Part shown: positions 1 to 64,000 of the stretch, in pieces | Layout of the letters: every line of letters starts with the position of its first letter | How positions within the stretch are numbered: the first letter of the stretch is position 1 | Assembly: GCF_018598225.1 (NCBI RefSeq) | Contig: NZ_JAHESF010000034.1 | Span: forward strand, 1 to 64,000 | DNA: 64,000 bases | Source of the DNA: Chryseosolibacter histidinae | Lineage (GTDB): Bacteria > Bacteroidota > Bacteroidia > Cytophagales > Cyclobacteriaceae | Direction of reading: 5' to 3' | Translations under genes and position numbers: made by a program | The notes under the pieces: model-generated | What the model was told of the DNA's origin: nothing | The model's database searches: none | Seen by the model: the letters and a program-made list of their open reading frames with translations, nothing else

Positions 1-62
1 CCTTACTCCTTACTCCTTACTCCTTACTCCTTACTCCTTACTCCTTACTCCTTACTCCTTTT
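1..62. repeat. Heptamer array, CCTTACT word, next to a stop codon
   Basis: About eight exact tandem copies of the 7-mer CCTTACT run from the window edge to the stop codon of the PD40 gene at 63. It is the most regular of the heptamer arrays in the window. Any inverted partner arm would lie to the left, outside the window. The array may continue off the edge. Confidence 0.95.
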
Positions 63-1292
63 TCACTGATACAACCTCACCTCTATCACTCCCCGCTGTG
101 TTTTTTCAATGTCGAACACCTGCTCCTCGTTCACCCGCGAAGGATCTATGCCCGACCGCCTCAGGTATTCATTGATGACCTTCAGGCGTTCCCTGCTCAC
201 CACGCTGTCTTCCTCCTCCTTTACCACAAGGTGGAATCTTAAATCCTTCTGCAGCATGAGCTTGTTCACGATGTAAAAGATCAGCTCCTTCTGGGCCGCG
301 GTAAGCAGCGACGACTTGTGGGGGAATACGAAATCGGCATTGACATTTTTGCCAACGATGCTGTTCCACTCGTCTGCTGTGACGTAACGCTGCCCCTGTG
401 CGAGAATGCTTTTACCCTGATGTACTTTGGCCTGATAGAGGTCTGCATACTGGCTCTCACGGTTGCTGGAAAAATAAGCGATGCTGTCGCCATAGATTGA
501 GAAATAAGCGTCAAACTTTTTAGAATTCACGCTGCTTCCGAGGTTCACCGGCACCGACCAGGTTTCCCATGAGTCGTAGAGGCGTTCGCTGTAAAAAATA
601 TCCGCGTCGCCCATTCCCTTGTGACCGTTGCTGGCAAAGTATAAACGTTTTTTGTCTGCCGAAAGAAAGGGCGAGATCTCATAACCTGAGGTATTGACAG
701 TAGCACCCAGGTTGCGCGGTTTACTCCATGCACCAGCAATATCTTTAACACTGAAATAGAGGTCTTCACTGCCCCGGCTGTCGGGTGCTTTCATGGAGAG
801 AAAGATCACATCCAGGTCTGGTGAAACATAAAATCCTATAAAATCAAAATTATCGATGCCGGGAATGTAGATCAGCTGCGGACGGCTCCAGCTATTCCCC
901 GTCCGTTTTGAGAAGTAGATACCGTTCATTTTGTGGAAGGGTGACGCATCCACAAAATACAGTGTGTTCCCATCCCTGCTCATGCCTATCGTCACATTGT
1001 TATTCCGGTTGTTGACAGACCCGAGGGCATTCGTCGCTTTTTTCCACGACCCGTTAACCCGCTCACTCACCCACACATCCTGCCCCGCGTATTCGCCACC
1101 TTCGTTGTTCTCGTACAACGCACGGCTGAAGTAAAGTTTTTTGCCATCGGGCGATAGCAGCGGCATGCCTTCTTCGGCCGAAGTGTTCACCGTGCCGGGC
1201 AGCCTGGTCACATCGTGGAACTCCAGGAGCTGAGCGAACACCAGTGACGAGCAGCAAAGCAAAAAACAACAGAGTACCGATGTCTTTACCAT
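63..1292 (-). CDS. PD40 beta-propeller protein with degenerate OmpA-like C-terminus (PorE-like)
   Basis: 409 residues. A signal peptide ends near VFAQ (about residue 21). Residues 40-290 carry PD40/WD40-like strands (LLSPDGKKLYFSR, PFLSADKKRLYFAS), the fold of T9SS lipoproteins such as PorE and of PD40-OmpA proteins. The last 90 residues have the spacing of an OmpA-like domain (VFPHKSSLLTAAQ, then RERLKVINEYLRRSGID). The usual GHTD peptidoglycan-binding segment is replaced by VVKEEED, so binding to peptidoglycan is doubtful. The start overlaps the PorP/SprF gene by 7 bp, so the two are probably translated together. With the giant adhesin upstream they form one surface-display unit. Family assignment is firm; the role as a periplasmic or outer-membrane T9SS accessory is inferred. 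Confidence 0.8.
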   Translation of the reverse strand: MVKTSVLCCFLLCCSSLVFAQLLEFHDVTRLPGTVNTSAEEGMPLLSPDGKKLYFSRALYENNEGGEYAGQDVWVSERVNGSWKKATNALGSVNNRNNNVTIGMSRDGNTLYFVDASPFHKMNGIYFSKRTGNSWSRPQLIYIPGIDNFDFIGFYVSPDLDVIFLSMKAPDSRGSEDLYFSVKDIAGAWSKPRNLGATVNTSGYEISPFLSADKKRLYFASNGHKGMGDADIFYSERLYDSWETWSVPVNLGSSVNSKKFDAYFSIYGDSIAYFSSNRESQYADLYQAKVHQGKSILAQGQRYVTADEWNSIVGKNVNADFVFPHKSSLLTAAQKELIFYIVNKLMLQKDLRFHLVVKEEEDSVVSRERLKVINEYLRRSGIDPSRVNEEQVFDIEKTQRGVIEVRLYQ

Positions 1293-2281
1293 ATATATTG
1301 CGTGAATTTTTTCAGGTTGTTCAGCCGCGCAGCCATCACTAGCTCGTGGCTTCCATCGTCGAACTTTCTGAAATCACCTACTGACATTTCAAAAGAATAG
1401 GTTGCCGTAAACGTATCGTTGATGTTGAAGCCCAGCATGACCACACCGCTCTTGATGTCGCGATACGTAAGGCCCAGGAGCACTTTGTTCTGGATGGATG
1501 CCTTTACACCATAGTCCACAACGAGGTCGTTGTTCATCTGCAGCAGCGCCAGGATGCTGGGTTTGAGCGTGATGTCTGCATTCACGGGAAACGCTATGCC
1601 TGCCTGCACCGACCCGCGGTAGAACGGATCTTCCATGGCCAGGTCGGAAGACTGAAGCGCGATGTTGACCAGTGGCAGATAGGAAACACCGATATAAAAA
1701 TTCTCCAGGTACAACAATGCACCCGCGCGAATGTTGAGATCAGTTTGTGCGCTGGAGCTTCTCAGCAGGTAATTGTAATATTCATCCGGATCGCGTACAT
1801 CCACGGAAGCAACATCCATCTTCCGGTTCTCCACCAGGGCCGAGAGTCCGAACGCAAGCCGCGACTTGCTGCTCAGCGGATAATTGAGCGAATAGCTCAT
1901 GCCCGCCCCTATCGATTTCAGAATGCCCACTTTCGATTGGAACACATTCACACCGAGTCCCTGGATCATACGTTTCGACCGCGGGAGCTGCTCCGTACGC
2001 GTGGCTGCCAGACTGCTTAGGCGTTGTGAATTATACATAAGGTCCAGCGGATGTTTGATGCGTTTCTGGTACGAGAGGTTGATGAACTTGGGAGCGTATT
2101 TCCCAAAGCCCGACCATTGATGGCGGTAGCTCAGCTTCAGGTCGTCGTAGTTCTCCACGCCGGTAAAGGCAGGGTTGAACAATGACATGAACTGGAATGC
2201 CTGCGAGTTGTTGGGCACGTACTGCGCATAGAGCGTGGTGGACATGATGGCAAGCGCTATGCCTGATAAAAGTTTCTTCAT
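1286..2281 (-). CDS. Type IX secretion system membrane protein, PorP/SprF family
   Basis: 331 residues with a signal peptide ending near LYAQ. The family signature NPAFTGVENYDDLKLSYRHQW lies near residues 37-57, followed by alternating beta strands of an outer-membrane barrel. PorP/SprF proteins are barrels needed for export or surface attachment of partner cargo, classically SprF for the adhesin SprB. The gene lies 3 bp downstream of the giant adhesin, whose C-terminal domain belongs to the class that depends on such a partner. It overlaps the following PD40 gene. A dedicated export partner for that adhesin is the most likely role. The family is certain; the pairing is inferred from gene order. 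Confidence 0.9.
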   Translation of the reverse strand: MKKLLSGIALAIMSTTLYAQYVPNNSQAFQFMSLFNPAFTGVENYDDLKLSYRHQWSGFGKYAPKFINLSYQKRIKHPLDLMYNSQRLSSLAATRTEQLPRSKRMIQGLGVNVFQSKVGILKSIGAGMSYSLNYPLSSKSRLAFGLSALVENRKMDVASVDVRDPDEYYNYLLRSSSAQTDLNIRAGALLYLENFYIGVSYLPLVNIALQSSDLAMEDPFYRGSVQAGIAFPVNADITLKPSILALLQMNNDLVVDYGVKASIQNKVLLGLTYRDIKSGVVMLGFNINDTFTATYSFEMSVGDFRKFDDGSHELVMAARLNNLKKFTQYIW

Positions 2282-2284
2282 AGT

Positions 2285-5200
2285 TCAGCGTAAAATCGTA
2301 ACAATTCCTTTGTAGGTCTTTTTACTTCTCAGGTTCAGGTCAATGGAATAGAAATAAGTGTCAGCGGGCAACAGTTCTCCGTTGAGGGTGCCATCCCACG
2401 TACGGTTGAAACCCTCTGCGAAAAACACCTGTACCCCGCGCTTGTTGTACACTTTGATCACGGCTTTCGTCAGCTGTTCCAGGCCACCCGGGCGCGTGAT
2501 CACCCAGGTATCGTTGGCATTGTCTCCGTTGGGTGTGAACCCTGAAGGGATCTCGAGCTCGATGAAAGTATACTGCATCCTGATGGTGCGTTCGCGGGTC
2601 TCGCCCCACACTTTTCCATCGTGCAGGGTGAAAAAGACCGTTTTCAATTCCAGCGTGGGGTCCAGTGTATTGAGGTGATTGTAACGGATGGAGCGTATAG
2701 CCTGCTCGTATTCCTCTATGGGTGCCAAACCGGTGAGCGAAAGTTTTCCGGCCTGGAAGTCATAAAAGCCTTTGATGTTCGGCGTATTTTCAAACAACAG
2801 CATATCGAGATCAGGGCGGTAGTTTTGCGTTCTGAAACCTATTTCGGCACGGGCAAGCGAATCGTCGTCCGGATCGTCGGCATCAAACAACGAGGTGATG
2901 AAGGCAGGCTCACCGTTCACTTCATATTGCAGGCTGTCGGTCTCCAGGGTGATGGACGGACCGTCATTTACCGGAAGCACATCGATGTTCACAGGCGCCG
3001 CGGCAGCGCTGAAGTGATAGGCATCGCCCGCCTTCCAATAAAACGCATCGAGGCCTGCGTAGTTAAGACCCGGCTCATAAACGAGCGAGCCCACCGATGC
3101 TGCCGCGATCGTGTCTCCCGCTTTCAATTCACGCCCTGCCAGGAGCAACCTGCCGAATCCGGGTTTCTGAGTCACCAGCATGGCTGAAAACGGATGATGG
3201 TCAATATCGGCGTAAAGGCTTGTGATCTGTTGCGACTGAAATGCATAGGCCTGATCTTCCTGAACGCTGACCGCCAGTGGTGCTGTCAGCGGCCTGTTAT
3301 TCACGATCAATGAATATTGCTGTTCAACGGTAGCGCCTCCGTCTGTTACCACGATCTTCACGGGTGTTGTGCCCGCGGCGGAAGATGGTGGTATCCCGCT
3401 CAGCTTTGCCTTGCCGTTCCCTAAACCGGTGAGCGAGGCCCATGCCGGTTTTACGGGTGCGGAAAAAGGCAATGCATTACTTTCCACATCGCTGATCTCG
3501 GCAACGTATTCGTACAGTTCATTCACAGCGGCCACCGTCACTGGTGTTGAGGTGAATACAGGCGGATCGTTCACGGGTTGAATCGTGAAAGTGAACGTGC
3601 GCGATATCGTGTTAACGCTGGGCGCTACTGATGACCCGTTGTCAGTGACCTTTACGGTGATGCTGGCCGTGCCAAATGCATTGGGCTTTGATTTCACCTG
3701 CAATGTTCCGGTCCCACCCGGGCTTGTGTACAATACTTCGAGCACCTCGAACAGCTCGGGTTTATCCGTGAATACACCGATGGTGAGTGGCTGATTCTCG
3801 CCAGCCCCGGCCGTGATGCCGCGCAGGGAAATACTTTGCAGGGGAGCGTCTTCAGGAATGGTGTAGCTTGTGATGGCATCCAATGTGGGCGCGCTGTTGA
3901 TCTCCACGATCTCTACCTGGAACGACGCTGAGTAGGAATTCTGGTTCGGGGCCACATTTGAGCCGTTGTCGATGGCAATGACTGTAATGGTCACCGTGCC
4001 CGAAGTGTTGGCCACAGGCTTGTACACCAGCGTGGCCGTGGTGGATCCGGGTGAATAGTTGATCACCGGATCGGGGATCACCGATGTGTTGCCTGACGTA
4101 GCGATGAACGTGAGCTGCTGATCATTTTCTCCCGGCCCTTTGGAAATTCCGGTGATCGCCACCGTGGCAGAAACGGTGTTCTCCGGAATGCGCTGGCCCG
4201 CGATGGCACTGAAACCCGGTGGGTCGTTGACCTGGTTCACCTGGATCTGCAGATTGAACGTAGGGCTGTTGTTGACTCCGTCATTCACCCTGACAGGCAC
4301 CACGAGCTGCCCTGCAAAATTGAGCGCAGGTGTGATCGTTGTTCCAGATACAGTGAAGTTGGCACCGGAAGCTACCAGCAGCGTAAAACCCGAAGGGTAA
4401 GGGTTATCGGGGTCTGTAACAGTCAGGTGCTCCAGTCCCAGCGTGAATGCCTGCTCTTCATTGATGCTGAGCGCCGCCTGGCCTGTGATCACAGGAGGAT
4501 CGTTCGTATCTCCTACCTGGATCTGAAAAACAAAAAGCGGGCTCGAGGTACTTCCATCGCTCACCGTTACACCTACGTTGAGGGTTCCGGTGTAATCCAG
4601 TGCGGGAGTCACCGTTGTGCCGGAAACTGTATAGTGGTCACCAGGCGAGACACTCAACGTAAAGCCTGAGGGATACGGGCTGTCATTATCCATCACAACG
4701 AGGTGGCTGAGCTGGATGGTGACCGGTACATCTTCCTGCGTGCTCAGGGGAAGCTGGCCCGTGATCACAGGGGTATCGTTCACCGGCGTGACGGCAATCT
4801 GCAGCTGGAAAACATTGCTGTTCAGGGCGCCATCGTTCACCTGAACGGGTACGGTTAATGTTCCTTGAAAATTCGGTAATGGTGTAATCGTCGTTCCCGA
4901 CAAGGAGTAGTTAGCGCCGGGTGATACCAGCAACGTAAATCCGGCAGGCCACGCGTTGTCAGGATCGGTCACTACCAGGTGCTGAAGCTCGAGCAGCAGA
5001 GACTGATCTTCCATTGTGCTCAGTGGCTGCTGGCCAGTGATCTGCGGCGCATCGTTCACGGGCATCACCGATACCTGTACCGGAAAAGGTGCACTGTCAC
5101 TCGCACCATCGTTCACCACCACACTGACGCTCAGTGTCCCGGTAAAGTTCTGAGCCGGTGTAATTGTGTTGCCCGAAACAGAATAACCGGTACCCGGCAA

Positions 5201-6952
5201 AACCGTGAGGCTAAATCCCGCGGGATAACTATTGTCTGTATCGGTTACAGTAAGGTTTGACAACAACATTGTAAACTGGTTATCTTCATTTACAGACAAA
5301 GCACTCTGCCCGGTGATCACGGGCGGATCATTCACGGGGCTCACCGTAACCTGTGCGTTAAAAACGGCGCTGCTGGCTGTGCCGTCGCTGACGGATACCC
5401 CTACCGATAGTGTTCCGCTGAATCCCGGAGCTGGCGTAATGGTAGTACCGGATACCGTGTAGCTCTGGCCCGGCAACACAGACAATGTGAAGCCCGCCGG
5501 GTAAGGGTTGTCAGCATCGGTTACTGTAAAATGAGACAGGTCGAGCTGAAGCGGCTGGTTCTCCGCTGTTGCCAGCTGCGCTTGTGCCGTGATCACCGGC
5601 ACATCGTTGATAGCGTTGACAGAGACCTGAAGATTGAAGGGCGCACTGCTGCTGGTGCCATCGTTAACTGTGACCGGTACTGAAAGCGGACCGGAATAGT
5701 TGCCGGCAGGCGTGATCGTAGTGCCCGAAACCGTATAGTTCGGCCCGGCCCCCAGCGTAATGGTGAAACCGTCAGGATAAGTATTGTCGTTATCGGTAAC
5801 CTGAAGGTTTGAAAATATAATGGTGAGACTGTTGTCTTCATCAACGCTCAACGGAGACTGGCCCGTGATCTGAGGTGGATCGTTTGTTCCTGACACGAGG
5901 ATGCTGAGCGAAAAAGTATTGCTGGTTGCCTGTCCGTCGCTGACGGTCACTGGCACGGTAAGCGTACCGGTGAAATCAGCCGCGGGGGTTACGGTAGTTC
6001 CGGATACGGTATAACCTGACCCTGCAGTAAGTGTAAGTGAAAATCCGTTGGGGTATGTGTTGTCAGGGTCAGTCACCAGGAGGTGATTCGTCTGGATGGT
6101 GATGGGCTGATCCTCTCCTGTGGTGAGCGGGTTGGGTTGCTGACCGGTGATGACAGGTGCATCGTTAGATGGCGTCACGGCAATTTGTACGTTGAAGATG
6201 TTGCTGTTGTTCTCTCCGTCACTGACCGTCACTGGAACAGACAGCGTGCCTGAAAAATTGGCGCCCGGCGTCACCGTTGTGCCTGACACGGTATAATTGG
6301 AGCCTGCCTGCACCTGAAGTGTAAATCCATTGGGGTAATTACTATCGGAGTCAGTGACCACCAGGTTATTCAACGACAGGGTAATGGGCTGATCTTCATC
6401 GGTTGTCAGCGGATTGGGATTCTGCCCTGTGATCACAGGCGGGTCACTGGCAGCATCGGTGACCGTAATGGAGAGTGTGGCAGGTTTGGATGTTTCTCCT
6501 TTTTTATTGTTGACGGTATACTCGATCGATGAGACACCTGTAAAGTCCGGAGCAGGAACATAGGTTACATCGCCTGAATCGTTCACGGTGTAATCTCCTT
6601 TGGGCGTGTTGCGCGTTTTGTCTATCTCATGCGTTGGCGGATCCAGATCCACCGTGCTGGCGTCGATCTCGTCGTCATTTTTATTTTCTTCTTCATCGTT
6701 ATCGTCATCATCACCTTCTCCTTTGCCATCGTTCGCAAGAACGTTGATGGTCACGGGCGTTCCCTTCATGGTGGTGGCGTGATCGTCGTGTGTGGAAGGT
6801 TTTTTAGCCCCGTCATCGCCCGTTCCCGGAACAGGTTGTTCATCGCTCATCGCTCCGCTGATGCGGGCGTGCGTAGCATAAATTCCCGCGTGGCATAAAA
6901 TTGTTACTATACCTGATACAAGGCAAAAAAACACAAATCGCTTCAACTGCAT
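2285..6952 (-). CDS. Giant SprB-like repeat adhesin with gliding-associated C-terminal domain
   Basis: 1555 residues from the ATG at 6952. That start gives a clean signal peptide (MQLKRFVFFCLVSGIV). An in-frame ATG at 7042 would put 30 polar residues before it and overlap the divergent glycosyltransferase start. After the signal comes an acidic linker (GEGDDDDNDEEENKNDDE). Eight similar repeats of about 94 residues follow (coding about 4215-6445), each with VITGQ, an EDQ turn, TDxDNxYPxGF, YTVSGTTxTP and a VNDG strand, the pattern of bacterial cadherin/Ig-like adhesins. Several more diverged domains lead to the C-terminal domain (IPSGFTPNGDNANDTW to the end), the CHU_C type of T9SS sorting domain. 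The product is probably displayed on the cell surface for adhesion or gliding. PorP/SprF and PD40 genes follow directly. Confidence 0.92.
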   Translation of the reverse strand: MQLKRFVFFCLVSGIVTILCHAGIYATHARISGAMSDEQPVPGTGDDGAKKPSTHDDHATTMKGTPVTINVLANDGKGEGDDDDNDEEENKNDDEIDASTVDLDPPTHEIDKTRNTPKGDYTVNDSGDVTYVPAPDFTGVSSIEYTVNNKKGETSKPATLSITVTDAASDPPVITGQNPNPLTTDEDQPITLSLNNLVVTDSDSNYPNGFTLQVQAGSNYTVSGTTVTPGANFSGTLSVPVTVSDGENNSNIFNVQIAVTPSNDAPVITGQQPNPLTTGEDQPITIQTNHLLVTDPDNTYPNGFSLTLTAGSGYTVSGTTVTPAADFTGTLTVPVTVSDGQATSNTFSLSILVSGTNDPPQITGQSPLSVDEDNSLTIIFSNLQVTDNDNTYPDGFTITLGAGPNYTVSGTTITPAGNYSGPLSVPVTVNDGTSSSAPFNLQVSVNAINDVPVITAQAQLATAENQPLQLDLSHFTVTDADNPYPAGFTLSVLPGQSYTVSGTTITPAPGFSGTLSVGVSVSDGTASSAVFNAQVTVSPVNDPPVITGQSALSVNEDNQFTMLLSNLTVTDTDNSYPAGFSLTVLPGTGYSVSGNTITPAQNFTGTLSVSVVVNDGASDSAPFPVQVSVMPVNDAPQITGQQPLSTMEDQSLLLELQHLVVTDPDNAWPAGFTLLVSPGANYSLSGTTITPLPNFQGTLTVPVQVNDGALNSNVFQLQIAVTPVNDTPVITGQLPLSTQEDVPVTIQLSHLVVMDNDSPYPSGFTLSVSPGDHYTVSGTTVTPALDYTGTLNVGVTVSDGSTSSPLFVFQIQVGDTNDPPVITGQAALSINEEQAFTLGLEHLTVTDPDNPYPSGFTLLVASGANFTVSGTTITPALNFAGQLVVPVRVNDGVNNSPTFNLQIQVNQVNDPPGFSAIAGQRIPENTVSATVAITGISKGPGENDQQLTFIATSGNTSVIPDPVINYSPGSTTATLVYKPVANTSGTVTITVIAIDNGSNVAPNQNSYSASFQVEIVEINSAPTLDAITSYTIPEDAPLQSISLRGITAGAGENQPLTIGVFTDKPELFEVLEVLYTSPGGTGTLQVKSKPNAFGTASITVKVTDNGSSVAPSVNTISRTFTFTIQPVNDPPVFTSTPVTVAAVNELYEYVAEISDVESNALPFSAPVKPAWASLTGLGNGKAKLSGIPPSSAAGTTPVKIVVTDGGATVEQQYSLIVNNRPLTAPLAVSVQEDQAYAFQSQQITSLYADIDHHPFSAMLVTQKPGFGRLLLAGRELKAGDTIAAASVGSLVYEPGLNYAGLDAFYWKAGDAYHFSAAAAPVNIDVLPVNDGPSITLETDSLQYEVNGEPAFITSLFDADDPDDDSLARAEIGFRTQNYRPDLDMLLFENTPNIKGFYDFQAGKLSLTGLAPIEEYEQAIRSIRYNHLNTLDPTLELKTVFFTLHDGKVWGETRERTIRMQYTFIELEIPSGFTPNGDNANDTWVITRPGGLEQLTKAVIKVYNKRGVQVFFAEGFNRTWDGTLNGELLPADTYFYSIDLNLRSKKTYKGIVTILR

Positions 6953-7040
6953 ATTATCGACCCAAGACAGATAAAAATCACTCACACAATAACCCTGATA
7001 GTCTGATGTTACATTTTTTCCACAGTTCAATTTCAATCTC

Positions 7041-8240
7041 ATGACCTCACCCGCACTTTATCTTTTCTGGACCGGTTTAGCCACTATTGTTTACACTTAC
7101 ATTGGATATGGATTGGTGATCTTTATCCTGTCAAAACTGAAGGGCCGTCAGAAAGCGCCTGCTGCTCAGCACGAAAGTCAGTTGCCTGAAGTCACTATTC
7201 TGATTGCTGCTTATAATGAAGAACAATTTATCGAGGACAAGATCCGGAACACTTTAGCCTTACACTATCCAAAGGATAAGTTATCGGTGTTCATCGTTAC
7301 AGATGGGTCTACCGATAGCTCCCCGGAGATCGTAAAAAAATTTCATGCCGTAAAGCTGTTTCACGAACCCCAACGCCGGGGAAAGATCCATGCTGTAAAC
7401 AGGGTGATGAAAGCAGTGAAAACACCCTTTGTCATCTTCTGTGATGCCAACACACAGCTGAACAGTGACGCGGTGATGAACATTATGAGGCATTACCAGG
7501 ACAGCACCGTGGGAGGTGTGGCTGGCGAAAAACGGATCTTTAAAAAGGATGAAGACAATGCCTCGGGCGCAGGCGAAGGCCTGTATTGGAAATACGAGTC
7601 GTTCCTGAAGAAAAAAGATTCCGAAGTGTATTCTGTTGTAGGTGCCGCGGGCGAATTGTTCTCCGTGCGCACCGCCTTGTACGAGGAGCCTGACGAAACC
7701 ATGATCATCGAAGACTTTTACCTGTCGCTCAGCATTGCCGCGCGGGGATACCGTTTTGTCTATGAACCGGAAGCTTACGCCATTGAAACGGCTTCGGCTT
7801 CGGTAAAGGAAGAGTGGAAGCGTAAAGTGAGGATCTGCGCGGGAGGTTTTCAGGCCATGGGCAGGCTGAAGACCTTGCTGAACCCTTTCCGGCATGGGAT
7901 GCTGAGCTTTCAGTACATTTCACACCGTGTGCTGCGCTGGACGCTGGCCCCGCTGTTTCTTCCCCTTGTTTTTCTGAGCAGTTTCTGGCTTGCGCTGGAG
8001 GGTTCCTGGTTCTATATGGCTGCATTGGCCGCCCAGCTGGGATTTTACGGGCTCGCCGCGCTGGGATATGCGTTCAGAGATAAGGATGTGTCCATCAAGG
8101 GATTTTTTGTGCCCTACTATTTTATGGTGATGAACCTTTCGGTGTATGCAGGCTTTGTTCGGTACCTGAAAGGGCAGCAAACCGTTGTCTGGGAGAAGGC
8201 CCAACGCGCCTCCATGAGCCCGCAATCGGTCAAATCCTGA
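7041..8240 (+). CDS. Membrane glycosyltransferase, family 2
   Basis: 399 residues. An N-terminal membrane segment (about 7-32) precedes a GT-A domain beginning LPEVTILIAAYNEEQFIEDKI. Nucleotide- and metal-site features are visible: IVTDGSTDSS, the acidic FCDANTQL, and a late basic KRKVR near residue 260. Three or so hydrophobic segments close the protein (about 300-375). This is the layout of processive or lipid-linked GT2 enzymes that add sugars at the inner membrane for polysaccharides. The acceptor cannot be told from sequence. It stands alone, divergent from the adhesin gene, with 88 bp between the two chosen starts. Confidence 0.88.
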   Translation: MTSPALYLFWTGLATIVYTYIGYGLVIFILSKLKGRQKAPAAQHESQLPEVTILIAAYNEEQFIEDKIRNTLALHYPKDKLSVFIVTDGSTDSSPEIVKKFHAVKLFHEPQRRGKIHAVNRVMKAVKTPFVIFCDANTQLNSDAVMNIMRHYQDSTVGGVAGEKRIFKKDEDNASGAGEGLYWKYESFLKKKDSEVYSVVGAAGELFSVRTALYEEPDETMIIEDFYLSLSIAARGYRFVYEPEAYAIETASASVKEEWKRKVRICAGGFQAMGRLKTLLNPFRHGMLSFQYISHRVLRWTLAPLFLPLVFLSSFWLALEGSWFYMAALAAQLGFYGLAALGYAFRDKDVSIKGFFVPYYFMVMNLSVYAGFVRYLKGQQTVVWEKAQRASMSPQSVKS

Positions 8241-8262
8241 AAAATCTTTCTTCCGGCCAGTT

Positions 8263-8292
8263 TTTGAGGTTTGGGGTAACTCATTTATTTTG
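8263..8292 (+). promoter_or_regulatory. Candidate Bacteroidota promoter for the YebC-family gene
   Basis: A TTTG (8263-8266) is followed after 18 bp by TTATTTTG (8285-8292), seven of eight matches to the Bacteroidota -7 box TAnnTTTG. Transcription would start about 15 bp before the ATG at 8313. This is pattern matching only. Confidence 0.4.
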
Positions 8293-8312
8293 CGGCCCTT
8301 AACCATCAGCCC

Positions 8313-9020
8313 ATGGGACGCATATTTGAAAAACGGAAACACAAGATGTTCGCACGCTTTGACCGCATGGCCAAGGCATTTACCCGCATTGGCAAGGACA
8401 TCGCCATCGCAGTAAAGCAGGGAGGCCCCCTTCCCGAGAACAATCCCAAGTTGCGGATGGCCATCCAGAACGCCAAAGGCGCCAACATGCCCAAAGACCG
8501 GGTAGAGGCTGCCATCAAGCGGGCATCATCCAAGGAAGAGAAAGATTTTCAGGAAGTTACATACGAGGGTTACGCCTCCCACGGCGTGCCCATTATTGTA
8601 GAGTGTGCCACCGATAACCCAACCCGCACGGTTGCCAATATCCGTCTCCATTTCTCCAAGAACGGTGGCAGCATGGGCAACTCAGGCTCCGTAGCCTTTA
8701 TGTTTGAGCGCCGCGGTGTTTTCAAATTCGATCCCGCCAAGCTGAACCTCGACGAGTTCGAGCTGGACCTTATCGATGCTGGTGCCGAAGACATTGAAAA
8801 GAGCGATGAAGAGATCGTGGTGTATACCAAGTTCACCGAATTTGGCCACATGCAGAAATTCCTGGAATCGAAGAACCTGGAAGCCAAGAGCTCCGAGCTT
8901 CAGTACATTCCCACCACCACCAAAGAGCTCAGTGAAGCCGAACAGGATGAAGTGCTAAAGCTCGTGGAAGTGCTGGAAGGCGATGATGACGTGCAGAACG
9001 TTTATCATAACCTTGCTTAA
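8313..9020 (+). CDS. YebC/PmpR-family regulator or translation factor
   Basis: 235 residues, full length for the family. The N-terminus (MGRIFEKRKHKMFARFDRMAKAF) is a Bacteroidota version of the usual start that ends in KAKxDAxRgKxFtki. It is followed by the helical region KGANMPKDRVEAAIKRASSKE and the signature YEGYASHGVPIIVECATDN at about residues 85-104. Family members bind DNA as regulators or, in recent work on YebC, help ribosomes with proline-rich stretches. Which applies here cannot be read from the sequence. It is monocistronic and is followed by a heptamer palindrome in place of a classic terminator. Confidence 0.93.
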   Translation: MGRIFEKRKHKMFARFDRMAKAFTRIGKDIAIAVKQGGPLPENNPKLRMAIQNAKGANMPKDRVEAAIKRASSKEEKDFQEVTYEGYASHGVPIIVECATDNPTRTVANIRLHFSKNGGSMGNSGSVAFMFERRGVFKFDPAKLNLDEFELDLIDAGAEDIEKSDEEIVVYTKFTEFGHMQKFLESKNLEAKSSELQYIPTTTKELSEAEQDEVLKLVEVLEGDDDVQNVYHNLA

Positions 9021-9050
9021 ATAGAAGGTATTAGGCAAAGGACCGTAGGC

Positions 9051-9184
9051 AATGGTCCATAGTCGATAGTCCATGGTCCGTAGACACGTCGTGTAAACTT
9101 GATAGCGTAGGCTCCGACCGTGAATGTTCAGTCGTACCTGCCATGGACCATCGACCATGGACCATCGACCATGGACTATGGACC
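9051..9184. repeat. Heptamer palindrome, GTCCATG/GTCGATA words
   Basis: Left arm 9051-9084 reads GGTCCAT, AGTCGAT, AGTCCAT, GGTCCGT. Right arm 9139-9184 is the inverted form (CCATGGA, CCATCGA alternating, then CTATGGA) with an unbroken 7-nt period. About 55 bp separate the arms. The right arm begins after CTGCC and ends at the stop codon of the histidine kinase (9185). It fills the gap between convergent genes. Confidence 0.93.
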
Positions 9185-10681
9185 TTACGGTCTCAAATTC
9201 GGTACCTCGATCGTAAACGAAGTCCCCTCTCCCAGCTTCGAGCTTACCCTGATCGTGCCCTTCAATTTCTCAACGGCGCTTTTTACAATGTAGAGTCCGA
9301 GTCCTGATCCTTTGCTGTCGGCGTTGGCGCGGAAGAACATCTTGAACACCTTGTCCACATATTCGTCGGCAATACCTACACCGTTGTCACTGAAAGAGAT
9401 CACTACCCTTTCGGCATCTCCCGTGATATCAACTTTCAGGTATGAATCCTCTTTCCAGTGATCGCGGTAGCGCACCGCATTGGAGATGATGTTGTTAAAA
9501 ATGATCAGCAGCCTGCTGTAGTCGGAATAGAATGGCACGTCTACGTTGATGCACCGGATGCTTCTCACGTCCGCGGCCCCTTCCATGTATTTCAGCGAGT
9601 CGATGGATTCCTGCAGCAACAAATTGAAGTCGATCTCCTTCGGCATCACATCCATGCGTGAGTTGCGGGAGTAGTTGATGATATCGGAGATGAAGTGATC
9701 GAGCTTCTCCACGCTGGTGTTGATCAGCTTCAGGTAATGCTCCACGTTCTTCTGGTCCGGATCGAGCCTGATCATGTTGAGCAAACCTTTCACCGACATC
9801 AGTGGCGCGCGCAGGTCGTGCGAGGCACTGTACACAAAACGATCGAGCTCCGCGTTGATCTTGATCAGCTCCTCGTTTTGCCTTTTCAGGAGGTCTTCGG
9901 CCCGGGTCTGGTTGGTGATGTCACGCGAGTACACCGTAAGTCCCGATACTTTTCCGTTTTCCACGATGGGATAAGTTTTGATTTCAAATGTTCTCCAGTC
10001 CTTATCGACAAGATAGGTGTCAAAGTACTTTCCGGTTCTTCCTTTCAATGCGCTCTCGTACCGTGCCCGCCACATCTCACGCAGCTCGGGCATGTGCTCC
10101 GGCAACAGCTCCAGGATGTTCTTTCCTTTCGAAAGTTTTACACCGTAAGCGAGCTTGTATTTTTTAAAGAAGTCCTTGTTAAAATCAATGAGCTCGTAGT
10201 TGGTGTTCACCAGCCAGAGACTGTCTTCGATGGTGTTGAGGATGGAGCGCAGGTTGGCTTCGTTCTCCAGGAGCTTGCGCTGGTAAGCCTTGCGCACCGT
10301 GATGTCTCTGCTGAACACGGAAATGATCTGCGTGCCATCGGGACGTGTTGCAGATTTGAAGTGGATCTCCCAGTAGTATTTTCTGCCGTCGAGCTCAAAA
10401 ACGTCTTCCACTTTGATCGGTGTACCGCTGAACGCCGTCATGCAGCGCTCTTTCCATTCGTGGGTGAGGTTAGCGTTCACTGCCTCCATCGATTCGAGGA
10501 TCGAGGAACCCCGTTTCAGCTCGATGCCATAGGTTTCCAGAAAGATCCAGTAAAAACCCGGGTTGAGTGTGATCACCCTGAACTCATCATCGAGTAAAAG
10601 AACATTCGAATCTGCGTCCTCAATAATGGAGGTAAACAGGTCTTGCCACACACCTGCGTCCGCCTTTTCCAGCATCGTCAT
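9185..10681 (-). CDS. Cytoplasmic PAS-PAS sensor histidine kinase
   Basis: 498 residues, no membrane segment. Two PAS domains (about 10-130 and 140-260) each end in the typical SRDIT strand, then a coiled stretch leads to HisKA with the H-box SASHDLRAP (phospho-acceptor His288). The ATPase domain shows the N-box (NNIISNAVRYRD), G1 (DNGVGI) and G2 (GSGLGLYIVK). It should autophosphorylate in response to a cytoplasmic signal such as redox state or a small ligand. No response regulator gene is adjacent, so it is an orphan kinase with unknown partner and signal. Confidence 0.93.
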   Translation of the reverse strand: MTMLEKADAGVWQDLFTSIIEDADSNVLLLDDEFRVITLNPGFYWIFLETYGIELKRGSSILESMEAVNANLTHEWKERCMTAFSGTPIKVEDVFELDGRKYYWEIHFKSATRPDGTQIISVFSRDITVRKAYQRKLLENEANLRSILNTIEDSLWLVNTNYELIDFNKDFFKKYKLAYGVKLSKGKNILELLPEHMPELREMWRARYESALKGRTGKYFDTYLVDKDWRTFEIKTYPIVENGKVSGLTVYSRDITNQTRAEDLLKRQNEELIKINAELDRFVYSASHDLRAPLMSVKGLLNMIRLDPDQKNVEHYLKLINTSVEKLDHFISDIINYSRNSRMDVMPKEIDFNLLLQESIDSLKYMEGAADVRSIRCINVDVPFYSDYSRLLIIFNNIISNAVRYRDHWKEDSYLKVDITGDAERVVISFSDNGVGIADEYVDKVFKMFFRANADSKGSGLGLYIVKSAVEKLKGTIRVSSKLGEGTSFTIEVPNLRP

Positions 10682-11151
10682 AAAGCCAACTTACTATATT
10701 AGATTATCAACTAAGATCGCTCTCTTGAATTCATGGGATCGCTAAACGAACCCAGGCAATCTCAGTGTCTCCTGGACTCACAAGCCTAACAGCAGCATTT
10801 AACAAATGTAGCTTCTGCCCTTGTACGTAAACAGCCGGCTAAAAGATCGGCTTTGTTGTAACTTTTTTTGTACTGTCTATTCAGTTCACGGTTTTCAGGG
10901 ATGCCAATACGGGAATTCCCGTAGAAGCAGGCTCGGGCATTATTGCAAAACGCGAAGACCGCAAAGGATACGCAGAGAACGCTGAGGATACGGTAAAATC
11001 TCTGCGGCCCTCCGCGTTTCTCAGCGGTCTCTGCGTTTAAAAAATTCTTCGCGCGCTTTGCGTCTTCTTCGTGGTCTTTGCGTGAACCTGTATTAAACAG
11101 AAAAAGCCTGTCACCAGGCTCTTTCCGTAAACTAACTAACTCACTACTTTA
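10682..11151. repeat. 470-bp gap with a CGCAGAG/CTTTGCG-type dispersed repeat
   Basis: No coding sequence is seen. From about 10954 to 11090 lies a purine/pyrimidine-skewed element: a left part with repeated CGCAAAG and CGCAGAG words and a right part with the inverted words (CTCTGCG, CCGCGTT, CTTTGCG). A related copy occurs at about 62925-63165. The right halves of both copies share CTCAGCGG followed by a run of A and then the CTTTGCG words. The gap ends with the terminator at 11101-11124. Confidence 0.75.
11101..11124 (-). terminator. Intrinsic terminator of the DUF4136 lipoprotein gene
   Basis: On the minus strand AGCCTG (11120-11115), loop GTGA and CAGGCT (11110-11105) are followed by TTTTT. 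It lies 28 bp beyond the stop codon at 11152. Confidence 0.7.
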
Positions 11152-11763
11152 CTAACCAATTACTTTTTCATCCGGTATGATCTTAAGCGGTTCGTCTGTT
11201 GGCACCGGATATTTCTTCATGATAGCCTTTACACCTTTTGCGATCTGCTTCTGCAGGGCACCAACATTGTCTACGTTTCCTTTTACAGTGCCACGCCACA
11301 CCAGCTCGTTCGTTTGCTTATCAGTGATGTCGATGATCAATGTACCTTCGGTGTACATGCGCTCACGCGGAGGAGTTCCCCATCCCCCGTAAGGGAAGCC
11401 CCAGCCGAAAGCATAGTAAGGATAAAACCGCATCGGGTAGAAAGGATATCCGTATCCATAATATCCACCACCCGTCCTCTCCTGTTTCTGTTCAGTGTAC
11501 GTGTGGTAGCTTACCAGGAAGTCCGGATCCTTTTTATCCATTATGATACCGCGTTTCGAAAACTCTTTCTCAACAGTAGCCTTGATGTTTTTGGTGATCA
11601 GTCCACTGTTATAAACCGGGTTCGTCACCTCCACCTCAGATTTACCCCAGGCAAAGGTGCGATAGCGATTAAAATCGGCGGTGCGATCCATATCTGTAAC
11701 CGCGCAGCTGCCCGCTATCATCAGCAGCAATGCCGCCATCATATATAATTTAAGTTTTTTCAT
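11152..11763 (-). CDS. DUF4136 lipoprotein
   Basis: 203 residues from the ATG at 11763. That start places MKKLKLYMMAALLLMIAGSC as a lipoprotein signal with the modified cysteine at residue 20; an in-frame start 48 codons upstream would bury it. The mature part begins DRTADFNRYRTFAW and contains a Gly/Tyr/Pro-rich loop (about residues 92-125), then TLIIDITDKQTNELVWRG, typical of DUF4136. Members are envelope lipoproteins of unknown function. It has its own terminator, and a TAACTTTG box lies at 11907-11914 on the same strand. Confidence 0.88.
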   Translation of the reverse strand: MKKLKLYMMAALLLMIAGSCAVTDMDRTADFNRYRTFAWGKSEVEVTNPVYNSGLITKNIKATVEKEFSKRGIIMDKKDPDFLVSYHTYTEQKQERTGGGYYGYGYPFYPMRFYPYYAFGWGFPYGGWGTPPRERMYTEGTLIIDITDKQTNELVWRGTVKGNVDNVGALQKQIAKGVKAIMKKYPVPTDEPLKIIPDEKVIG

Positions 11764-12085
11764 GGCTTTTAAATTGTTCACATCGATATAACGCTGTGGC
11801 TGTTGGCCTTTGTTCATGGTGAGAAAAAAATTTTTACAGAACTGAGAATGAAAATCAATTACCATTACCGGCCAGCACGGAACTTTCGGTGCATGAAAAC
11901 TGTTCACAAAGTTATTCCCCCAACCTTTTCTTCCCCCGAGGTCCTAATTCCAGTCGATTGCACAACCCTTCAAGGGTTTTACCGATAGCATGCTCATTTT
12001 AATAAAAGTTACCCCGTGAAAAGTCCTTGAAGGGGTTTATGGCCCCATCGGCTTTAAAACGTATATTGTCATAAACTCCACTACT
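11764..12085. other. 322-bp divergent gap with paired inverted hairpins
   Basis: No gene. A perfect 7+7 hairpin, AACCCTTcAAGGGTT, lies near 11964-11978. An inverted relative (CCTTGAAGGGG) lies near 12022-12032, so the two can also pair with each other. A -7-like box TAACTTTG on the minus strand lies at 11907-11914. The gap separates the DUF4136 gene from the divergent sensor-like gene. Confidence 0.5.
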
Positions 12086-12769
12086 ATGAAATGGACGTTC
12101 ATTATCCGCGAAAAACTGAAGGTGGCCTTTTTACTGGCCGGCATCATGCTGCTGATAGGCCTCACCAACGTAATGGAAAGAAGGAATATGAAAAACCTCG
12201 ATCAGTCATTCTCTTCCATCTATTATGACAGACTCATTCCCGCTACCGATATCTTTTATCTCACCAGCAACCTGTACAAAAGAAGGATGCTCATGGAGCA
12301 CTTCCTCTTCACAGGACAAGCCGCCTCAGTAGGCGATCTCAGGAAGAACCTGGGCAGCCACAGCGACTCGATCATGCACCTGATCGCCAAATTCGAGAAG
12401 ACCTTGCTCATCAAGGAAGAGTCTGTATACCTGGCCGAGTTCAAACGAAGGGTACAACATTATAACAACGTGGAAAGCCGTATCCTCCGTGAATGGACCC
12501 AACAATCACCGCAGCATGCGCAGGAACTTTATGAACGCGAAGGCAGAAATGATCTGCTCAGCACCATCCACTACCTTGAAGAGCTCACACGCATCCAGTC
12601 ATCCGTAGGCCTTGACCTCATCCAAAACTCAAAAGGTATTGCCTCCAGCAGCGATATGCTCATGACCCTGCAGATCACGGTAGCGCTTGTTATCGGCCTG
12701 CTCATTCACGCGCTTGTTGCGGCCTCTAGAATTACCAGGCAGAATAATGAGAATTTCAATTTGAATTGA
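12086..12769 (+). CDS. Orphan four-helix-bundle (MCP-type) sensor domain protein
   Basis: 227 residues. A membrane helix (about 12-29) is followed by a helical extracytoplasmic region of about 155 residues resembling the 4HB_MCP ligand domain, then a second helix (about 192-212, MTLQITVALVIGLLIHALVAA). Only about 15 residues remain afterwards (ITRQNNENFNLN). Chemoreceptors and kinases of this type usually continue into a HAMP and a signalling domain, and none is present. It is either a stand-alone sensor that signals through a partner or a receptor that lost its output. No frameshifted continuation is visible; a heptamer array begins directly after the stop codon. Confidence 0.75.
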   Translation: MKWTFIIREKLKVAFLLAGIMLLIGLTNVMERRNMKNLDQSFSSIYYDRLIPATDIFYLTSNLYKRRMLMEHFLFTGQAASVGDLRKNLGSHSDSIMHLIAKFEKTLLIKEESVYLAEFKRRVQHYNNVESRILREWTQQSPQHAQELYEREGRNDLLSTIHYLEELTRIQSSVGLDLIQNSKGIASSSDMLMTLQITVALVIGLLIHALVAASRITRQNNENFNLN

Positions 12770-12775
12770 GAGAAA

Positions 12776-12957
12776 AAGGAGCAAGGAGTAAGTAGCAAGG
12801 AGTAAGGAGGGCTACGAAAGAACGACCCGGTAAAATTTACCTGCCCCCCTCGCATCGGGGTGGTAGAAGTGGTCAATGGTCAATAACACAGCCTTCGAAC
12901 AGCGACTCCTTACTCCTTAATTCTTACTCCTTACTCCTTCTTTCAACCTTACTCCTT
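12776..12957. repeat. Heptamer palindrome, AAGGAGT word, running into the DUF72 gene
   Basis: Left arm 12776-12810 reads AAGGAGC, AAGGAGT, AAGTAGC, AAGGAGT, AAGGAGG. Right arm 12905-12957 is inverted (CTCCTTA words, period 7). The right arm covers the last codons of the DUF72 gene (stop at 12917) and specifies its tail KEGVRSKN. It lies between convergent genes. Confidence 0.92.
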
Positions 12958-13675
12958 TCGCAAGTCGCTGCAGCGACTTCGCATTCCTCACCGCAGCTAC
13001 TTCGATATCGTTGTTAAAGTAGCAGTAGACATCAGTCACATTCCTGAAACGTTTAAGCTCGTCTGCAGTCTGTTGAAGCTGCCGGTTGCTGTAGGATGAC
13101 AGGTAAAGTTGCGGCACACCATGAAAACGGTAATATACTGCTGAAGCTGTTTTGATGACCGGGTCCGGCAGGTCGGGATAGCTGATACCACAAAACGTGA
13201 TGTTGTGCGCTTTCAGGGTCTTGTAGACATCGTCGCGCCACCAGCTGGGATGCCGGAACTCGAGCACATTGGTGTAGGCGGTGTCCAGTGTTTCCAGTAT
13301 GCGGGAGAGGTTCTCTTCACTGTACTCGATGCGCGGGTGGAGCTGAAACAGGATGCTGCCCAGCTTCTCCTCCAGGCCGTTGCTGACGGTGTTATAAAAA
13401 TCGCGGGTTTCGCGTGTTGCGTTGTTGAACTTCTTATAATGGGTAATGAGCCTGGGCGCTTTCACGGTGAACCTGAAGTCGCCGGGACTTCTTTTGAACC
13501 ACCCCTGCAGGTCTGTCAGCTTGGGAAAACGGTAAAAAGTAACGTTCAGCTCTACCGTATTAAAATACTGGCAATAGTACTCAAACCAGTTTCGCTGCGG
13601 CAGCTTCTCAGGGTAAAAAGCGCCCCGCCAACCCTTGTAGTAAAACCCCGAACAGCCGATCCACCATTTCTTCAT
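12917..13675 (-). CDS. DUF72 protein (TIM-barrel-like, YecE family)
   Basis: 252 residues from the ATG at 13675, where the family's first strand begins (MKKWWIGCSGFYYKGWRGAF). Further family signatures are EKLPQRNWFEYYCQYFNTVELN, a FTVKAPRLITH strand and the late YCYFNNDIEVAAVRNA. DUF72 proteins are widespread TIM-barrel-like proteins whose activity is not established. An in-frame start at 13825 is unlikely because the added residues are encoded by a heptamer array. The C-terminal KEGVRSKN is also written by an array, so the gene is bounded by repeats on both sides. Confidence 0.9.
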   Translation of the reverse strand: MKKWWIGCSGFYYKGWRGAFYPEKLPQRNWFEYYCQYFNTVELNVTFYRFPKLTDLQGWFKRSPGDFRFTVKAPRLITHYKKFNNATRETRDFYNTVSNGLEEKLGSILFQLHPRIEYSEENLSRILETLDTAYTNVLEFRHPSWWRDDVYKTLKAHNITFCGISYPDLPDPVIKTASAVYYRFHGVPQLYLSSYSNRQLQQTADELKRFRNVTDVYCYFNNDIEVAAVRNAKSLQRLAKGVRLKEGVRSKN

Positions 13676-13710
13676 CGGTGTCTCTCCGAGCATAATTATG
13701 CCAAGGACTA

Positions 13711-13874
13711 GAAGCCAGGAGCCAGGAGTCAGAAGCCAGAAGGCCTCCGATCCGGGATGGGGACTGTGATTAAGGGATGCCTGGCACCTGTTTGAGATGG
13801 ATTCGATAGCTTCGAAGCACGTCATTATAACCTAACACCCGCCGCTCCTGGCTCCTGACTTCTGACTTCTTTTT
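13711..13874. repeat. Heptamer palindrome, GGAGCCA/GAAGCCA words, in a divergent gap
   Basis: Left arm 13711-13742 reads GAAGCCA, GGAGCCA, GGAGTCA, GAAGCCA. Right arm 13844-13874 is its inverse (GCTCCTG, GCTCCTG, ACTTCTG, ACTTCTT). It sits between the starts of the DUF72 and rhomboid genes, where a terminator would not be expected. Confidence 0.92.
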
Positions 13875-13894
13875 TCACTATCTTTCCAACTCAT

Positions 13895-14524
13895 ATGATC
13901 ACCTACATCCTCATCGGCATTACCGTTGCTGTTAGCTTTCTGGCCTGGGAAAAGAAAATCCTGTTCTCGAAATTCATGATGAATCCTTACCGCATTCACC
14001 GGAACCATGAATATTACCGGTTTATCACGTCAGGGTTCATTCACAAGGATCATATGCACCTGTTGTTTAACATGTTCTCGTTTTACTTTTTTGGCCTGGC
14101 AGTGGAACGTGTTTTCGGGTATGTTTTTGGCGATGCCGGGGCGATCTATTACATCGTTTTGTACCTGCTCGCCATCGTCATCTCCGACCTTCCCTCCTAC
14201 CAGAAGTTTAAGAACTATGCGGGATACAATTCACTGGGCGCCTCGGGTGGCGTTTCGGCGGTGATCTTTGCTTTTATCATTTTTCAACCGCTTGCGCCCA
14301 TCTGCCTTTTCGCGGCATTGTGCCTGCCCGGATTTATCATGGGAACACTTTACGTTGTCTTCTCCTATTACCAGGGCAGGAAATCAAACGATAACATCAA
14401 TCACGATGCACACCTCTACGGTGCTTTGTTCGGGTTGGTGTTCTGCATGGTGCTGTATCCGGCATCGATCTCCGAGTTTTTCGCCCAGATCAGGCAGTGG
14501 GATTTTCTTGAAAAATTTTTCTAG
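13895..14524 (+). CDS. Rhomboid family intramembrane serine protease
   Basis: 209 residues with about six hydrophobic segments. The Ser-His dyad is visible: Ser117 in GASGG and His173 in DAHLYGALFG. The L1-loop region HRNHEYYRFITSGFIHKDHMH and the helix-2 HLLFNMF motif are also present. Rhomboids cleave membrane proteins within or near the bilayer. The substrate is unknown. It is a single gene, divergent from DUF72, with a repeat in the shared upstream region. Confidence 0.93.
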   Translation: MITYILIGITVAVSFLAWEKKILFSKFMMNPYRIHRNHEYYRFITSGFIHKDHMHLLFNMFSFYFFGLAVERVFGYVFGDAGAIYYIVLYLLAIVISDLPSYQKFKNYAGYNSLGASGGVSAVIFAFIIFQPLAPICLFAALCLPGFIMGTLYVVFSYYQGRKSNDNINHDAHLYGALFGLVFCMVLYPASISEFFAQIRQWDFLEKFF

Positions 14525-14876
14525 TTTTTTTTCAAACAGATTTCGCTTAAGGAAAGCCTTCTTTTCAGAAGATTAAAGTTGAAAGGTGTTGCTTTGCCGA
14601 AAATAATTCGGACATGAATCGTTTGCAACGCTTTTTGCTTCCAATTCGGGTAGGTCCTGTGATTGGTTCGTACCACTTATCTTTGTACAAAAAACGAAAC
14701 TTCCGCACAACCGTTTCGTTGTACATACGGTAGTGAAGCACTTTTTAAACTGATCATCGCAGCTTCCCCGGGTTTCACCGGTTCTTGACAAGCAGAATAG
14801 TATTTGGCGATGCACCTGAAATACAGAATAACAAGCTTCACACCACGATTTTGAACTAATAGCATTTGAAAATAAG
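14525..14876. other. 352-bp gap with one inverted repeat
   Basis: No gene seen on either strand. One imperfect inverted repeat stands out: GTACAA with a downstream ACGAAAC (14685-14700) pairs with GTTTCGTTGTAC (14713-14724). No run of T follows, so it is not an obvious terminator. It may be a regulatory hairpin for the gene at 14877. Confidence 0.4.
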
Positions 14877-15221
14877 ATGGGTTGGGTAACAATTTATATC
14901 ACAGGAAAGACGGATTTCCGGGAGGATGTCGGCAAGCGGTTGGAGGATTCCGACCTGAAGCTGATGCCCGGATACAATGGAGGTTCTGGCGATCAGGAGC
15001 TCTTCAGCGATCTCTACTGGGTTGACGAAAAAGTGAAACTGCGCGAGCTGAAAGAAGCGATCGGCAGTAAGCTGATCTGGAAACACCGGTTGCAGTTCTA
15101 TCCTTCGCTGGAAGCTTTCATCGAATCACAGAACGCCAAAAAGAACTCTACAGAGTTTACAAAAGAAGAAAGAGCACTGCTCGAAGAAATAGTGGCCTCG
15201 GCATACCGGGCAGCCTCGTAA
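14877..15221 (+). CDS. Conserved-looking hypothetical protein, 114 residues
   Basis: MGWVTIYITGKTDFREDV starts a small soluble alpha/beta protein without signal peptide or membrane segment. The middle has LPGYNGG-like and ELFSDLYWVDEKVKLRELKEAIG segments; the C-terminal third is helical and charged (FTKEERALLEEIVASAYRA). I do not recognise the family. The reading frame is well formed and ends shortly before a terminator hairpin, which supports a real gene. Confidence 0.7.
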   Translation: MGWVTIYITGKTDFREDVGKRLEDSDLKLMPGYNGGSGDQELFSDLYWVDEKVKLRELKEAIGSKLIWKHRLQFYPSLEAFIESQNAKKNSTEFTKEERALLEEIVASAYRAAS

Positions 15222-15247
15222 GATTTGGTTTTGAGATGTTTGTTGGA

Positions 15248-15279
15248 AGAGTCTCTGGTAACGCGGGGACTCTTTTTTT
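15248..15279 (+). terminator. Intrinsic terminator after the 114-residue gene
   Basis: AGAGTC (15248-15253) pairs with GACTCT (15268-15273) and a run of seven T follows. It lies about 27 bp after the stop codon at 15221. Confidence 0.7.
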
Positions 15280-15288
15280 ATTTGATAA

Positions 15289-15330
15289 GCTAGTAGCATT
15301 CCCCTGAGAACTAACGGGAACACTACTAGC
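15289..15330. repeat. Inverted repeat with 15-bp arms
   Basis: GCTAGTAGCATTCCC (15289-15303) and GGGAACACTACTAGC (15316-15330) pair at 13 of 15 positions around a 12-nt loop. It follows the terminator at once. No gene or transposase is linked to it. Confidence 0.65.
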
Positions 15331-15375
15331 CATGGAGCACATCCGCCTCAAACAGACGAGCTTAATTTTTTGTTA

Positions 15376-15512
15376 GTCCACAGTCGACAGACCACAGTTC
15401 ACGGTAGAGTCTCCCAAGTTTCCCCTTTACACCCCGATTATAGGATCTGTTTCAGGGTTATGACTCAGAAACAACACTACCTGCCGTGGACCGTAGACTG
15501 TGGCCGTGGACT
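15376..15512. repeat. Heptamer palindrome, GTCCACA/GTCGACA words
   Basis: Left arm 15376-15404 reads AGTCCAC, AGTCGAC, AGACCAC, AGTTCAC. Right arm 15481-15512 is inverted and begins with CTGCC. It ends 3 bp before the stop codon of the penicillin-binding protein gene (15515). Convergent gap. Confidence 0.9.
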
Positions 15513-15514
15513 CT

Positions 15515-17827
15515 TCATCCCCTCTTAAACTTTGTAACCTTCACACTCTTCTTTTTGTTCTTCCGGAAGATCCTTTCAAAAAAGTTTTTATTCGATTTTG
15601 AAGGCTTGCAATCCATCCTGTCAAGCAGCTGTGACGACAGGGGTGCAAACCTCGCCTGCATCACGGGACTCAGGGTTTTGTCCTGGTTGGCGCGTTGCAA
15701 AAGACCCGCCACAATGGGCAGCGCCGTTGCAGCCCCCTGCCCCAGCGTTGTGCTCCTGAAATGCAGGCGCGGATCGTCTGCCCCCACCCAGGTGCCAATG
15801 ACAAGCCTCGGCATCACGGCCATAAACCATCCATCCACGTTCGATTGCGTTGTACCGGTCTTGCCAGCCACATCGTTGGTGATGCCATATTTATTACGCA
15901 ACGCAGCGCCTGTTCCCTCAGACACCACACTCTGAAGCATGTGAAGCATCATCTGTGTGGTTTCCCTGGAAAGTACCCGGGAGCCTTTTCTTCTTTCTGT
16001 TGCGGATTCCAGCACGTTGCCCTGCTGATCGGTGATCGTCTCCAGATAATATGGTTCAAGGTACACCCCCTGGTTCGCCAGCACACTGTAGGCGGTCACC
16101 ATTTCCATCACCGAGATAGAAGGTGTTCCCAGGGCCAGCGACGGTACGGCCGGTAGATTACTTTTGATGCCCATGTTCCTGATCATGGTGATGGCGTTAT
16201 CGATGCCCGTCTTCTCGAGGATCTTCACAGAGACCGTATTCACCGATCCTGACAATCCTCCTTCCATGGAGTATTTGCGTTCATAGGTCTCCTCTTCGGT
16301 GTTCTCGGGAGTCCAGCCCTCCATGTTGGTATAGGAAGTTTTTCTGGCCGAGATGTAGTCGCACGGGGACACACCACGTTCCAGCGCTGCCGCGTAAAGC
16401 AGTGGTTTCAGCGTGGAGCCTACCTGCCGCTTCGTGGTTTCACGCACATGGTCATACTGAAAAAAACGGTGATCGATGCCACCCACCCATACTTTTACGC
16501 TGCCGTGCTGCGGGTCCATGGCCATCACGCCGGCCTGCAGAAACTGGATGTAGTGTTTCAGCGAGTCGTATACGCTCATCTTTACCTCCCGGTCGCCCTT
16601 CCAGGTGAAAACCTTTGTCTTCACCGGCGCCTTCAGCCTGGCCATGATCTCTTTTTCTGTCAGCCCTTCCTTTTTCAACGTCTGGTATTGTGGCAACAGG
16701 CGGAGCTTATCACGGGCGATGGTTGCAAGCCTCGACGTGTTGAGTTGCTTCTCGAACCGTTCCTGGAGGGTCTTCATCTGCGCTTTCATCGCTTCTTCCG
16801 CATAACGCTGTAACCTCGAATCAATGGTGGTGTAGATCTTGAGCCCGTCAGTATACAGGTTATAGGGACTGCCATCCGGTTTCCTGTGTTCCTTACACCA
16901 TTCCAGCAGCTCGCGCTGGATGTAGGCGCGGAAATAAGGCGCCAGTCCGGCGTTGTGTGTGGTGGCGTTGTAGTGAAGAGCCAGCGGTTTTGCCTGGTAT
17001 GTTTTGCTTTCCCACGGTTTGATATAACCGTACTTTTCCATCTGGGCGATCACAACATTCCTTCGCTGCAGGGAGCGCTCGGGAAATAACCTCGGGTTAT
17101 ACGAGTGTGTCGCTTTCAACATACCTACGAGCACGGCAGACTGATCAACAGTAAGCTCTTTCACGGCAGTGGAAAAAAATCGGTCGGCTGCAGTTTTGAT
17201 CCCGTAGGTATTGTCAGCAAAAGGAATGGTGTTGAGATAAAGCAGTATGATCTCGTCTTTTGAATACACCTTTTCCAGCCTGCGGGCGATGATGAACTCC
17301 CGGATCTTGTTCACTGGCATCGAAAGCGCGCCATGCGATTTACGGGGAAACAGGTTTTTAGCGAGCTGCTGCGTGAGGGTGCTGCCCCCACCCGAGCCTT
17401 CATCCTGCAGCAGGATAGTCTTGATCAATACACGAAAAAGACTTTTCAGGTCTACACCATTGTGCTCATAAAATCTGGAATCTTCTGTTGCGATGAGTGC
17501 TTGTTTCAAATTATTAGGAAGCTCCGGAAGTGTGACCGGAGACCGCTCCTGAAGATAATAGCGTCCAAGCAGCACACTGTCGGCGCTGTAAACTTCACTG
17601 GCCAGCGGGTGTTGAATATTATCGAGATCTTCTTTATCGGGAATGGCTCCAAATGCGCCTGCCCACACCAGCAGCACAAGCAACAGTACCACGCCGGCAA
17701 CTCCTGCAACAAGCAGGAGGATGAGCTTGAAGATCCTGCGGAAAATACCTGGACGGTGACCCAACGCGCGCAACCTGTTCAACAAAGACCGTAAAAGATC
17801 AGGCATATTTTTCTTTAATATCTGCAA
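15515..17827 (-). CDS. Class A penicillin-binding protein (bifunctional transglycosylase/transpeptidase)
   Basis: 770 residues (an ATG at 17806 is an equally good start). One membrane helix (about 33-58) anchors the enzyme. The GT51 domain has the catalytic glutamate in ATEDSRFYEHNG (Glu115) and STLTQQLAKN further on. The transpeptidase domain shows STLKPLLYA (SxxK), SVNT (SxN) and KTGTTQ (KTG). It polymerises glycan strands and cross-links peptidoglycan in the periplasm. The tail is strongly basic (RKNKKKSVKVTKFKRG). A possible LpoB-like activator is encoded at 47588-48172, far away. The gene is single and ends in a repeat. Confidence 0.95.
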   Translation of the reverse strand: MQILKKNMPDLLRSLLNRLRALGHRPGIFRRIFKLILLLVAGVAGVVLLLVLLVWAGAFGAIPDKEDLDNIQHPLASEVYSADSVLLGRYYLQERSPVTLPELPNNLKQALIATEDSRFYEHNGVDLKSLFRVLIKTILLQDEGSGGGSTLTQQLAKNLFPRKSHGALSMPVNKIREFIIARRLEKVYSKDEIILLYLNTIPFADNTYGIKTAADRFFSTAVKELTVDQSAVLVGMLKATHSYNPRLFPERSLQRRNVVIAQMEKYGYIKPWESKTYQAKPLALHYNATTHNAGLAPYFRAYIQRELLEWCKEHRKPDGSPYNLYTDGLKIYTTIDSRLQRYAEEAMKAQMKTLQERFEKQLNTSRLATIARDKLRLLPQYQTLKKEGLTEKEIMARLKAPVKTKVFTWKGDREVKMSVYDSLKHYIQFLQAGVMAMDPQHGSVKVWVGGIDHRFFQYDHVRETTKRQVGSTLKPLLYAAALERGVSPCDYISARKTSYTNMEGWTPENTEEETYERKYSMEGGLSGSVNTVSVKILEKTGIDNAITMIRNMGIKSNLPAVPSLALGTPSISVMEMVTAYSVLANQGVYLEPYYLETITDQQGNVLESATERRKGSRVLSRETTQMMLHMLQSVVSEGTGAALRNKYGITNDVAGKTGTTQSNVDGWFMAVMPRLVIGTWVGADDPRLHFRSTTLGQGAATALPIVAGLLQRANQDKTLSPVMQARFAPLSSQLLDRMDCKPSKSNKNFFERIFRKNKKKSVKVTKFKRG

Positions 17828-17889
17828 TAACGTAAAATGCTGTTCCTCGATATAGGCTTCCGGATAAAACGGCGAAATGTTCGAAGAAA

Positions 17890-18001
17890 GTCCATAGTCC
17901 AGGGTCGATGGTCCACAGCCGCGCAGTGCTGATCTGTCACGTTACGAAGCACTGCCAGACCTTCGCCAATCTGCCATGGACTATGGACTATGACCTATCG
18001 A
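17890..18001. repeat. Heptamer palindrome with nested 8-bp palindrome, divergent gap
   Basis: Left arm 17890-17919 reads AGTCCAT, AGTCCAG, GGTCGAT, GGTCCAC. Right arm 17973-18001 is inverted and preceded by CTGCC. Inside lies a perfect pair GCAGTGCT (17923-17930) and AGCACTGC (17948-17955). It sits between the starts of the PBP and EcsC genes. Confidence 0.9.
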
Positions 18002-18037
18002 CTGCATTTATTAAATTCAAATTAGACCTGGCAACGG

Positions 18038-18772
18038 ATGACTGCATACGAAGTAATGGCCCAGCATGAACTCCATCAATGGAAACTGCGCATGCAGCGG
18101 AAGGCTTCTTTTACGGGACAGCTTGCTAAAAAGTTGCAGGTGAGAATCAACCGCGTCATCCCTGAAAAGGTCCATATCGCCATCACTACCGCCATCAAAC
18201 ACATGATTCGTGCGGTATGCTTTGGCGCAGAATACACTACACCGTGGCCCATGGGAAGCGGATCTCTTGAAGCCCGCGAAACACGGATCCGTGAACGGAT
18301 CAAATTCTACAGGAACACGGCTGCGGCAGAAGGTGCCCTCACTGGGGCCGGAGGAATTCTGCTGGGGCTTGCCGATTTTCCCTTGTGGCTCACGTTGAAA
18401 ATGAAGATGCTTTTTGAGATCGCCGCATTGTACGGATACGACGTGACCCGGTACAAAGAAAGGATCTTTCTGCTCCACATCTTTGAGCTCACGTTCTCGA
18501 GCCAGGTTCATCGCAATAAAGTTTATGCTATCATCGAGGATTGGCAAACGTACGAGCGGCAGCTTCCGGAAGATATCAACGAATTCGACTGGCGAAGCTT
18601 TCAGCAGGAGTACCGCGACTACATAGACATTGCCAAACTTCTTCAGCTCGTTCCGGGTATCGGCGCGGCGGTGGGTGCCATCGTCAACCACCGCCTCACC
18701 GAAAAGCTTGGCAACACCGCCATGAATGCTTACCGCCTGCGGGGGGAAAGTGTCCTACGCCTTAAGGTGTAG
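18038..18772 (+). CDS. EcsC family protein
   Basis: 244 residues, matching the EcsC family in length and in the glycine-rich hydrophobic segments GALTGAGGILLGLADFPLWLTLKMKMLFEIA (about residues 97-127, family core) and LLQLVPGIGAAVGAIVNHRL. EcsC is named from the B. subtilis ecs operon; its biochemical role is not settled. The stop codon lies inside a 12-bp hairpin. A neighbouring envelope-stress-like PRC-barrel gene is convergent. Confidence 0.88.
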   Translation: MTAYEVMAQHELHQWKLRMQRKASFTGQLAKKLQVRINRVIPEKVHIAITTAIKHMIRAVCFGAEYTTPWPMGSGSLEARETRIRERIKFYRNTAAAEGALTGAGGILLGLADFPLWLTLKMKMLFEIAALYGYDVTRYKERIFLLHIFELTFSSQVHRNKVYAIIEDWQTYERQLPEDINEFDWRSFQQEYRDYIDIAKLLQLVPGIGAAVGAIVNHRLTEKLGNTAMNAYRLRGESVLRLKV

Positions 18773-18776
18773 GACA
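18751..18776. terminator. Hairpin that contains the EcsC stop codon
   Basis: TGTCCTAC (18751-18758) pairs with GTAGGACA (18769-18776), and inner bases extend the stem to about 11-12 bp. The TAG stop (18770-18772) is in the right arm. No T run, so termination function is only likely. Position between convergent genes fits a shared terminator. Confidence 0.5.
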
Positions 18777-18782
18777 CCTGAG

Positions 18783-19202
18783 CTACGGCATAGTTGAATA
18801 ACCCCAATACGAATCTACATCGCCATAATAAGTATGGTCATTCGTATCGGGCCAGTGATTCTTATCGAACCCCGGAGACATGCGCAAGTAATCCTTATCA
18901 CGATTGAGGATAAATACATGACGTCCAGGCGAAACCCTCAGTTCCTCGAAGGGGATCGCGAACAGCTTTCCGCCTATCCCGAGAAACGATCCGAACTCCA
19001 GCACGGCATATTCAACCCGTCCTGTATGGATGTTGATCATCAGGTTATCAATTGAACCGAGATCGTCGCCCTGCGCATTCTCAACCTTATCTCCGATAAT
19101 GGAGGTAGCGGTCAATCGCTCCAACGGCCGGTTTGCATCGGGACCTTCCTGGTTGGTTCCGGTACGGTTATCGGTCTCATAACTTTTTTCGAACGTTCTC
19201 AT
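18783..19202 (-). CDS. PRC-barrel domain protein
   Basis: 139 residues from the ATG at 19202. That ATG has the best Shine-Dalgarno sequence I saw in the window, AGGAGGAG ending 3 bp upstream; an in-frame ATG at 19271 lacks one. The PRC-barrel spans about residues 30-115 (SIIGDKVENAQGDDLGSIDNLMIN, then KLFAIPFEELRV). PRC-barrel proteins of this size are soluble and often respond to stress. The C-terminal 30 residues are aromatic and acidic (HWPDTNDHTYYGDVDSYWG). Role unknown. Confidence 0.9.
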   Translation of the reverse strand: MRTFEKSYETDNRTGTNQEGPDANRPLERLTATSIIGDKVENAQGDDLGSIDNLMINIHTGRVEYAVLEFGSFLGIGGKLFAIPFEELRVSPGRHVFILNRDKDYLRMSPGFDKNHWPDTNDHTYYGDVDSYWGYSTMP

Positions 19203-19204
19203 AA

Positions 19205-19212
19205 CTCCTCCT
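19205..19212 (-). promoter_or_regulatory. Strong ribosome binding site deciding the PRC-barrel start
   Basis: On the minus strand the sequence AGGAGGAG precedes the ATG at 19202. Most genes here lack a clear Shine-Dalgarno sequence, so this one is unusual and supports the shorter start. Confidence 0.75.
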
Positions 19213-19397
19213 GATTTTAAGGTTAAACTCAAACAACATCTTCCGAAAAAAACAGCGCCACGTTTCATCACTGTCGGCTATTTTTAACAACGGCCGGTTC
19301 AGAAGTGAAAACTTTTCTACAGATTTACAATAAACCGGCGGGCAGCGCGTCCCATCACTGATGACGGCTCCCATTTCCACCTTCTGATGATCATAAC

Positions 19398-21134
19398 ATG
19401 AAAAAGTCACGCGTAACCATAGGCCACGTTTTCAGAACCATTGTTTGGCCCAGGCGAAATATTGTTTTTATAGGACTCATCCTGATCGTTATCAGCAGGC
19501 TTGCAGGTCTCGTGTTGCCCGGCGCCACCAAGTACCTGATGGACGACGTGATCGCAAAAGGTGATCTCAGGATGCTGAAGCTTTTGTTAATTGCTGTTAT
19601 CGGATCTATTATCGTTCAGGCAGTTACGTCATTTCTATTAACCAAGATCTTAAGTGTCGAAGCGCAGCATCTTATCTCCGTGCTCCGCGCCCAGGTTCAG
19701 AAACAGCTTCTGCGACTTCCCATCCGTTTCTTCGATAACACCAAGTCGGGTGCGCTCGTGTCGCGGGTGATGACCGATGTTGAAGGGGTGCGGAACCTGG
19801 TAGGCACAGGCCTCGTGCAGCTTGTGGGTGGTTTGCTGAGCGCGGTGATCTGCCTGGTGCTGCTGATCCGCATCAGTCCGATGATGACCCTGTACGTGCT
19901 GGTGCCCGTGCTGATCTTCGGGCTCATTTCGCTAAAAGCATTTTCGTATATCCGCCCCATCTTCCGCGAACGTGGCAAGATCAATGCAGAGGTGACCGGA
20001 AGGCTTACCGAAACGCTCAACGGCATCCGTGTGATCAAAGGTTTCAACGCCGAGGCGCAGGAGATCAAAACCTTCGAACGTGGCGTGGAGAAACTGTTCC
20101 TGAACGTTAAAAAGAGTCTCACCTCCACAAGCCTGGTGACCAGCTCGGCCACATTACTGCTCGGCCTGGCCAGTACGGGCATCATGGGCATTGGCAGCTA
20201 CATGATCATTGAAGGCGACCTCACTTTCGGCGACTTCCTCTCTTTTACCTTGTACCTCGGCTTTATGATCGCCCCTATCGTGCAGATGAGCAACATCGGA
20301 AGCCAGCTCACGGAAGCTTTCGCAGGACTTGATCGCACGGAAGAGATCATGAACATGGCGCCGGAAGATGACGGCATCCAGCGCACCATCGCTATCGGTA
20401 AGATCCGTGGCGACATCTCTTTCAACCGTGTATCTTTTGCTTACGAAGAAGGGAAGAACGTGCTGAACGACATCAGCTTCCATGCGCCGGCCGGAACTGT
20501 TACTGCGCTTGTCGGCACGTCGGGCTCCGGCAAAACAACCATCGCCGGACTCGCCGCCTCTTTCCTGAATCCGAACCTGGGAACCATTACCGTTGACGGC
20601 ACCGACCTCTCACAGGTGAAGCTTGAGAGTTATCGAAGCCAGCTCGGGGGTGTGCTGCAGGATGATTTCCTGTTTGAAGGCACCATCCGGGAGAACATCC
20701 TGTTTCCGCGGCCCGATGCTTCAGAAGAACGATTGCTTGCTGCTGTGCGCGCCGCCCACGTAAATGAGTTCACCGATCGTTTCGAGCTGGGGCTGGATAC
20801 CGTGATCGGTGAACGGGGCGTAAAACTTTCCGGAGGTCAGCGCCAACGGGTAGCGATCGCCAGGGCTATACTGGCTGATCCGCGGGTGCTCATCCTCGAC
20901 GAAGCTACTTCCAACCTCGATACCGAAAGCGAATCATTCATCCAGGAAAGTCTCAAACGACTCATGGAAGGGCGAACCACATTTGTGATCGCGCACCGTC
21001 TCAGCACCATCCGTCAGGCCGACCAGATCCTCGTGATAGAACAAGGAAAGATCGCCGAATCAGGCAAACACGATGAGCTGATCAATAAGAAAGGAAGATA
21101 TTTTGAGTTGTATACTTACCAGGCAAGGATTTAA
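19398..21134 (+). CDS. ABC exporter, fused permease and ATPase (MsbA/MDR type)
   Basis: 578 residues. Six membrane helices lie in the first 310 residues. The ATPase domain shows Walker A GTSGSGKTT, Q-loop region QDDFLFEGTIRENI, signature LSGGQRQRVAIARA, Walker B VLILDEATSNLD and H-loop IAHRLST. It should work as a homodimer that moves lipids, drugs or peptides across the inner membrane. The substrate is unknown. Single gene; a heptamer array begins 4 bp after the stop codon. Confidence 0.95.
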   Translation: MKKSRVTIGHVFRTIVWPRRNIVFIGLILIVISRLAGLVLPGATKYLMDDVIAKGDLRMLKLLLIAVIGSIIVQAVTSFLLTKILSVEAQHLISVLRAQVQKQLLRLPIRFFDNTKSGALVSRVMTDVEGVRNLVGTGLVQLVGGLLSAVICLVLLIRISPMMTLYVLVPVLIFGLISLKAFSYIRPIFRERGKINAEVTGRLTETLNGIRVIKGFNAEAQEIKTFERGVEKLFLNVKKSLTSTSLVTSSATLLLGLASTGIMGIGSYMIIEGDLTFGDFLSFTLYLGFMIAPIVQMSNIGSQLTEAFAGLDRTEEIMNMAPEDDGIQRTIAIGKIRGDISFNRVSFAYEEGKNVLNDISFHAPAGTVTALVGTSGSGKTTIAGLAASFLNPNLGTITVDGTDLSQVKLESYRSQLGGVLQDDFLFEGTIRENILFPRPDASEERLLAAVRAAHVNEFTDRFELGLDTVIGERGVKLSGGQRQRVAIARAILADPRVLILDEATSNLDTESESFIQESLKRLMEGRTTFVIAHRLSTIRQADQILVIEQGKIAESGKHDELINKKGRYFELYTYQARI

Positions 21135-21137
21135 ATC

Positions 21138-21211
21138 AGTTGACAGTTGACAACAAAACAGTTGACAAAAGGGCGAGTATTGTCAATTGCCTCTTGTCAA
21201 CTGTCAATTTT
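21138..21211. repeat. Heptamer palindrome, GTTGACA word
   Basis: Left arm 21138-21169 has three AGTTGAC words. Right arm 21181-21211 reads TTGTCAA, TTGCCTC, TTGTCAA, CTGTCAA, then TTTTTT. It fits between the convergent stop codons at 21134 and 21213. The final T6 run would make this example also work as a plus-strand terminator. Confidence 0.92.
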
Positions 21212-21212
21212 T

Positions 21213-21965
21213 TCAAACGGCCTGTGGCGTTCTGCTCTCCCTCACCGCGGCAGCTTCTCCTGTTTCAAGCAATTGTTTAAAGCTGCGGATGTCATCGCGC
21301 ATCATTCTTTCAATGGCAGGGTTGAACAATTTTCCAGCCATGCTTCCGAGGTCGCCGGCTGGCAAACGATAGGAGATGCAAACCGCGAGCTCGGTTCCTT
21401 TCCCGGCCACGTCCCTGAATCTTACTTCGCCTGCGTTGTCAACGGTAGAGCCCGGTAGCGAGGTCCACGAGATCAGCTCACCGCTGATGTCGCTGGTGAT
21501 CTCTGCCTGCCACGAAACTTTTGCTCCAACACCGGGGACCTTGGCAGTCCAGGTGGAGCGTTTGTCGTCAAGCTCTTCCACTTTTTCAAGGTGCTGCATG
21601 AACTTCGGAAGGTTCTCCAGTTTGCGCCAGAAGGCATAAACATCTGACCGCGGCTTGTTGATGGTGAAGGTGGTTCTGATCTCCATGGCAGGAGACTGCC
21701 TCTGTACATCCGCTGTGTTGCGGCCGATCATGTTGCTTAAATAACAATATCCGGAAATACCCCTGACCATCAGGTATCCTCCACTCAATAACATGCCGAT
21801 GCCTGTGGCGCTGTTCAAATTACGCAGGCCCCAAACGGCCAGGGCCGCTCCGCCAAATGCGGAAACAATACGCTCTGAAGTTCCGATATTGATCGTACTG
21901 GATCCGGTAGCCGGTGGCAATGCGCTTACTGCTGCATCATCCATGGGTGTGTTTTCTGTTTCCAT
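21213..21965 (-). CDS. DUF2892 membrane segment fused to SRPBCC (START-like) domain
   Basis: 250 residues. Residues about 25-85 (TSERIVSAFGGAALAVWGLRNL, then a second hydrophobic segment) match the two-helix DUF2892/YgaP-like module. From about 95 on, IRTTFTINKPRSDVYAFWRKLENLPKFMQHLEKVEELDD begins an SRPBCC 'cyclase/dehydrase' domain, which forms a ligand-binding pocket. The fusion is common in bacteria but its ligand and role are unknown. The C-terminus SRTPQAV ends beside a heptamer array. Confidence 0.9.
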   Translation of the reverse strand: METENTPMDDAAVSALPPATGSSTINIGTSERIVSAFGGAALAVWGLRNLNSATGIGMLLSGGYLMVRGISGYCYLSNMIGRNTADVQRQSPAMEIRTTFTINKPRSDVYAFWRKLENLPKFMQHLEKVEELDDKRSTWTAKVPGVGAKVSWQAEITSDISGELISWTSLPGSTVDNAGEVRFRDVAGKGTELAVCISYRLPAGDLGSMAGKLFNPAIERMMRDDIRSFKQLLETGEAAAVRESRTPQAV

Positions 21966-22180
21966 ATTTTAACGGTTTGATTGTTTGCTTACCCGAGGGG
22001 TTCATAACAATAACGTTCCTGATGCTGCCGGCTGTCTACGGATATTCTGTACGGAGTGGATGACTTATGGTATAAGGTAATTTTTCCGGTTGACGAAATT
22101 CATCTCTGTGTGTATTCTCTTTCCCCGCCATCTGAATATGGGTAGCTTCGTACCCAGCAACGAACTGCTGCTTCAGCCGG

Positions 22181-22348
22181 TCATTTACGGTTGCTGAGCT
22201 TCACAACCAACACGATGATAATGATCACCACCGCCACGGTGACAAATATGCCAGTATAAATACCCGCGCTGAAAATATCGCCGATCGCTTCACAACTTGT
22301 GAGCACAACCATCATCACGAACAAAACCGGTAGCCTGTAATATTTCAT
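22181..22348 (-). CDS. Small membrane lipoprotein, 55 residues
   Basis: Read directly from the sequence: ATG at 22348, stop TGA at 22181-22183. The N-terminus MKYYRLPVLFVMMVVLTSCE is a lipoprotein signal with LTSC as lipobox (Cys19). After a short spacer (EAIGDIFSAGIYTG) comes a second hydrophobic segment (about residues 33-50) and a basic end (KLSNRK). A lipid anchor plus one membrane helix in 55 residues is typical of small envelope proteins in Bacteroidota. Function unknown. The rest of the gap between 21966 and 22523 holds only a short one-arm heptamer array and a hairpin. Confidence 0.75.
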   Translation of the reverse strand: MKYYRLPVLFVMMVVLTSCEAIGDIFSAGIYTGIFVTVAVVIIIIVLVVKLSNRK

Positions 22349-22435
22349 AAAATCTTTGTCTTTAACCTATGCTGCTCTACTCCTTGATTTTCTCAAATAA
22401 CACCGTACCATGTCTCGTTGACCTCCCCTTCCCCT

Positions 22436-22471
22436 CCTGACTCCTTACTCCTGGCTTCTGGCTCCTTTTCA
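22436..22471. repeat. Single-arm heptamer array mixing two words
   Basis: CTCCTGA, CTCCTTA, CTCCTGG, CTTCTGG, CTCCTTT, period 7. It mixes the inverted forms of the AAGGAGT and GGAGCCA words in one array. No second arm is seen. Confidence 0.8.
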
Positions 22472-22490
22472 GTCTCCGGCATAGCATTTT

Positions 22491-22510
22491 AGCCGCAGTA
22501 TCGAGCGGCT
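22491..22510 (+). promoter_or_regulatory. Hairpin just upstream of the AI-2E family gene
   Basis: AGCCGC (22491-22496) pairs with GCGGCT (22505-22510), 13 bp before the ATG at 22524. It could be a 5'-leader structure or the end of an upstream transcript. No further evidence. Confidence 0.3.
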
Positions 22511-22523
22511 GCTTCTTAAATAC

Positions 22524-23627
22524 ATGAATATCAACGGCGAATCACCGGCATACTTGCGCATCAGTCTGAACCTGATCACCATCACTTTGCTTGCAACAGC
22601 GCTTTACCTTGGAAAGAGCATCCTGATCCCGCTCTTTTTTTCCATGCTGTTAGCCATCCTCCTCCATCCTGTTGTGAGTTTCCTGGTCCGCAGGAGGTTA
22701 GACCGCGTTGCCTCCATCCTCATCAGCATTATCCTTGCCTTGTGCGTGATCGGCGTGGTAGTGTATTTTCTTTCCAGCCAGGTAAGTCACTTCCTCGATG
22801 ACATACCTACGCTGAAAGACAGGTTGAAAGACCTGGCCACCACTGTGAAGCACTGGGTCTATGACACCTTCAACATCGCCATTCGCGATCAGAACCAATA
22901 CATCGATAAAACCGCCGAGCAGATGTCTGACGACACACCGACCCTCGTACAACGTACTGTGCTTACGCTGACGGAGATGGTCTCTTATGTGATCTTCCTT
23001 CCCGTCTATACATTCCTGATCCTCTATCATAAAGACATGTTCAAACGTTTCCTGATCGAAGTATTCCAGCGAAACGAAAAAGCCAGGGTGACGGAGATCC
23101 TGGACGAGTCACAATATATCTGCCAGCAGTATGTTACCGGTATGCTGATCGAGCTTGTGATCGTGTTCGCCCTGAACTCAGCGGGGTTCCTGATCCTCGG
23201 CATCAAGTACCCGATCTTCCTTGCCCTCATTTCCGCGCTGCTCAACATCGTTCCATACATCGGCATGCTCATCGCCAACCTCTTCTGTGTGCTGGTCACG
23301 CTGGTGTCTTCCGATCCGGGCTTCAACGTGCTCTGGGTGGTTGGGATCCTCAGTGCTGTACAGGTATTGGATAACAACATTCTGCTGCCTTACATTGTTG
23401 GAAGCAAGGTGAGGATCAACGCGCTGGCCATCATCCTTGGGGTGGTGGTTGGAGGCGCGCTCTGCGGAATACCCGGCATGTTCCTGTGCATCCCCGGCCT
23501 TGCCATCATGAAAGTTATTTTTGAAAGGATCGATTCCCTGAAGCCCTGGGCCGTGCTGCTGGGTGACGAGACCACCGCTGCACTGGAGCATAAGAATCCG
23601 ATTAAAAGGATGCTGAGGAAGAAGTAG
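22524..23627 (+). CDS. AI-2E family transporter (PerM/TqsA-like)
   Basis: 367 residues with about eight membrane segments. The family hallmark is visible: hydrophobic start, soluble middle (about 85-150), then NIVPYIGMLIANLFCV and the terminal DNNILLPYIVGSKVRINALAIILGVVVGG. Family members export autoinducer-2 or exchange Na+/H+, and others have unknown substrates. The stop codon TAG overlaps the first bases of a heptamer array. Confidence 0.9.
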   Translation: MNINGESPAYLRISLNLITITLLATALYLGKSILIPLFFSMLLAILLHPVVSFLVRRRLDRVASILISIILALCVIGVVVYFLSSQVSHFLDDIPTLKDRLKDLATTVKHWVYDTFNIAIRDQNQYIDKTAEQMSDDTPTLVQRTVLTLTEMVSYVIFLPVYTFLILYHKDMFKRFLIEVFQRNEKARVTEILDESQYICQQYVTGMLIELVIVFALNSAGFLILGIKYPIFLALISALLNIVPYIGMLIANLFCVLVTLVSSDPGFNVLWVVGILSAVQVLDNNILLPYIVGSKVRINALAIILGVVVGGALCGIPGMFLCIPGLAIMKVIFERIDSLKPWAVLLGDETTAALEHKNPIKRMLRKK

Positions 23628-23931
23628 TCCATGGTCCACGGTCGACAGTCCACAGTCCACGGCAGTGTTCCATCTACGCGCGAAACCAGCCCCCTTATTC
23701 CGTCATGCTGAGCAAGGAATGTGGGGAGCATGCGGGGAGCGAAGCATCCCCTTCAAGCGAAGTGCGCAAGTTTAGACAGATGCAAGAACTAATTACGCAG
23801 TTAACATCACGGGTCCTTCTCTCGCACTTCCGATAGCCATCGGGACCACCCTCATCCATCGCTCAGAATACGGTTTCACCCAATACCGGTTTCAGCGCGG
23901 TACTGCTGTGGACCGTGGACCGTGGACTGAA
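23626..23931. repeat. Heptamer palindrome filling a convergent gap, with nested inner palindrome
   Basis: Left arm 23626-23663 reads AGTCCAT, GGTCCAC, GGTCGAC, AGTCCAC, AGTCCAC, then GGCAGTG. Right arm 23904-23931 begins CTGCTGTGGA and ends at the stop codon of the MlaD gene (23932). The left arm begins inside the stop codon of the AI-2E gene. Between them lies a second inverted pair: CGTCATGCTGAGCAAGG (from 23701) against CGCTCAGAATACGG (to 23874). The 304-bp gap has no gene. Confidence 0.9.
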
Positions 23932-24945
23932 CTAGTATTGCTTCGAGGAAGCCGCCTCCTTCTTCGCGCGTTTTTCTTCTTTCTTGAAATATCCGCGGAA
24001 TAAGAAGTTGTGCTGCATGGCCTTCATGTTCTCATCGAGCTTCTGGGAAGCTTGCTCCGTGTTCGAGATGGTGTTCTTCAGCTTGTTCGCCAGGGCTTCG
24101 TCTGTCAGGAGCGCGCCAATGGCGTTGTCGTTATCGTTCAGCTTGGTTGACAGGCGCTGCAGGTTACCGGAGACGGTGGCGGCGCTGGCGCTCATCTGTT
24201 CGACATTATTGATGGCATTCTTAAAAGTTTGCGAATACGCCGTGTCAGAGATCAGCACCGGCAGCAGGCCGTCACCGTGCCGGAGGTCATAAAAAAGTTT
24301 GTGAAGCTCTGCTGACGCGAGGGCCGTGTTGTTGCTGGTGGTGGTGAGGTATTTCACTGCCTGGCGAAGCTCCTGGGCCAGCGCACCGTCGTTGAGCAGC
24401 TCCCCTGCCACACCCTGTCCTTCATTGATGCGTTTGGCGATCATGCTGAGGTCTGCCGTGAGCGAACGGGTATTTTCTCCCACGTCTTTGGCGATGTTGA
24501 TGAGCTCCTGCGTATCGGCGGGAGAAGATGTGCTGATAGTGTCATCCGGGTCGACCGGGCGTGACGACATGCCAGGACGCAGCACAACGATCTTATTGCC
24601 CACAAGGCCATCGGACCCGATAGACGCCGCGGCATCTTTGCGGATGAACTCGCTCTGTCTATCTTTCAGCGTCATCTTCACGATCACCCTGCCCTGCGAG
24701 GCGATGCGCACATCAGACACCGTTCCTACCTTTACGCCGGAGAGCCATACATTGTCACCTTCCTTCAGGCCTTCCACGTTCTTGAACTCAGCAAAGATGG
24801 TGAAGGTTCTGCTGAAAACATTGTTCTCGCTGCCGATCAGGAACACAGCTGCCAGAAATAGACCAAGTCCCACCAGCACAAAGGCCCCAAGCTTGATCTG
24901 TTGCGCTACTTCTTTTGTTTCCACGGTTATATAATTTTTATTCAA
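23932..24945 (-). CDS. MlaD/MCE substrate-binding protein of a lipid ABC transporter
   Basis: 337 residues. One membrane helix (about 17-38) is followed by a single MCE domain (about 46-122; VGTVSDVRI, SIGSDGLVGNKIVVLRPG) and a long helical tail with heptad character (EQMSASAATVSGNLQRLSTKL). MCE proteins form a hexameric ring in the periplasm that carries phospholipids between membranes. It overlaps the ATPase gene by 4 bp (ATGA). The tail ends basic (KKEEKRAKKEAASSKQY). The assignment to a Mla-like system is firm; direction of lipid transport is not known. Confidence 0.93.
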   Translation of the reverse strand: MNKNYITVETKEVAQQIKLGAFVLVGLGLFLAAVFLIGSENNVFSRTFTIFAEFKNVEGLKEGDNVWLSGVKVGTVSDVRIASQGRVIVKMTLKDRQSEFIRKDAAASIGSDGLVGNKIVVLRPGMSSRPVDPDDTISTSSPADTQELINIAKDVGENTRSLTADLSMIAKRINEGQGVAGELLNDGALAQELRQAVKYLTTTSNNTALASAELHKLFYDLRHGDGLLPVLISDTAYSQTFKNAINNVEQMSASAATVSGNLQRLSTKLNDNDNAIGALLTDEALANKLKNTISNTEQASQKLDENMKAMQHNFLFRGYFKKEEKRAKKEAASSKQY

Positions 24946-25730
24946 TACTTAAAAAATGGTTCCAGGTCAGGATCAGTGGTCTCCGACAACGCTTCAAAAG
25001 TTCCTTCCATTTTGTTTTGTCCGTCAATCAGGGCGATGATCCGATCCGAAGTGTGTTTGGCACTGCTGATGTCGTGGGTGATAATGATAGACGATGTTTT
25101 GTATTTCTCCCGCACGGAAAGGATCAGGTCGTTGATCTCCATGGAAGTAATGGGATCGAGGCCAGATGTGGGCTCATCGTAGAGCATGATCTTCGGTTTC
25201 AGGATCAGGGTCCTGGCAATGCCTACCCTTTTCTTCATGCCACCAGACAATTCTGCCGGCATCTGGTTGATGGTGTGCGCGAGGCCAACATCCTCAAGCG
25301 CCGTGGTGACCAGTTCCTCCAGCTTGTGTTTGTCGAAGATCTTGAGGTTTCGCTTCAGCGGAAATTCCAGGTTCTCACGCACCGTCATCGAATCATACAG
25401 CGCGCTGCCCTGGAAAGAAAATCCAACCTGCAGGCGCAGCGCATTGAGCTCATCAGGGTTGAGTGAGAACACATTTTGGCCCAATACCTCTATGGTGCCG
25501 CTGTCGGGCCTGATCAAACCCACCATACACTTGATGAGCACAGACTTGCCCGTGCCTGATCTTCCCAGGATGACGAGGTTCTCACTTTCATACAGGTCAA
25601 GGTTCATACCTTTTAGCACTTCCCGGTCGCCAAAGGATTTTTTCAGGTTGCGCACAGTAGCTACCACATTCCGTTCTCCTTCGGCGTGATGGCTGGTGCT
25701 TGTATAAGTTTCAGGATAATGCATGCTCAC
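24942..25730 (-). CDS. MlaF-type ATPase of the lipid ABC transporter
   Basis: 262 residues. About 20 residues precede the ATPase core: Walker A LGRSGTGKSV, Q-loop QGSALYDSMTVREN, signature LSGGMKKRVGIART, Walker B IMLYDEPTSGLD, H-loop ITHD. The GSALYDSMTV region is diagnostic of the MlaF branch. It powers the MlaE permease. ATGA overlaps on both sides couple it to mlaE upstream and mlaD downstream. No STAS protein (MlaB) or periplasmic MlaC is encoded nearby. Confidence 0.95.
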   Translation of the reverse strand: MSMHYPETYTSTSHHAEGERNVVATVRNLKKSFGDREVLKGMNLDLYESENLVILGRSGTGKSVLIKCMVGLIRPDSGTIEVLGQNVFSLNPDELNALRLQVGFSFQGSALYDSMTVRENLEFPLKRNLKIFDKHKLEELVTTALEDVGLAHTINQMPAELSGGMKKRVGIARTLILKPKIMLYDEPTSGLDPITSMEINDLILSVREKYKTSSIIITHDISSAKHTSDRIIALIDGQNKMEGTFEALSETTDPDLEPFFKY

Positions 25731-26482
25731 CGGCGAAAGATGTTAGTAACTTGAAGGCCCAGCAGGTCGATGACGAAGATCAGGATCATGGAAATGACCA
25801 CAGCCGAATTGGCTGCCTTGCCCACACCTGTAGTTCCTTTCTCGGAATGGTAGCCCGCATAACTTCCCACCAGCCCGATGGCAAATCCGAAGAAAGCAGA
25901 TTTGATCAGCGAAGAGAACACGTCGAGATACGTGACATTGGTAGCTACCTCATTGAAATAAAGTGCGAAGCTCGAGCTGTTGATGAAGTTCACGGTCATA
26001 AAAGATCCGAGCAGCGCCACCACGTCAGCATACACCACCAAAAGCGGCAGCATCAGCGTTGTGGCTGTGATCCGGCTCACCACCAGGTACGAGAACGGAC
26101 GGGTGCCCGATACTTCCATGGCATCGATCTGCTCGCTTACCTGCATGCTGCCAAGCTCAGCCCCTATGTTCGAGCCGAGCTTGCCGGCGCAGATCAGCCC
26201 GGTGATCAATGGCCCCAGCGACCTTACAACCGCCTGAGATACCAGCGACGGCAACCATGATTCCGCACCGAAAGAGGCCAGCGAAGGACGCGATTGCCTG
26301 GTGAACACGATGCCGGCAATGAACGCCGTAAAAGTGATCAGGAAAAGCGACCGGTTGCCCACCGCAAAACACTGCCGGATTATTTCCCTCACCTCGTAAG
26401 GGGGCATAAAAAAATGTTTGATCACCTGCACCACAAACCGATGAATATCGGCAACGCGAAGCAAAAAGTTACGCAATCTCAT
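25727..26482 (-). CDS. MlaE-type permease of the lipid ABC transporter
   Basis: 251 residues with about five membrane segments. The family coupling motif is SEQIDAMEVSGTRPFSYLV near residues 118-136, preceded by GKLGSNIGAELGSM. First gene of the mlaE-mlaF-mlaD operon. A 323-bp gap lies upstream, so the operon promoter is probably there. Confidence 0.94.
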   Translation of the reverse strand: MRLRNFLLRVADIHRFVVQVIKHFFMPPYEVREIIRQCFAVGNRSLFLITFTAFIAGIVFTRQSRPSLASFGAESWLPSLVSQAVVRSLGPLITGLICAGKLGSNIGAELGSMQVSEQIDAMEVSGTRPFSYLVVSRITATTLMLPLLVVYADVVALLGSFMTVNFINSSSFALYFNEVATNVTYLDVFSSLIKSAFFGFAIGLVGSYAGYHSEKGTTGVGKAANSAVVISMILIFVIDLLGLQVTNIFRR

Positions 26483-26805
26483 CTTGAAAGACTTATCATC
26501 ATCACATCCGCTTCAGATTCTATTAGTATGCCATTGCCGCCGCTGCACGAACTGGGTAAAAATGGACGGGAACAACAAAAAAAGATCTGGGTAAACCTAA
26601 GCACTTCAATTTCACTGTAGAATTTTGTACTCATAACTGTAAAATGGTAATCGGTAGATGGTAACCGGTAATCGGTGTTAGTGATAACCAACCAAGCCGA
26701 TCACTGATTACCGATCACCGGTTACCGATTACCGGTCACTGATCACCGACTCAAGAGGGCACAAGATTTTGACTTCCGGCCACAAACAACACGGCAGGAG
26801 ACCAC
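26483..26805. other. 323-bp divergent gap between the mla operon and tamB
   Basis: No gene. The first 160 bp are probably promoter DNA for mlaE; I could not pick a convincing box. From 26644 to 26751 it holds a heptamer palindrome (listed separately). A GGAG lies 7 bp before the TamB start codon. Confidence 0.5.
26644..26751. repeat. Heptamer palindrome, GGTAATC/GGTAACC words, divergent gap
   Basis: Left arm 26644-26676 reads TGGTAAT, CGGTAGA, TGGTAAC, CGGTAAT. Right arm 26698-26751 holds seven inverted words (CGATCAC, TGATTAC, CGATCAC, CGGTTAC, CGATTAC, CGGTCAC, TGATCAC) with an unbroken period of 7. It lies 55 bp before the TamB start. Confidence 0.95.
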
Positions 26806-29800
26806 ATGCAGCATAGAGCGAAAAAGTTTTTGATCACCACACTCAAGGTCGTTGGGTGGGTAGTAGTTTCCATCGTTACGTTGTTGATGATCGTGATCGC
26901 GGTGGTGCAGATCCCCGCTGTTCAGCATAAGATCACACAAAAAGCAATTTCATTTCTGCAGGAAAAGATCGGCACCCCTGTAGCGCTCGAAAGTCTGTAT
27001 ATCTCGTTTCCCAAGAACATCGTATTAAAGGGCCTCTATCTCGAAGACCAGGCAAAAGATACACTGCTTTACGCCGGCAAGCTCTCGGTTGACACGGACC
27101 TGTGGGCCCTTACCCGCAACGAGATCCAACTCAATAATATAAACCTTGAAAACACAACGGCCTATGTCAAGCGTAACGCCGGTGACAGTGCATTCAACTA
27201 CTCTTATATAATGGAGGCTTTCGCCGGCGATTCCACGGCCGTACCCGATACCCTCGAGCAGAAAGGCTGGGATTTTTCGCTTGAAAAGATCACACTTGAA
27301 AAGATCAACGCGCATTATCACGACCAGCTTGCCGGCAACATTGCGGATGTAAGGCTCGGCGAATTTGAGCTGGAGATGGATAAATTCGACCTCAAGAATT
27401 ATGTATTCGGTATTGAATCTGTAACGCTGGCTGATACGCGCGCCGACTTTACCCAAACCAAACTTAGCGAAGCAGCAGCAACGGAATCTGCACCAGATTC
27501 GGCGGCCACCCTCGATCTGAGTTTTGGCGAGGTCTCCTTAAAGAACATCGTCGCCAATTATACACAACAGCAAACGGGACAGGTGATCAGGCTCGACCTG
27601 GGGGAAACGAACCTCGAAGCTGATAAGATCGACCTCAAAAACCAGGTCATTGCGCTGGATGAATTTTCCCTGCACCGTACTTTTATTGCCTACCAGCAGT
27701 TGTCGGGCAAGCACGCCATCAACGGGCAGGCTGGTTCTTCGGCTGTTAGCCCGATGCAGGCATCCGCAGCCGGTAAACCCGCTCCGGCGGAGAAGAAACG
27801 CGGCTGGAAGCTCAGCCTTGCCAACCTCGATCTTTCTGACAACAGCATCCAGTTCTATGATTTTCGTAAGCCGCATAACCGCGGCAGCGTAGACTTCGAT
27901 CACCTGTGGATCACGGACCTGGGAATAAAAGCACAAGACCTGGCGCTCGACGGTGAGGACATCAGGATGAAGCTTGAAAATTTTTCGTTTCGCGAGAAAA
28001 GTGGATTCGCGCTCCGGTCACTCGAGGCCGACCTGAAGATCTCGACCGATAGCGCTTCGATCAAAAACTTTGTGCTGCTCACGGACAACAGCAAACTTCA
28101 GCTGGACGCGAATGCCGGCTTCGAATCTTTTGAGCAGCTGGCAGAAACCTATCCGGAGGCGACACTTCGTTCAGAGATAAAATCGTCGTTTATCGGGTTA
28201 CAGGATATCCTTTATTTCAATCCCGCCTTGCTGGACAGCCTTCCGCTCGAGCTCCATCCGCAGGCAAGGATCAACGTTGATGCGATCATGAACGGAACCG
28301 TCAATAACCTCTCCATCCATCACCTGGTTGTGAAGGCGTTCTCCGATACCTACCTGAAGCTCAAAGGCCATGTTGTAGGCCTGCCCGATGCCGAAAAAAT
28401 GAGCATGAACCTGGAGCTCGACAAGTTCTTTACCACACGCAACGATGTGCTGTCGATCCTGCCTGACACGCTCCTGCCCGACTCCATTGCACCGCCGGAG
28501 TGGCTGAACGTAAACGGCGTTTTTAAAGGCAATGCAAAAAAGGCGGTATTCAACAGCCAACTGACTACAACTATTGGGTCCGTTGACCTGAAAGGAGACA
28601 TGAACCTCGATTCGGCATCGGCTACCCGTGGCTTCAAGGCGGCGGCATCCATCAACGATTTTAACCTGGGCGCTTTGCTGATGCAACCTCAGACCATTGG
28701 CAAGCTCAACCTGCAGGCTTCCATCAACAGCCAGGGTCTCACCAAAGAAGAAATGACCAGCGCCATGGAGGCCACGGTAAAAAGTTTTGAGTATCAGGGA
28801 TACCGTTATGAGAACTTCAAGCTGAAAGGTAAAGTGCACAACGATGTGCTGGAGGCGCATGCGGCCCTGCAAGATAAGAACCTCGCCTTTGCCATTGACG
28901 GTGACTATAACTTTCAGGAAGAGGTGCCCAAATACAACTTTACGTTCGACCTGAAGGACGCAGACTTCAAAGCGCTTGGCCTGGCGGAGCGCCCCCTGAA
29001 AGCGCGGGGCACATTGGATGTGAACATGGCCACGGCGGATTTCAAAATACTCAACGGCTCGCTCGGCATCCGCAAGGTGGCGATCTTCAATGGCGACGCA
29101 CTCTATGCCGTTGACTCCCTGCTCTTCGCTTCCATTGACCAGGAGGGCCGTTCGGAAATAAAGATCGACTCAGACATCCTGCAGGGAAGCTTCGCCGGCT
29201 CTATCAACATTTTTGAGCTTCCCGCCGTGCTCAGGGAATATTTCAACACCTACTATTCCCTGCACGATTCCGTAGAACAGAGCTATGAAGCGCCACAACA
29301 TTTCAACTTCGCGCTCAAGCTGCGCAAAACGGAGCTGATCACGGACATCCTGCTGCCGGAGCTTACCTCTTTTGACCCCGGTGAGATCAAGGGTGAGTTC
29401 GACAGCAAAGACAAACGCCTGGAGCTGAAATTCGATATCACCAAGCTGCAGTACGGCAACATCGGTGTGAGCTCATTCCTGTTCAGCACCAATTCAGACT
29501 CCTCCATGCTCAATTACAATGTCTTCGTAGACAAGATCCGCTTTGATTCACTCCAGATAGACGGGCTGGAATTCAACGGCAGTGTGGCCCATGATTCCAT
29601 CCGAACAAACGTGATCGTGCTCGACTCCCTCGAGCAGCACAAATACGTTATCGGCGGCACATTCTTCAGCCGAGATAAGGAATTCGAGCTGCAACTCTCT
29701 CCCCGCGAAATGGTGCTCAACTACGAACCCTGGGATGTGCCCCGCAATAACTACATCCGGTTTGGAGGAGAAAAGCTTGTGGCCAGCAACGTAACGCTCA

Positions 29801-31827
29801 GCAAAGGAAAAGAAAAAATAATCCTGGAGTCAAAACCTGATCCTGGCACACCACTCTTTGTAGGGTTCAGGGAGCTGAGCCTTAAAAACCTGATGAGCAT
29901 GGCGGCACAGGACGAACCCGTATCGGGCATCCTGCATGGAGATATCAACCTGTTTCCTGAAAAAGATAACTTCCGGTTTACCTCCGATATCCGGATCAGC
30001 GCCCTCACGATAGCCGATATTCCGTGGGGCAACCTGGCCCTTAAGGTTGAGCAAAATGTCACCAACAGATTCGATGTAGACTTCAGCCTTATGGGCGATA
30101 ATAACGATGTAAAAGCCAACGGCTACTATACTGCCGGCGAGACCGCTGCCATGGACCTCACCGCTTCCATCACCCGTTTCAACCTGGCAGCCATCCAGCC
30201 ACTGACCGTTGGCCAGGTTCAAAACCTGAAAGGCATCCTTACGGGAGAGATGCGTGTGAAAGGTTCCCCTGAGAAGCCTGACATCGATGGCAGTATCAGG
30301 ATCAGGGACACACAATTCCTCTCCACTTATCTCAACAGCCAGTTCAACATCAAAGACGAATCCATAACCTTTAATAACCGCGGCATCTCGTTCGATAAAT
30401 TCCAGCTGGTGGATGAGCGCAATAACACCGCCACCGTCAACGGTATGATCCTGACCAGTGACTACCGTGACTTCCGGTTCAGGTTAGACCTTACCGCCCG
30501 TAACTTCAGGTTGCTGAACACTGTGGCAAAGGACAACGAACTCTTCTACGGCAGAATCGACATCGATGCCAACGCACGGATCAGGGGCACAACGGTGAAC
30601 CCATCCGTAGACATGGAAATGAGCCTTAACGAGGGCGATCACCTGACGTATATTGTGCCTCAATCGGAAGCTGCCGTGCTCGAGCAACAGGGCATCGTGA
30701 AATTCGTAGACAAGACCTTCAAGGCCGATCCGTTCATGAAAGAAGTGCAGCGCGAGCTGGCTGACACCATTAAAAGCACCTTCACGGGCATCGACCTCAC
30801 CGCCAAAGTAGAGCTGAGTGACAAGGAAACGTTTACCGTGATCATCGATCCTACCACCAACGATCAGCTGACGGTAAAAGGCAACACCACGCTCACACTG
30901 CAGATGGACCGCTCCGGTGATATGCAGCTCTCAGGGCGTTATGAGATCTCGGAAGGAACGTACAATCTCTCCTTTTACAAATTCGTAAAGCGCGAGTTCC
31001 AGATCGAAAAGGGCAGCACCATGACCTGGTCGGGCGATCCGCTGAATGCCGCCATGGACATACACGCCATCTTCAAGGTGGAGACCTCTCCCATCGATCT
31101 GCTCGCCAACCAGCTTCAGGGCACAGACCCAAAGGAATCTAACCAATACAAACGCAGGCTTCCGTTCCTGGTATACCTCAACATCGGCGGCCAGCTGCTG
31201 AAGCCCGACATTACTTTCAGGCTCGACATGCCGATGGAAGAACGCAACGCCCTGGGAGGAAACGTTTATGCCAGGCTGCTTGACATCAACACGCGGGAAT
31301 CCGATCTCAACAAACAGGTATTTGCGCTGCTGATCCTGAAAAGATTTATTGCCGACAATCCGTTCGAAAGCCAGAGCGGTGGCAGTCTGGCAGGAACAGC
31401 GCGGTCAAGCGTGAGCAAGATCCTCACCGAGCAGCTCAACCGGTTATCGGAGAATGTCAAAGGTGTGGAGCTGAGCTTCGACGTAAAATCATACGAGGAC
31501 TACTCAACAGGTCAGGCACAGGGTCAAACAGAGCTGCAGCTGGGCCTCTCCAAAACATTGCTGAACGACAGGCTTGTGGTAAAGGTATCCGGCAACATCG
31601 ATGTTGAAGGACAAAACACCAACCGTGATGCCACAGACTACATCGGAGACCTGGCGCTGGAATACATGCTCACCGACGATGGGCGGTTCCGGATCACGGG
31701 ATTCCGCAACAGCAACTATGATATGATCGACGGCGAGCTGATCGAGACGGGCGCAGGCCTGATCTACATCAAAGACTACAACACCCTGAGCGAACTTTTC
31801 AAGGCCAATGCAAAAACGAAAAACTAA
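26806..31827 (+). CDS. TamB-family outer membrane assembly / lipid bridge protein
   Basis: 1673 residues. A membrane helix at about 13-38 anchors it in the inner membrane. The long periplasmic part is made of beta-rich AsmA/TamB repeats (DTLLYAGKLSVDTDLWAL, then many 'LKGDMNLDS'-type strands). The C-terminal 350 residues match the DUF490/TamB domain (GTYNLSFYKFVKREFQIEKGS, GGQLLKPDITFRLDMP). TamB proteins span the periplasm and help outer-membrane protein assembly and phospholipid traffic. The stop codon lies 20 bp inside the TamL gene, so the two are translated together. Confidence 0.94.
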   Translation: MQHRAKKFLITTLKVVGWVVVSIVTLLMIVIAVVQIPAVQHKITQKAISFLQEKIGTPVALESLYISFPKNIVLKGLYLEDQAKDTLLYAGKLSVDTDLWALTRNEIQLNNINLENTTAYVKRNAGDSAFNYSYIMEAFAGDSTAVPDTLEQKGWDFSLEKITLEKINAHYHDQLAGNIADVRLGEFELEMDKFDLKNYVFGIESVTLADTRADFTQTKLSEAAATESAPDSAATLDLSFGEVSLKNIVANYTQQQTGQVIRLDLGETNLEADKIDLKNQVIALDEFSLHRTFIAYQQLSGKHAINGQAGSSAVSPMQASAAGKPAPAEKKRGWKLSLANLDLSDNSIQFYDFRKPHNRGSVDFDHLWITDLGIKAQDLALDGEDIRMKLENFSFREKSGFALRSLEADLKISTDSASIKNFVLLTDNSKLQLDANAGFESFEQLAETYPEATLRSEIKSSFIGLQDILYFNPALLDSLPLELHPQARINVDAIMNGTVNNLSIHHLVVKAFSDTYLKLKGHVVGLPDAEKMSMNLELDKFFTTRNDVLSILPDTLLPDSIAPPEWLNVNGVFKGNAKKAVFNSQLTTTIGSVDLKGDMNLDSASATRGFKAAASINDFNLGALLMQPQTIGKLNLQASINSQGLTKEEMTSAMEATVKSFEYQGYRYENFKLKGKVHNDVLEAHAALQDKNLAFAIDGDYNFQEEVPKYNFTFDLKDADFKALGLAERPLKARGTLDVNMATADFKILNGSLGIRKVAIFNGDALYAVDSLLFASIDQEGRSEIKIDSDILQGSFAGSINIFELPAVLREYFNTYYSLHDSVEQSYEAPQHFNFALKLRKTELITDILLPELTSFDPGEIKGEFDSKDKRLELKFDITKLQYGNIGVSSFLFSTNSDSSMLNYNVFVDKIRFDSLQIDGLEFNGSVAHDSIRTNVIVLDSLEQHKYVIGGTFFSRDKEFELQLSPREMVLNYEPWDVPRNNYIRFGGEKLVASNVTLSKGKEKIILESKPDPGTPLFVGFRELSLKNLMSMAAQDEPVSGILHGDINLFPEKDNFRFTSDIRISALTIADIPWGNLALKVEQNVTNRFDVDFSLMGDNNDVKANGYYTAGETAAMDLTASITRFNLAAIQPLTVGQVQNLKGILTGEMRVKGSPEKPDIDGSIRIRDTQFLSTYLNSQFNIKDESITFNNRGISFDKFQLVDERNNTATVNGMILTSDYRDFRFRLDLTARNFRLLNTVAKDNELFYGRIDIDANARIRGTTVNPSVDMEMSLNEGDHLTYIVPQSEAAVLEQQGIVKFVDKTFKADPFMKEVQRELADTIKSTFTGIDLTAKVELSDKETFTVIIDPTTNDQLTVKGNTTLTLQMDRSGDMQLSGRYEISEGTYNLSFYKFVKREFQIEKGSTMTWSGDPLNAAMDIHAIFKVETSPIDLLANQLQGTDPKESNQYKRRLPFLVYLNIGGQLLKPDITFRLDMPMEERNALGGNVYARLLDINTRESDLNKQVFALLILKRFIADNPFESQSGGSLAGTARSSVSKILTEQLNRLSENVKGVELSFDVKSYEDYSTGQAQGQTELQLGLSKTLLNDRLVVKVSGNIDVEGQNTNRDATDYIGDLALEYMLTDDGRFRITGFRNSNYDMIDGELIETGAGLIYIKDYNTLSELFKANAKTKN

Positions 31828-34234
31828 TCCGGTATACCCTCTCTTCTCTGCCTTTCAATACAGGCCGTTGCGTTACTTTCTTTTTGCGCTGCTGATGACG
31901 GGCTGCACGGCAATGAAGTATGTGCCGGAAAATGAAGTGTTGTACACGGGCTACGAAATAAAGATCAAATCCAAGAAACGGATCAAGTCCAAAAGCCGCA
32001 TCAACGAGCTGATGGATCAGAACGTATCGCCCAAGCCCAACAGCTCCATCTTCGGCATGCGGCCCGGACTCTGGTTCTACTACAAGGCAGGCCCTACCAC
32101 ACGAAAAAAAGGATTCAGGAGCTTCGTGAAGAACAAGCTTGGTCAGGTACCTATTTACATGCGCGATGTTGATGCCGAAAAAACCGCCACCTTGCTGAAA
32201 GGTCATCTCGTGAACAACGGCTTTTTCCAGGCAGAAGTAAAATCGGAAGTGAAGGTCAACGGGAAAAAGGGTAAGGTGATCTATACGGCGTTTCTGCACC
32301 GCCCCTACCGGCTGAGAAATATCGACTACCCGAAGAACAATACACTGTTCGCCAACATTGACTCCATCAAACAGAACTCATACCTGAAACAACGCCAGCG
32401 TTACAACCTGGAGCGGCTGCAGGCAGAACAAACCAGGATAGAGCAGGAGCTTGAAAATTACGGCTATTTCTTTTTTGACGACCGGCACCTGTTGTTCGAG
32501 GCCGACAGCACCGTGGGCGACAAGAAAGTGGATTTATTACTCACCTTGGAAAACGGCGTTCCTAAAAAGGCCAAGCGCATTTACAGGCTGGGAGAAATTT
32601 CCGTATTTCCTGATTACACCATCTCGCGCGATTCACTCATCCGCGCAACGGATACACTGAAGGTCCTGGGATATAACTACATCGACCGGCAGAAGAATTA
32701 CAGGCCGGAGATCATCACCAAGGTCATTAACCTGAAAAAGGGAAACATCTACCGCCGTGAAGACCGCGAGTTCACATTAAGCCACCTGATGAGCCTTGGG
32801 TCGTTCAAATTCGTGGATATCAAGTTCATCGAATCACGTCAGGACTCAGCTCTGCTTAACGCGAATATTTATCTCACACCTTACCTGAAAAAATCCATCC
32901 GCGCCGATCTTCAGGCCACCTCCAAATCCAACAACTTTGTAGGTCCTGGCCTCACGCTGAAGTTCACAAACCGGAATTTTTTGCGTGGCTCCGAGCGATC
33001 CGATATCACGTTAACCAGCGGATACGAAGTGCAGATCAGCCGCAAAACGCCGCAGCCGCTCAATGCCCTCGAGCTTGGCGTGGAATCGGGGCTTTCAGTG
33101 CCCAGGTTCATCTCTCCTTTCGACATTTATTACCCTACACGGAAATACCTTCCCAGCACCGATATCAAGCTCGGCTTCCGCCTGCAGCAACGGATCGGCT
33201 ATTTCCGGCTCAATTCCTTCAATCTGGCCTATGGCTACACCTGGCGCGAGAATACCATGAAAACGCACGAGCTGTATCCCATCGACATCAGCTATATGAA
33301 GCTTGGGCATACGTCGCCGAAATTTGATACGCTTATCAACAAGAATCCCTTCCTCGCCCGTTCCCTCGAAAACCAGTTCATCATGGGGGCCCGTTATACC
33401 TACACGCTGAATACACAAATGAATCAGGAGCGCACTGAAAAATTCCGCGAGCAACGGTTCGAAAGATCTAACTTTTATTTTAGCGCCAAAGTAGAGTCGG
33501 CCGGCAACCTGGTGCAGCTGCTGCGGGGAGGTGAGTTTGACAATGACCTTGACAACGAAAGGCTGAACATTTTTGGATCGGCCTATGCACAGTTCGTTCG
33601 TGGAGAAGCAGATTTTCGCTACTACTGGAAGCTGGACAAAAGCAACATGATCGCCTCACGCATCATTGCAGGAACCGGCTATGCCTTTGGCAACTCCATC
33701 ACCATGCCCTACATCCGTCAATTCTCCACGGGTGGCTCCAACAGTGTCCGGGCATTTCCGGCAAGGTCGATCGGCCCCGGCACGTACTACGTGAAGAACG
33801 ATAATTCGAATGAGAACAAGATCCTGTTCATCGATCAGCGTGGCGACATCAAGCTCGAAGGAAGCACCGAATTTCGGTTCGATATTGTGAAGATGCTCAA
33901 GGGCGCCATATTTGTGGACGCCGGCAACATCTGGTTGTGGCGTGAGAACAACGCATTGGCTGGAACACCGGAACAGCCGACTGTTGATCCTGCCCCAAAT
34001 CCACATGGAAGGTTCGACCGCGATACTTTTCTGAACGAGCTGGCTGTGGGCACCGGCTTCGGCACCCGCTTCGACTTCAACTTCTTTGTGCTGCGCCTCG
34101 ATCTCGCCTTCCCCATCCGCAAGCCCTGGCTTCCCGACGGCCAGCGCTGGGTGTTTGATGAGATCGCTTTTGGAAGCAGCCGGTGGCGCGCTGAAAACCT
34201 GATCCTGAACATTGCTATCGGCTATCCCTTCTGA
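31808..34234 (+). CDS. TamL: lipoprotein BamA/TamA-family outer membrane protein
   Basis: 808 residues. The N-terminus ends in a lipobox (LLMTGC, Cys33), the feature that marks TamL, the Bacteroidota form of TamA. POTRA-like domains fill about 40-380. The C-terminal half is an Omp85 barrel with the conserved IRQFSTGGSNSVRAFPARSIGPG stretch near residues 637-659 (lid-loop region) and a terminal strand LNIAIGYPF. It partners TamB, with which it shares a 20-bp overlap, to insert outer-membrane proteins. Confidence 0.94.
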   Translation: MQKRKTNPVYPLFSAFQYRPLRYFLFALLMTGCTAMKYVPENEVLYTGYEIKIKSKKRIKSKSRINELMDQNVSPKPNSSIFGMRPGLWFYYKAGPTTRKKGFRSFVKNKLGQVPIYMRDVDAEKTATLLKGHLVNNGFFQAEVKSEVKVNGKKGKVIYTAFLHRPYRLRNIDYPKNNTLFANIDSIKQNSYLKQRQRYNLERLQAEQTRIEQELENYGYFFFDDRHLLFEADSTVGDKKVDLLLTLENGVPKKAKRIYRLGEISVFPDYTISRDSLIRATDTLKVLGYNYIDRQKNYRPEIITKVINLKKGNIYRREDREFTLSHLMSLGSFKFVDIKFIESRQDSALLNANIYLTPYLKKSIRADLQATSKSNNFVGPGLTLKFTNRNFLRGSERSDITLTSGYEVQISRKTPQPLNALELGVESGLSVPRFISPFDIYYPTRKYLPSTDIKLGFRLQQRIGYFRLNSFNLAYGYTWRENTMKTHELYPIDISYMKLGHTSPKFDTLINKNPFLARSLENQFIMGARYTYTLNTQMNQERTEKFREQRFERSNFYFSAKVESAGNLVQLLRGGEFDNDLDNERLNIFGSAYAQFVRGEADFRYYWKLDKSNMIASRIIAGTGYAFGNSITMPYIRQFSTGGSNSVRAFPARSIGPGTYYVKNDNSNENKILFIDQRGDIKLEGSTEFRFDIVKMLKGAIFVDAGNIWLWRENNALAGTPEQPTVDPAPNPHGRFDRDTFLNELAVGTGFGTRFDFNFFVLRLDLAFPIRKPWLPDGQRWVFDEIAFGSSRWRAENLILNIAIGYPF

Positions 34235-34344
34235 TGTACACACTGAAAAAACATTCGTGGAATATTTTCCCTTCAACAGTTTCCGGAATGCAGGTATATG
34301 AATGGTACAAGTGATGTGCGTATCGTGGACAATAAAGTAAACAC

Positions 34345-34563
34345 ATGAAATCAAGTTTTATATTTTTATTGGGTTTGGGGATGGGTACTGTCCTCGGAAT
34401 TTTAGTAGCACCGGACGCGGGCAAAGTAACCCGGAGAAGGATCAGGGACGAAGCTGACAAGATCATCGATAAGGCGCTGGCAAAAAAACGTCTGAAAGAG
34501 ACTGCAGTAGAGGCAGCACCCGAGGTGTTAGTGGTGACTGAAGAAGAACGTTATACGATTTAA
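34345..34563 (+). CDS. YtxH-domain small membrane protein
   Basis: 72 residues. One membrane segment with the family sequence FIFLLGLGMGTVLGILVAPDAGKVTRRRI, then a charged helix (KIIDKALAKKRLKE). YtxH/gas-vesicle-like proteins are small and stress-linked in several bacteria; no activity is known. It is 12 bp upstream of the next gene and forms a pair with it. Confidence 0.85.
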   Translation: MKSSFIFLLGLGMGTVLGILVAPDAGKVTRRRIRDEADKIIDKALAKKRLKETAVEAAPEVLVVTEEERYTI

Positions 34564-34575
34564 ACCGGCAATTTT

Positions 34576-34920
34576 ATGAGCGAATTATTTTATCGGGCAG
34601 CAGGTGCTATTCTCGCTCCGTTCCGTTACGCAGAACGTGAAGTGCAGCACATGAAAGAGGTTGCCAAAGAAGATATCCAGGAATTTATTGCCAACTTGAT
34701 CAAGCTGAGCCTGATCTCGGTTGCGTCATTATTATTCCTGCTTTTCATCAGCATCACTGTGGCAGCGGCCATCAACGACTCGGCTAACAGCAGCTATCTC
34801 GGCTGGGCGATCGTTGCAGGTTTTTACCTCCTCATTGGTATAGGGCTCTATATCTGGAGGGAGACCACACGTGATAAGAAAAAACCGGTGGCAAATACGA
34901 GGAGGCCGGCAGGAGTTTGA
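34576..34920 (+). CDS. Phage-holin-superfamily III-like membrane protein
   Basis: 114 residues. An amphipathic start (FRYAEREVQHMKEVAKEDIQEF) is followed by two membrane helices (about 44-66 and 76-95) and a basic tail. The layout is that of the 'phage holin family' (Phage_holin_3_6) chromosomal proteins, which are found next to YtxH proteins in many Bacteroidota and are not linked to prophage. Function unknown. A heptamer array follows the stop codon by 4 bp. Confidence 0.75.
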   Translation: MSELFYRAAGAILAPFRYAEREVQHMKEVAKEDIQEFIANLIKLSLISVASLLFLLFISITVAAAINDSANSSYLGWAIVAGFYLLIGIGLYIWRETTRDKKKPVANTRRPAGV

Positions 34921-34923
34921 GAA

Positions 34924-34962
34924 AAGAAGCCAGGAGCCAGGAGTAAGAAGCCAGGAGGCGAA
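34924..34962. repeat. Single-arm heptamer array mixing GGAGCCA and GGAGTAA words
   Basis: GAAGCCA, GGAGCCA, GGAGTAA, GAAGCCA, GGAGGCG with period 7. Only one arm is clear. The mix of two words in one array links families that are separate elsewhere in the window. Confidence 0.85.
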
Positions 34963-34990
34963 GACTATTTCTCGCCTCTGTCACACCGTA

Positions 34991-35037
34991 TTCACTTACT
35001 AACCAGTAGTGCAGGTGCACTGACTAAAAAAAGTGAA
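34991..35037. other. Nested hairpin
   Basis: TTCACTT (34991-34997) pairs with AAGTGAA (35031-35037); inside, AGT, TGCA and their partners pair again. Together with the elements on both sides it fills the gene-free 34921-35330 gap. Confidence 0.5.
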
Positions 35038-35040
35038 TGG

Positions 35041-35172
35041 CATTAGTATTTAGCCCTGAAGGGCGCGCAATATTGGATAGCGCCGGGTAAAGCCTGGCGC
35101 TATCGCATTCGGGATTTAACGTGCCACAAGCAATCCATATCTTCACATTTTTTGGCACGTAACAGAAAACGT
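35041..35172 (-). repeat. Dispersed structured repeat, copy 1
   Basis: Reads on the minus strand from 35165 down. Stem I: ACGTGCCA ... TGGCACGT with about 30 nt between. Stem II: GATAGCGCC and GGCGCTATC, 9 perfect pairs around AGGCTTTACCC. A third small hairpin, GCCCTTCAGGGC, lies near 35053-35064. The element matches copy 2 (52619-52715) over about 100 bp, with compensating base changes in stem II. No transposase gene is nearby. Confidence 0.8.
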
Positions 35173-35330
35173 CCGGTCCGTGATAGAAAGTCGCAGACGC
35201 GTCATCCAACACATCACTCCATTTTATTCAACAAAAAAGCCATTGAACAGAATTGTTCGCCGCTGGCCATGTCGGCTATGAGCTACTCCTGAAACTTTGT
35301 TATCTTAAAACGCAAATTTTAAGAACCCCT

Positions 35331-36572
35331 ATGCGCATGAGACCTTCCCCTGTCTTTTGGTTATTGTTATGCTTTGTATCCAACAGCCTATTATACGCAC
35401 AAAAAAAACAACCTCAGGTATATTATCCCGACAAGAACCTGTGGGAAAAGCGCACACCCGAGAGCATGGGTATGAATGCAGCGCTGCTGAAGGAAGCCAT
35501 TGACTTTGCCATTCAGAGCGAAACAAATGCTCCGCGCGACCTCAAGGAAGCCCATTACCTGAGCGCTTTCGGCAGGGAGCCTTTCGGATTTCCCGTCGGC
35601 CCCATGAAAGAACGCGGCGCACCGAGCGGCCTCATCATCAAAAATGGTTATATCGTTGCCGAATGGGGTACACCACAACGCGTAGACCTGACCTTCAGCG
35701 TGGCCAAAAGTTTTGTCTCCACCGTGGTGGGCCTGGCTGTGCAGAACGGACTTATCGCCAGCGTAAACGACAAGGTGCATCCTTATATGGCGCCCGTCAT
35801 TCCATACACCCCTGCCCGGCTCGGCGAGAATAAGGCCGACCTGCTCAGGCAGGAAGAGGTCATCGAGCTCTTCAACACCGAGCACAATCAGAAGATCACG
35901 TGGGACCACCTGCTGCGCCAGACCAGCGACTGGGAAGGAACCTTATGGGGAAAACCCGACTGGGCCGATCGTCCGCAAGGCTCCTCCGCAGAGTGGCTCA
36001 CACGTCCGCGAAATGAGCCCGGCACCGTGTATAAATACAACGACACGCGCGTGAATGTGCTGGCCCTGGCGGCGCTGAACATCTGGCGCAGGCCGCTGCC
36101 CATGGTCTTAAAAGAAAAGATCTTGGACCCGATCGGCGCCTCCGATACATGGCGATGGACAGGTTATGAGAATTCATGGATCGTGCTGGACGGTGTGCTG
36201 GTGCAGTCGGTGAGTGGCGGATCGCACTGGGGTGGCGGAATGTTCATCAACGCTTACGACCAGGCGCGCTTCGGTTACCTCACGCTTCGAAGGGGACGTT
36301 GGAAAGACAAACAGCTCATCGACGAAAGCTGGATCCGCATGGCGCTCACACCCACAACCGCTGAGAAGACCTATGGCTTCATGAACTATTTCCTCAACAC
36401 CGATAAAACGTTATATCCGAGCGCACCCGCCACGGCCTTCGCGCACATCGGTGCCGGCACAAACATGGTCTACGTAGATCCCGAGAACGACATCGTGATC
36501 GTTGCCCGCTGGATCGACAACAAAGCGTTGGATGGGTTGATCGGGAGGGTGTTGAAGAGTATGGAACGCTAG
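35331..36572 (+). CDS. Secreted serine hydrolase of the beta-lactamase/class C family
   Basis: 413 residues from the ATG at 35331, which starts a signal peptide (PSPVFWLLLCFVSNSLLYAQ). The SxxK motif is TFSVAK with nucleophile Ser123 and Lys126. A YxN candidate is YND in VYKYNDTRVN. The late HIGAGTNMVYV supplies the third motif region. Such proteins are periplasmic or secreted esterases, D-aminopeptidases or lactamase-like enzymes; the substrate is not known. Resistance function is not implied. Single gene. Confidence 0.9.
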   Translation: MRMRPSPVFWLLLCFVSNSLLYAQKKQPQVYYPDKNLWEKRTPESMGMNAALLKEAIDFAIQSETNAPRDLKEAHYLSAFGREPFGFPVGPMKERGAPSGLIIKNGYIVAEWGTPQRVDLTFSVAKSFVSTVVGLAVQNGLIASVNDKVHPYMAPVIPYTPARLGENKADLLRQEEVIELFNTEHNQKITWDHLLRQTSDWEGTLWGKPDWADRPQGSSAEWLTRPRNEPGTVYKYNDTRVNVLALAALNIWRRPLPMVLKEKILDPIGASDTWRWTGYENSWIVLDGVLVQSVSGGSHWGGGMFINAYDQARFGYLTLRRGRWKDKQLIDESWIRMALTPTTAEKTYGFMNYFLNTDKTLYPSAPATAFAHIGAGTNMVYVDPENDIVIVARWIDNKALDGLIGRVLKSMER

Positions 36573-36576
36573 GTTA

Positions 36577-36720
36577 TTGTTGCCAGTTGCCGGTTACCAG
36601 TTGCCGGGTCTGAGCAGTGTAATGTCAAAGTTCAGTGCGTTGATCTCAAACTGATCGAAGCCTGGTATGTGAAATCGGGGAGGTACGAAACCGGCTACCT
36701 GGCAACTGGCAACCGGTAAC
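36577..36720. repeat. Heptamer palindrome, GTTGCCA/GTTACCG words
   Basis: Left arm 36577-36607 reads GTTGCCA, GTTGCCG, GTTACCA, GTTGCCG. Right arm 36694-36720 reads GCTACCT, GGCAACT, GGCAACC, GGTAACC. It fills the gap between the stop codons at 36572 and 36722 (convergent genes). Confidence 0.92.
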
Positions 36721-36721
36721 C

Positions 36722-37951
36722 TTACTGTCTCTTTTTCCCATTTACGCCTCCCCTCCGGTTACGGTTGCGACCGTTGGAGAACCTGCGTTTCGGTTTGGAA
36801 CCTGTGGCGGAAATGGCCGGCCCTTCTCCCAGGTCAGCGGGCAGCGGAAGTTTGGCGATCTCTTTGCCGATCAGTTTTTCGACACGCAAAAATTTGTGAT
36901 GATCCTTTTCGTTGACGAATGTGATGGCAACACCAGTGCGTTCTGCGCGGGCCGTTCTGCCGATGCGGTGCACATAGTCTTCTGCGTCGTGTGGCGTATC
37001 ATAGTTGATGACAAGACCAATGCCTTCCACATCGATACCACGTGAAAGAATGTCTGTACCGATGAGGATCTGCAGTTGTCTGTTCTTGAAGCGGTTCAGG
37101 ATCTGCTCCCGTTCCGCCTGCTCCAGGTCTGAGTGAAAGGATTGCGCTGAAAGGCCGGCCCTGGCAAGCTCGGAGCCCAGCCGCTTCACATTCTCTTTCG
37201 AGTTTGAGAAGATGATCACGCTCTTGTAATCGTCCTGGTTGAGCAGTCGTTTCAACAAAACATTTTTCTGGTGATCGTACAGCAGGTAGGCCTGCTGCAG
37301 AATACCTTCTGCAGGTTTTGAGATAGCGATGTTCACCTCCTTAGGCTGAACCAGTATCTGGTTTGCCAGTGTGCGGATGCGCGGCGGCATGGTGGCGGAG
37401 AACAACAGGGTCTGCCGCTTGGTGGGCAGGTATTTGATGATCTTGACGATGTCGTCGAAGAATCCCATGTCGAGCATCCGGTCTGCTTCGTCGAGCACCA
37501 GGTGCTGCAGGTGATTGAAATCAATGGTGCCGGAAGCAAGCAGTGCTATCAGGCGGCCCGGAGTGGCAATAATGATGTCTGCGCCCTGTTCCAGTGCCTT
37601 GCGCTGCTGATCCCAGGTGGCGCCGTCGTTACCGCCATATACCGGAATGGAGCTGACGCCGAGAAAATATCCGAATCCTTCAACCTGCTGGTCGATCTGC
37701 AGGGCAAGCTCTCGCGTGGGCGCGATCACAAGCGTGTTCAAATGACGTTTCTCAGAGTGTACGATCTTGTTGAGGATGGGCAGAATGTAGGCTGCTGTTT
37801 TACCGGTTCCTGTCTGCGCACAGGCGATCAGGTCATGGCCGGAAAGGATTACTGGTATCGTATTCTCCTGCACAGGCGTCGGCTTGGTATAACCCATGGA
37901 ATCCAGTCCATCCAGAAGGCGTTCGTCGAATTTAAAATCTTGAAAAGTCAA
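36722..37951 (-). CDS. DEAD-box RNA helicase, RhlE-like
   Basis: 409 residues. All helicase motifs are readable: Q motif YTKPTPVQ, motif I AQTGTGKT (45-52), PTRELALQ, TPGR, DEAD, SAT, and HRIGRTAR. The C-terminal 35 residues are basic and glycine/asparagine-rich (SKPKRRFSNGRNRNRRGG), as in RhlE-type proteins that remodel ribosome or mRNA structures. Single gene. Confidence 0.96.
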   Translation of the reverse strand: MTFQDFKFDERLLDGLDSMGYTKPTPVQENTIPVILSGHDLIACAQTGTGKTAAYILPILNKIVHSEKRHLNTLVIAPTRELALQIDQQVEGFGYFLGVSSIPVYGGNDGATWDQQRKALEQGADIIIATPGRLIALLASGTIDFNHLQHLVLDEADRMLDMGFFDDIVKIIKYLPTKRQTLLFSATMPPRIRTLANQILVQPKEVNIAISKPAEGILQQAYLLYDHQKNVLLKRLLNQDDYKSVIIFSNSKENVKRLGSELARAGLSAQSFHSDLEQAEREQILNRFKNRQLQILIGTDILSRGIDVEGIGLVINYDTPHDAEDYVHRIGRTARAERTGVAITFVNEKDHHKFLRVEKLIGKEIAKLPLPADLGEGPAISATGSKPKRRFSNGRNRNRRGGVNGKKRQ

Positions 37952-38040
37952 TGTTGTAAGTGAATTGTTGAAAAATATTGGCAGCGGGGCGTTTCCGAAT
38001 TACGTTTCCCAAGGTAAAAAAGCGGAAGATAGTCAAAAAA

Positions 38041-38240
38041 TCAACGCTGATTATGGGATTTTTAGGATTAATCTGATTATTGATTTGCAGGATTAACAAA
38101 GATCCAACCTCGATTGTTCCGATTTCAACCACGATTACTGGATTAACAGGATTCAAGCTCCTGAATTAGTCCTGTAAATCCTTCAATCCAGGTCCTGGTC
38201 TAATCCTGTAAATCCTTTAATTCTGGTCTAATCCTGGTTT
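38041..38240. repeat. GGATTAACAGGATT-type repeat running into the DUF1080 gene
   Basis: Left part has GGATTAA words (GGATTTTTAGGATTAATC, GGATTAACAGGATT). The right part has the inverse (TAATCCTG, TAAATCC). Period is about 8-9, less regular than the heptamer arrays. The right arm covers the last codons of the DUF1080 gene (stop at 38217) and writes its tail KPGLDQN. Confidence 0.8.
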
Positions 38241-39578
38241 AATCTTGATGCTTCGGAACGATACCTGATCGCCATGATCTTGCAGGAGGATGTGGCCCTT
38301 TTCAGCCATGCCGAAGTTCTGCCACTGCTGGTATTTGCTGCGGGCTACCAGGGCCTGGTAAACCGGTGATCCTCGCTGGTATTCCACCACCTTGTAGCCG
38401 TTCAGCCAATGCTCTACGCGGTTATCAGGATACACTACGATACGGCCGCTGTTCCATTCTCCAATAGGACGTTGCCCGCGTTTAATCTTCAATGACGGGA
38501 TGAGGTCATATAGCGATGCGATAGTCCGGTTGACTACAACACCCTGTTTGGCATCAGGATGTTTTTCATCATCCAGCACCTGGTATTCAAGCCCGATGGC
38601 CGAGCCGCTGTTACCTTCCTTCTCTGTAACAAAGTATTTAACACCGCTGTTGGCTCCTTCGGTAAGCCTGAACTCGAACTGCAGATCGAAAGCGCCGAAC
38701 GTTTCTTTCGTGATGATGTCGCCACCATTCTGTGATTCAGCACCGCTTGATTTGAGCACGCTCAGCACACCATCTTCGATCTTCCATCCCTGTGCGGGGA
38801 ACTGCTCCTTGTAGGCGCCCCTCCACCCTTCCGTTGTTTTGCCATCCCACAAGAGCTTCACGCCGTTCTGTTTCTCCTGCGCTGAAAGGGTATTGGGAAC
38901 GAGGTTCACCACAAAGAGTTTGTCCCAGACATACGGCTTCAGGTCCTTGGTCTGGATGCGGATGTTCCGCCACCGCACCTGCTGGCCTGCCTCCTCGGGT
39001 TTGCTGATGGCGTGAACCTGCAGAGCAATAAAACCTTTCGAGGTCATGTTGTCTACCAAATGTGCCGTCGGAATACGGTTCACCCAAATGCGGATCACGT
39101 CGCCGATGCACTCGATCCGGCACGAGTTCCATTCACCTTTCCGGTAAGCTTTCTTTCCTTCGGGATTGTATTCCAACGGATAGAGCCAGTCGCGGCGCGC
39201 TTCGTCATAGATGCCACCTGTCCATGCGCGCGCCGATGGATCGATCTCCATCTGGTAGCCATGCACCCTGCCGTTCTTGAATTCCGGTTTGCTTTCGCTC
39301 CTGAACTGAATGCCCGAATTCATCTCCGCATCGAGCCTGAACTCAAGCTCCAGGATAAAGTCTTCGTAAATGGATTCAGTGGTTAAAAAAGAGTTGGGCT
39401 CATTGTAAACTGTTGTGCCCACGATCTCACCATTCTTTACCTCATACTTTGCGTTACCATTCAGCTGCTTCCAGCCCTTCAGATCTTTACCATTGAACAG
39501 CTCTGTCCAGTTACCACGCACCTGAGCTCCTGTGGTGATACTTACTAGACATAGAAAGAATAAACTCAGATATTTCAT
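38217..39578 (-). CDS. Secreted two-domain DUF1080 protein (3-keto-disaccharide hydrolase-like)
   Basis: 453 residues with signal peptide (YLSLFFLCLVSITTGAQ). Two tandem DUF1080 concanavalin-like domains are visible: the first begins WTELFNGKDLKGWKQLNG (about 24), the second VKLLWDGKTTEGWRGAY (about 240). Each has a FILELEFRL / DLQFEFRLTEGANSG strand. The family includes hydrolases of 3-keto-glycosides, found together with Gfo/Idh/MocA dehydrogenases; the next gene upstream is such a dehydrogenase, on the same strand. A joint role in sugar oxidation-cleavage is inferred. The last residues come from a repeat. Confidence 0.9.
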   Translation of the reverse strand: MKYLSLFFLCLVSITTGAQVRGNWTELFNGKDLKGWKQLNGNAKYEVKNGEIVGTTVYNEPNSFLTTESIYEDFILELEFRLDAEMNSGIQFRSESKPEFKNGRVHGYQMEIDPSARAWTGGIYDEARRDWLYPLEYNPEGKKAYRKGEWNSCRIECIGDVIRIWVNRIPTAHLVDNMTSKGFIALQVHAISKPEEAGQQVRWRNIRIQTKDLKPYVWDKLFVVNLVPNTLSAQEKQNGVKLLWDGKTTEGWRGAYKEQFPAQGWKIEDGVLSVLKSSGAESQNGGDIITKETFGAFDLQFEFRLTEGANSGVKYFVTEKEGNSGSAIGLEYQVLDDEKHPDAKQGVVVNRTIASLYDLIPSLKIKRGQRPIGEWNSGRIVVYPDNRVEHWLNGYKVVEYQRGSPVYQALVARSKYQQWQNFGMAEKGHILLQDHGDQVSFRSIKIKPGLDQN

Positions 39579-39593
39579 ATTTAAAGATAGTTA

Positions 39594-39675
39594 AAAGGAG
39601 TAAGAAGTAAGGAGTAAGTAGAAAGGAGGCTGCGCTCATTCTTACTCCTTACTACTTACTCCTTACTTCTTTTCT
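39594..39675. repeat. Heptamer palindrome, AAGGAGT word, compact hairpin
   Basis: Left arm 39594-39630 reads AAGGAGT, AAGAAGT, AAGGAGT, AAGTAGA, AAGGAGG. Right arm 39639-39675 reads TTCTTAC, TCCTTAC, TACTTAC, TCCTTAC, TTCTTTT. Only 8 bp separate them, so a hairpin of more than 30 bp can form. It lies between two genes on the same strand. Confidence 0.95.
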
Positions 39676-39695
39676 TCTAAAACGTGTACCAAAGA

Positions 39696-40742
39696 CTAAG
39701 CGATCTTAACAGCACGCATCGTCTTGCTACTCTCACCACAAGCTTCGATCAAGCGAATCCCATCCCGCGATTCTTCGGGTTTCACAGCAAGAGGTTTGCC
39801 ATGGCAGATCGCTTCATACAAATTATCGTAGAAGCTCAGGTAATTGCCGGGGATTGTCTCGATGAGGCCGTTATAGTTCAGGCCGTTGACGGTGGTATTA
39901 AGTTTGCCCCACCATTCTTTGCTCTCGCTTCCCCATCCCGGCGTGCCCGGAATTTTTTTGTCTTTCAGCGCCTGCTCCTGCGGATCGAGCCCGTATTTGA
40001 TGAACGAACCCTCCGTGCCATGCGCGATATACCGGGGGCCCGGCTCGCGTACGAGATAACTCGACTTGACGATCACATGAAAATCTTTGTAGGTAAGACG
40101 GATGTCATAAAAATCATCCACCTTTCCTCCCGGCCGCTGCGCACCCAGGCGCGCATCAACAGACAAGGGCATGCCGAACAACACCAGCGCCTGATCGAGC
40201 ATGTGCGACCCGAGGTTGTAAAGAATGCCCGTACCTTCCTTGGCTTCCTCCTTCCAGGTATTGGCTTCGATATAATTTCTAAAGCGATCATAGTGAAGCT
40301 CGAACTCCACCAGCTTTCCCACCAGCTTTTGTTCGATCACCTTCCTCACCGTCATAAAATCTCCATCCCAGCGGCGGTTCTGGAAAACGGTGAGTATTCG
40401 CTTTTGCTTGGCGGCCAGCGCGATGAGCTCATCGGCCTGCTGTGCCGTGACGGTAAATGGTTTTTCTACGATCACATGCTTGCCTGCGTTCAGGGCATCT
40501 TTCGTATAGCTGTAGTGCGATTCGTTGGGTGTGTTCACGATCACCAGCTCAACAGCGCTGTCTTTCAGGATCTCTTCGGGCGTGTTGACGAGCCTGTGAG
40601 CATGCTTCGCCGGCTTTCGCAGGTCGCGCTGCATCACGGATGAGATCTGAAAGCCCGGGTGCGCATCGAGCAGCGGGCCGTGAAAGACCTCGCCCGACAT
40701 GCCATAAGAAAATAAAGCGGTGTTGATGATGCGGGATGACAT
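39696..40742 (-). CDS. Gfo/Idh/MocA family oxidoreductase
   Basis: 348 residues from the ATG at 40742 (MSSRIINTALFSYGMSGEVFH); the frame is open 81 codons upstream, but that part lies in repeat DNA. A Rossmann NAD(P) fold opens the protein, with EKPFTVTAQQADEL as the family's EKP motif near residue 93. The C-terminal alpha/beta domain follows. It should oxidise or reduce a sugar or inositol-like substrate. Gene order with the DUF1080 protein suggests 3-keto sugar formation, but a repeat separates them and no dedicated pathway is visible. Confidence 0.92.
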   Translation of the reverse strand: MSSRIINTALFSYGMSGEVFHGPLLDAHPGFQISSVMQRDLRKPAKHAHRLVNTPEEILKDSAVELVIVNTPNESHYSYTKDALNAGKHVIVEKPFTVTAQQADELIALAAKQKRILTVFQNRRWDGDFMTVRKVIEQKLVGKLVEFELHYDRFRNYIEANTWKEEAKEGTGILYNLGSHMLDQALVLFGMPLSVDARLGAQRPGGKVDDFYDIRLTYKDFHVIVKSSYLVREPGPRYIAHGTEGSFIKYGLDPQEQALKDKKIPGTPGWGSESKEWWGKLNTTVNGLNYNGLIETIPGNYLSFYDNLYEAICHGKPLAVKPEESRDGIRLIEACGESSKTMRAVKIA

Positions 40743-40794
40743 GACTGTACTTGATTGATTTGTGTATAAGTTAACGTATCTGCCACTAATTAAA

Positions 40795-41040
40795 GGTCCA
40801 CGGTCCACAGTCGACAGTCCACTTTCCACAGCCCCCACCCCATGAAACCGGTATCCTGAGCGATGCATGTGAGGCGGTAATGTGCGAGCGAATGATCCCC
40901 TATTCTTTACTGCGTACTTACTACGAAAGCTTGTCTTACAAAGTGCACTTCCGCCATATGGGGATCCTTCACTCCCGCCAGCCAACGCACTTCCATCGTT
41001 CAGGATGACGGGCCTAACCGTCTGCGGGTCCGTGGACTAG
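40795..41040. repeat. Heptamer element GTCCACG/GTCGACA with nested inner palindrome
   Basis: Left arm 40795-40830 reads GGTCCAC, GGTCCAC, AGTCGAC, AGTCCAC, TTTCCAC. The right arm is short (GGGTCCGTGGACTAG, to 41040). Inside, TATCCTGAGCGATG (40851-40864) and GCGAATGATCCCC face the inverse GGGGATCCTTCACTC and CATCGTTCAGGATGACGGG (to 41012). The same inner palindrome type occurs at 23701-23874. Confidence 0.85.
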
Positions 41041-41044
41041 CCAT

Positions 41045-41080
41045 AAAAAAGCCAGTCTGAATAATTCAAACTGGCTTTTA
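41045..41080. terminator. Bidirectional intrinsic terminator
   Basis: GCCAGT (41051-41056) pairs with ACTGGC (41070-41075), and the inner TGAAT/ATTCA extends the stem. It is flanked by A6 on the left and TTTT on the right, so it can stop transcripts from both sides. It lies 24 bp after the stop codon of the TPR gene (minus strand). Confidence 0.88.
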
Positions 41081-41103
41081 TAAAAATGACTCAGGCCATG
41101 ATG

Positions 41104-42324
41104 CTAGTTCTCGGAGTCAGCGCCGAGCTCCTTCAGGCGTTTGATCACGCGTTGCTCTTTAGCGTCATCACCGAGGTAATAATAAATGGTTCTCAGCCTG
41201 TCGAGCACATCCACATCTTTCGGGTTCAGCTGTTCAGCTTTTTCCCAGTAAGGAAGTGCGATCCTGTATTTCTCAACCAGCAGCTTGTCGAGCTCAGCTG
41301 ATTTTTTCTTATCGGCAGCAGACATGCCCAGGCTTTTCAGCTGATCCCTGATCTTGTTGGCGTCGATCAGGTAGATCTGCGCCAGGTAATATTGGGGATC
41401 GAAATAGTTCGGGTCGATCTTCAGCGCATCCTGGAAGTTTTTCTTCGCTTCTTCCCAGTTCTCTATTTTGGAGTTGGTGTAGCCGAGATAGAAGTGCAGG
41501 ATCTTGTTGTTCGGTTCTTTCTGCACTGCTGCTTCAAGGCTTCCTTTTGCTTCCTGGATCTTGTTCTGGTCGATCAGCAGACCGATCTCCAGCTTCGGAA
41601 AATCAGGGTTTGTAGGCAATGCCGCTTTACCTTTGCGCACCACTTCAAGGGCCTTGTCCTTGTTCTCCATAGGGCCGGCGTTGTAGATCTGGTAAAGGAT
41701 CAGGTACGCATCTTTCGACTTGCCGCCCTTCTCGAGGTACTTGTTGATGTTCTCGATGGCCAGCTCGTTGTTCTCGTTCTGTTGTGCCACGAGGCCGGTA
41801 ACATAATATGTCAGCGTATCGTTGCTGTAGGTCTTGATCTGGCTTTCGAAGATCTGCTTGGTCTTGCCCAGGCTCTTGAGACTGCCTTCGTTGTCAGCGT
41901 CGTCCTGGAACTGCTTGATACCTTTGTCAAGGTAGTAGTTGGCAAGCATTTCCAGCTGTTGCGACTTGGTCACGGGCATAATGCTTCCGGGATCCTGTGT
42001 GAAGTACTCGGAGCCTGACTTGCCAAGCTGATCGGCTTTTGCAAAAGACTCGAGCGCTACTTTCAACGGATCGGGATCAAGCGACTTGAAGGATTCGTTG
42101 GACGTTGTATCAATCGCCGCATAGATCAATCCGCGGTAATACCAGGTCTTTCCGTCATTCATGGTCTTCTCATAGGTAGTTGCCGCATCGATCATATCCT
42201 TCGCCTCATTCAGCTTGCCCTCCTTCATCAGATTCAATGCTTTATTGATATTTGGCTTAGGCTGTTTCTGCGCAAAAACAGCTACGCTGGCCAGCATCAA
42301 CATCAGAAAAATTAGTCGTTTCAT
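41104..42324 (-). CDS. Periplasmic tetratricopeptide-repeat protein
   Basis: 406 residues with signal peptide ending VFAQ. TPR-like helical repeats run through it (KALNLMKEGKLNEAKDMID, LHFYLGYTNSKIENWEEAKKNFQDALKIDPNYFDPQYYLAQIY). The segment IALPYWEKAEQLNPKDVDVLDRLRTIYYYLGD closes it. TPR proteins are scaffolds; the partner is unknown. It begins 11 bp after the gyrA stop codon and likely shares its transcript. The terminator at 41045-41080 ends the unit. Confidence 0.88.
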   Translation of the reverse strand: MKRLIFLMLMLASVAVFAQKQPKPNINKALNLMKEGKLNEAKDMIDAATTYEKTMNDGKTWYYRGLIYAAIDTTSNESFKSLDPDPLKVALESFAKADQLGKSGSEYFTQDPGSIMPVTKSQQLEMLANYYLDKGIKQFQDDADNEGSLKSLGKTKQIFESQIKTYSNDTLTYYVTGLVAQQNENNELAIENINKYLEKGGKSKDAYLILYQIYNAGPMENKDKALEVVRKGKAALPTNPDFPKLEIGLLIDQNKIQEAKGSLEAAVQKEPNNKILHFYLGYTNSKIENWEEAKKNFQDALKIDPNYFDPQYYLAQIYLIDANKIRDQLKSLGMSAADKKKSAELDKLLVEKYRIALPYWEKAEQLNPKDVDVLDRLRTIYYYLGDDAKEQRVIKRLKELGADSEN

Positions 42325-42335
42325 TTCTATGTTGT

Positions 42336-44846
42336 TTAATTGTTTGTAGTTGACTGGTTTAAGTTCTCTCCTTCTATTTTTTCTATTTTCTGTATTTTTT
42401 CCACAGAGGAGATCCGGTCATCGTCGTTGAGCTTGATGAGGCGTACACCCTGTGTTGCCCGGCCCATTACCCGCAGCTCTTTCACTTCAATGCGGATAGT
42501 GATGCCTGAGCGGTTGATGATCATGAGCTCATCGTCATCGCCCACTTCCTTGATGGCAACAAGTTTGCCAGTTTTATCCGTGATATTGATGGTTTTGACG
42601 CCCTTTCCGCCACGGTTGGTGATGCGGTAATCATCCATCGACGAACGTTTGCCGTAGCCGTTCTCCGATACCACCAGCAGGTTCGCATCCTCGCGGGTGA
42701 TACATACCATGCCGATCACCTTATCGGCCTCCGAATCCAGCGTTACACCGCGAACACCAGCGGCAGTACGGCCCATCGGACGCACCTGCGATTCGTTAAA
42801 GTGAACCGCCTTACCCTCGCTTTTCGCGATCACAATATGGTTGTTGCCATTGGTAAGCGAAGCGTTGAGCAGCCGGTCGCCCTCATGAATGGTGATGGCG
42901 TTAATGCCGCCCTGGCGTGGACGCGAATAGGCTTCCAGTGATGTTTTTTTGATGATGCCCCCTTCGGTACAGAGGATCACAAAGTTGTTCGTGATGTAGT
43001 TCTCATCCTGCAGGTCTTTCACATTGATGATAGACCTCACGTTGTCGCCGGGTTCGATGTTGATGAGGTTCTGGATAGCCCTTCCCTTCGAGGTCTTGTT
43101 GCCTTCCGGGATCTCGTAGGCTTTCTTCCAGTATACTTTGCCCTGGTCGGTGAAGATCAGCAGGTAGTTATGTGCTTGCGCGATGAAGAGGTGCTCCGTG
43201 AAGTCGTCCTCTTTGGTGCTCACACCGCGTGAACCCACGCCTCCCCTTCCCTGGGTACGGTACTCAGACAACGAGGTACGCTTGATGTAACCCTGGTTGG
43301 AAATGGTGATGAGCATTTCCTCGTTCGGGATCAGCGCTTCCACCGTGATATCGTCGTCGTGCGGAACTACCTGCGTTCTGCGTTCGTCGCCGTAGCGCTC
43401 TCTCAGCTCCGTGAGCTCGTCCTTGATGATCTGCATCCTGATGTGTTCGTGCGCCAGGATCTCGTTCAGACGTTCGATGAGCTGTTTCACTTCTTTGTAT
43501 TCCTCCTGGATCTTGTCACGCTCAAGTCCTGTGAGACGTTGCAGACGCATGTCGAGGATCGCCTTCGCCTGGATCTCGGAGAGACCGAAGCGTGTCATCA
43601 GGCCGTCTCTGGCAGTATCCGGATCTTTCGAATTGCGGATCAGCGAGATCACTTCATCGAGATTGTCGAGGGCGATCAGGTATCCTTCGAGGATGTGTGC
43701 CCGGCGCTCGGCTTCCGCCAGCTCAAACTTCGTTCTGCGTACCACCACTTCATGGCGATGCTCTACGAAATGTTTGATCAGGTCTTTGAGGTTCAGCGTC
43801 TGTGGCCGGCCTTTCACCAGCGCCACGTTGTTCACGCCGAACGTAGACTGAAGCTGCGTGTATTTGAAGAGGTTATTGAGTACGATGTTGGGTACAGCAT
43901 CGCGCTTGAGGTCGTAAACCACCCGGTATCCCTCACGGTCTGACTCGTCGCGGATATCGGAAATGCCTTCGATCTTCTTTTCGTTGATGAGCGCTGCCGT
44001 CTTCTCGATCATCATGGCCTTGTTCACCATGTAGGGAACTTCCGTAACGATGATCTGATCTTTGCCGCTGGCGCTGGTAACGATCTCTGCCTTGGCACGG
44101 ACCACAATTTTGCCCCTGCCGGTGAGGAACGCTTCCTGTACACCAGACACACCGTAGATGATGCCACCGGTCGGAAAATCGGGAGCGGTGATATACCGCA
44201 TCAGCTCCTGAACAGTGATCTCGCGGTTGTCGATATAAGCGATAATGCCATCCACCACTTCACGCAGGTTGTGCGGCGCCATGTTCGTAGCCATGCCCAC
44301 GGCAATACCGGAAGATCCGTTCAGCAGCAGGTTGGGGATTTTGGCGGGAAGTACAGACGGTTCAGTGAGCGAGTCGTCAAAGTTAGGCTGAAAATCGACC
44401 GTATCCTTGTTGATATCGGCCAGCATTTCTTCAGCAATCCTGCGCAGCCTGGCTTCGGTATAACGCATAGCGGCAGGAAAATCGCCGTCTATGGAACCGA
44501 AGTTTCCCTGGCCATCCACAAGCGTATAGCGCAACGACCAGTCCTGGGCCATACGCACCATGGTATCATATACCGAGGCGTCGCCATGGGGGTGATATTT
44601 ACCAAGAACCTCACCGACGATCCTGGCTGATTTCTTATAAGGTTTGTTGTAGTTGACGCCCAGTTCCTGCATCCCGTAAAGGACCCTGCGATGAACTGGC
44701 TTCAGTCCATCCCGTACATCGGGAAGAGCCCTCGACACGATCACCGACATCGAATAATCGATGTAAGCTCCCCTCATCTCATCTTCAATATTGATCGGAA
44801 TTATGCTTTGCCTTCCTGGGGGCAAACCACCACTTTCTTCTGCCAT
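42336..44846 (-). CDS. gyrA: DNA gyrase subunit A
   Basis: 836 residues, normal length. The catalytic tyrosine is Tyr129 in [11 protein letters not shown]. The quinolone-determining region reads [19 protein letters not shown]; the position equal to E. coli Ser83 is Ala90, and Asp87 is Asp94. The C-terminal pinwheel has the GyrA-box-like QGRGGVG near residue 530 and six blade repeats. A glutamate/lysine-rich tail ends the protein. With GyrB it introduces negative supercoils. The TPR gene follows by 11 bp. Confidence 0.98.
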
Positions 44847-44910
44847 TTAAATTGCGTTTTTTAAGCTGGAATTACGTTTTTTTACAGCCGTGCAAGATAA
44901 GAAATAGTCT

Positions 44911-44993
44911 TCAAGTTTGAAGTTTAAAATTTAAAGTTTCAGGTTCTGGAACCGTGCCTCGCCCAACTTTAAATTTGAAACTTGAAACTTCCA
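44911..44993. repeat. Heptamer palindrome, AAGTTTG word
   Basis: Left arm 44911-44942 reads TCAAGTT, TGAAGTT, TAAAATT, TAAAGTT, TCAGGTT. Right arm 44968-44993 reads AACTTTA, AATTTGA, AACTTGA, AACTTCC. It is A/T-rich, unlike most arrays here, but has the same period and layout. It ends 1 bp before the stop codon at 44995. Confidence 0.92.
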
Positions 44994-44994
44994 A

Positions 44995-46005
44995 CTAATA
45001 AGGGTTGAGCTTCTTCTTGTTCTTCCCCTTGTACTTGATCAGTGTGGGATAGTTCTCGCCGTAGTGGGGGTTCTGCTTTTTGTAGATGGGATGGCGGCGG
45101 CTGCGGTATTCGCGGTTGCCATGGGCATGGTTGATCTGGGCATGGCAATCTTTCAGGAAGCACCTTCTCAACTCGGGTAAACGATAGGTTGCGCCAATGC
45201 TGAGATAAGCGGCATTGAGCCTGTGGGTGATGCTCTGGCTGGTCTCGGGTATCGACAGCTTGTAGTTCTTGAACTCGAACGAGGGCCGCACAAATACCTT
45301 GAAGTACTCTGACATCTCACGCTCCAGGCTCACACCAAGGTTGAAGTACATTCCTTTTTTGATCAGGCTGTCGTCGAACTGGCTGCCGAGCTTGTATCCG
45401 CCCACGTTGGCATCCACTACCACCACGTATTCATAGTAACGATAGACCTTGGCCCCGAGCAGCAGGAAATACTTTTTCAGGAAGAAGTTGTTAGCCTGCG
45501 GCGAAAATGAGCTGATGCTGCCGCCGTAGCTGATGGGTTTGAACTTGCCCAGGTGTGTGAATTCGTAGGAGTATCCCCCGCCGATCCGGTAGCGGTCGAT
45601 TTCCACATGCACCGTTGCCTTCAGGGGGATGCTGAAAGTTTTGCTTCGGAAGCCGATGGTTGCTGTATCTGAGTTCACGGAGAACGCGCCCGACGTTGTG
45701 GGGTATGTGGAAGGTGTTACTTTATTGAACCAGTCGCCATAACGTACGCCCGCGTTATCGTGGTCAAAGATCAGGGGCAGCGAGTCGGGCTGCTGAATGA
45801 TGCCGAAGCTGTCGAGCTTGTGATTGACGAATACCTGGCCGTAACCAGTGCTAAGGCTCACGTGGAGCTTGCTGAGCAACAACCGCAGCACACCACTCTT
45901 CTGGCGCTCGATGTAAAAATGCTCAAGGGGTATGGTGGCAGCCTTTTCGGACTTGTATTGCGCCCAAAGCAGCGGCATACCCGCCAGGGTGAACACCAGG
46001 GTCAA
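44995..46005 (-). CDS. Outer-membrane beta-barrel protein with basic C-terminal tail
   Basis: About 336 residues from a TTG at 46005. No ATG, GTG or TTG lies upstream before an in-frame stop, although upstream residues (RPKSIVLKRLTAI) would complete a good signal peptide ending PLLWAQ. The start is therefore uncertain. The main part has alternating strands and aromatic girdles of a barrel (RIGGGYSYEFTHLG, YFNLGVSLEREMSEYFKVFVRP). The last 50 residues are very basic (KGKNKKKLNPY) and contain HPIYKKQNPHYGENYP, a segment that looks conserved rather than random. Function unknown. It is the last gene of a probable operon with the COG3014 and LpoB-like genes. Confidence 0.7.
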   Translation of the reverse strand: MTLVFTLAGMPLLWAQYKSEKAATIPLEHFYIERQKSGVLRLLLSKLHVSLSTGYGQVFVNHKLDSFGIIQQPDSLPLIFDHDNAGVRYGDWFNKVTPSTYPTTSGAFSVNSDTATIGFRSKTFSIPLKATVHVEIDRYRIGGGYSYEFTHLGKFKPISYGGSISSFSPQANNFFLKKYFLLLGAKVYRYYEYVVVVDANVGGYKLGSQFDDSLIKKGMYFNLGVSLEREMSEYFKVFVRPSFEFKNYKLSIPETSQSITHRLNAAYLSIGATYRLPELRRCFLKDCHAQINHAHGNREYRSRRHPIYKKQNPHYGENYPTLIKYKGKNKKKLNPY

Positions 46006-46140
46006 TATAGCAGTTAAGCGCTTCAGGACGATGGATTTAGGTCTTCCAAGTACAACCGTAAGCCACTAAAAATCTGGCTTTTAAGGGATAAAAATAAGGG
46101 AATTGTTATAAACATCCTATACGTTTCTTTCCGGGGCAGC

Positions 46141-47574
46141 TCAATACATGCGGTAAGGGGCCGATGAAGTTTCTAACGAAGAGAAGGTATGGAATAGTGT
46201 CTGGTGCTTTTTGGCCTGGTAGGTGAAATTGTACCGCGCCTCATCAGCGCCACCCTGAAGCCTGAAGGTCACCTGGTTACTGCCTTCGTTCAGGGGCACA
46301 CGCGAATAAAAGATGCTGTGTGGCAAGGTCTGCCAGTTGCGTGTATCCGCCTTTTCGGTGATGGCATTGACGGCGCCGATCAGGGCCCCCAGGCGGTCAT
46401 CTTCCTTCTTGAGGCTGTGCTCCGTTGCCTTCTTCAGCGCCGCCCGCAAGAGACCTTTGCTGAACTCCAGCATCATCCTTTGCTTCAGGCTGTAGAAGGC
46501 TATCTTGTTGATGTCTTCGGTCAGCTCCATCGCGTACGAAACACTGTCTTTATCCAATACTGCCGACTGAAAATACATGTCCCGTTCGATGTACCGGGGA
46601 AAGGCTACACGCAGCACCTCGATGCTTCGCAGGTCTGACTTCTCTTTTTTCTCGTCTACCTTGAATGGAAACGCGATGCCCAGGTTCTGGTTCGTAAAAA
46701 CAACCATGTTGCTCTGGCTGTGATCCATGATGAAGTTGATGTTCCACTCACTTTTGACCGGGGCCAGTCCGTTGTGCCAGAAGAACACGAGCTCCGCATC
46801 AGGCTTCACGGGTTTGTAGCTCTCCATGCCGAACTTTGTTTTGAACTCGTCGAACTCGTCTCTGAAGCCCGTCCACCAGGCCGTGTTCAGCAGGTCTTTT
46901 TTCAACTGCTCCGGTACCTGGAGCCCGAACATTTCGGCGTAATCGGTCTCATAGATCTCTACGGCGTTGCGATAGGCGATGAATGCGTTATTGTAATCAC
47001 CGGTAGACTGGTAAATGATGCCCATCAGCGTGTGTGCAAAAGCATCGCGCTGGTATTTTTTCTCGGCGCTGTACTTATCGCTGAGCTGGTTCAGCCTGAT
47101 GTTGAGGCGGCGGCATTCCACCAGGGCCTGGTCGGGCTTATTCATCTTGAGGAAGTTGATGGCCTTGAAGTACAGCAGCATCAGGTGCTCGTGATCCTCT
47201 CCACGATACATCACCAGGTTGGGGTTGGTGAGGTATGAAGCTGCTTCGTTGATGTAGTTGATGCGGTAGTCTTCGCCGAAGAGAAAAGCTTTTTCGAAGT
47301 ATTCATTGCTCTCTTCATATTTACCCAATACAGAAAGCAGAAGACCGTTATTCACAAAGTAGATGAACTGGCTTTTGCTCGTAGCGAGGTTGTCTTTCTC
47401 CTGGAGGGTCTGCAACGCTTTCTGAAGGTCGCCTTTTTCGAATTCGGCGTTAAAGTCCCAGTGTTGCTGATAGTAGGTAGCGCAGGAAATGGCAGAGATA
47501 AGGATAACGAATATCGAAAACCGAATACTGAATTTTGAAGTAATGGACCAGCCTTTTGTCTCCGGAAGATTCAT
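46141..47574 (-). CDS. COG3014-type lipoprotein with TPR-like repeats
   Basis: 477 residues. The signal peptide ends in a lipobox SAISC. Helical repeats fill the first half (GDLQKALQTLQEKDNLATSKSQFIYFVNNGLLLSVLGKYEESNEYFEKAF, then AFAHTLMGIIYQSTGDYNNAFIAYRNAVEIY). The second half is beta-rich and ends PYRMY. COG3014 proteins are found beside LpoB-like and envelope genes in many Gram-negative bacteria; their function is not known. The gene starts 13 bp after the LpoB-like gene's stop codon. Confidence 0.85.
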   Translation of the reverse strand: MNLPETKGWSITSKFSIRFSIFVILISAISCATYYQQHWDFNAEFEKGDLQKALQTLQEKDNLATSKSQFIYFVNNGLLLSVLGKYEESNEYFEKAFLFGEDYRINYINEAASYLTNPNLVMYRGEDHEHLMLLYFKAINFLKMNKPDQALVECRRLNIRLNQLSDKYSAEKKYQRDAFAHTLMGIIYQSTGDYNNAFIAYRNAVEIYETDYAEMFGLQVPEQLKKDLLNTAWWTGFRDEFDEFKTKFGMESYKPVKPDAELVFFWHNGLAPVKSEWNINFIMDHSQSNMVVFTNQNLGIAFPFKVDEKKEKSDLRSIEVLRVAFPRYIERDMYFQSAVLDKDSVSYAMELTEDINKIAFYSLKQRMMLEFSKGLLRAALKKATEHSLKKEDDRLGALIGAVNAITEKADTRNWQTLPHSIFYSRVPLNEGSNQVTFRLQGGADEARYNFTYQAKKHQTLFHTFSSLETSSAPYRMY

Positions 47575-47587
47575 CGGTCAGAAAGGA

Positions 47588-48172
47588 TCAGTTCTTGACG
47601 TACTTCTTGATCTCGTTCTGGCCGTACCAGATGCGCTTGTTGGTCTCTATGTCGGTCAGGTACAGGGTTGTGATGTAGTTGACAACCCTCTTCTTGTTGT
47701 ACACATCGGTTTCGGAGGTCATCTCGCCAAACAGCATCACGTCTGCGCCCAGCTCTTTGCCCCACTGCTTCACGGTGGAGGCATCGGCATAATCCTGCTG
47801 CTCTGCCCTTTCAACCCTGAGCTTGTCCCTGAACTCGCCTGACTCAACCAGGTCTGCAACGTTCGAATTGTGGATCACCACTTCGAATTTCTTCACGAAG
47901 TTATCGGCGTCGATGTGTTCAGCGGTTTTGTTCCTGATGGTGCCTACTACGATCACCGGTTTACGGTTCTTGGAAGAGGCGTAGGTCTTGAACGAAGGAG
48001 AATCAAAAAGATCATAGATCATCTGGTCTGCCACCTTCCGTGAATCGACATCATTCCAGCGTCCGCTGAGGTCGATCTCGGAAGAAGGGTCGATACGGGT
48101 GACCTTCCGCGTCTGGCATGAAGCAGAGACCAGGAAGAGCAGAAGTAGCAGGGAAGTGTAAACCTTAAGCAT
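47588..48172 (-). CDS. LpoB-like lipoprotein, candidate penicillin-binding protein activator
   Basis: 194 residues. Lipoprotein signal LLLLLFLVSASC. The domain has the LpoB/CsgG-like features: DLSGRWNDVDSRKVADQMI near residue 35, PVIVVGTIRNKTAEHID, VRVERAEQQDYADASTVKQWGKELGADVMLFGEMTSE-type region and YLTDIETNKRIWYGQNEIKKYVK. In enterobacteria LpoB stimulates PBP1b; here the class A PBP is at 15515-17827. The activator role is inferred from the family. First gene of a three-gene operon. Confidence 0.88.
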   Translation of the reverse strand: MLKVYTSLLLLLFLVSASCQTRKVTRIDPSSEIDLSGRWNDVDSRKVADQMIYDLFDSPSFKTYASSKNRKPVIVVGTIRNKTAEHIDADNFVKKFEVVIHNSNVADLVESGEFRDKLRVERAEQQDYADASTVKQWGKELGADVMLFGEMTSETDVYNKKRVVNYITTLYLTDIETNKRIWYGQNEIKKYVKN

Positions 48173-48230
48173 AGTATTGTCTTTCAGTCAAAAATCTTGC
48201 CGTTTTCTGCGGCATTTCAGATTTGAAGGT

Positions 48231-48525
48231 TCAAATTTTTAGTTTCTTCGGATCGCGACGGGCATCCTGGATCGTGATTATTTCTATCGCTTCGTCCACG
48301 ATCTGGTAATAAAGAATCACCTGCCTGGTAACCACACATCTGCGAACAGATCGCTTTTTAGAAGAGACCCTCATACATTAAAGGTGTTTGGGAGAGCAGC
48401 TTGATTTTGCCTTGCAGGGTCTTTAAAAATTTTTCTCTCACACGCTTCGACCACTTGATCTCAAGATACTGAAGTATGTCATCCAGGTTTCCCTCCGCAC
48501 GCTCGGAGATCCAGACCTTCCTCAT
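48231..48525 (-). pseudogene. Frameshifted ParE/RelE-family toxin
   Basis: Read from the sequence. Starting at the ATG at 48525, MRKVWISERAEGNLDDIL...QTPLMYEG reads for about 57 codons to a TAA. The remainder of the toxin (SSKKRSVRRCVVTRQVILYYQIVDEAIEIITIQDARRDPKKLKI, here described in two parts) continues in another frame to the TGA at 48231-48233. The switch is at a run of three C at 48368-48370 (GGG on the coding strand), one base too many. Removing one restores a ParE toxin of about 97 residues. The ATG overlaps the antitoxin stop codon (ATGA). A real inactivation or an assembly error would look the same. Confidence 0.85.
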
Positions 48526-48743
48526 TTAAGACGCGACGATAAAGCCTCGAAAAAATCCTTTTTCCTGCCAGCTTCCAGGTCAGAAATGCCCGCCTCGATA
48601 TCCTGCTTTTGCTCTTCATTCAGCGCATCCCACCAGTCAGCTTCGGTCTCCTTTTTCAAAGCAGCTATTTTATTGATGAGGCTCTCATCTTCGATCCCCG
48701 TCAGCCACGCTATCAGCTCTATTTTTTTGATCGATAAGTCCAT
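48522..48743 (-). CDS. Antitoxin partner of the ParE/RelE-like toxin
   Basis: 73 residues, acidic and helical (MDLSIKKIELIAWLTGIEDE, then IEAGISDLEAGRKKDFFEAL). The C-terminal 'DIEAGISDLEAGR' segment is like that of small antitoxins paired with ParE/RelE toxins in Bacteroidota. Its TGA stop overlaps the toxin ATG by 4 bp. In this family the antitoxin usually binds and blocks the toxin and represses the operon. With the toxin frameshifted, the antitoxin may be a remnant. Confidence 0.75.
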   Translation of the reverse strand: MDLSIKKIELIAWLTGIEDESLINKIAALKKETEADWWDALNEEQKQDIEAGISDLEAGRKKDFFEALSSRLK

Positions 48744-48803
48744 ATTGCGGTGAACTGTATCCTGTAAATTTAATGCTTTATACGCAAAAAAGGTAGATAA
48801 GGT

Positions 48804-49469
48804 CTATCTCGCTATTTCGGATTGTTTCAGATTGCTGATCACCTCTTTCGGATCGTTGGCGCTGAACACGAAGTTGCCGGCTACCAGAATGCTGGCACCT
48901 GCTTCTAATAACGGTTTTGCGTTCTGCTGGTTTACGCCACCGTCGATCTCGATCAGGGTCTTGGCACCAGCGCGGGCGATCATCTCCTTGAGGGCAGCCA
49001 CTTTTCGATAGGTATTCTCGATGAATTTCTGTCCACCGAAGCCAGGGTTTACAGACATCATGCAGACCACGTCGATATCGGTGATCACGTTCTCAAGCTC
49101 GGTAATGGAAGTATGGGGGTTGATGGCGACCCCGGCCTTGGCGCCTAACAACTTGATTTGCTGCAGGTTGCGATGAAGATGCGGGCAGGCTTCCACATGC
49201 ACGGAGATCACCTCGGCACCGGCTTTCCGGAAGGCCTCCACATACCGCTCAGGCTGCACGATCATGAGGTGCACATCCAGGGGCTTTTTTGCATGGCGAT
49301 GGATAGCCTCCGTTACAGGGATCCCGAAAGAGATGTTCGGCACAAATACCCCGTCCATGATGTCGACATGGATCCAGTCGGCTTCGCTCTCGTTGAGCAT
49401 TTTTACTTCACGTTCCAGGTTGGCAAAGTCTGCCGCAAGAATGGATGGGGCGATGATGGGAAGATTCAT
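48804..49469 (-). CDS. rpe: Ribulose-phosphate 3-epimerase
   Basis: 221 residues, TIM barrel. Signatures: APSILAADFANLEREV at the start, DWIHVDIMDGVFVPNISFG, DVHLMI, VHVEACPHLHR, MSVNPGFGGQKFIE and EIDGGVN. Metal-binding His and Asp residues are those of the HVDIMDG, DVHLM and DGG segments. It interconverts ribulose 5-phosphate and xylulose 5-phosphate in the pentose phosphate pathway. Single gene; a CAAAAATA box (inverse of TATTTTTG) lies at 49486-49493. Confidence 0.97.
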   Translation of the reverse strand: MNLPIIAPSILAADFANLEREVKMLNESEADWIHVDIMDGVFVPNISFGIPVTEAIHRHAKKPLDVHLMIVQPERYVEAFRKAGAEVISVHVEACPHLHRNLQQIKLLGAKAGVAINPHTSITELENVITDIDVVCMMSVNPGFGGQKFIENTYRKVAALKEMIARAGAKTLIEIDGGVNQQNAKPLLEAGASILVAGNFVFSANDPKEVISNLKQSEIAR

Positions 49470-49485
49470 TTTCTAAAATCGATCC

Positions 49486-49493
49486 CAAAAATA
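49486..49493 (-). promoter_or_regulatory. TAnnTTTG -7 box upstream of rpe
   Basis: TATTTTTG on the minus strand, 17 bp before the rpe ATG (49469). No good -33 partner seen. Low confidence. Confidence 0.25.
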
Positions 49494-49587
49494 ATGAATT
49501 ATTGTTAACCCGTTACAGACATTCCGGGATCCTTCACACACACATCCACCACACAGTCACAGCTCAGGATACCGGTGCTGACCACAC

Positions 49588-49620
49588 AGCTGTGGACTGT
49601 CGACTGTCGACCGTGGACTG
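49588..49620. repeat. Single-arm heptamer array, GTCGACA/GTCCACG words
   Basis: CTGTGGA, CTGTCGA, CTGTCGA, CCGTGGA, CTGTCA; period 7. It ends at the stop codon of the GH28 gene (49621). A clear second arm is not seen. Confidence 0.85.
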
Positions 49621-51312
49621 TCACCCTCTCACCTTCGCAGCACTCTCCTTCGCACCATTGGTAGCGGCTAAAACCTTCGATGCTTTTCTCAGGTCGCCTC
49701 CGTCAATGATAATACCTTCGGAGTCTGTGCCTTCGAGCTGCAGGAAAACTTTGGCTGGCGTGAGCACCCGCGTGGCAGACAGCAGCACATCTTTCGATCG
49801 TGTGAAACGCATCACACTCTCCGCGTCAGGATTACCCTGTACATTCAGGGATGCGATCGAAGCGTCCTGCACATTATCAAACACCACCGCGGGACGCAGG
49901 TCGGGCTGCTCATATTCAAGACGTACATTCTGAAGGGTAAGTCCTTTCACATTGCGGGCATACAGGCCATAGGCAGGTGGTCCGAACGGCGCGGTACCCC
50001 ACACGCCAAAGTATTCGCTGGTGATCTGCGGCACATCACGTTTGGCGGCCTGTGCTGCGGTTCCTCCACCGGCATAGGTCACGTGCACATCTGTAAAGCT
50101 GATGTTCTCGAGGTAAGCATCGCCCATGCCGTTGAGGGTGATGCAGGAGTTCACTTCGCCGTCGTAGACACTTACTTCGAACGGAATATCAGGGTGGTTG
50201 ACGGGACGCGGTACTACCGTGGCGCGGATGCTATTGAAGACAATATTTCTTACAAACGACTGCCGCTCATTTTCTTCGCTCTGGCTGGTATTGCCTCCGT
50301 TGCCTTTTCTTCCAAACCCGATGCCGATAGGGCCCGTTACATTTCGCATCACTATGTTGGAGAAAGTAAGGTTCTCGATCTGTGCGCGGCCGGCGCTGAT
50401 CTTGATGGGGCACCCATATGTCTCATAGATCAGGCAATTAGTTACGGCGATGTTCTGTGCTTCGCCACCGCCGAACCGGAAGATGGACCAGCGCGTGCTG
50501 AAGGTACAGTTGGTGATGGTAACAAATTGATTGCTTCCAAACAACGCGCAGGCATCATCCTGGCAGGCTACATCACAATTGGAGACGTGTACATGCTGGC
50601 TGCTGTTGAAGTGGAATCCATCGTTATTCTTGTTGATGCGGTTATAGATCCTCACGCCCTGGATGTTCACATACTTACATTGTAAAATGCGGAAACAGTG
50701 ATAGGCGCTGCGGGTGAAGAATGTATCACGCACCACGAGGTTGTTGCATTTATAAAAGATGACGAGGTGAGGCCGGTCAACGTTACCGCCTACCTGTCCT
50801 CCGGGACCAGTGCCATCTCCTTTGCCGGTATAAAACGTGCCACCATTTCCATCGATGGTGCCGCGTCCTTCAATGGTAACATTGTCTGCGTTAGCTGCAA
50901 AGAGCATCACGATGTTTCCGTTCCCTGAAGGTACACCTTTGCCATCCTGGTAATCTTTCCGTTGCGTGCTGCCCAGCAAACGACCCTGCACGGCCAGATG
51001 AAGCGTGACATTGCTTTTCAGTTCGATCGTACCGACAATAAAATCGCCTGCAGGCACCAGCACTGTGCCTCCCTTATCGCGATGCGCTGCGTCGATGGCA
51101 GTCTGCACAGCCGCCGTATCGAGCGAAGTGCCATCGCCCTTGGCTCCGAAGTCGCGAATGTTATAGATCTTTGCGCCCAGGAGCTTGTCATCGTTTGCCG
51201 GTGTTGGTGTTGCGGCATTCGCTTCGGAGCCCAGGAGCGCTACCCCAACCGTGGTGGCAAGCGCAGGAGCGGAAACTTGTTCAAACCATTGGCGTCTGGA
51301 AAGCAGGTTCAT
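49621..51312 (-). CDS. Secreted glycoside hydrolase family 28-like protein (polygalacturonase-type)
   Basis: 563 residues. The N-terminus (LSRRQWFEQVSAPALATTVGVALLGSEANA) has a twin arginine and looks like a Tat signal. A pectate-lyase-type right-handed beta-helix begins YNIRDFGAKGDGTSLDTAAVQTAIDAA, typical of GH28. Candidate catalytic segments are NNDGFHF (NxD-like) and CQDDACAL (DD); the usual GHG motif is not obvious. It may cut pectin-like or other uronic-acid polymers. It is a single gene, not in a polysaccharide-use locus (no SusC/SusD seen). Confidence 0.85.
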   Translation of the reverse strand: MNLLSRRQWFEQVSAPALATTVGVALLGSEANAATPTPANDDKLLGAKIYNIRDFGAKGDGTSLDTAAVQTAIDAAHRDKGGTVLVPAGDFIVGTIELKSNVTLHLAVQGRLLGSTQRKDYQDGKGVPSGNGNIVMLFAANADNVTIEGRGTIDGNGGTFYTGKGDGTGPGGQVGGNVDRPHLVIFYKCNNLVVRDTFFTRSAYHCFRILQCKYVNIQGVRIYNRINKNNDGFHFNSSQHVHVSNCDVACQDDACALFGSNQFVTITNCTFSTRWSIFRFGGGEAQNIAVTNCLIYETYGCPIKISAGRAQIENLTFSNIVMRNVTGPIGIGFGRKGNGGNTSQSEENERQSFVRNIVFNSIRATVVPRPVNHPDIPFEVSVYDGEVNSCITLNGMGDAYLENISFTDVHVTYAGGGTAAQAAKRDVPQITSEYFGVWGTAPFGPPAYGLYARNVKGLTLQNVRLEYEQPDLRPAVVFDNVQDASIASLNVQGNPDAESVMRFTRSKDVLLSATRVLTPAKVFLQLEGTDSEGIIIDGGDLRKASKVLAATNGAKESAAKVRG

Positions 51313-51401
51313 GGGTGTGATGGTTTACGTATGACCTTAAGACGCAGGAACCGCGCGCCGCCCCTTACGGCTCCGAAAGCACTACGGCGCCGCACAGACA
51401 T

Positions 51402-51430
51402 AAAAAAAGCCACCCCCGGAAAGGGATGGC
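51402..51430 (-). terminator. Intrinsic terminator of the ferritin gene
   Basis: On the minus strand GCCATCCC (51430-51423) and GGGGGTGGC (51417-51409) form the stem with a 5-nt loop. TTTTTTT follows (51408-51402). It lies 24 bp after the ferritin stop codon. Confidence 0.85.
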
Positions 51431-51453
51431 CTCTGTCAGCTTATAGATCTTGT

Positions 51454-51996
51454 TTAAGGCATGGGCGCGGTGCCTTCGTGTTTCATTTTGAAAATTTCTT
51501 TGTCGATGCGGTACAAGCCGCCATCAGCAGTACCGATCAGGTCGAAGATCTCGATGCACCGGCGTGCCTGCTGCTCTTCTTCGAGCTGTTCGTCAAGATA
51601 CCACTGCACGAATTTGGCAGTCTGATAATCCCTTACCTTGTGACAATGTTCCGTGATGCGGTTAAAGCTTTCGGTGATGGCGATCTCGGACTCGAGCGCC
51701 TTCACAAAAACATCCCGCAAGCCTTCGAAGTTTCTTTCAATATTGGTCACCTCTGGCGAAATAGCGAGGCCTCCATTGTCTGCAATGTAATTGAAGAGCT
51801 TCATCATGTGCTCACGCTCTTCATCCGATTGTCTTTTGTAGAAATATCCGCTGCCATTCAGGCCCTGGGCATAGCACCAGGCAGACATGGCGAGATAAAC
51901 TGCTGAAGAATGGGCTTCCATTTCCATTTGCCTGTTCAGCATGTCAAGCACACTATCCTGGATAGAAGTTTTAAGGCGTATTACCGAAGTACTCAT
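51454..51996 (-). CDS. ftnA: Ferritin (iron storage)
   Basis: 180 residues, four-helix bundle. Ferroxidase-site residues are visible: Glu27 and Tyr34 in EAHSSAVY, Glu60 and His63 in DEEREHMMKLF, and the later QWYLDEQLEEEQ. This is a non-haem bacterial ferritin that oxidises Fe(II) and stores it in a 24-mer shell. It has its own terminator and a TAACTTTG -7 box at 52041-52048. The gene symbol is given by family; other names are in use in Bacteroidota. Confidence 0.95.
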   Translation of the reverse strand: MSTSVIRLKTSIQDSVLDMLNRQMEMEAHSSAVYLAMSAWCYAQGLNGSGYFYKRQSDEEREHMMKLFNYIADNGGLAISPEVTNIERNFEGLRDVFVKALESEIAITESFNRITEHCHKVRDYQTAKFVQWYLDEQLEEEQQARRCIEIFDLIGTADGGLYRIDKEIFKMKHEGTAPMP

Positions 51997-52040
51997 AAGT
52001 TCAAAGTTGAAATTCTTGTAAGCCTAAAAATTGTTATACC

Positions 52041-52048
52041 CAAAGTTA
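52041..52048 (-). promoter_or_regulatory. -7 promoter box of the ferritin gene
   Basis: TAACTTTG on the minus strand, an exact TAnnTTTG, 44 bp before the ATG at 51996. The expected -33 TTG is weak. Confidence 0.4.
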
Positions 52049-52106
52049 AGGATATGGCCCTTAAACAGGAAGAAAAGTACCGGCGTGACGCTAATTTGAA
52101 ATCAGT

Positions 52107-52439
52107 CTAATGAAATGCGGGTTGTACGCGCTGCCTTACCAGCAGGTCTTCGAGCTTCAGCAGGAACATCTGCTGGCTATACACTTCGCGGAAGGTAATA
52201 AAATCGGCGAGGTCAAGGGTGATGGATTTGCCACAGCCGGTTAACGGAATACGAACCGTATCATAGCAGCTGTCGGTGCTCATCAGATACGCTTCTATAT
52301 TTTTGCCGACCAGGAAACTGAAGGTTTGAATAAACTCGCATACATTCTGCTCATATACCTGATCGTTGAAGGAGAGTGTGAATTTTCCCCTTTTCCGGTT
52401 GAGTGCGATCGAGATATCCTTAACTAAGAGCTTTTCCAA
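52107..52439 (-). CDS. Hypothetical protein, 110 residues
   Basis: MEKLLVKDISIALNRKRGKF begins a soluble protein with no signal peptide. A strand-rich core (YDTVRIPLTGCGKSITLDLADFITFREVY) and a basic end (LLVRQRVQPAFH) are visible. I do not recognise the family. Codon pattern and frame look real. It stands alone between ferritin and a repeat-filled gap. Confidence 0.6.
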   Translation of the reverse strand: MEKLLVKDISIALNRKRGKFTLSFNDQVYEQNVCEFIQTFSFLVGKNIEAYLMSTDSCYDTVRIPLTGCGKSITLDLADFITFREVYSQQMFLLKLEDLLVRQRVQPAFH

Positions 52440-52816
52440 GCGAGATCCGTATTTGATGGCGTAAAGGTCTTATTTAGATTAAATTTAAACAAGACTATTA
52501 GCACAAATAAATTACAAGGTCAGAATCTGGTGTGGACGGCACAGGAAGTTCACTGGAATTAATCACAAGTCATTGGTAAACAAATCATTAGGTTAAAATC
52601 GTCCTGATCGAGGTTTCCTGTTACGTGCCAAATGATGCGAAGATCGATCTGGATTACCTGTGGCACGTTAAAATCCCGGAACGCAATATCCCCGGGCTTC
52701 ACCCGGGAGATATTGATCCGGGCTTAATGCACTTTCTGGATGCGGAATACCTAGCGCATTTTCTCAGGTGGTAATTTTCTTTGTGACGGTCGCCAGATGT
52801 AAATCCCGACTCCTGG
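52440..52816. other. 377-bp gap with a dispersed structured repeat
   Basis: No gene seen. 52440-52617 holds nothing recognisable. 52619-52715 is copy 2 of the structured repeat (listed separately). A heptamer array starts near 52803 and runs into the next gene's 3' end. Confidence 0.6.
52619..52715 (+). repeat. Dispersed structured repeat, copy 2
   Basis: Same element as 35041-35172, opposite orientation. Stem I: ACGTGCCA (52623-52630) and TGGCACGT (52661-52668). Stem II: AATATCCCCGGG and CCCGGGAGATATT around CTTCA. Compared with copy 1 the stem II bases differ on both sides and still pair. Confidence 0.8.
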
Positions 52817-52848
52817 CTACTTACTCCCGGCTCCTGGCTTCTTTTTTA
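52803..52848. repeat. Heptamer array writing the C-terminus of the next gene
   Basis: GACTCCT, GGCTACT, TACTCCC, GGCTCCT, GGCTTCT, then TTTT; period 7. The stop codon of the minus-strand gene (52817) and its last codons (tail KKKPGAGSK) lie in the array. Confidence 0.88.
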
Positions 52849-54439
52849 ATACATATTCAAATCCGATCCGGGAATTCAGACGATCGACGTAGGGTGATTT
52901 GTATTTCGGGTTGAAGATGTTGTATTGCAGCAGTACGGTGCCTTTCAGGTTCTTGTAGATCTTGTACTCCTTCTTCATGCCCGTGATCATACCCCAGACC
53001 CATTCGCGATGCCCTATGTCTGTGAAGGTGCCGAGTACGGAGGGTACAAAGGTGTTCATCGTTTCTGTCTCCAGGTGGGCTATGAAACCTTTGCCGATCC
53101 TGCAGTCGACGTAAGCGCGGGGACCATAAATACTGCCTTGCTTGCGATTCCACTCGTGTTTCCGGCGGTCGTAGGCAAAGCGATGGTTCCATCCCAGGCC
53201 ACTGGTGAATCTTCCGCTGATGCGGTACCCGGCATAAGGGTTGACGTCGAAAAGGTTGTAATTTTTCTGCTGATACTGGAAGTACAGCCCTGGAACAAGT
53301 CGTTCAATGAAGGGTTTGCCTTTCATTGCATTCGGAGGCCGTTTCGGAAGGTCTTTCAGGCTTGAAACGGAAGAATACTTCTGCTTATACTTGGAGATCT
53401 TGTCCATGGCAGCTTTGAGCTGTTCCTGTTTGCCGGCAAAGTGGTCGATGGCTGCCTCTTTGGCCATCTCCACACCCTTCTCCTTGGCAGCATTGGGATC
53501 GCTGAGGTTGCCGACCTTGTCCTTATACCCGTCTACCACACCTGATTGCTTCTGCAATTCCTGAACACCTTCTATTTTGCCGGCCTGCTCTTCGATGGTT
53601 TGGGGTACCTGCTGCACATCGTTCAGGTTTCCTCCGGTGAGGTTTTTGAGATCGTCCTGGTATCCTTTGGCCTGGTCTGTGATCTGGCCAAGATCGCCTC
53701 CAGGGGTTTCTACCTTCGGCAGGTTTCCGAGGTCACTGATCTTGCCTATGTCACCCGCTTTGCCTGCGATATCGCCAATACCGTCGAACTTGCCTATCTC
53801 CCCCACTTTACCTGTGAGGTCTCCGATGCCCTCAAGCTTCGGCAATGAGTAACCTGGAATTTCCAGGCCAGGGATCTTACCGGTGCCACCGAGGCCGAAG
53901 CCATCTACGTTTTTAGTCAGGCTTTGAACGGGCTCCTTGTATTGAGGCGGAAGGTCCAGCGCGTTCAGCTTGCCCGTGGTCCTGGATTTGAGGTCGTCAA
54001 GCTTTCCTGTGAATTGAGAGGTTGTATTTTCACGAACCTTGTTGAGGCTGTCGAGCTTTGCGGTGTATTTTCCTGTGGGAAGGTTGAGCCGCTGCAGACT
54101 GTCGATGGTGCCGTTGACCTTGTTCTTTTGTGAGTCGATCTTACTGATGGCAGACTGGTATTCATTCCTGAGACTGTCTGCATTTTTGTTGAACGAGGTG
54201 CGGATAGAGTCTACTTGATGAAAGGAAGGCATCAGGCTATCGGGGAGCTGCGGAAGCTTCTGTTGGAGCGAGTCTGCGCTTACCTTGTCCGTGACCGAAG
54301 CCAGTTTCTGCTGCAGTGAGTCTACTTTCACCTTGTTTGTAGCCGAAGTCAGCTTTCGCTGCACTGAATCGGACTTCACCTGGGCAAAAGCCCCGGTAAC
54401 GATGCAGGTTAATACAAGGATTAGAAAGGGATACTTCAC
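52817..54439 (-). CDS. Envelope protein with coiled and Gly/Asp-repeat region plus C-terminal barrel
   Basis: About 540 residues from a GTG at 54439, which starts a signal peptide (KYPFLILVLTCIVTGAFAQ). An in-frame TTG at 54505 would add 22 unlikely residues. Residues 20-150 have DSLQQKL-type repeats of helical character. Then comes a low-complexity stretch of short Gly/Asp/Ile units (GIGDLTG, KVGEIGKFDGIGDIAG, KAGDIGKISDLGN; about 185-290). The last 170 residues look like an outer-membrane barrel (ERLVPGLYFQYQQKNYNLFD, GFEYVLKKK). I do not recognise the family. A secreted or outer-membrane scaffold is inferred. The tail is written by a heptamer array. Confidence 0.75.
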   Translation of the reverse strand: MKYPFLILVLTCIVTGAFAQVKSDSVQRKLTSATNKVKVDSLQQKLASVTDKVSADSLQQKLPQLPDSLMPSFHQVDSIRTSFNKNADSLRNEYQSAISKIDSQKNKVNGTIDSLQRLNLPTGKYTAKLDSLNKVRENTTSQFTGKLDDLKSRTTGKLNALDLPPQYKEPVQSLTKNVDGFGLGGTGKIPGLEIPGYSLPKLEGIGDLTGKVGEIGKFDGIGDIAGKAGDIGKISDLGNLPKVETPGGDLGQITDQAKGYQDDLKNLTGGNLNDVQQVPQTIEEQAGKIEGVQELQKQSGVVDGYKDKVGNLSDPNAAKEKGVEMAKEAAIDHFAGKQEQLKAAMDKISKYKQKYSSVSSLKDLPKRPPNAMKGKPFIERLVPGLYFQYQQKNYNLFDVNPYAGYRISGRFTSGLGWNHRFAYDRRKHEWNRKQGSIYGPRAYVDCRIGKGFIAHLETETMNTFVPSVLGTFTDIGHREWVWGMITGMKKEYKIYKNLKGTVLLQYNIFNPKYKSPYVDRLNSRIGFEYVLKKKPGAGSK

Positions 54440-54650
54440 GGCGTAAAGGTAGTGAATTTGGTGGAAGTTGGGAAGGAGACGAATTGGTGTGACAGCGGTT
54501 GTCAATTCTTACAGGAAGTCACCTCCTTCGCTATGGTTTGATCTTGTCTGGGGAGCGTTTTGGAGTTTTGTTTGTAAAAATCTGCTTAACTTGCGTTCAG
54601 ATTACGACAAAAAACTTGCGGAAACTGCTTTAACCCTCAACACTTTTCCG

Positions 54651-55070
54651 ATGAAAGAATTCTACAAAGACAACACCGCCAGGGTCTACTATGATCCTGC
54701 GCTCGATACGCTCTTCCTGGAATACCTCAGCAAAGTTCCCGGTGACGAAGCGTTCATCACCATCAATACTGCAGTACTGAAGGCTTTTGCTCAGCTGCAA
54801 ACACAAAAGTTTGTTGCCGATATCCGGAAGATGGGCGTGATCAGCCTTCATTCACAGAAGTGGGTTGTTGCCAACCTTCTGCCGGGTATGGTGAAACACC
54901 TGAAAGGTAAAAGGCTTTTTCATGCACAGCTGCTCGATCCCAATGAAGTGTTTTCCAAAGTGTCGGCATCCGGTATTAAAAAGCAGTCGAAGGAAGTTGC
55001 GGAAGATTTTGATGTAATGCAGTTCTTTGATGCCGAGGAGATGAAGGCTTATCTCAGGGATCACAAATAG
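54651..55070 (+). CDS. Small soluble protein, STAS-like fold suspected
   Basis: 139 residues from the ATG at 54651; the frame is open upstream to 54468, but that part overlaps the start region of the divergent gene. Alternating strands and helices (ARVYYDPALDTLFLEYLSKV, FVADIRKMGVISLHSQKWVVANLLPGM) recall STAS/SpoIIAA-like proteins used in Bacteroidota regulation. The family is not certain. No neighbour explains it. Confidence 0.6.
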   Translation: MKEFYKDNTARVYYDPALDTLFLEYLSKVPGDEAFITINTAVLKAFAQLQTQKFVADIRKMGVISLHSQKWVVANLLPGMVKHLKGKRLFHAQLLDPNEVFSKVSASGIKKQSKEVAEDFDVMQFFDAEEMKAYLRDHK

Positions 55071-55201
55071 AAGCTAACCGAAGATGGTCCAAGTTTGAAA
55101 ACTTGAGTTAAAAAACAGCACAAGTCTCCCGCATGCCAACACACGAGCCAAGACTTGCGCTAGTTTAAACAAGTATAAGAATTAAGTTAGCTGGATTACA
55201 A

Positions 55202-55621
55202 TCAGAAGCGGTATCGCAGTGTTAGACCAGCCTGGCGCGGCGAGACGTTTGCTCCTACCGTAAGCGCATCGAACTTGCGCTGGTACCTCCCCTCGTTTAC
55301 ACCTCCTACAATCCACAATGGAACACCAACTCCGACACAAACAGTTCCACCCAAATAGGCGGCAAGTCCAGCACCGAAGTTTCCATCGGTAGTGGTTTGT
55401 GAATAAGGGCCGTTCTGTGTGGTCGTAACACTGGAGTTCAGCAGGGTTACAAATCCGACAATAGAAAGTGCAGTACCTGCAATGGTAAGCGTGGTGCCTG
55501 TGCGTTTCATCCGGTGGTACTTCTCAACTTTTGTAAGATACAAAGCTTTATCAGGATCGAGCTGTGCAAAGACCTGAGCGCTGACGAACAGCAGAAAGAT
55601 CACGAAGAAGAAGTGTTTCAT
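55202..55621 (-). CDS. Secreted hypothetical protein, 139 residues
   Basis: Signal peptide MKHFFFVIFLLFVSAQVFAQ. A charged helix (ALYLTKVEKYHRMKRTG) is followed by two hydrophobic glycine-rich segments (TTLTIAGTALSIVGFVTLLNS; AGLAAYLGGTVCVGVGVPLWIVGG). The C-terminus ends RYRF as in outer-membrane proteins. Type of protein common in Bacteroidota, function unknown. A CAAATATA (inverse of TATATTTG) lies 15-22 bp upstream. Confidence 0.7.
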   Translation of the reverse strand: MKHFFFVIFLLFVSAQVFAQLDPDKALYLTKVEKYHRMKRTGTTLTIAGTALSIVGFVTLLNSSVTTTQNGPYSQTTTDGNFGAGLAAYLGGTVCVGVGVPLWIVGGVNEGRYQRKFDALTVGANVSPRQAGLTLRYRF

Positions 55622-55635
55622 AGGGATTTTTATTT

Positions 55636-55643
55636 CAAATATA
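55636..55643 (-). promoter_or_regulatory. TAnnTTTG -7 box upstream of the 139-residue secreted protein
   Basis: TATATTTG on the minus strand, an exact match to TAnnTTTG, 15 bp before the ATG. No good -33 box. Confidence 0.35.
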
Positions 55644-55681
55644 ACCTATTAGCGCCAGATGCCGGGCATAACAAAAATCCA

Positions 55682-56899
55682 TCACCTGCGCTTCAGCTTT
55701 TGTATCTCCTTTGATTGTTGCTCATTTTCCTTTTTCAACTCGATCACGTGCAACGTCAGCTCCTCCACTTTCTTCAATAGCAGCAGGTTCATCTCTTTCA
55801 GGTTAAGTCCGCTGGCTTCCATCTCCTTTGCAGAAGGGACTTCCGGCAGATGCTTGTTTTCGTTGATATAAGCTTCGAGCGCTTCGAGGGGAAGTAGATC
55901 GTAATCTTTTTCGAAGACATAGTCGGGCCCAGGTACATTCAAGTCCACAAGAACTTCTTTCGTGTGAATGATCCCGTTAACCGTAAGTGTCTTGTCCGGA
56001 TTGGGGGTGCCAATACCCACATTACCCCCGGCACTCACGGTGAAATGAGGCACAAAGGTAGCACTACTGAACGTTTCAGATGAAGCTGTACCGATATGGA
56101 ACTTCCTATCCGGACTGGCTTTGTATCCTATCGACATAAAGGCATTGGCCTGATTGTTATCAATCCAGCTGCCCATGATCAGGTCATTATGGTACAAGCC
56201 CGTAAAATTGACATTCGTGGTGGTTCCCGGGTTCAGCACAAGCGTCGGGCCTCCACCGAAGCCAAGATCGAGTTTAGCCCGTGGTTCGGATGCACCTATA
56301 CCAACAAAACTGCCGGCGTTCTTTAACGTGAGCATTTCAGTGCCGGACCCGCCAAAGAACGCCAGCCTGTCGGTGGTCGCTGTTTTATTATATTCGATCT
56401 TAAAGCCATTGGCTGCTGTACCATTGCCGGCAAAAAACCACAACGTCGATTGGCCCGCAGTATTGACATTCGCTTTGCCAATAGCAAGGGTTGGATTATT
56501 CGGACTATTGGTATTGTAAACCTGAAGTAAATAATCAGGACTCTGTGTTCCGATGCCAACATTGCCATTGGTAGCTATACCTAATCTCACGAGGTTGCTG
56601 GTCCTCAAATTAAGCGGTGAGAAGCCACTGCCTCCGTCCGTATCACTTACCGAAATATAACCTGCCGTTCCATCGTGTCCCACGCCGATTACCCTGCTAT
56701 TGCTGCTGGCCTCAGACATGAACCCCCAGGCAGAGACGGTCGGCGCCTTCACATGCAGTCTGGCGTCTACATACGTGGTGTTGCGTCCTATGGCAACGTT
56801 GCCGCCAGTGTAGTAAGCAGTCGTTCCATTCGTATTCCATTGCGCATGACAAAGAACTGTGGCACACAATAGCAGGATTGTTAAAAATTTCATTTTCAT
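55682..56899 (-). CDS. Secreted tail-fibre-like protein with NVGIGT repeats and coiled-coil end
   Basis: 405 residues from the ATG at 56899 (signal peptide MKMKFLTILLLCATVLCHAQ). The body has repeated units of the NVGIGTQSPDYLLQV / FVGIGASEPRAKLDL / NVGIGTPNPDKTLTVNG kind, a beta-structural pattern of secreted Bacteroidota proteins. The C-terminal domain GPDYVFEKDYDLLPLEALEAYI then HLPEVPSAKEMEASG is followed by a coiled coil (LLLLKKVEELTLHVIELKKENEQQ). This end is known from many T9SS-organism surface proteins and resembles phage tail-fibre chaperone regions without the catalytic peptidase. Function unknown. Confidence 0.82.
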   Translation of the reverse strand: MKMKFLTILLLCATVLCHAQWNTNGTTAYYTGGNVAIGRNTTYVDARLHVKAPTVSAWGFMSEASSNSRVIGVGHDGTAGYISVSDTDGGSGFSPLNLRTSNLVRLGIATNGNVGIGTQSPDYLLQVYNTNSPNNPTLAIGKANVNTAGQSTLWFFAGNGTAANGFKIEYNKTATTDRLAFFGGSGTEMLTLKNAGSFVGIGASEPRAKLDLGFGGGPTLVLNPGTTTNVNFTGLYHNDLIMGSWIDNNQANAFMSIGYKASPDRKFHIGTASSETFSSATFVPHFTVSAGGNVGIGTPNPDKTLTVNGIIHTKEVLVDLNVPGPDYVFEKDYDLLPLEALEAYINENKHLPEVPSAKEMEASGLNLKEMNLLLLKKVEELTLHVIELKKENEQQSKEIQKLKRR

Positions 56900-57274
56900 A
56901 GTAAGGTTTATTTTATTTTCAATTTCAGCGATATCAAATGGTTGCCTCCGAGGCTTCTTCACGGGGTGACAAATCAACGGCAATATTCTCTGTGGCTGTG
57001 ACAACCGGTGACAATCATACCTTTACCGCCTGACTTTCAGAAAGCCAGTGATCGACATAACAAAAGATCCACAGCAGAAAGAAACGCAGGCGCTCGCAAT
57101 GATTTGTATTGGGGGGCTCCCAAAAAGGAAATGCATAGAAGGAGCAGTTAGGTACTTGCTTTAAAAGTAAACCTATCTGTACACCTGCGCAAGCGTTGGC
57201 AGGTATGTTAAGAAAAAATTAATGCTAATGATTTTGCACACAGTCACACACATGTCACTTACAGGCATTTACAT
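56900..57274. other. 375-bp gap
   Basis: No gene. One short imperfect hairpin (CTGACTTTC against GAAAGCCAG, 57029-57047) is seen. It could end the transcript of the subtilase gene. Nothing else stands out. Confidence 0.4.
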
Positions 57275-58900
57275 TTATACTTTCACCACCTTGAAAGTAT
57301 AACGCTGCTCTCCTATCCATACCCGCAGAAAATAAATGCCAGCGGAAAGGTTGGATACGTTTGCCGGATAATCGGGCGCGAGCCAGGTGAACGTTGCCGT
57401 ACCCTTCATCATCACCTGTCCTTGAGCGGACACCACTTCATAGACGCACGATGAGACTTCTTCGGGGTTGAGTGACCTGATCTTAAGGGTGTCTGCTGCG
57501 GGGTTTGGAAATACTTCCAGAACACTGTCATGTTGTGTGCGCCCTATATAATTCACTACAGCCTTGTAATTGGGAATACCGTATCCTGCCTGAAAGTCGG
57601 GGTTCGCTGCGCGGGTAGCGGACTTCTTCATCACGTCGATCAGCTCTTTGTTGGTGAAGTCGGGGAAACGTTGCCAGAGGCCTGCCACAAGACTGGTAAT
57701 GAGCGGCGCAGACAAAGAGGTGCCTGATGCTGTGGTCACGGTTCCGCTGGGTGAGATGGTGCGCACCGCCGTGCCCAGCGCTGCAAGATCGGGTTTGATA
57801 CGTCCGTCGGAGGAAGGCCCGATGGAGCTGGACGAGCTTACAATACCCTGTGCGTTGACGTTGGCTACCGCGATCACATCCACGGCGTCTGCGGGCGCGC
57901 TGATGATCCTCCACGAAGGAATGTTTCCCTCATTGCCGGCGCTGCAAACCACAACGATACCGCGGTCAGCAGCCCATTGCGCGGCCCGGGTGACCACCGT
58001 GGTTTTGCCATCCATCTGTGCGGTGGTATAATTCATGCTGGCCTGGTCAAAATCATAATAGCCCAGCGAGCTGTTGATGATGTCAACGCCGGCGCTATCG
58101 GCACGTTCGGCGGCAAAGAGCCAGTTATATTCTTCGATGCGATATTCCGTACGCACATCTTCCGTGATATACAACTGGTAGCTGGCTTCCGGCGCGCCAC
58201 CGGTAAAAACATCGGGGATGCTAGCGGCGATGATGGAAAACACCTGCGTGCCGTGGTCGTCGTACTGAAAAATATCCTTCGTGTTGTACACAAAATTATG
58301 AGAGAGCTTCAGGTCTATTCTTTTATCTGCGATAACGTCATGGAAAGGGGCGGCAACATCCACTCCTGAAAATCCGCCATCGAAAATAGCAATGGTCATT
58401 CCCTCACCCCTGAAGTTTTGAGAATGCATGTCGGGGATGCCGAGCATCTGAAGCTGGGTCTGCGTTTCGATGCCTCCTGCGTTGGCCTTCTTGCGAAGCG
58501 TCAGCGCCCGTCGCCCGTTGGAAACAAGCCTCGGCTGTGGCGCCACAAACTCAACATGGTCTACAAAAGGAAGAGCTTGAATGGCCGGCAGCAGCGACGG
58601 ATCGCATTGGACCAGCACGCCGTTCATCCAGCGTGTTTTGAAGAAGACACTGGCACCGGTATTTTTAACACCGGTCACATATGCCGCGTTCACAGGAAGA
58701 TCCTGGGGCAACACGTCAATCCCCTGCCTGATCCGCCTGTCGATCGCCTTCTGTGAGAGGAATGCCGATGGTTCGGACTCCGAGAACGGCGTTCCTGTCT
58801 TATCCTTGAAGAACACCATGTAGCGGTTTGCCTGAGAGAGGCATGTGAATGATAACAAGATCAAGCCTGCAAGAACACCGAATCGTTTACCGCACGCCAT
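57275..58900 (-). CDS. T9SS-secreted subtilisin-like protease (S8 family)
   Basis: 541 residues from the ATG at 58900. A signal peptide (KRFGVLAGLILLSFTCLSQ) is followed by a pro-region. Catalytic triad: Asp in AIFDGGFSGVD, His in YDDHGTQVFS, Ser in SGTSLSAPLITSLVAG. The last 75 residues (LEVFPNPAADTLKIRS ... AGIYFLRVWIGEQRYTFKVVKV) are a type A T9SS sorting domain. The enzyme is therefore exported across the outer membrane and anchored or released. The start overlaps the end of the upstream lipoprotein gene by 14 bp, so they are coupled. Confidence 0.94.
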   Translation of the reverse strand: MACGKRFGVLAGLILLSFTCLSQANRYMVFFKDKTGTPFSESEPSAFLSQKAIDRRIRQGIDVLPQDLPVNAAYVTGVKNTGASVFFKTRWMNGVLVQCDPSLLPAIQALPFVDHVEFVAPQPRLVSNGRRALTLRKKANAGGIETQTQLQMLGIPDMHSQNFRGEGMTIAIFDGGFSGVDVAAPFHDVIADKRIDLKLSHNFVYNTKDIFQYDDHGTQVFSIIAASIPDVFTGGAPEASYQLYITEDVRTEYRIEEYNWLFAAERADSAGVDIINSSLGYYDFDQASMNYTTAQMDGKTTVVTRAAQWAADRGIVVVCSAGNEGNIPSWRIISAPADAVDVIAVANVNAQGIVSSSSSIGPSSDGRIKPDLAALGTAVRTISPSGTVTTASGTSLSAPLITSLVAGLWQRFPDFTNKELIDVMKKSATRAANPDFQAGYGIPNYKAVVNYIGRTQHDSVLEVFPNPAADTLKIRSLNPEEVSSCVYEVVSAQGQVMMKGTATFTWLAPDYPANVSNLSAGIYFLRVWIGEQRYTFKVVKV

Positions 58901-59576
58901 ATGCAATGATCTCCTGTTTATAAATAATTCCACTTTTTATTTTTTGCTGCCCGAGGCAGTCGTCACTGGTACAATACCTGAGCTGTGTTGTCTGCTTGTA
59001 GATCAAGCCCACGTTACGGGCATACACTTCTTCCCGTTTATCCTGGTATACGATCAGGTCTTCATTATTTTCCTGGTTCACTACCAGGGCCTGTTCAAAA
59101 GTTGTTCCGCCTGCTGTAAAGGACTCGTCCAGTGCCTGAATCTCATATTCATCTGCATCCAGGTTGTTGAACTTATTGCCGTTCCAGGCGTTGCCTTTTC
59201 TCACGGGAAACGTCAGCTTGACAAATGGCCTGTTGCCTTCGGTCACCACCAACTCACGGTCGTTTTCGCGCACCTGCCAGGTATCAAGGTCCTGCCAGGC
59301 AACGTTCTCACTGGCACGTTTGCTGCGATGGACCACATAGGTGTATCCCGCCTCCCCAGTGTTGGGAAATGAGTCGGTCACCTCAACCCTGAGCTGATAT
59401 ACCCGGTTCTCGGGGGCAGCCACCTCCGAGTAAACGGTCTCATTGACGTTATAGGTCTGGTAATAGCCTGTGCGCAGGGGAAAGTAGTTCAGTCCAATAT
59501 CCGGGGGCCGGAACTCATCTTTATCGCAGGAGACTGCCAGGAGGGCAAATGCCAAATATTTATAAAAATGCTTCAA
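58887..59576 (-). CDS. Hypothetical lipoprotein
   Basis: 229 residues. Lipobox LLAVSC (Cys17), then a beta-rich mature part (NYFPLRTGYYQTYNVNETVYSE, YTYVVHRSKRASENVAW). Near the end CTSDDCLGQQ contains two cysteines. I do not recognise the family. It overlaps the subtilase gene and may be its inhibitor, substrate or partner; that is a guess from gene order only. Confidence 0.75.
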   Translation of the reverse strand: MKHFYKYLAFALLAVSCDKDEFRPPDIGLNYFPLRTGYYQTYNVNETVYSEVAAPENRVYQLRVEVTDSFPNTGEAGYTYVVHRSKRASENVAWQDLDTWQVRENDRELVVTEGNRPFVKLTFPVRKGNAWNGNKFNNLDADEYEIQALDESFTAGGTTFEQALVVNQENNEDLIVYQDKREEVYARNVGLIYKQTTQLRYCTSDDCLGQQKIKSGIIYKQEIIAYGVR

Positions 59577-59627
59577 TGATTACCCGGTTTTTACTAAATC
59601 CGCACCCGAATTGAAACGTAAACCACT

Positions 59628-59635
59628 CAAAGTTA
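59628..59635 (-). promoter_or_regulatory. -7 promoter box of the lipoprotein-subtilase pair
   Basis: TAACTTTG on the minus strand, an exact TAnnTTTG, 51 bp before the ATG at 59576. The -33 box is weak. Confidence 0.4.
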
Positions 59636-59656
59636 TTCTTTATCGGGGATTAAACC

Positions 59657-60223
59657 ATGCCACTAAAAACGGTAGTAAAGGTCGGAAATATATCAAATCT
59701 TAGTGATGCACGCTATTGCGCCGGGATGGGTGTGGATATGCTTGGCTTTTCGGTAGTGGCAGGCAGCACCGATTATGTGCTCCCGAAGCTGTTCCAGGAG
59801 ATCCGCGGGTGGGTTTCGGGCCCCAGGTTTGTAGCCCAGATCTACGGCCTGAGCGTGCAAGAGCAACTTCCGGAGATCGTTCAGAACTATGCCCCGGATT
59901 ACTTCGAGCTCGACGCGCAAACATTTAAAAAGTACGGTGCCCATCTTTCCCTTCCCTGCATCGTTGCCGTCACGAAAGAGGAATTTGCCTCACTCCGTAA
60001 CAATAACAACATCGCTTATTTTCTGATGGATGAAGCTGCCGTGTCAGGGGCCGAAAACAACAGCACGCCCATATTACTAAAGGTCGACTCAGCCAACGGC
60101 CTCCAGCAGAAACTGGATCGCTATCAGCTTACCGGAGTTGCGTTGAACGGCTCGCCCGAGATCAGGCCTGGGTTTAAAGATTACAATGAATTGGCGGAGA
60201 TACTTGAGTTGTTGGATGAATAA
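59657..60223 (+). CDS. TrpF-like protein lacking the catalytic cysteine
   Basis: 188 residues. It aligns along the start of phosphoribosylanthranilate isomerase: KVGNISNLSDARYCAGMGVDMLGF equals KICGITNLEDA...GAD.vGF. The catalytic Cys of KICG is Gly here, and the substrate-binding Arg of the following SPR/SKR motif is absent (STDY). A candidate for the catalytic Asp remains in FLMDEAAVSG. The glycine-rich phosphate loop is altered (LNGSPE). The protein is short by about 15-20 residues. No other trp gene is near. It is likely not an active TrpF; a binding or new role is possible. Confidence 0.75.
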   Translation: MPLKTVVKVGNISNLSDARYCAGMGVDMLGFSVVAGSTDYVLPKLFQEIRGWVSGPRFVAQIYGLSVQEQLPEIVQNYAPDYFELDAQTFKKYGAHLSLPCIVAVTKEEFASLRNNNNIAYFLMDEAAVSGAENNSTPILLKVDSANGLQQKLDRYQLTGVALNGSPEIRPGFKDYNELAEILELLDE

Positions 60224-60385
60224 AGTCCATGGTCCATGGTCGATAGTCCATGGCAGTGAGGTGTGAAGGTACGAGGTACGCTTTACGAAGTACGATTAGC
60301 CGACGTCACACTACACGACTATGGACCATGGACCATTGACTATGGACTGACGTTGTCAATTGCCCTTTGTCAACTGTTAACTGTT
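60224..60385. repeat. Heptamer palindrome with two words (GTCCATG; GTTGACA)
   Basis: Left arm 60224-60260 reads AGTCCAT, GGTCCAT, GGTCGAT, AGTCCAT, GGCAG. Right arm 60317-60348 reads CTATGGA, CCATGGA, CCATTGA, CTATGGA. Directly after it a second word set follows (TTGTCAA, TTGCCCT, TTGTCAA, CTGTTAA; 60353-60385). The last part contains the stop codon (60377) of the TPR gene. Convergent gap. Confidence 0.9.
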
Positions 60386-60886
60386 CTCCAGTAACTGCTT
60401 CTTCCTTTCACATCGCTTAATAGACTCCGCTGCTGTCTCGATGCTTTTGGCATCGAATGAGTTTTTAATGTGAAGTCTGAAATAGTGGATGGCGTCATCG
60501 AAATTTCCCTGCATCTCACGCATGAGCCCATACTCATTGTACAGGGTGGCGTAATTGATACCGGAAACACCCACAGCAGTCTGCAGCAGTTTTTCGAGCT
60601 CGTCGAATTTGCGCAGGGAAGCCAGCAGGTAACAATAGTTGTAATACGCCGCGGTGTAGTCGGGCGAGAATTTCAGGGCGAGCCTGTAATGTTCTTCTGC
60701 GCGCGCCAGGTTCTTGAACTTGGTTTCGAACAGCCAGCCCAGGTGGTTGTGGGCTTTGCCGAAGTCGGGCACTTCTGCCAGGATCTCTTCCAGCATTTTT
60801 GCAGCTTCGCTCAGCCGGCTGTCGGCAATGAGCTGGTCGGCCTGCAGAAATTTCTCTTCGATATCAAAATTGGTCTCCTCTCGCAT
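60377..60886 (-). CDS. Soluble TPR protein, 169 residues
   Basis: From the ATG at 60886 (MREETNFDIEEKFLQADQLI); an upstream in-frame start at 60994 would overlap trmB by 88 bp. Three TPR units are visible: EAAKMLEEILAEVPDFGKAHNHLGWLFE, AEEHYRLALKFSPDYTAAYYNYCYLL, and LYNEYGLMREMQGNFDDAIHYFRLHI. No signal peptide. It is 20 bp downstream of trmB on the same strand and probably on the same transcript. The partner is unknown. Confidence 0.82.
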   Translation of the reverse strand: MREETNFDIEEKFLQADQLIADSRLSEAAKMLEEILAEVPDFGKAHNHLGWLFETKFKNLARAEEHYRLALKFSPDYTAAYYNYCYLLASLRKFDELEKLLQTAVGVSGINYATLYNEYGLMREMQGNFDDAIHYFRLHIKNSFDAKSIETAAESIKRCERKKQLLENS

Positions 60887-60906
60887 ATATCGTTGACTTA
60901 GGTTTT

Positions 60907-61566
60907 TTACGACTTGAAACGGAATCTCAGGTATTTGATCTTTTCTCCCTTGGCGGCGAACTCTTCTTCGTACCGTGTTTTGATGTCGAAGCACTCGGGG
61001 CGAAGCTCGGAGCTATAAAGGTCGTCCGTGAACTTCAGGTCCGTGATGTCTTCCCGCGCCTGCATCTCTTCAAGGGTATATTCGTACAGTTTTGTATTGT
61101 CTGTCTTCAGCCTGATGTAGCTGCCGGGTTTCACCAGCTTCTTGTACATCGCTATAAATCTGGGGCTGGTGAGCCTGCGTTTGATGTCGCGCTTGCGTGG
61201 CCTGGGATCGGGAAATGTAAGCCAGATCTCATCCACCTCTCCGGGCTGAAAAAAATTCTCGATCAGCAAGATCTGTGTTCTCAGGAAGGCCACGTTTTGC
61301 AACTTCTCTTCCTCCGCCCACGAGCTCCCCTTCCAGATGCGCTCACCCTTGATATCTACGCCAATAAAATTCTGATTTGAAAAAAGCCTGGCAAGTCCCA
61401 CGGTATATTCTCCCCTGCCACACGCCAGCTCCAGCGTGATGGGCGATTCGTTCCTGAAATAAGCTTCGTTCCACTTGCCTTTGATGGTCTGATACAGCGG
61501 CTTGCTGGGTTCAATTACATTTAAACGTTCTTCGATGATCTTAAAACGTTCTTGTTTACGTTTCAC
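60907..61566 (-). CDS. trmB: tRNA (guanine-N7-)-methyltransferase
   Basis: 219 residues. SAM-binding motif ITLELACGRGEYTVGLA, second motif NFIGVDIKGERIWKG, and the family's FPDPRPRKRDIKRRLTSPRF. It methylates G46 in tRNA variable loops. It lies 13 bp after folC and 20 bp before a TPR gene, all on one strand. Confidence 0.97.
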   Translation of the reverse strand: MKRKQERFKIIEERLNVIEPSKPLYQTIKGKWNEAYFRNESPITLELACGRGEYTVGLARLFSNQNFIGVDIKGERIWKGSSWAEEEKLQNVAFLRTQILLIENFFQPGEVDEIWLTFPDPRPRKRDIKRRLTSPRFIAMYKKLVKPGSYIRLKTDNTKLYEYTLEEMQAREDITDLKFTDDLYSSELRPECFDIKTRYEEEFAAKGEKIKYLRFRFKS

Positions 61567-61579
61567 AGGTAAAGGTTTG

Positions 61580-62866
61580 TTATAGTTCTTCTATTTCGGC
61601 CACTACAAAAGTACTTCCTCCGATAAAAATAAGATCATCCTGTGAAGCGTTTTTTAATGCTTTTCTTTTAGCCTCATTTACATCCGGAATAACCTCGCCA
61701 CGTAACCCGGCGTGCCGCGCTTTTTCCGCCAACACCGATGCCTCCATAGCCCTTGGGATCTGGGCCTGGCAGAAATAGTAGGTCGCCCGCTTCGGTAACA
61801 GCGCCAGCACGTCGGTAACGTCCTTGTCTTTCACCACACCAAAAACGATGTGAAGCTGCCGGAAGGCAATGGTACCGAGCTGCCGGACGATCTCGCGGAT
61901 GCCATCGATGTTGTGACCGGTATCGCAGATCATCAGCGGCTTGTCACGCAGTTTTTGCCAGCGCCCTTTGAAGTTGGTGTTAACGATCACGTTCTCCAGG
62001 CCTGCGCGAAGCTGATCGTGGGTGACGGGAAAATGTTCGCTCAGCAGGTCGATGGCCTTGAGCACGCCAGGCAGGTTCTTTTGCTGGTAAAGGCCTGTGA
62101 GCGGAAGCCTCAGCGTCTCGAAGACGGTGCTGCCACGCCTCATTACCTGCAACGCTGAATCAGGTGCTGTCGTGGCGCGATACTCGTCAGAGGCAAAGTA
62201 GAGCTTCGCCTCCTTTTCCTGCGCCTGTGTGATGAACACCGACTCAACATCGGGCTGGCGTTCGCTTACCACCACGGGAACATGTCTCTTGATGATGCCT
62301 GCTTTTTCCGACGCGATCTTCGGCAGGGTATCGCCCAGCAGGTCTTTGTGGTCCCAGCCTATGTTGGTGATGACCGATACCAGGGGTGTGATCACGTTGG
62401 TGGAATCCAGTCTTCCGCCGAGACCTACTTCAACTACCGCCACATCTACGCGCTGCTGCGCAAAATAATCGAAGGCCATGGCGACCGTGAGCTCGAAGAA
62501 CGAGGGTTGGATCTCTGAGACCACGGGCCGGATCTTATTGACAAAATCAACCACGAATTGTTCGGAGACATCACGCCCGTTCACCTTGATCCGCTCGGTG
62601 AACGATTTCAGGTGTGGTGATGTATAGAGACCGGTCTTGTATCCTGCTTCCTGCAGCACGGAGGCCAACATGTTGGAGGTGCTTCCCTTGCCATTGGTGC
62701 CGGCAATGTGAATGCTTCTGAATTTTGTCTGCGGATCGCCCAGCGCGTGGCAGAGCTGCAGGGTGTTGGTAAGATCTTTCTTGAATGCAACCGCACCCAC
62801 CCGCTGAAACATGGGCAGGTTGTCGTACAGGTATTGAACTGCTTCTTCGTACAGCTTGATCATCAT
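61580..62866 (-). CDS. folC: Folylpolyglutamate synthase / dihydrofolate synthase
   Basis: 428 residues from the ATG at 62866 (the frame is open 14 codons upstream, into repeat DNA). P-loop HIAGTNGKGSTSNMLAS, then the omega-loop YTSPHLKSFTERIKVNG, and the Mur-ligase-like motif VVEVGLGGRLDSTN. The C-terminal domain has DTGHNIDGIREIV and FGVVKDKDV. It adds glutamate to folates. First gene of folC-trmB-TPR; a repeat-rich gap separates it from the TonB-side genes. Confidence 0.96.
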   Translation of the reverse strand: MMIKLYEEAVQYLYDNLPMFQRVGAVAFKKDLTNTLQLCHALGDPQTKFRSIHIAGTNGKGSTSNMLASVLQEAGYKTGLYTSPHLKSFTERIKVNGRDVSEQFVVDFVNKIRPVVSEIQPSFFELTVAMAFDYFAQQRVDVAVVEVGLGGRLDSTNVITPLVSVITNIGWDHKDLLGDTLPKIASEKAGIIKRHVPVVVSERQPDVESVFITQAQEKEAKLYFASDEYRATTAPDSALQVMRRGSTVFETLRLPLTGLYQQKNLPGVLKAIDLLSEHFPVTHDQLRAGLENVIVNTNFKGRWQKLRDKPLMICDTGHNIDGIREIVRQLGTIAFRQLHIVFGVVKDKDVTDVLALLPKRATYYFCQAQIPRAMEASVLAEKARHAGLRGEVIPDVNEAKRKALKNASQDDLIFIGGSTFVVAEIEEL

Positions 62867-62904
62867 GGGGTATTGCCTACGCGAGCAAAACTGGGCATAG
62901 AAAC

Positions 62905-63162
62905 GCAAAAATACAAAAATACAAAACGCAAAGAACGCTAAGGAAAACGCAGAGAAATGCAGGTAGGCCTCCCTGTGATCTTCGCAGATTTACATGAATC
63001 GGTCATCTGTTATTGTAGAAGAGCGCAAAGGTTTCGCTGACGCTCTTTCAGAGGAAGGAGTACAATATCTCCGCGGATCTCTGCGCCTTCTCCGCGTTCT
63101 CAGCGGTTAAAAAAAAACTTTGTGAGCTTTGCGCTTCTTAGCGGCTTTGCGCGAACTGCATT
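62905..63162. repeat. Dispersed CGCAAAG/CTTTGCG repeat in a 296-bp gap
   Basis: The gap 62867-63162 has no gene. Left part has AAATACA repeats (period 8) and CGCAAAG, CGCAGAG words; right part (about 63070-63160) has CTCTGCG, CCGCGTT, CTCAGCGG, an A9 run and then CTTTGCG words. It is related to the element at 10954-11090. Confidence 0.75.
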
Positions 63163-63381
63163 CTAAAGGCCGATGTCTCCTTTCGGAAGGTTAAACTGAT
63201 CGGCGCTCATGCGGATGATGGCAAGCATCTCCTGGTAGGCTATGATCTTGGCTTCGATGTGGGTAAGCTCTTCGGGGTCGGCGAAGTTTTTGCGCTCTGT
63301 GAGCTCATGAAGGTTTTCGTGAATGGAGATGAGCACATCCTGGATGAATTCGATGTATCGCTGCTCCCCCATTGAAAGCAT
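63163..63381 (-). CDS. Small hypothetical protein, 72 residues
   Basis: Soluble, helical and acidic (MLSMGEQRYIEFIQDVLISI, then DPEELTHIEAKIIAYQEMLAIIRMSADQF). A start at the second Met (63372) is possible. It lies 14 bp after the TonB gene, so it is probably co-transcribed. Family unknown. Confidence 0.65.
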   Translation of the reverse strand: MLSMGEQRYIEFIQDVLISIHENLHELTERKNFADPEELTHIEAKIIAYQEMLAIIRMSADQFNLPKGDIGL

Positions 63382-63395
63382 TTAATTACCAGAGA

Positions 63396-64000
63396 TTATT
63401 GAAGATCGAGGTTAAATACAACCCGGCCCTTTGTTCTTTCCGGCGCCTGGCCTGCAGAGGTTTTGACAAGGGATAACTTTTCAATTTCCTGTCTGCAGAG
63501 ACGCTCGGCAGCGGGGCTCAGCTGGTTCTCGATGGTTTTAATAGAAGTGATCTCGCCATTCTCATCCACCTCGATTTCAAAAACGATCCTGCCCCTTACA
63601 TTGGACTCGGTCAGCTTCGGTTTTTGCGGTCTTTCACTCCAATTCCAGCCCGCCAGTTGCAATCCAAATCCTCCATTACCTCCGCCACCGGGCTGGCCTT
63701 TATAAATAGCGGCACCTTCGCGTCCGCCTTCAACACCCTTATTACCTTCCCTCCCTACATCATCACCCTGATTGCCAGGGGTGCCTTGCTTGCCTTCGCC
63801 ATTGCCTGTTGACGAAGTCGACCCCGATTTGCTTTGGTAAACAGCGATGGGTTTTTGCTCCGGTTTTTTCTCTTCCGGCTTCTTCTCAACTGTTTTCTCT
63901 ACAGGATTATCGGGTGTCACCGGCTTTTTTTCAACCGGTTTTTCAGTGGGCTTCTCTTTCTTTTCTTCTTTGATCTCAACATCGCTGTTGGGATCTGTCA
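63396..64000 (-). CDS. TonB-type energy transducer, partial (5' end outside the window)
   Basis: At least 201 residues are visible; the frame is open to the window edge and the start and membrane anchor lie beyond it. An acidic/Lys/Pro-rich spacer (KEKPTEKPVEKKP, EEKKPEQKP) spans the periplasm, followed by a Gly-rich part (GNGEGKQGTPGNQG). The C-terminal domain (NVRGRIVFEIEVDENGEITSIKTI, then RTKGRVVFNLDLQ) is of the TonB type. It would pass energy from ExbB/ExbD to outer-membrane receptors. In Bacteroidota, exbB/exbD genes usually lie on the 5' side, which is off the window. Confidence 0.88.
   Translation of the reverse strand, partial: TDPNSDVEIKEEKKEKPTEKPVEKKPVTPDNPVEKTVEKKPEEKKPEQKPIAVYQSKSGSTSSTGNGEGKQGTPGNQGDDVGREGNKGVEGGREGAAIYKGQPGGGGNGGFGLQLAGWNWSERPQKPKLTESNVRGRIVFEIEVDENGEITSIKTIENQLSPAAERLCRQEIEKLSLVKTSAGQAPERTKGRVVFNLDLQ

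What the first reader, a model, noticed from the sequence alone, without database searches (positions are those of the whole stretch)
1..63165. A family of intergenic elements that share a 7-nt period, layout and position but not sequence
About twenty gaps in 64 kb carry arrays with a 7-nt period. The word differs by locus: CCTTACT (1-60), GTCCATG (9051, 60224), AAGGAGT (12776, 39594), GGAGCCA (13711), GTCCACA/GTCGACA (15376, 23626, 40795, 49588), GTTGACA (21138), GGTAATC (26644), GTTGCCA (36577), AAGTTTG (44911). Most have two inverted arms of 28-50 bp around a loop of 8-240 bp. Different sequences with the same period, arm length and gene-end position point to one process that writes or keeps 7-nt units and not to copies of one transposon. 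Words vary at fixed positions (GTCSAYR; GGTRAYC). Mixed arrays (22436, 34924, 52803) connect word families. Heptamer repeats of cyanobacteria (STRR) are the closest thing I know of, but they are not described as inverted arms at stop codons.
Basis: partly seen in the sequence, partly recalled or inferred. Interest (0 to 1): 0.85.

Follow-up and report, generated by a model that had tools for sequence, protein, structure and literature searches.

The report
Seven-letter hairpin arrays at gene ends
This bacterium's genome carries very many short DNA hairpins whose arms are strings of seven-letter words, mostly seated directly behind the stop signals of genes; the words differ between families and often between species while the layout stays the same, which points to a shared but still unidentified cause.

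Summary
In the window's gaps lag-7 identity is 0.302, against 0.260 (maximum 0.272) in 200 Markov shuffles. In 1.66 Mb of this 8.04 Mb Cyclobacteriaceae-like genome 363 period-7 arrays score 12 or more; nine other periods from 3 to 13 give 1-29.

They are neither one repeat nor plain slippage. About eight word families share a layout: inverted arms, most often four heptads, round a loop. In the best-sampled family (GTCSAYR) 89 of 114 arms have exactly four units, 34 of 34 neighbouring pairs face the same way, and a GTGTK motif recurs 8 nt inside the arm. Loops are almost all unrelated.

Array edges lie a median 3-4 nt from stop codons, replicated in held-out DNA. Convergent gaps are most often occupied. 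Gene ends with an array seldom keep an intrinsic terminator (9 of 133 against 61 of 269). Occupied gaps are longer than a relative's. Both species have arrays at five orthologous stop codons, three with clearly different words.

Best reading: several REPIN/MITE-like palindromic families settled behind stop codons. RNA-pairing tests were negative; no transposase was found. Closest in print: G-rich heptamers of Xanthomonas and Nostoc (PMC4692102).

The parts
1..60 (.). CCTTACT x 8.6, right-type arm directly behind the stop of the minus-strand gene 63-1292; partner not seen (window edge)
   Evidence: TRF 100% match
9052..9183 (.). GTC-family hairpin (GTCCATG/GTCGATR arms 9052-9079 and 9141-9183, 61-nt loop) filling the convergent gap 9021-9184
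   Evidence: RNA fold z -3.85
12776..12939 (.). AAGGAGT-family hairpin (arms 12776-12809 and about 12905-12939) at a convergent gene pair; the right arm runs into the end of gene 12917-13825
   Evidence: fold z -2.18
13710..13870 (.). GGAGCCA/GGAGTCA hairpin (arms 13710-13742 and 13844-13870)
   Evidence: relative has no array in the orthologous gap
15375..15512 (.). GTC-family hairpin at the 3' end of the PBP1A-like gene 15515-17827
   Evidence: fold z -3.92
17889..17998 (.). GTC-family hairpin inside a divergent gap (210 bp here, 86 bp in the genus mate)
   Evidence: fold z -5.02
21137..21210 (.). GTTGACA hairpin filling the convergent gap 21135-21212
   Evidence: fold z -6.09
22434..22466 (.). 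CTCCTGA/CTCCTTA/CTCCTGG single right-type array upstream of gene 22524-23627
23627..23927 (.). GTC-family element with a 247-nt loop; begins at the stop codon of 22524-23627(+) (TAG|TCCATGG) and ends 4 nt from the stop of 23932-24945(-)
   Evidence: genus mate has an ATTTAAA array at the orthologous stop
26635..26749 (.). GGTAATC-family hairpin (22-nt loop) in a divergent gap (323 bp here, 193 bp in the genus mate)
   Evidence: fold z -7.20
34925..34957 (.). GGAGCCA/GGAGTAA single left-type array just behind the stop of 34576-34920(+)
36579..36721 (.). GTT-family hairpin (GTTRCCR arms) filling the convergent gap 36573-36721
   Evidence: fold z -5.44
39595..39671 (.). AAGGAGT-family hairpin, 12-nt loop
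   Evidence: fold z -7.82
40795..40841 (.). GTCCACG/GTCGACA single left-type array, probably upstream of the true start of 39696-40985(-)
44910..44996 (.). AAGTTTG-family hairpin between gyrA (42336-44846) and 44995-46005(-), at the latter's stop; the genus mate has a degenerate AAGTTGC/AGGTCAC array at the same stop
   Evidence: fold z -3.99
49590..49621 (.). GTC-family right-type array at the 3' end of 49621-51312(-)
52804..52842 (.). mixed CTCCTGGCTACTTAC array overlapping the 3' end of 52817-54505(-)
   Evidence: score 10
60225..60348 (.). GTC-family hairpin beginning 1 nt behind the stop of 59657-60223(+), with a GTACGAR array (60267-60295) in its loop
   Evidence: fold z -7.32
60353..60385 (.). 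GTTGACA-type array overlapping the end of 60377-60994(-)
   Evidence: score 10

Best explanation
They are several families of dispersed palindromic elements (REPIN/MITE-like in how they behave) whose two inverted arms are each made of, most often, four tandem heptads, and which come to rest directly behind stop codons. Shown: lag-7 arrays, families with alignable arms, four-unit arms, one orientation of arms in each of the two families tested, arms more conserved than loops, stop-codon seating, preference for convergent over divergent gaps, added gap length relative to a genus mate, gene ends with an array poor in intrinsic terminators. Inferred: that whole elements (arms plus loop) were copied and inserted as units by an unidentified recombinase or other copying process in this lineage; that loops then drifted beyond recognition while the arms were held by whatever recognises them; that seating behind the stop is where insertions are harmless or useful, the element there standing in for a terminator or 3'-end barrier. 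The two arms of a GTC element differ from each other more than arms of different elements do, so what is held is probably two recognisable DNA ends and not a perfect RNA stem.
For: Families: 15 word clusters among 132 arms, five of them with 7 or more arms. Arm length: GTC 3:18, 4:89, 5:4, 6:2, 7:1 units (arms of 3 or more units counted); GTT 3:36, 4:30, 5:1, 6:1. Orientation within 150 bp: GTC 34 of 34 left-right, GTT 21 of 22. Motif GTGTK inside GTC arms: 21 of 58 inward flanks against a shuffle mean of 4.8 (maximum 12), 16 of the 21 at position 8. Lineage-specific: 89 places here, 0 of 58 relatives. Insertions: 63 orthologous gaps; the 24 with arrays are a median 70.5 bp longer than the relative's, the 39 without 13 bp shorter; a near-clean empty site at C78:116724-116821. 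Nested elements (60225-60348; C21:63577 region). Stop seating in tandem gaps: 35 of 58 array edges within 10 nt of the stop (uniform-sliding null mean 16.6, maximum 26 of 5000), held-out 27 of 44 (10.3, maximum 18); start side 15 and 12. Occupied gaps of 60-400 bp: convergent 57 of 101, tandem 102 of 283, divergent 17 of 102. Stem plus T-run terminator: 9 of 133 ends with an array at the stop, 61 of 269 without array, p = 4e-5; 21 of 83 with an array elsewhere in the gap. GTC arms within an element: 160 mismatches against 136.7 +- 6.4 when right arms are swapped within the subtype; 1 of 5000 permutations reached 160.
Against: No transposase: 9 left-right spans of 150-6000 bp held three called genes, none with a transposase domain. 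No target-site duplication was recognised in the alignments looked at by eye. No recent copies: 68 loops of 30 nt or more gave 2 pairs at E < 1e-3, so copying of whole elements is not directly seen. In 3 of 8 orthologous gaps tested the loop aligned to the relative's gap better than 98% of shuffles, which would fit arms added round older sequence. The AAGGAGT family does show expansion (up to 13 units), as slippage would give. The A/B asymmetry at one position alone is not significant (12 of 16 opposite, p = 0.07), and the GTT family shows no arm asymmetry (39 mismatches against 36.7) and no GTGTK enrichment (7 of 42 against 5.1).
Confidence: 0.5

Rival explanations
1. RNA 3'-end hairpins: the arrays are kept because the transcript folds into a long stem right behind the stop codon, ending transcription or blocking 3'-to-5' exonucleases. 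Heptad tandems are the raw material, since a stem of repeats still pairs after gaining or losing a unit.
For: Stop seating and convergent preference; few conventional terminators at such ends; ten window elements fold with z from -2.2 to -7.8; slight T-richness outside the arms, 53 of 214 against 34 of 214 further out, p = 0.03; GTC arms followed by T-N-T-T; in Xanthomonas transcripts were reported to start or stop more often at G4-capable heptamers (PMC4692102, section 15 read).
Against: On the sense strand of 65 tandem-gap elements G-U pairs are not more frequent than A-C mismatches (91 against 81, p = 0.49); inner flanks of a loop do not match each other better than swapped ones (p = 0.53 and 0.88). 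GTC arms pair worse within an element than between elements. In phage-gene contig L247 such arrays lie between same-strand tail genes. A 60-90 nt loop is unlike an intrinsic terminator.
Confidence: 0.25
2. Polymerase slippage: heptamer duplications arise because about 7 nt lie in the polymerase contact (a proposal of Mrazek and colleagues, known to me only as cited in PMC4679880 and PMC4692102), with hairpin-mediated template switching making inverted arms, and selection clearing them from everywhere but gene ends.
For: Period 7 itself; AAGGAGT arrays up to 13 units; arms of unequal length in metagenome contig L229; words that differ between orthologous stops.
Against: Fixed four-unit arms, recurring variant-word order, motif at a fixed distance and the same words at many unlinked places. 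Slippage gives no reason for seating within a few nt of the stop.
Confidence: 0.15
3. REP/REPIN elements moved by a RAYT (Y1) transposase.
For: Inverted doublets with less conserved spacers, as in REPINs (PMC3116915, passages read); four Y1_Tnp hits in this genome.
Against: The strongest Y1 gene (C36:40157) is flanked by GCCCTGAAAGGGCG palindromes and no heptad array within 1.5 kb; of the other three, one has a GTACGAR hairpin about 200 bp behind it and two have no array within 3 kb, about the background density.
Confidence: 0.07

Closest known systems
G-rich heptameric repeats of Xanthomonas (GGGNATC) and Nostoc (GGGGAYT), Rehm et al. 2015, PMC4692102 (abstract, passages and section 15 read)
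   Same: Heptad unit, preference for four units, inverted pairs (70 and 75 cases in the two Xanthomonas genomes), seating close to or over stop codons, rare between divergent ORFs, spread over the genome.
   Different: There one G-rich word per genome, read as G-quadruplex. Here about eight words, and no tandem doublet of GGGAATC, GGGGATT or GGGGACT in 1.66 Mb; the same layout without those words speaks against quadruplex formation as the general reason for four units.
REPINs (REP doublets forming hairpins), Bertels and Rainey 2011, PMC3116915 (passages read)
   Same: Dispersed extragenic inverted doublets; spacer less conserved than the ends.
   Different: Arms are heptad tandems; no cognate RAYT recognised.
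Long simple sequence repeats (heptanucleotide class) and TAACTGA repeats, PMC4679880 (passages read)
   Same: Tandem heptamers in intergenic DNA, some Bacteroidetes included.
   Different: TAACTGA repeats lie mostly just before start codons in the Beggiatoaceae; here hairpins behind stop codons; no TAACTGA doublet in 1.66 Mb.
STRR heptamers of cyanobacteria (recalled; only a search listing seen)
   Same: Tandem heptamers, several words.
   Different: Inverted four-unit arms behind stop codons are not part of the description that I recall; not tested here.

Membership tests
Stop-codon heptamer repeats of the Xanthomonas/Nostoc kind | 7-nt unit, four units preferred | tested here: met
   396 arrays at score 11: 4 units 156, 5 units 111, 3 units 29 (short ones under-detected); GTC arms 89 of 114 with four
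Stop-codon heptamer repeats of the Xanthomonas/Nostoc kind | seated at or over the stop codon, rare in divergent gaps | tested here: met
Stop-codon heptamer repeats of the Xanthomonas/Nostoc kind | G-tract word able to form a quadruplex | tested here: not met
   0 doublets of GGGAATC, GGGGATT, GGGGACT in 1.66 Mb; the main words have no GGG tract in every unit
REP/REPIN | inverted doublets, conserved ends, less conserved spacer | tested here: met
REP/REPIN | association with a RAYT gene | tested here: not met
MITE | terminal inverted repeats of fixed length | tested here: met
   GTC family:
MITE | copies with homologous interior | tested here: not met
   2 pairs among 68 loops at E < 1e-3
MITE | target-site duplication and a related transposase | tested here: inconclusive
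   none recognised by eye; no transposase in 9 spans; no closely related strain available
Integron attC sites | integron integrase in the genome | tested here: not met
   TIGR02249: 7 partial matches, none over the cut-off
Intrinsic terminator | short GC stem followed by a T run | tested here: not met
   long stem, loops mostly 60-95 nt in the GTC family, only slight T-richness outside
Known structured RNA (Rfam) | match over a family's gathering score | tested here: not met
   window: two miRNA models below gathering; three metagenome contigs: none

The most novel reading that the evidence does not exclude
A word-independent heptad system: in unrelated bacteria and in phage gene clusters one kind of machinery recognises about four tandem 7-nt units anchored by RGT (A/G-G-T), with any letters between, seats inverted pairs of them behind stop codons, and lets the words turn over between species. 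Support: RGT only in left arms of 57 of 68 elements here (1 with the reverse only) and 55 of 79 in metagenome viral contigs (13 reverse only, 12 of them from one sequence seen three times; these contigs were fetched by two RGT words, so they are biased); stop seating in L247 (6 of 8 gap-first arrays within 12 nt) and L190 (4 of 4) beside tail and head-tail genes. Against: in this genome RGT conservation does not exceed column-permuted words (2.84 bits; null 2.68, maximum 3.19), and most words of the genus mate do not fit it.
Probability: 0.15. Interest if true: 0.85.

Novelty: new variant of a known kind. Interest (0 to 1): 0.6.

Why it matters
Heptamers of four units at stop codons have been explained by quadruplex formation. 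The same architecture with about eight words that lack such G-tracts, in one genome, calls for a common cause other than quadruplexes: either a copying machine that prefers heptad ends or a need at gene 3' ends. It also offers a natural test: orthologous stop codons at which two species carry arrays with different words. If the arrays act at 3' ends, gene-end annotation in such genomes has been missing its main element.

Tried and rejected
RGT as a universal anchor: attractive by eye, not significant here. Strict A/B end asymmetry: seen by eye, weak at the single position (p = 0.07) and absent in GTT. RNA-level selection: G-U against A-C and inner-flank co-variation both negative. RAYT partner and integron integrase: not supported. 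Autonomous element between distant arms: none. Truncation of genes by insertion: 3 of 16 proteins with an array at the stop are 5 or more residues shorter than the ortholog, against 1 of 101 (p = 0.008), but 13 of 16 are not, so the element does not usually make the stop codon. General spread in the family: at score 12 nine of 13 sampled relatives have no period-7 array; genus mates G002 (17 in 241 kb) and G001 (5 in 64 kb), G003 (4 in 60 kb) and G039 (1 in 40 kb) do. Named Bacteroidota loci: 3 of 16 with a period-7 array (L033, L037, L040), no more than periods 8 or 11 gave, so no claim. Similar elements in the plasmid and phage collections: none for one query each. Print search for six of the repeated words: one unrelated paper; searches for heptamers at stop codons led only to the papers cited.
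Full report
What was checked. The window is G000:C50:1-64000 of an 8.04 Mb assembly in 122 contigs. The closest named hit to the window's PBP1A-like protein is a Cyclobacteriaceae MAG at 62% identity. I worked on the window plus 1.6 Mb of the same genome; the last 800 kb served as held-out data for patterns first seen in the first 864 kb.

The period is real. Window gaps: lag 7 0.302, lag 14 0.298, lag 21 0.289, other lags 0.247-0.267, Markov shuffles 0.260 with maximum 0.272 at lag 7. Period-7 segments at score 12: 210 in 864 kb and 153 in 800 kb; the next highest non-multiple periods gave 13 and 21. Scaled to the assembly this would be about 1,750 arrays (inference).

Word families. At score 12 simple word patterns place the 363 arrays as GTC (GTCSAYR) 87, TTT (ARRTTTN) 58, GTT (GTTRCCR) 56, AGG (RGAGYMA) 44, TAC (NTACGAR) 33, ATC (GTRWTCR) 29, GAATNNN 13, GAGAYNT 11, three small ones 6, other 26. 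Different words can follow each other in the same 7-nt phase, for example at C45:78187-78252.

Anatomy. Of 103 neighbouring array pairs within 500 bp, 72 are inverted, 7 direct, 24 neither. Loop length is typical of a family: GTC mostly 60-95 nt, GTT 52-120, ARRTTTN mostly 8-30, TAC mostly 6-35, ATC mostly 12-28. Loops are unrelated to each other: 60 loops gave 7 weak pairs at E up to 0.01, 68 loops of the larger set 2 pairs below 1e-3. The hexamers CGAAGC (9 of 31 loops, 0.9 expected) and CACTGC (8, 0.9 expected) are enriched in GTC and GTT loops. In the GTC family the arm is AGTCCAYR-GTCSAYR-GTCSAYR-GTCCAYR-GC, the C/G variant almost confined to the two middle units; 89 of 114 arms have exactly four units; neighbouring arms within 150 bp face each other in 34 of 34 cases, 15 of 15 in held-out DNA. 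GTGTK lies inside the arm in 21 of 58 flanks (shuffles 4.8, maximum 12), 16 times at exactly 8 nt (held-out: 9 of 24, five at 8). In the GTT family some arms end in GATRGCCAGTT after three units; GTGTK is not enriched there.

Two unlike ends, no sign of RNA pairing. Swapping right arms among GTC elements of the same C/T subtype lowers the number of unpaired positions from 160 to 136.7 +- 6.4; 1 of 5000 permutations reached 160 (also 2000 permutations). Excess differences sit at unit 2 and 3 position 4 and at several position-7 sites. So perfect pairing is not what is kept. On the transcribed strand of 65 tandem-gap elements G-U pairs (91) do not outnumber A-C mismatches (81), and inner loop flanks show no co-variation.

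Where they sit. In tandem gaps of 60-400 bp the outer array edge is within 10 nt of the upstream stop codon in 35 of 58 cases and, held out, 27 of 44; sliding the array span uniformly in its gap gives 16.6 (maximum 26) and 10.3 (maximum 18) in 5000 draws; medians are 4 and 3 nt, against 48 and 63.5 nt on the start side. Occupied gaps: convergent 57 of 101, tandem 102 of 283, divergent 17 of 102 (convergent against divergent p = 3e-9). Gene ends with an array at the stop have a stem plus T-run in the gap in 9 of 133 cases, against 61 of 269 without array (p = 4e-5) and 21 of 83 with an array elsewhere in the gap. Genes were called by a simple codon-usage script, so some starts are uncertain.

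Comparison with genus mates. gyrA is 92% identical in G002 and 89% in G001 and most window genes from 11.2 to 63.9 kb are collinear in G002. Among 117 ortholog pairs, arrays sit at the stop in 16 genes here, 11 in the relative, both in 5, against 1.5 expected (p = 0.007). Of the five, three have clearly different words (GTCCATG against ATTTAAA; GTCCATG against GAATNNN; AAGGAGT against AATTTGA), two related words (GTTGCCA against GTTACGG; TTAGAAT against TTTTAGA). A sixth, beside gyrA, has AAGTTTC here and a degenerate AAGTTGC array below threshold in G002. In 13 of 16 genes the stop codon is within 4 residues of the ortholog's, so the array abuts an older stop. In 63 orthologous gaps the 24 with arrays are a median 70.5 bp longer here, the 39 without 13 bp shorter. 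At C78:116724-116821 the relative shows a near-clean empty site in a divergent gap. Elements nest: a GTACGAR array in the loop at 60225-60348, and an ARRTTTN array round a GTT element near C21:63577.

How wide it goes. GTCCATGGTCCATGGTC with up to one mismatch: 89 places here, none in 58 relatives. Of 13 relatives sampled with 20-241 kb each, four have period-7 arrays, with other words. In IMG/VR contigs the GTC and GTT words occur in 62 and 41 stretches, a 28-nt AAGGAGT run in none. Some of these stretches carry dense heptad hairpins with further words such as AGTAATC, AGTGATC and AGTGGCC, at stop codons, next to tail, head-tail and capsid genes. These contigs were found by the words, so they show that the layout exists elsewhere, not how common it is.

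Reading. The data fit several families of palindromic insertion-like elements sharing one architecture better than slippage alone. Gene-end function is plausible from position and from the scarcity of other terminators, but the pairing tests do not support an RNA stem as the selected trait. The copying machine is unknown. Prior art covers the layout for one G-rich word (PMC4692102) and the commonness of heptamers (Mrazek et al. 2007, known to me only through the passages read of PMC4679880 and PMC4692102); I found no report of several words with this layout in one genome (searches, open-licence papers only).

Noticed in passing
L067 (G000:C36 near 40157); a similar palindrome in the window near 35050-35066: A Y1 (IS200/RAYT-like) transposase gene flanked by GCCCTGAAAGGGCG palindromes, probably its own REP family; AGCCCTGAAGGGCG also occurs in the window behind gene 34576-34920.
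   Followed up: partly
G002 stretches L102, L111, L114, L115: Period-8 arrays, partly as inverted pairs (for example CACATTAA repeats), nearly as frequent as period 7 there (11 against 17 at score 12); hardly any in the window's genome.
   Followed up: no
800 kb: 21 period-9 segments at score 12, more than other non-7 periods; 8 in the first 864 kb.
   Followed up: no
C28:61747-62190 (loop) and L302:500-690: A shared longer repeat with AGGAGGCTCCTATGGAGCC palindromes, in one case inside the loop of a GTC element.
   Followed up: no
window 38047-38244: Imperfect 25- and 34-bp tandem repeats (AATCCTGTAAATCC type) in the gap before gene 38217-39578.
   Followed up: no
window 49470-57274: About 7.8 kb absent from the orthologous junction in G002 (79 bp there), bounded on one side by a GTC array.
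   Followed up: partly
window 10999-11083 and 63000-63170: Two places with similar degenerate CTCTGCG/CTCCGCGTTCTCAGCGG repeats, another dispersed family.
   Followed up: no
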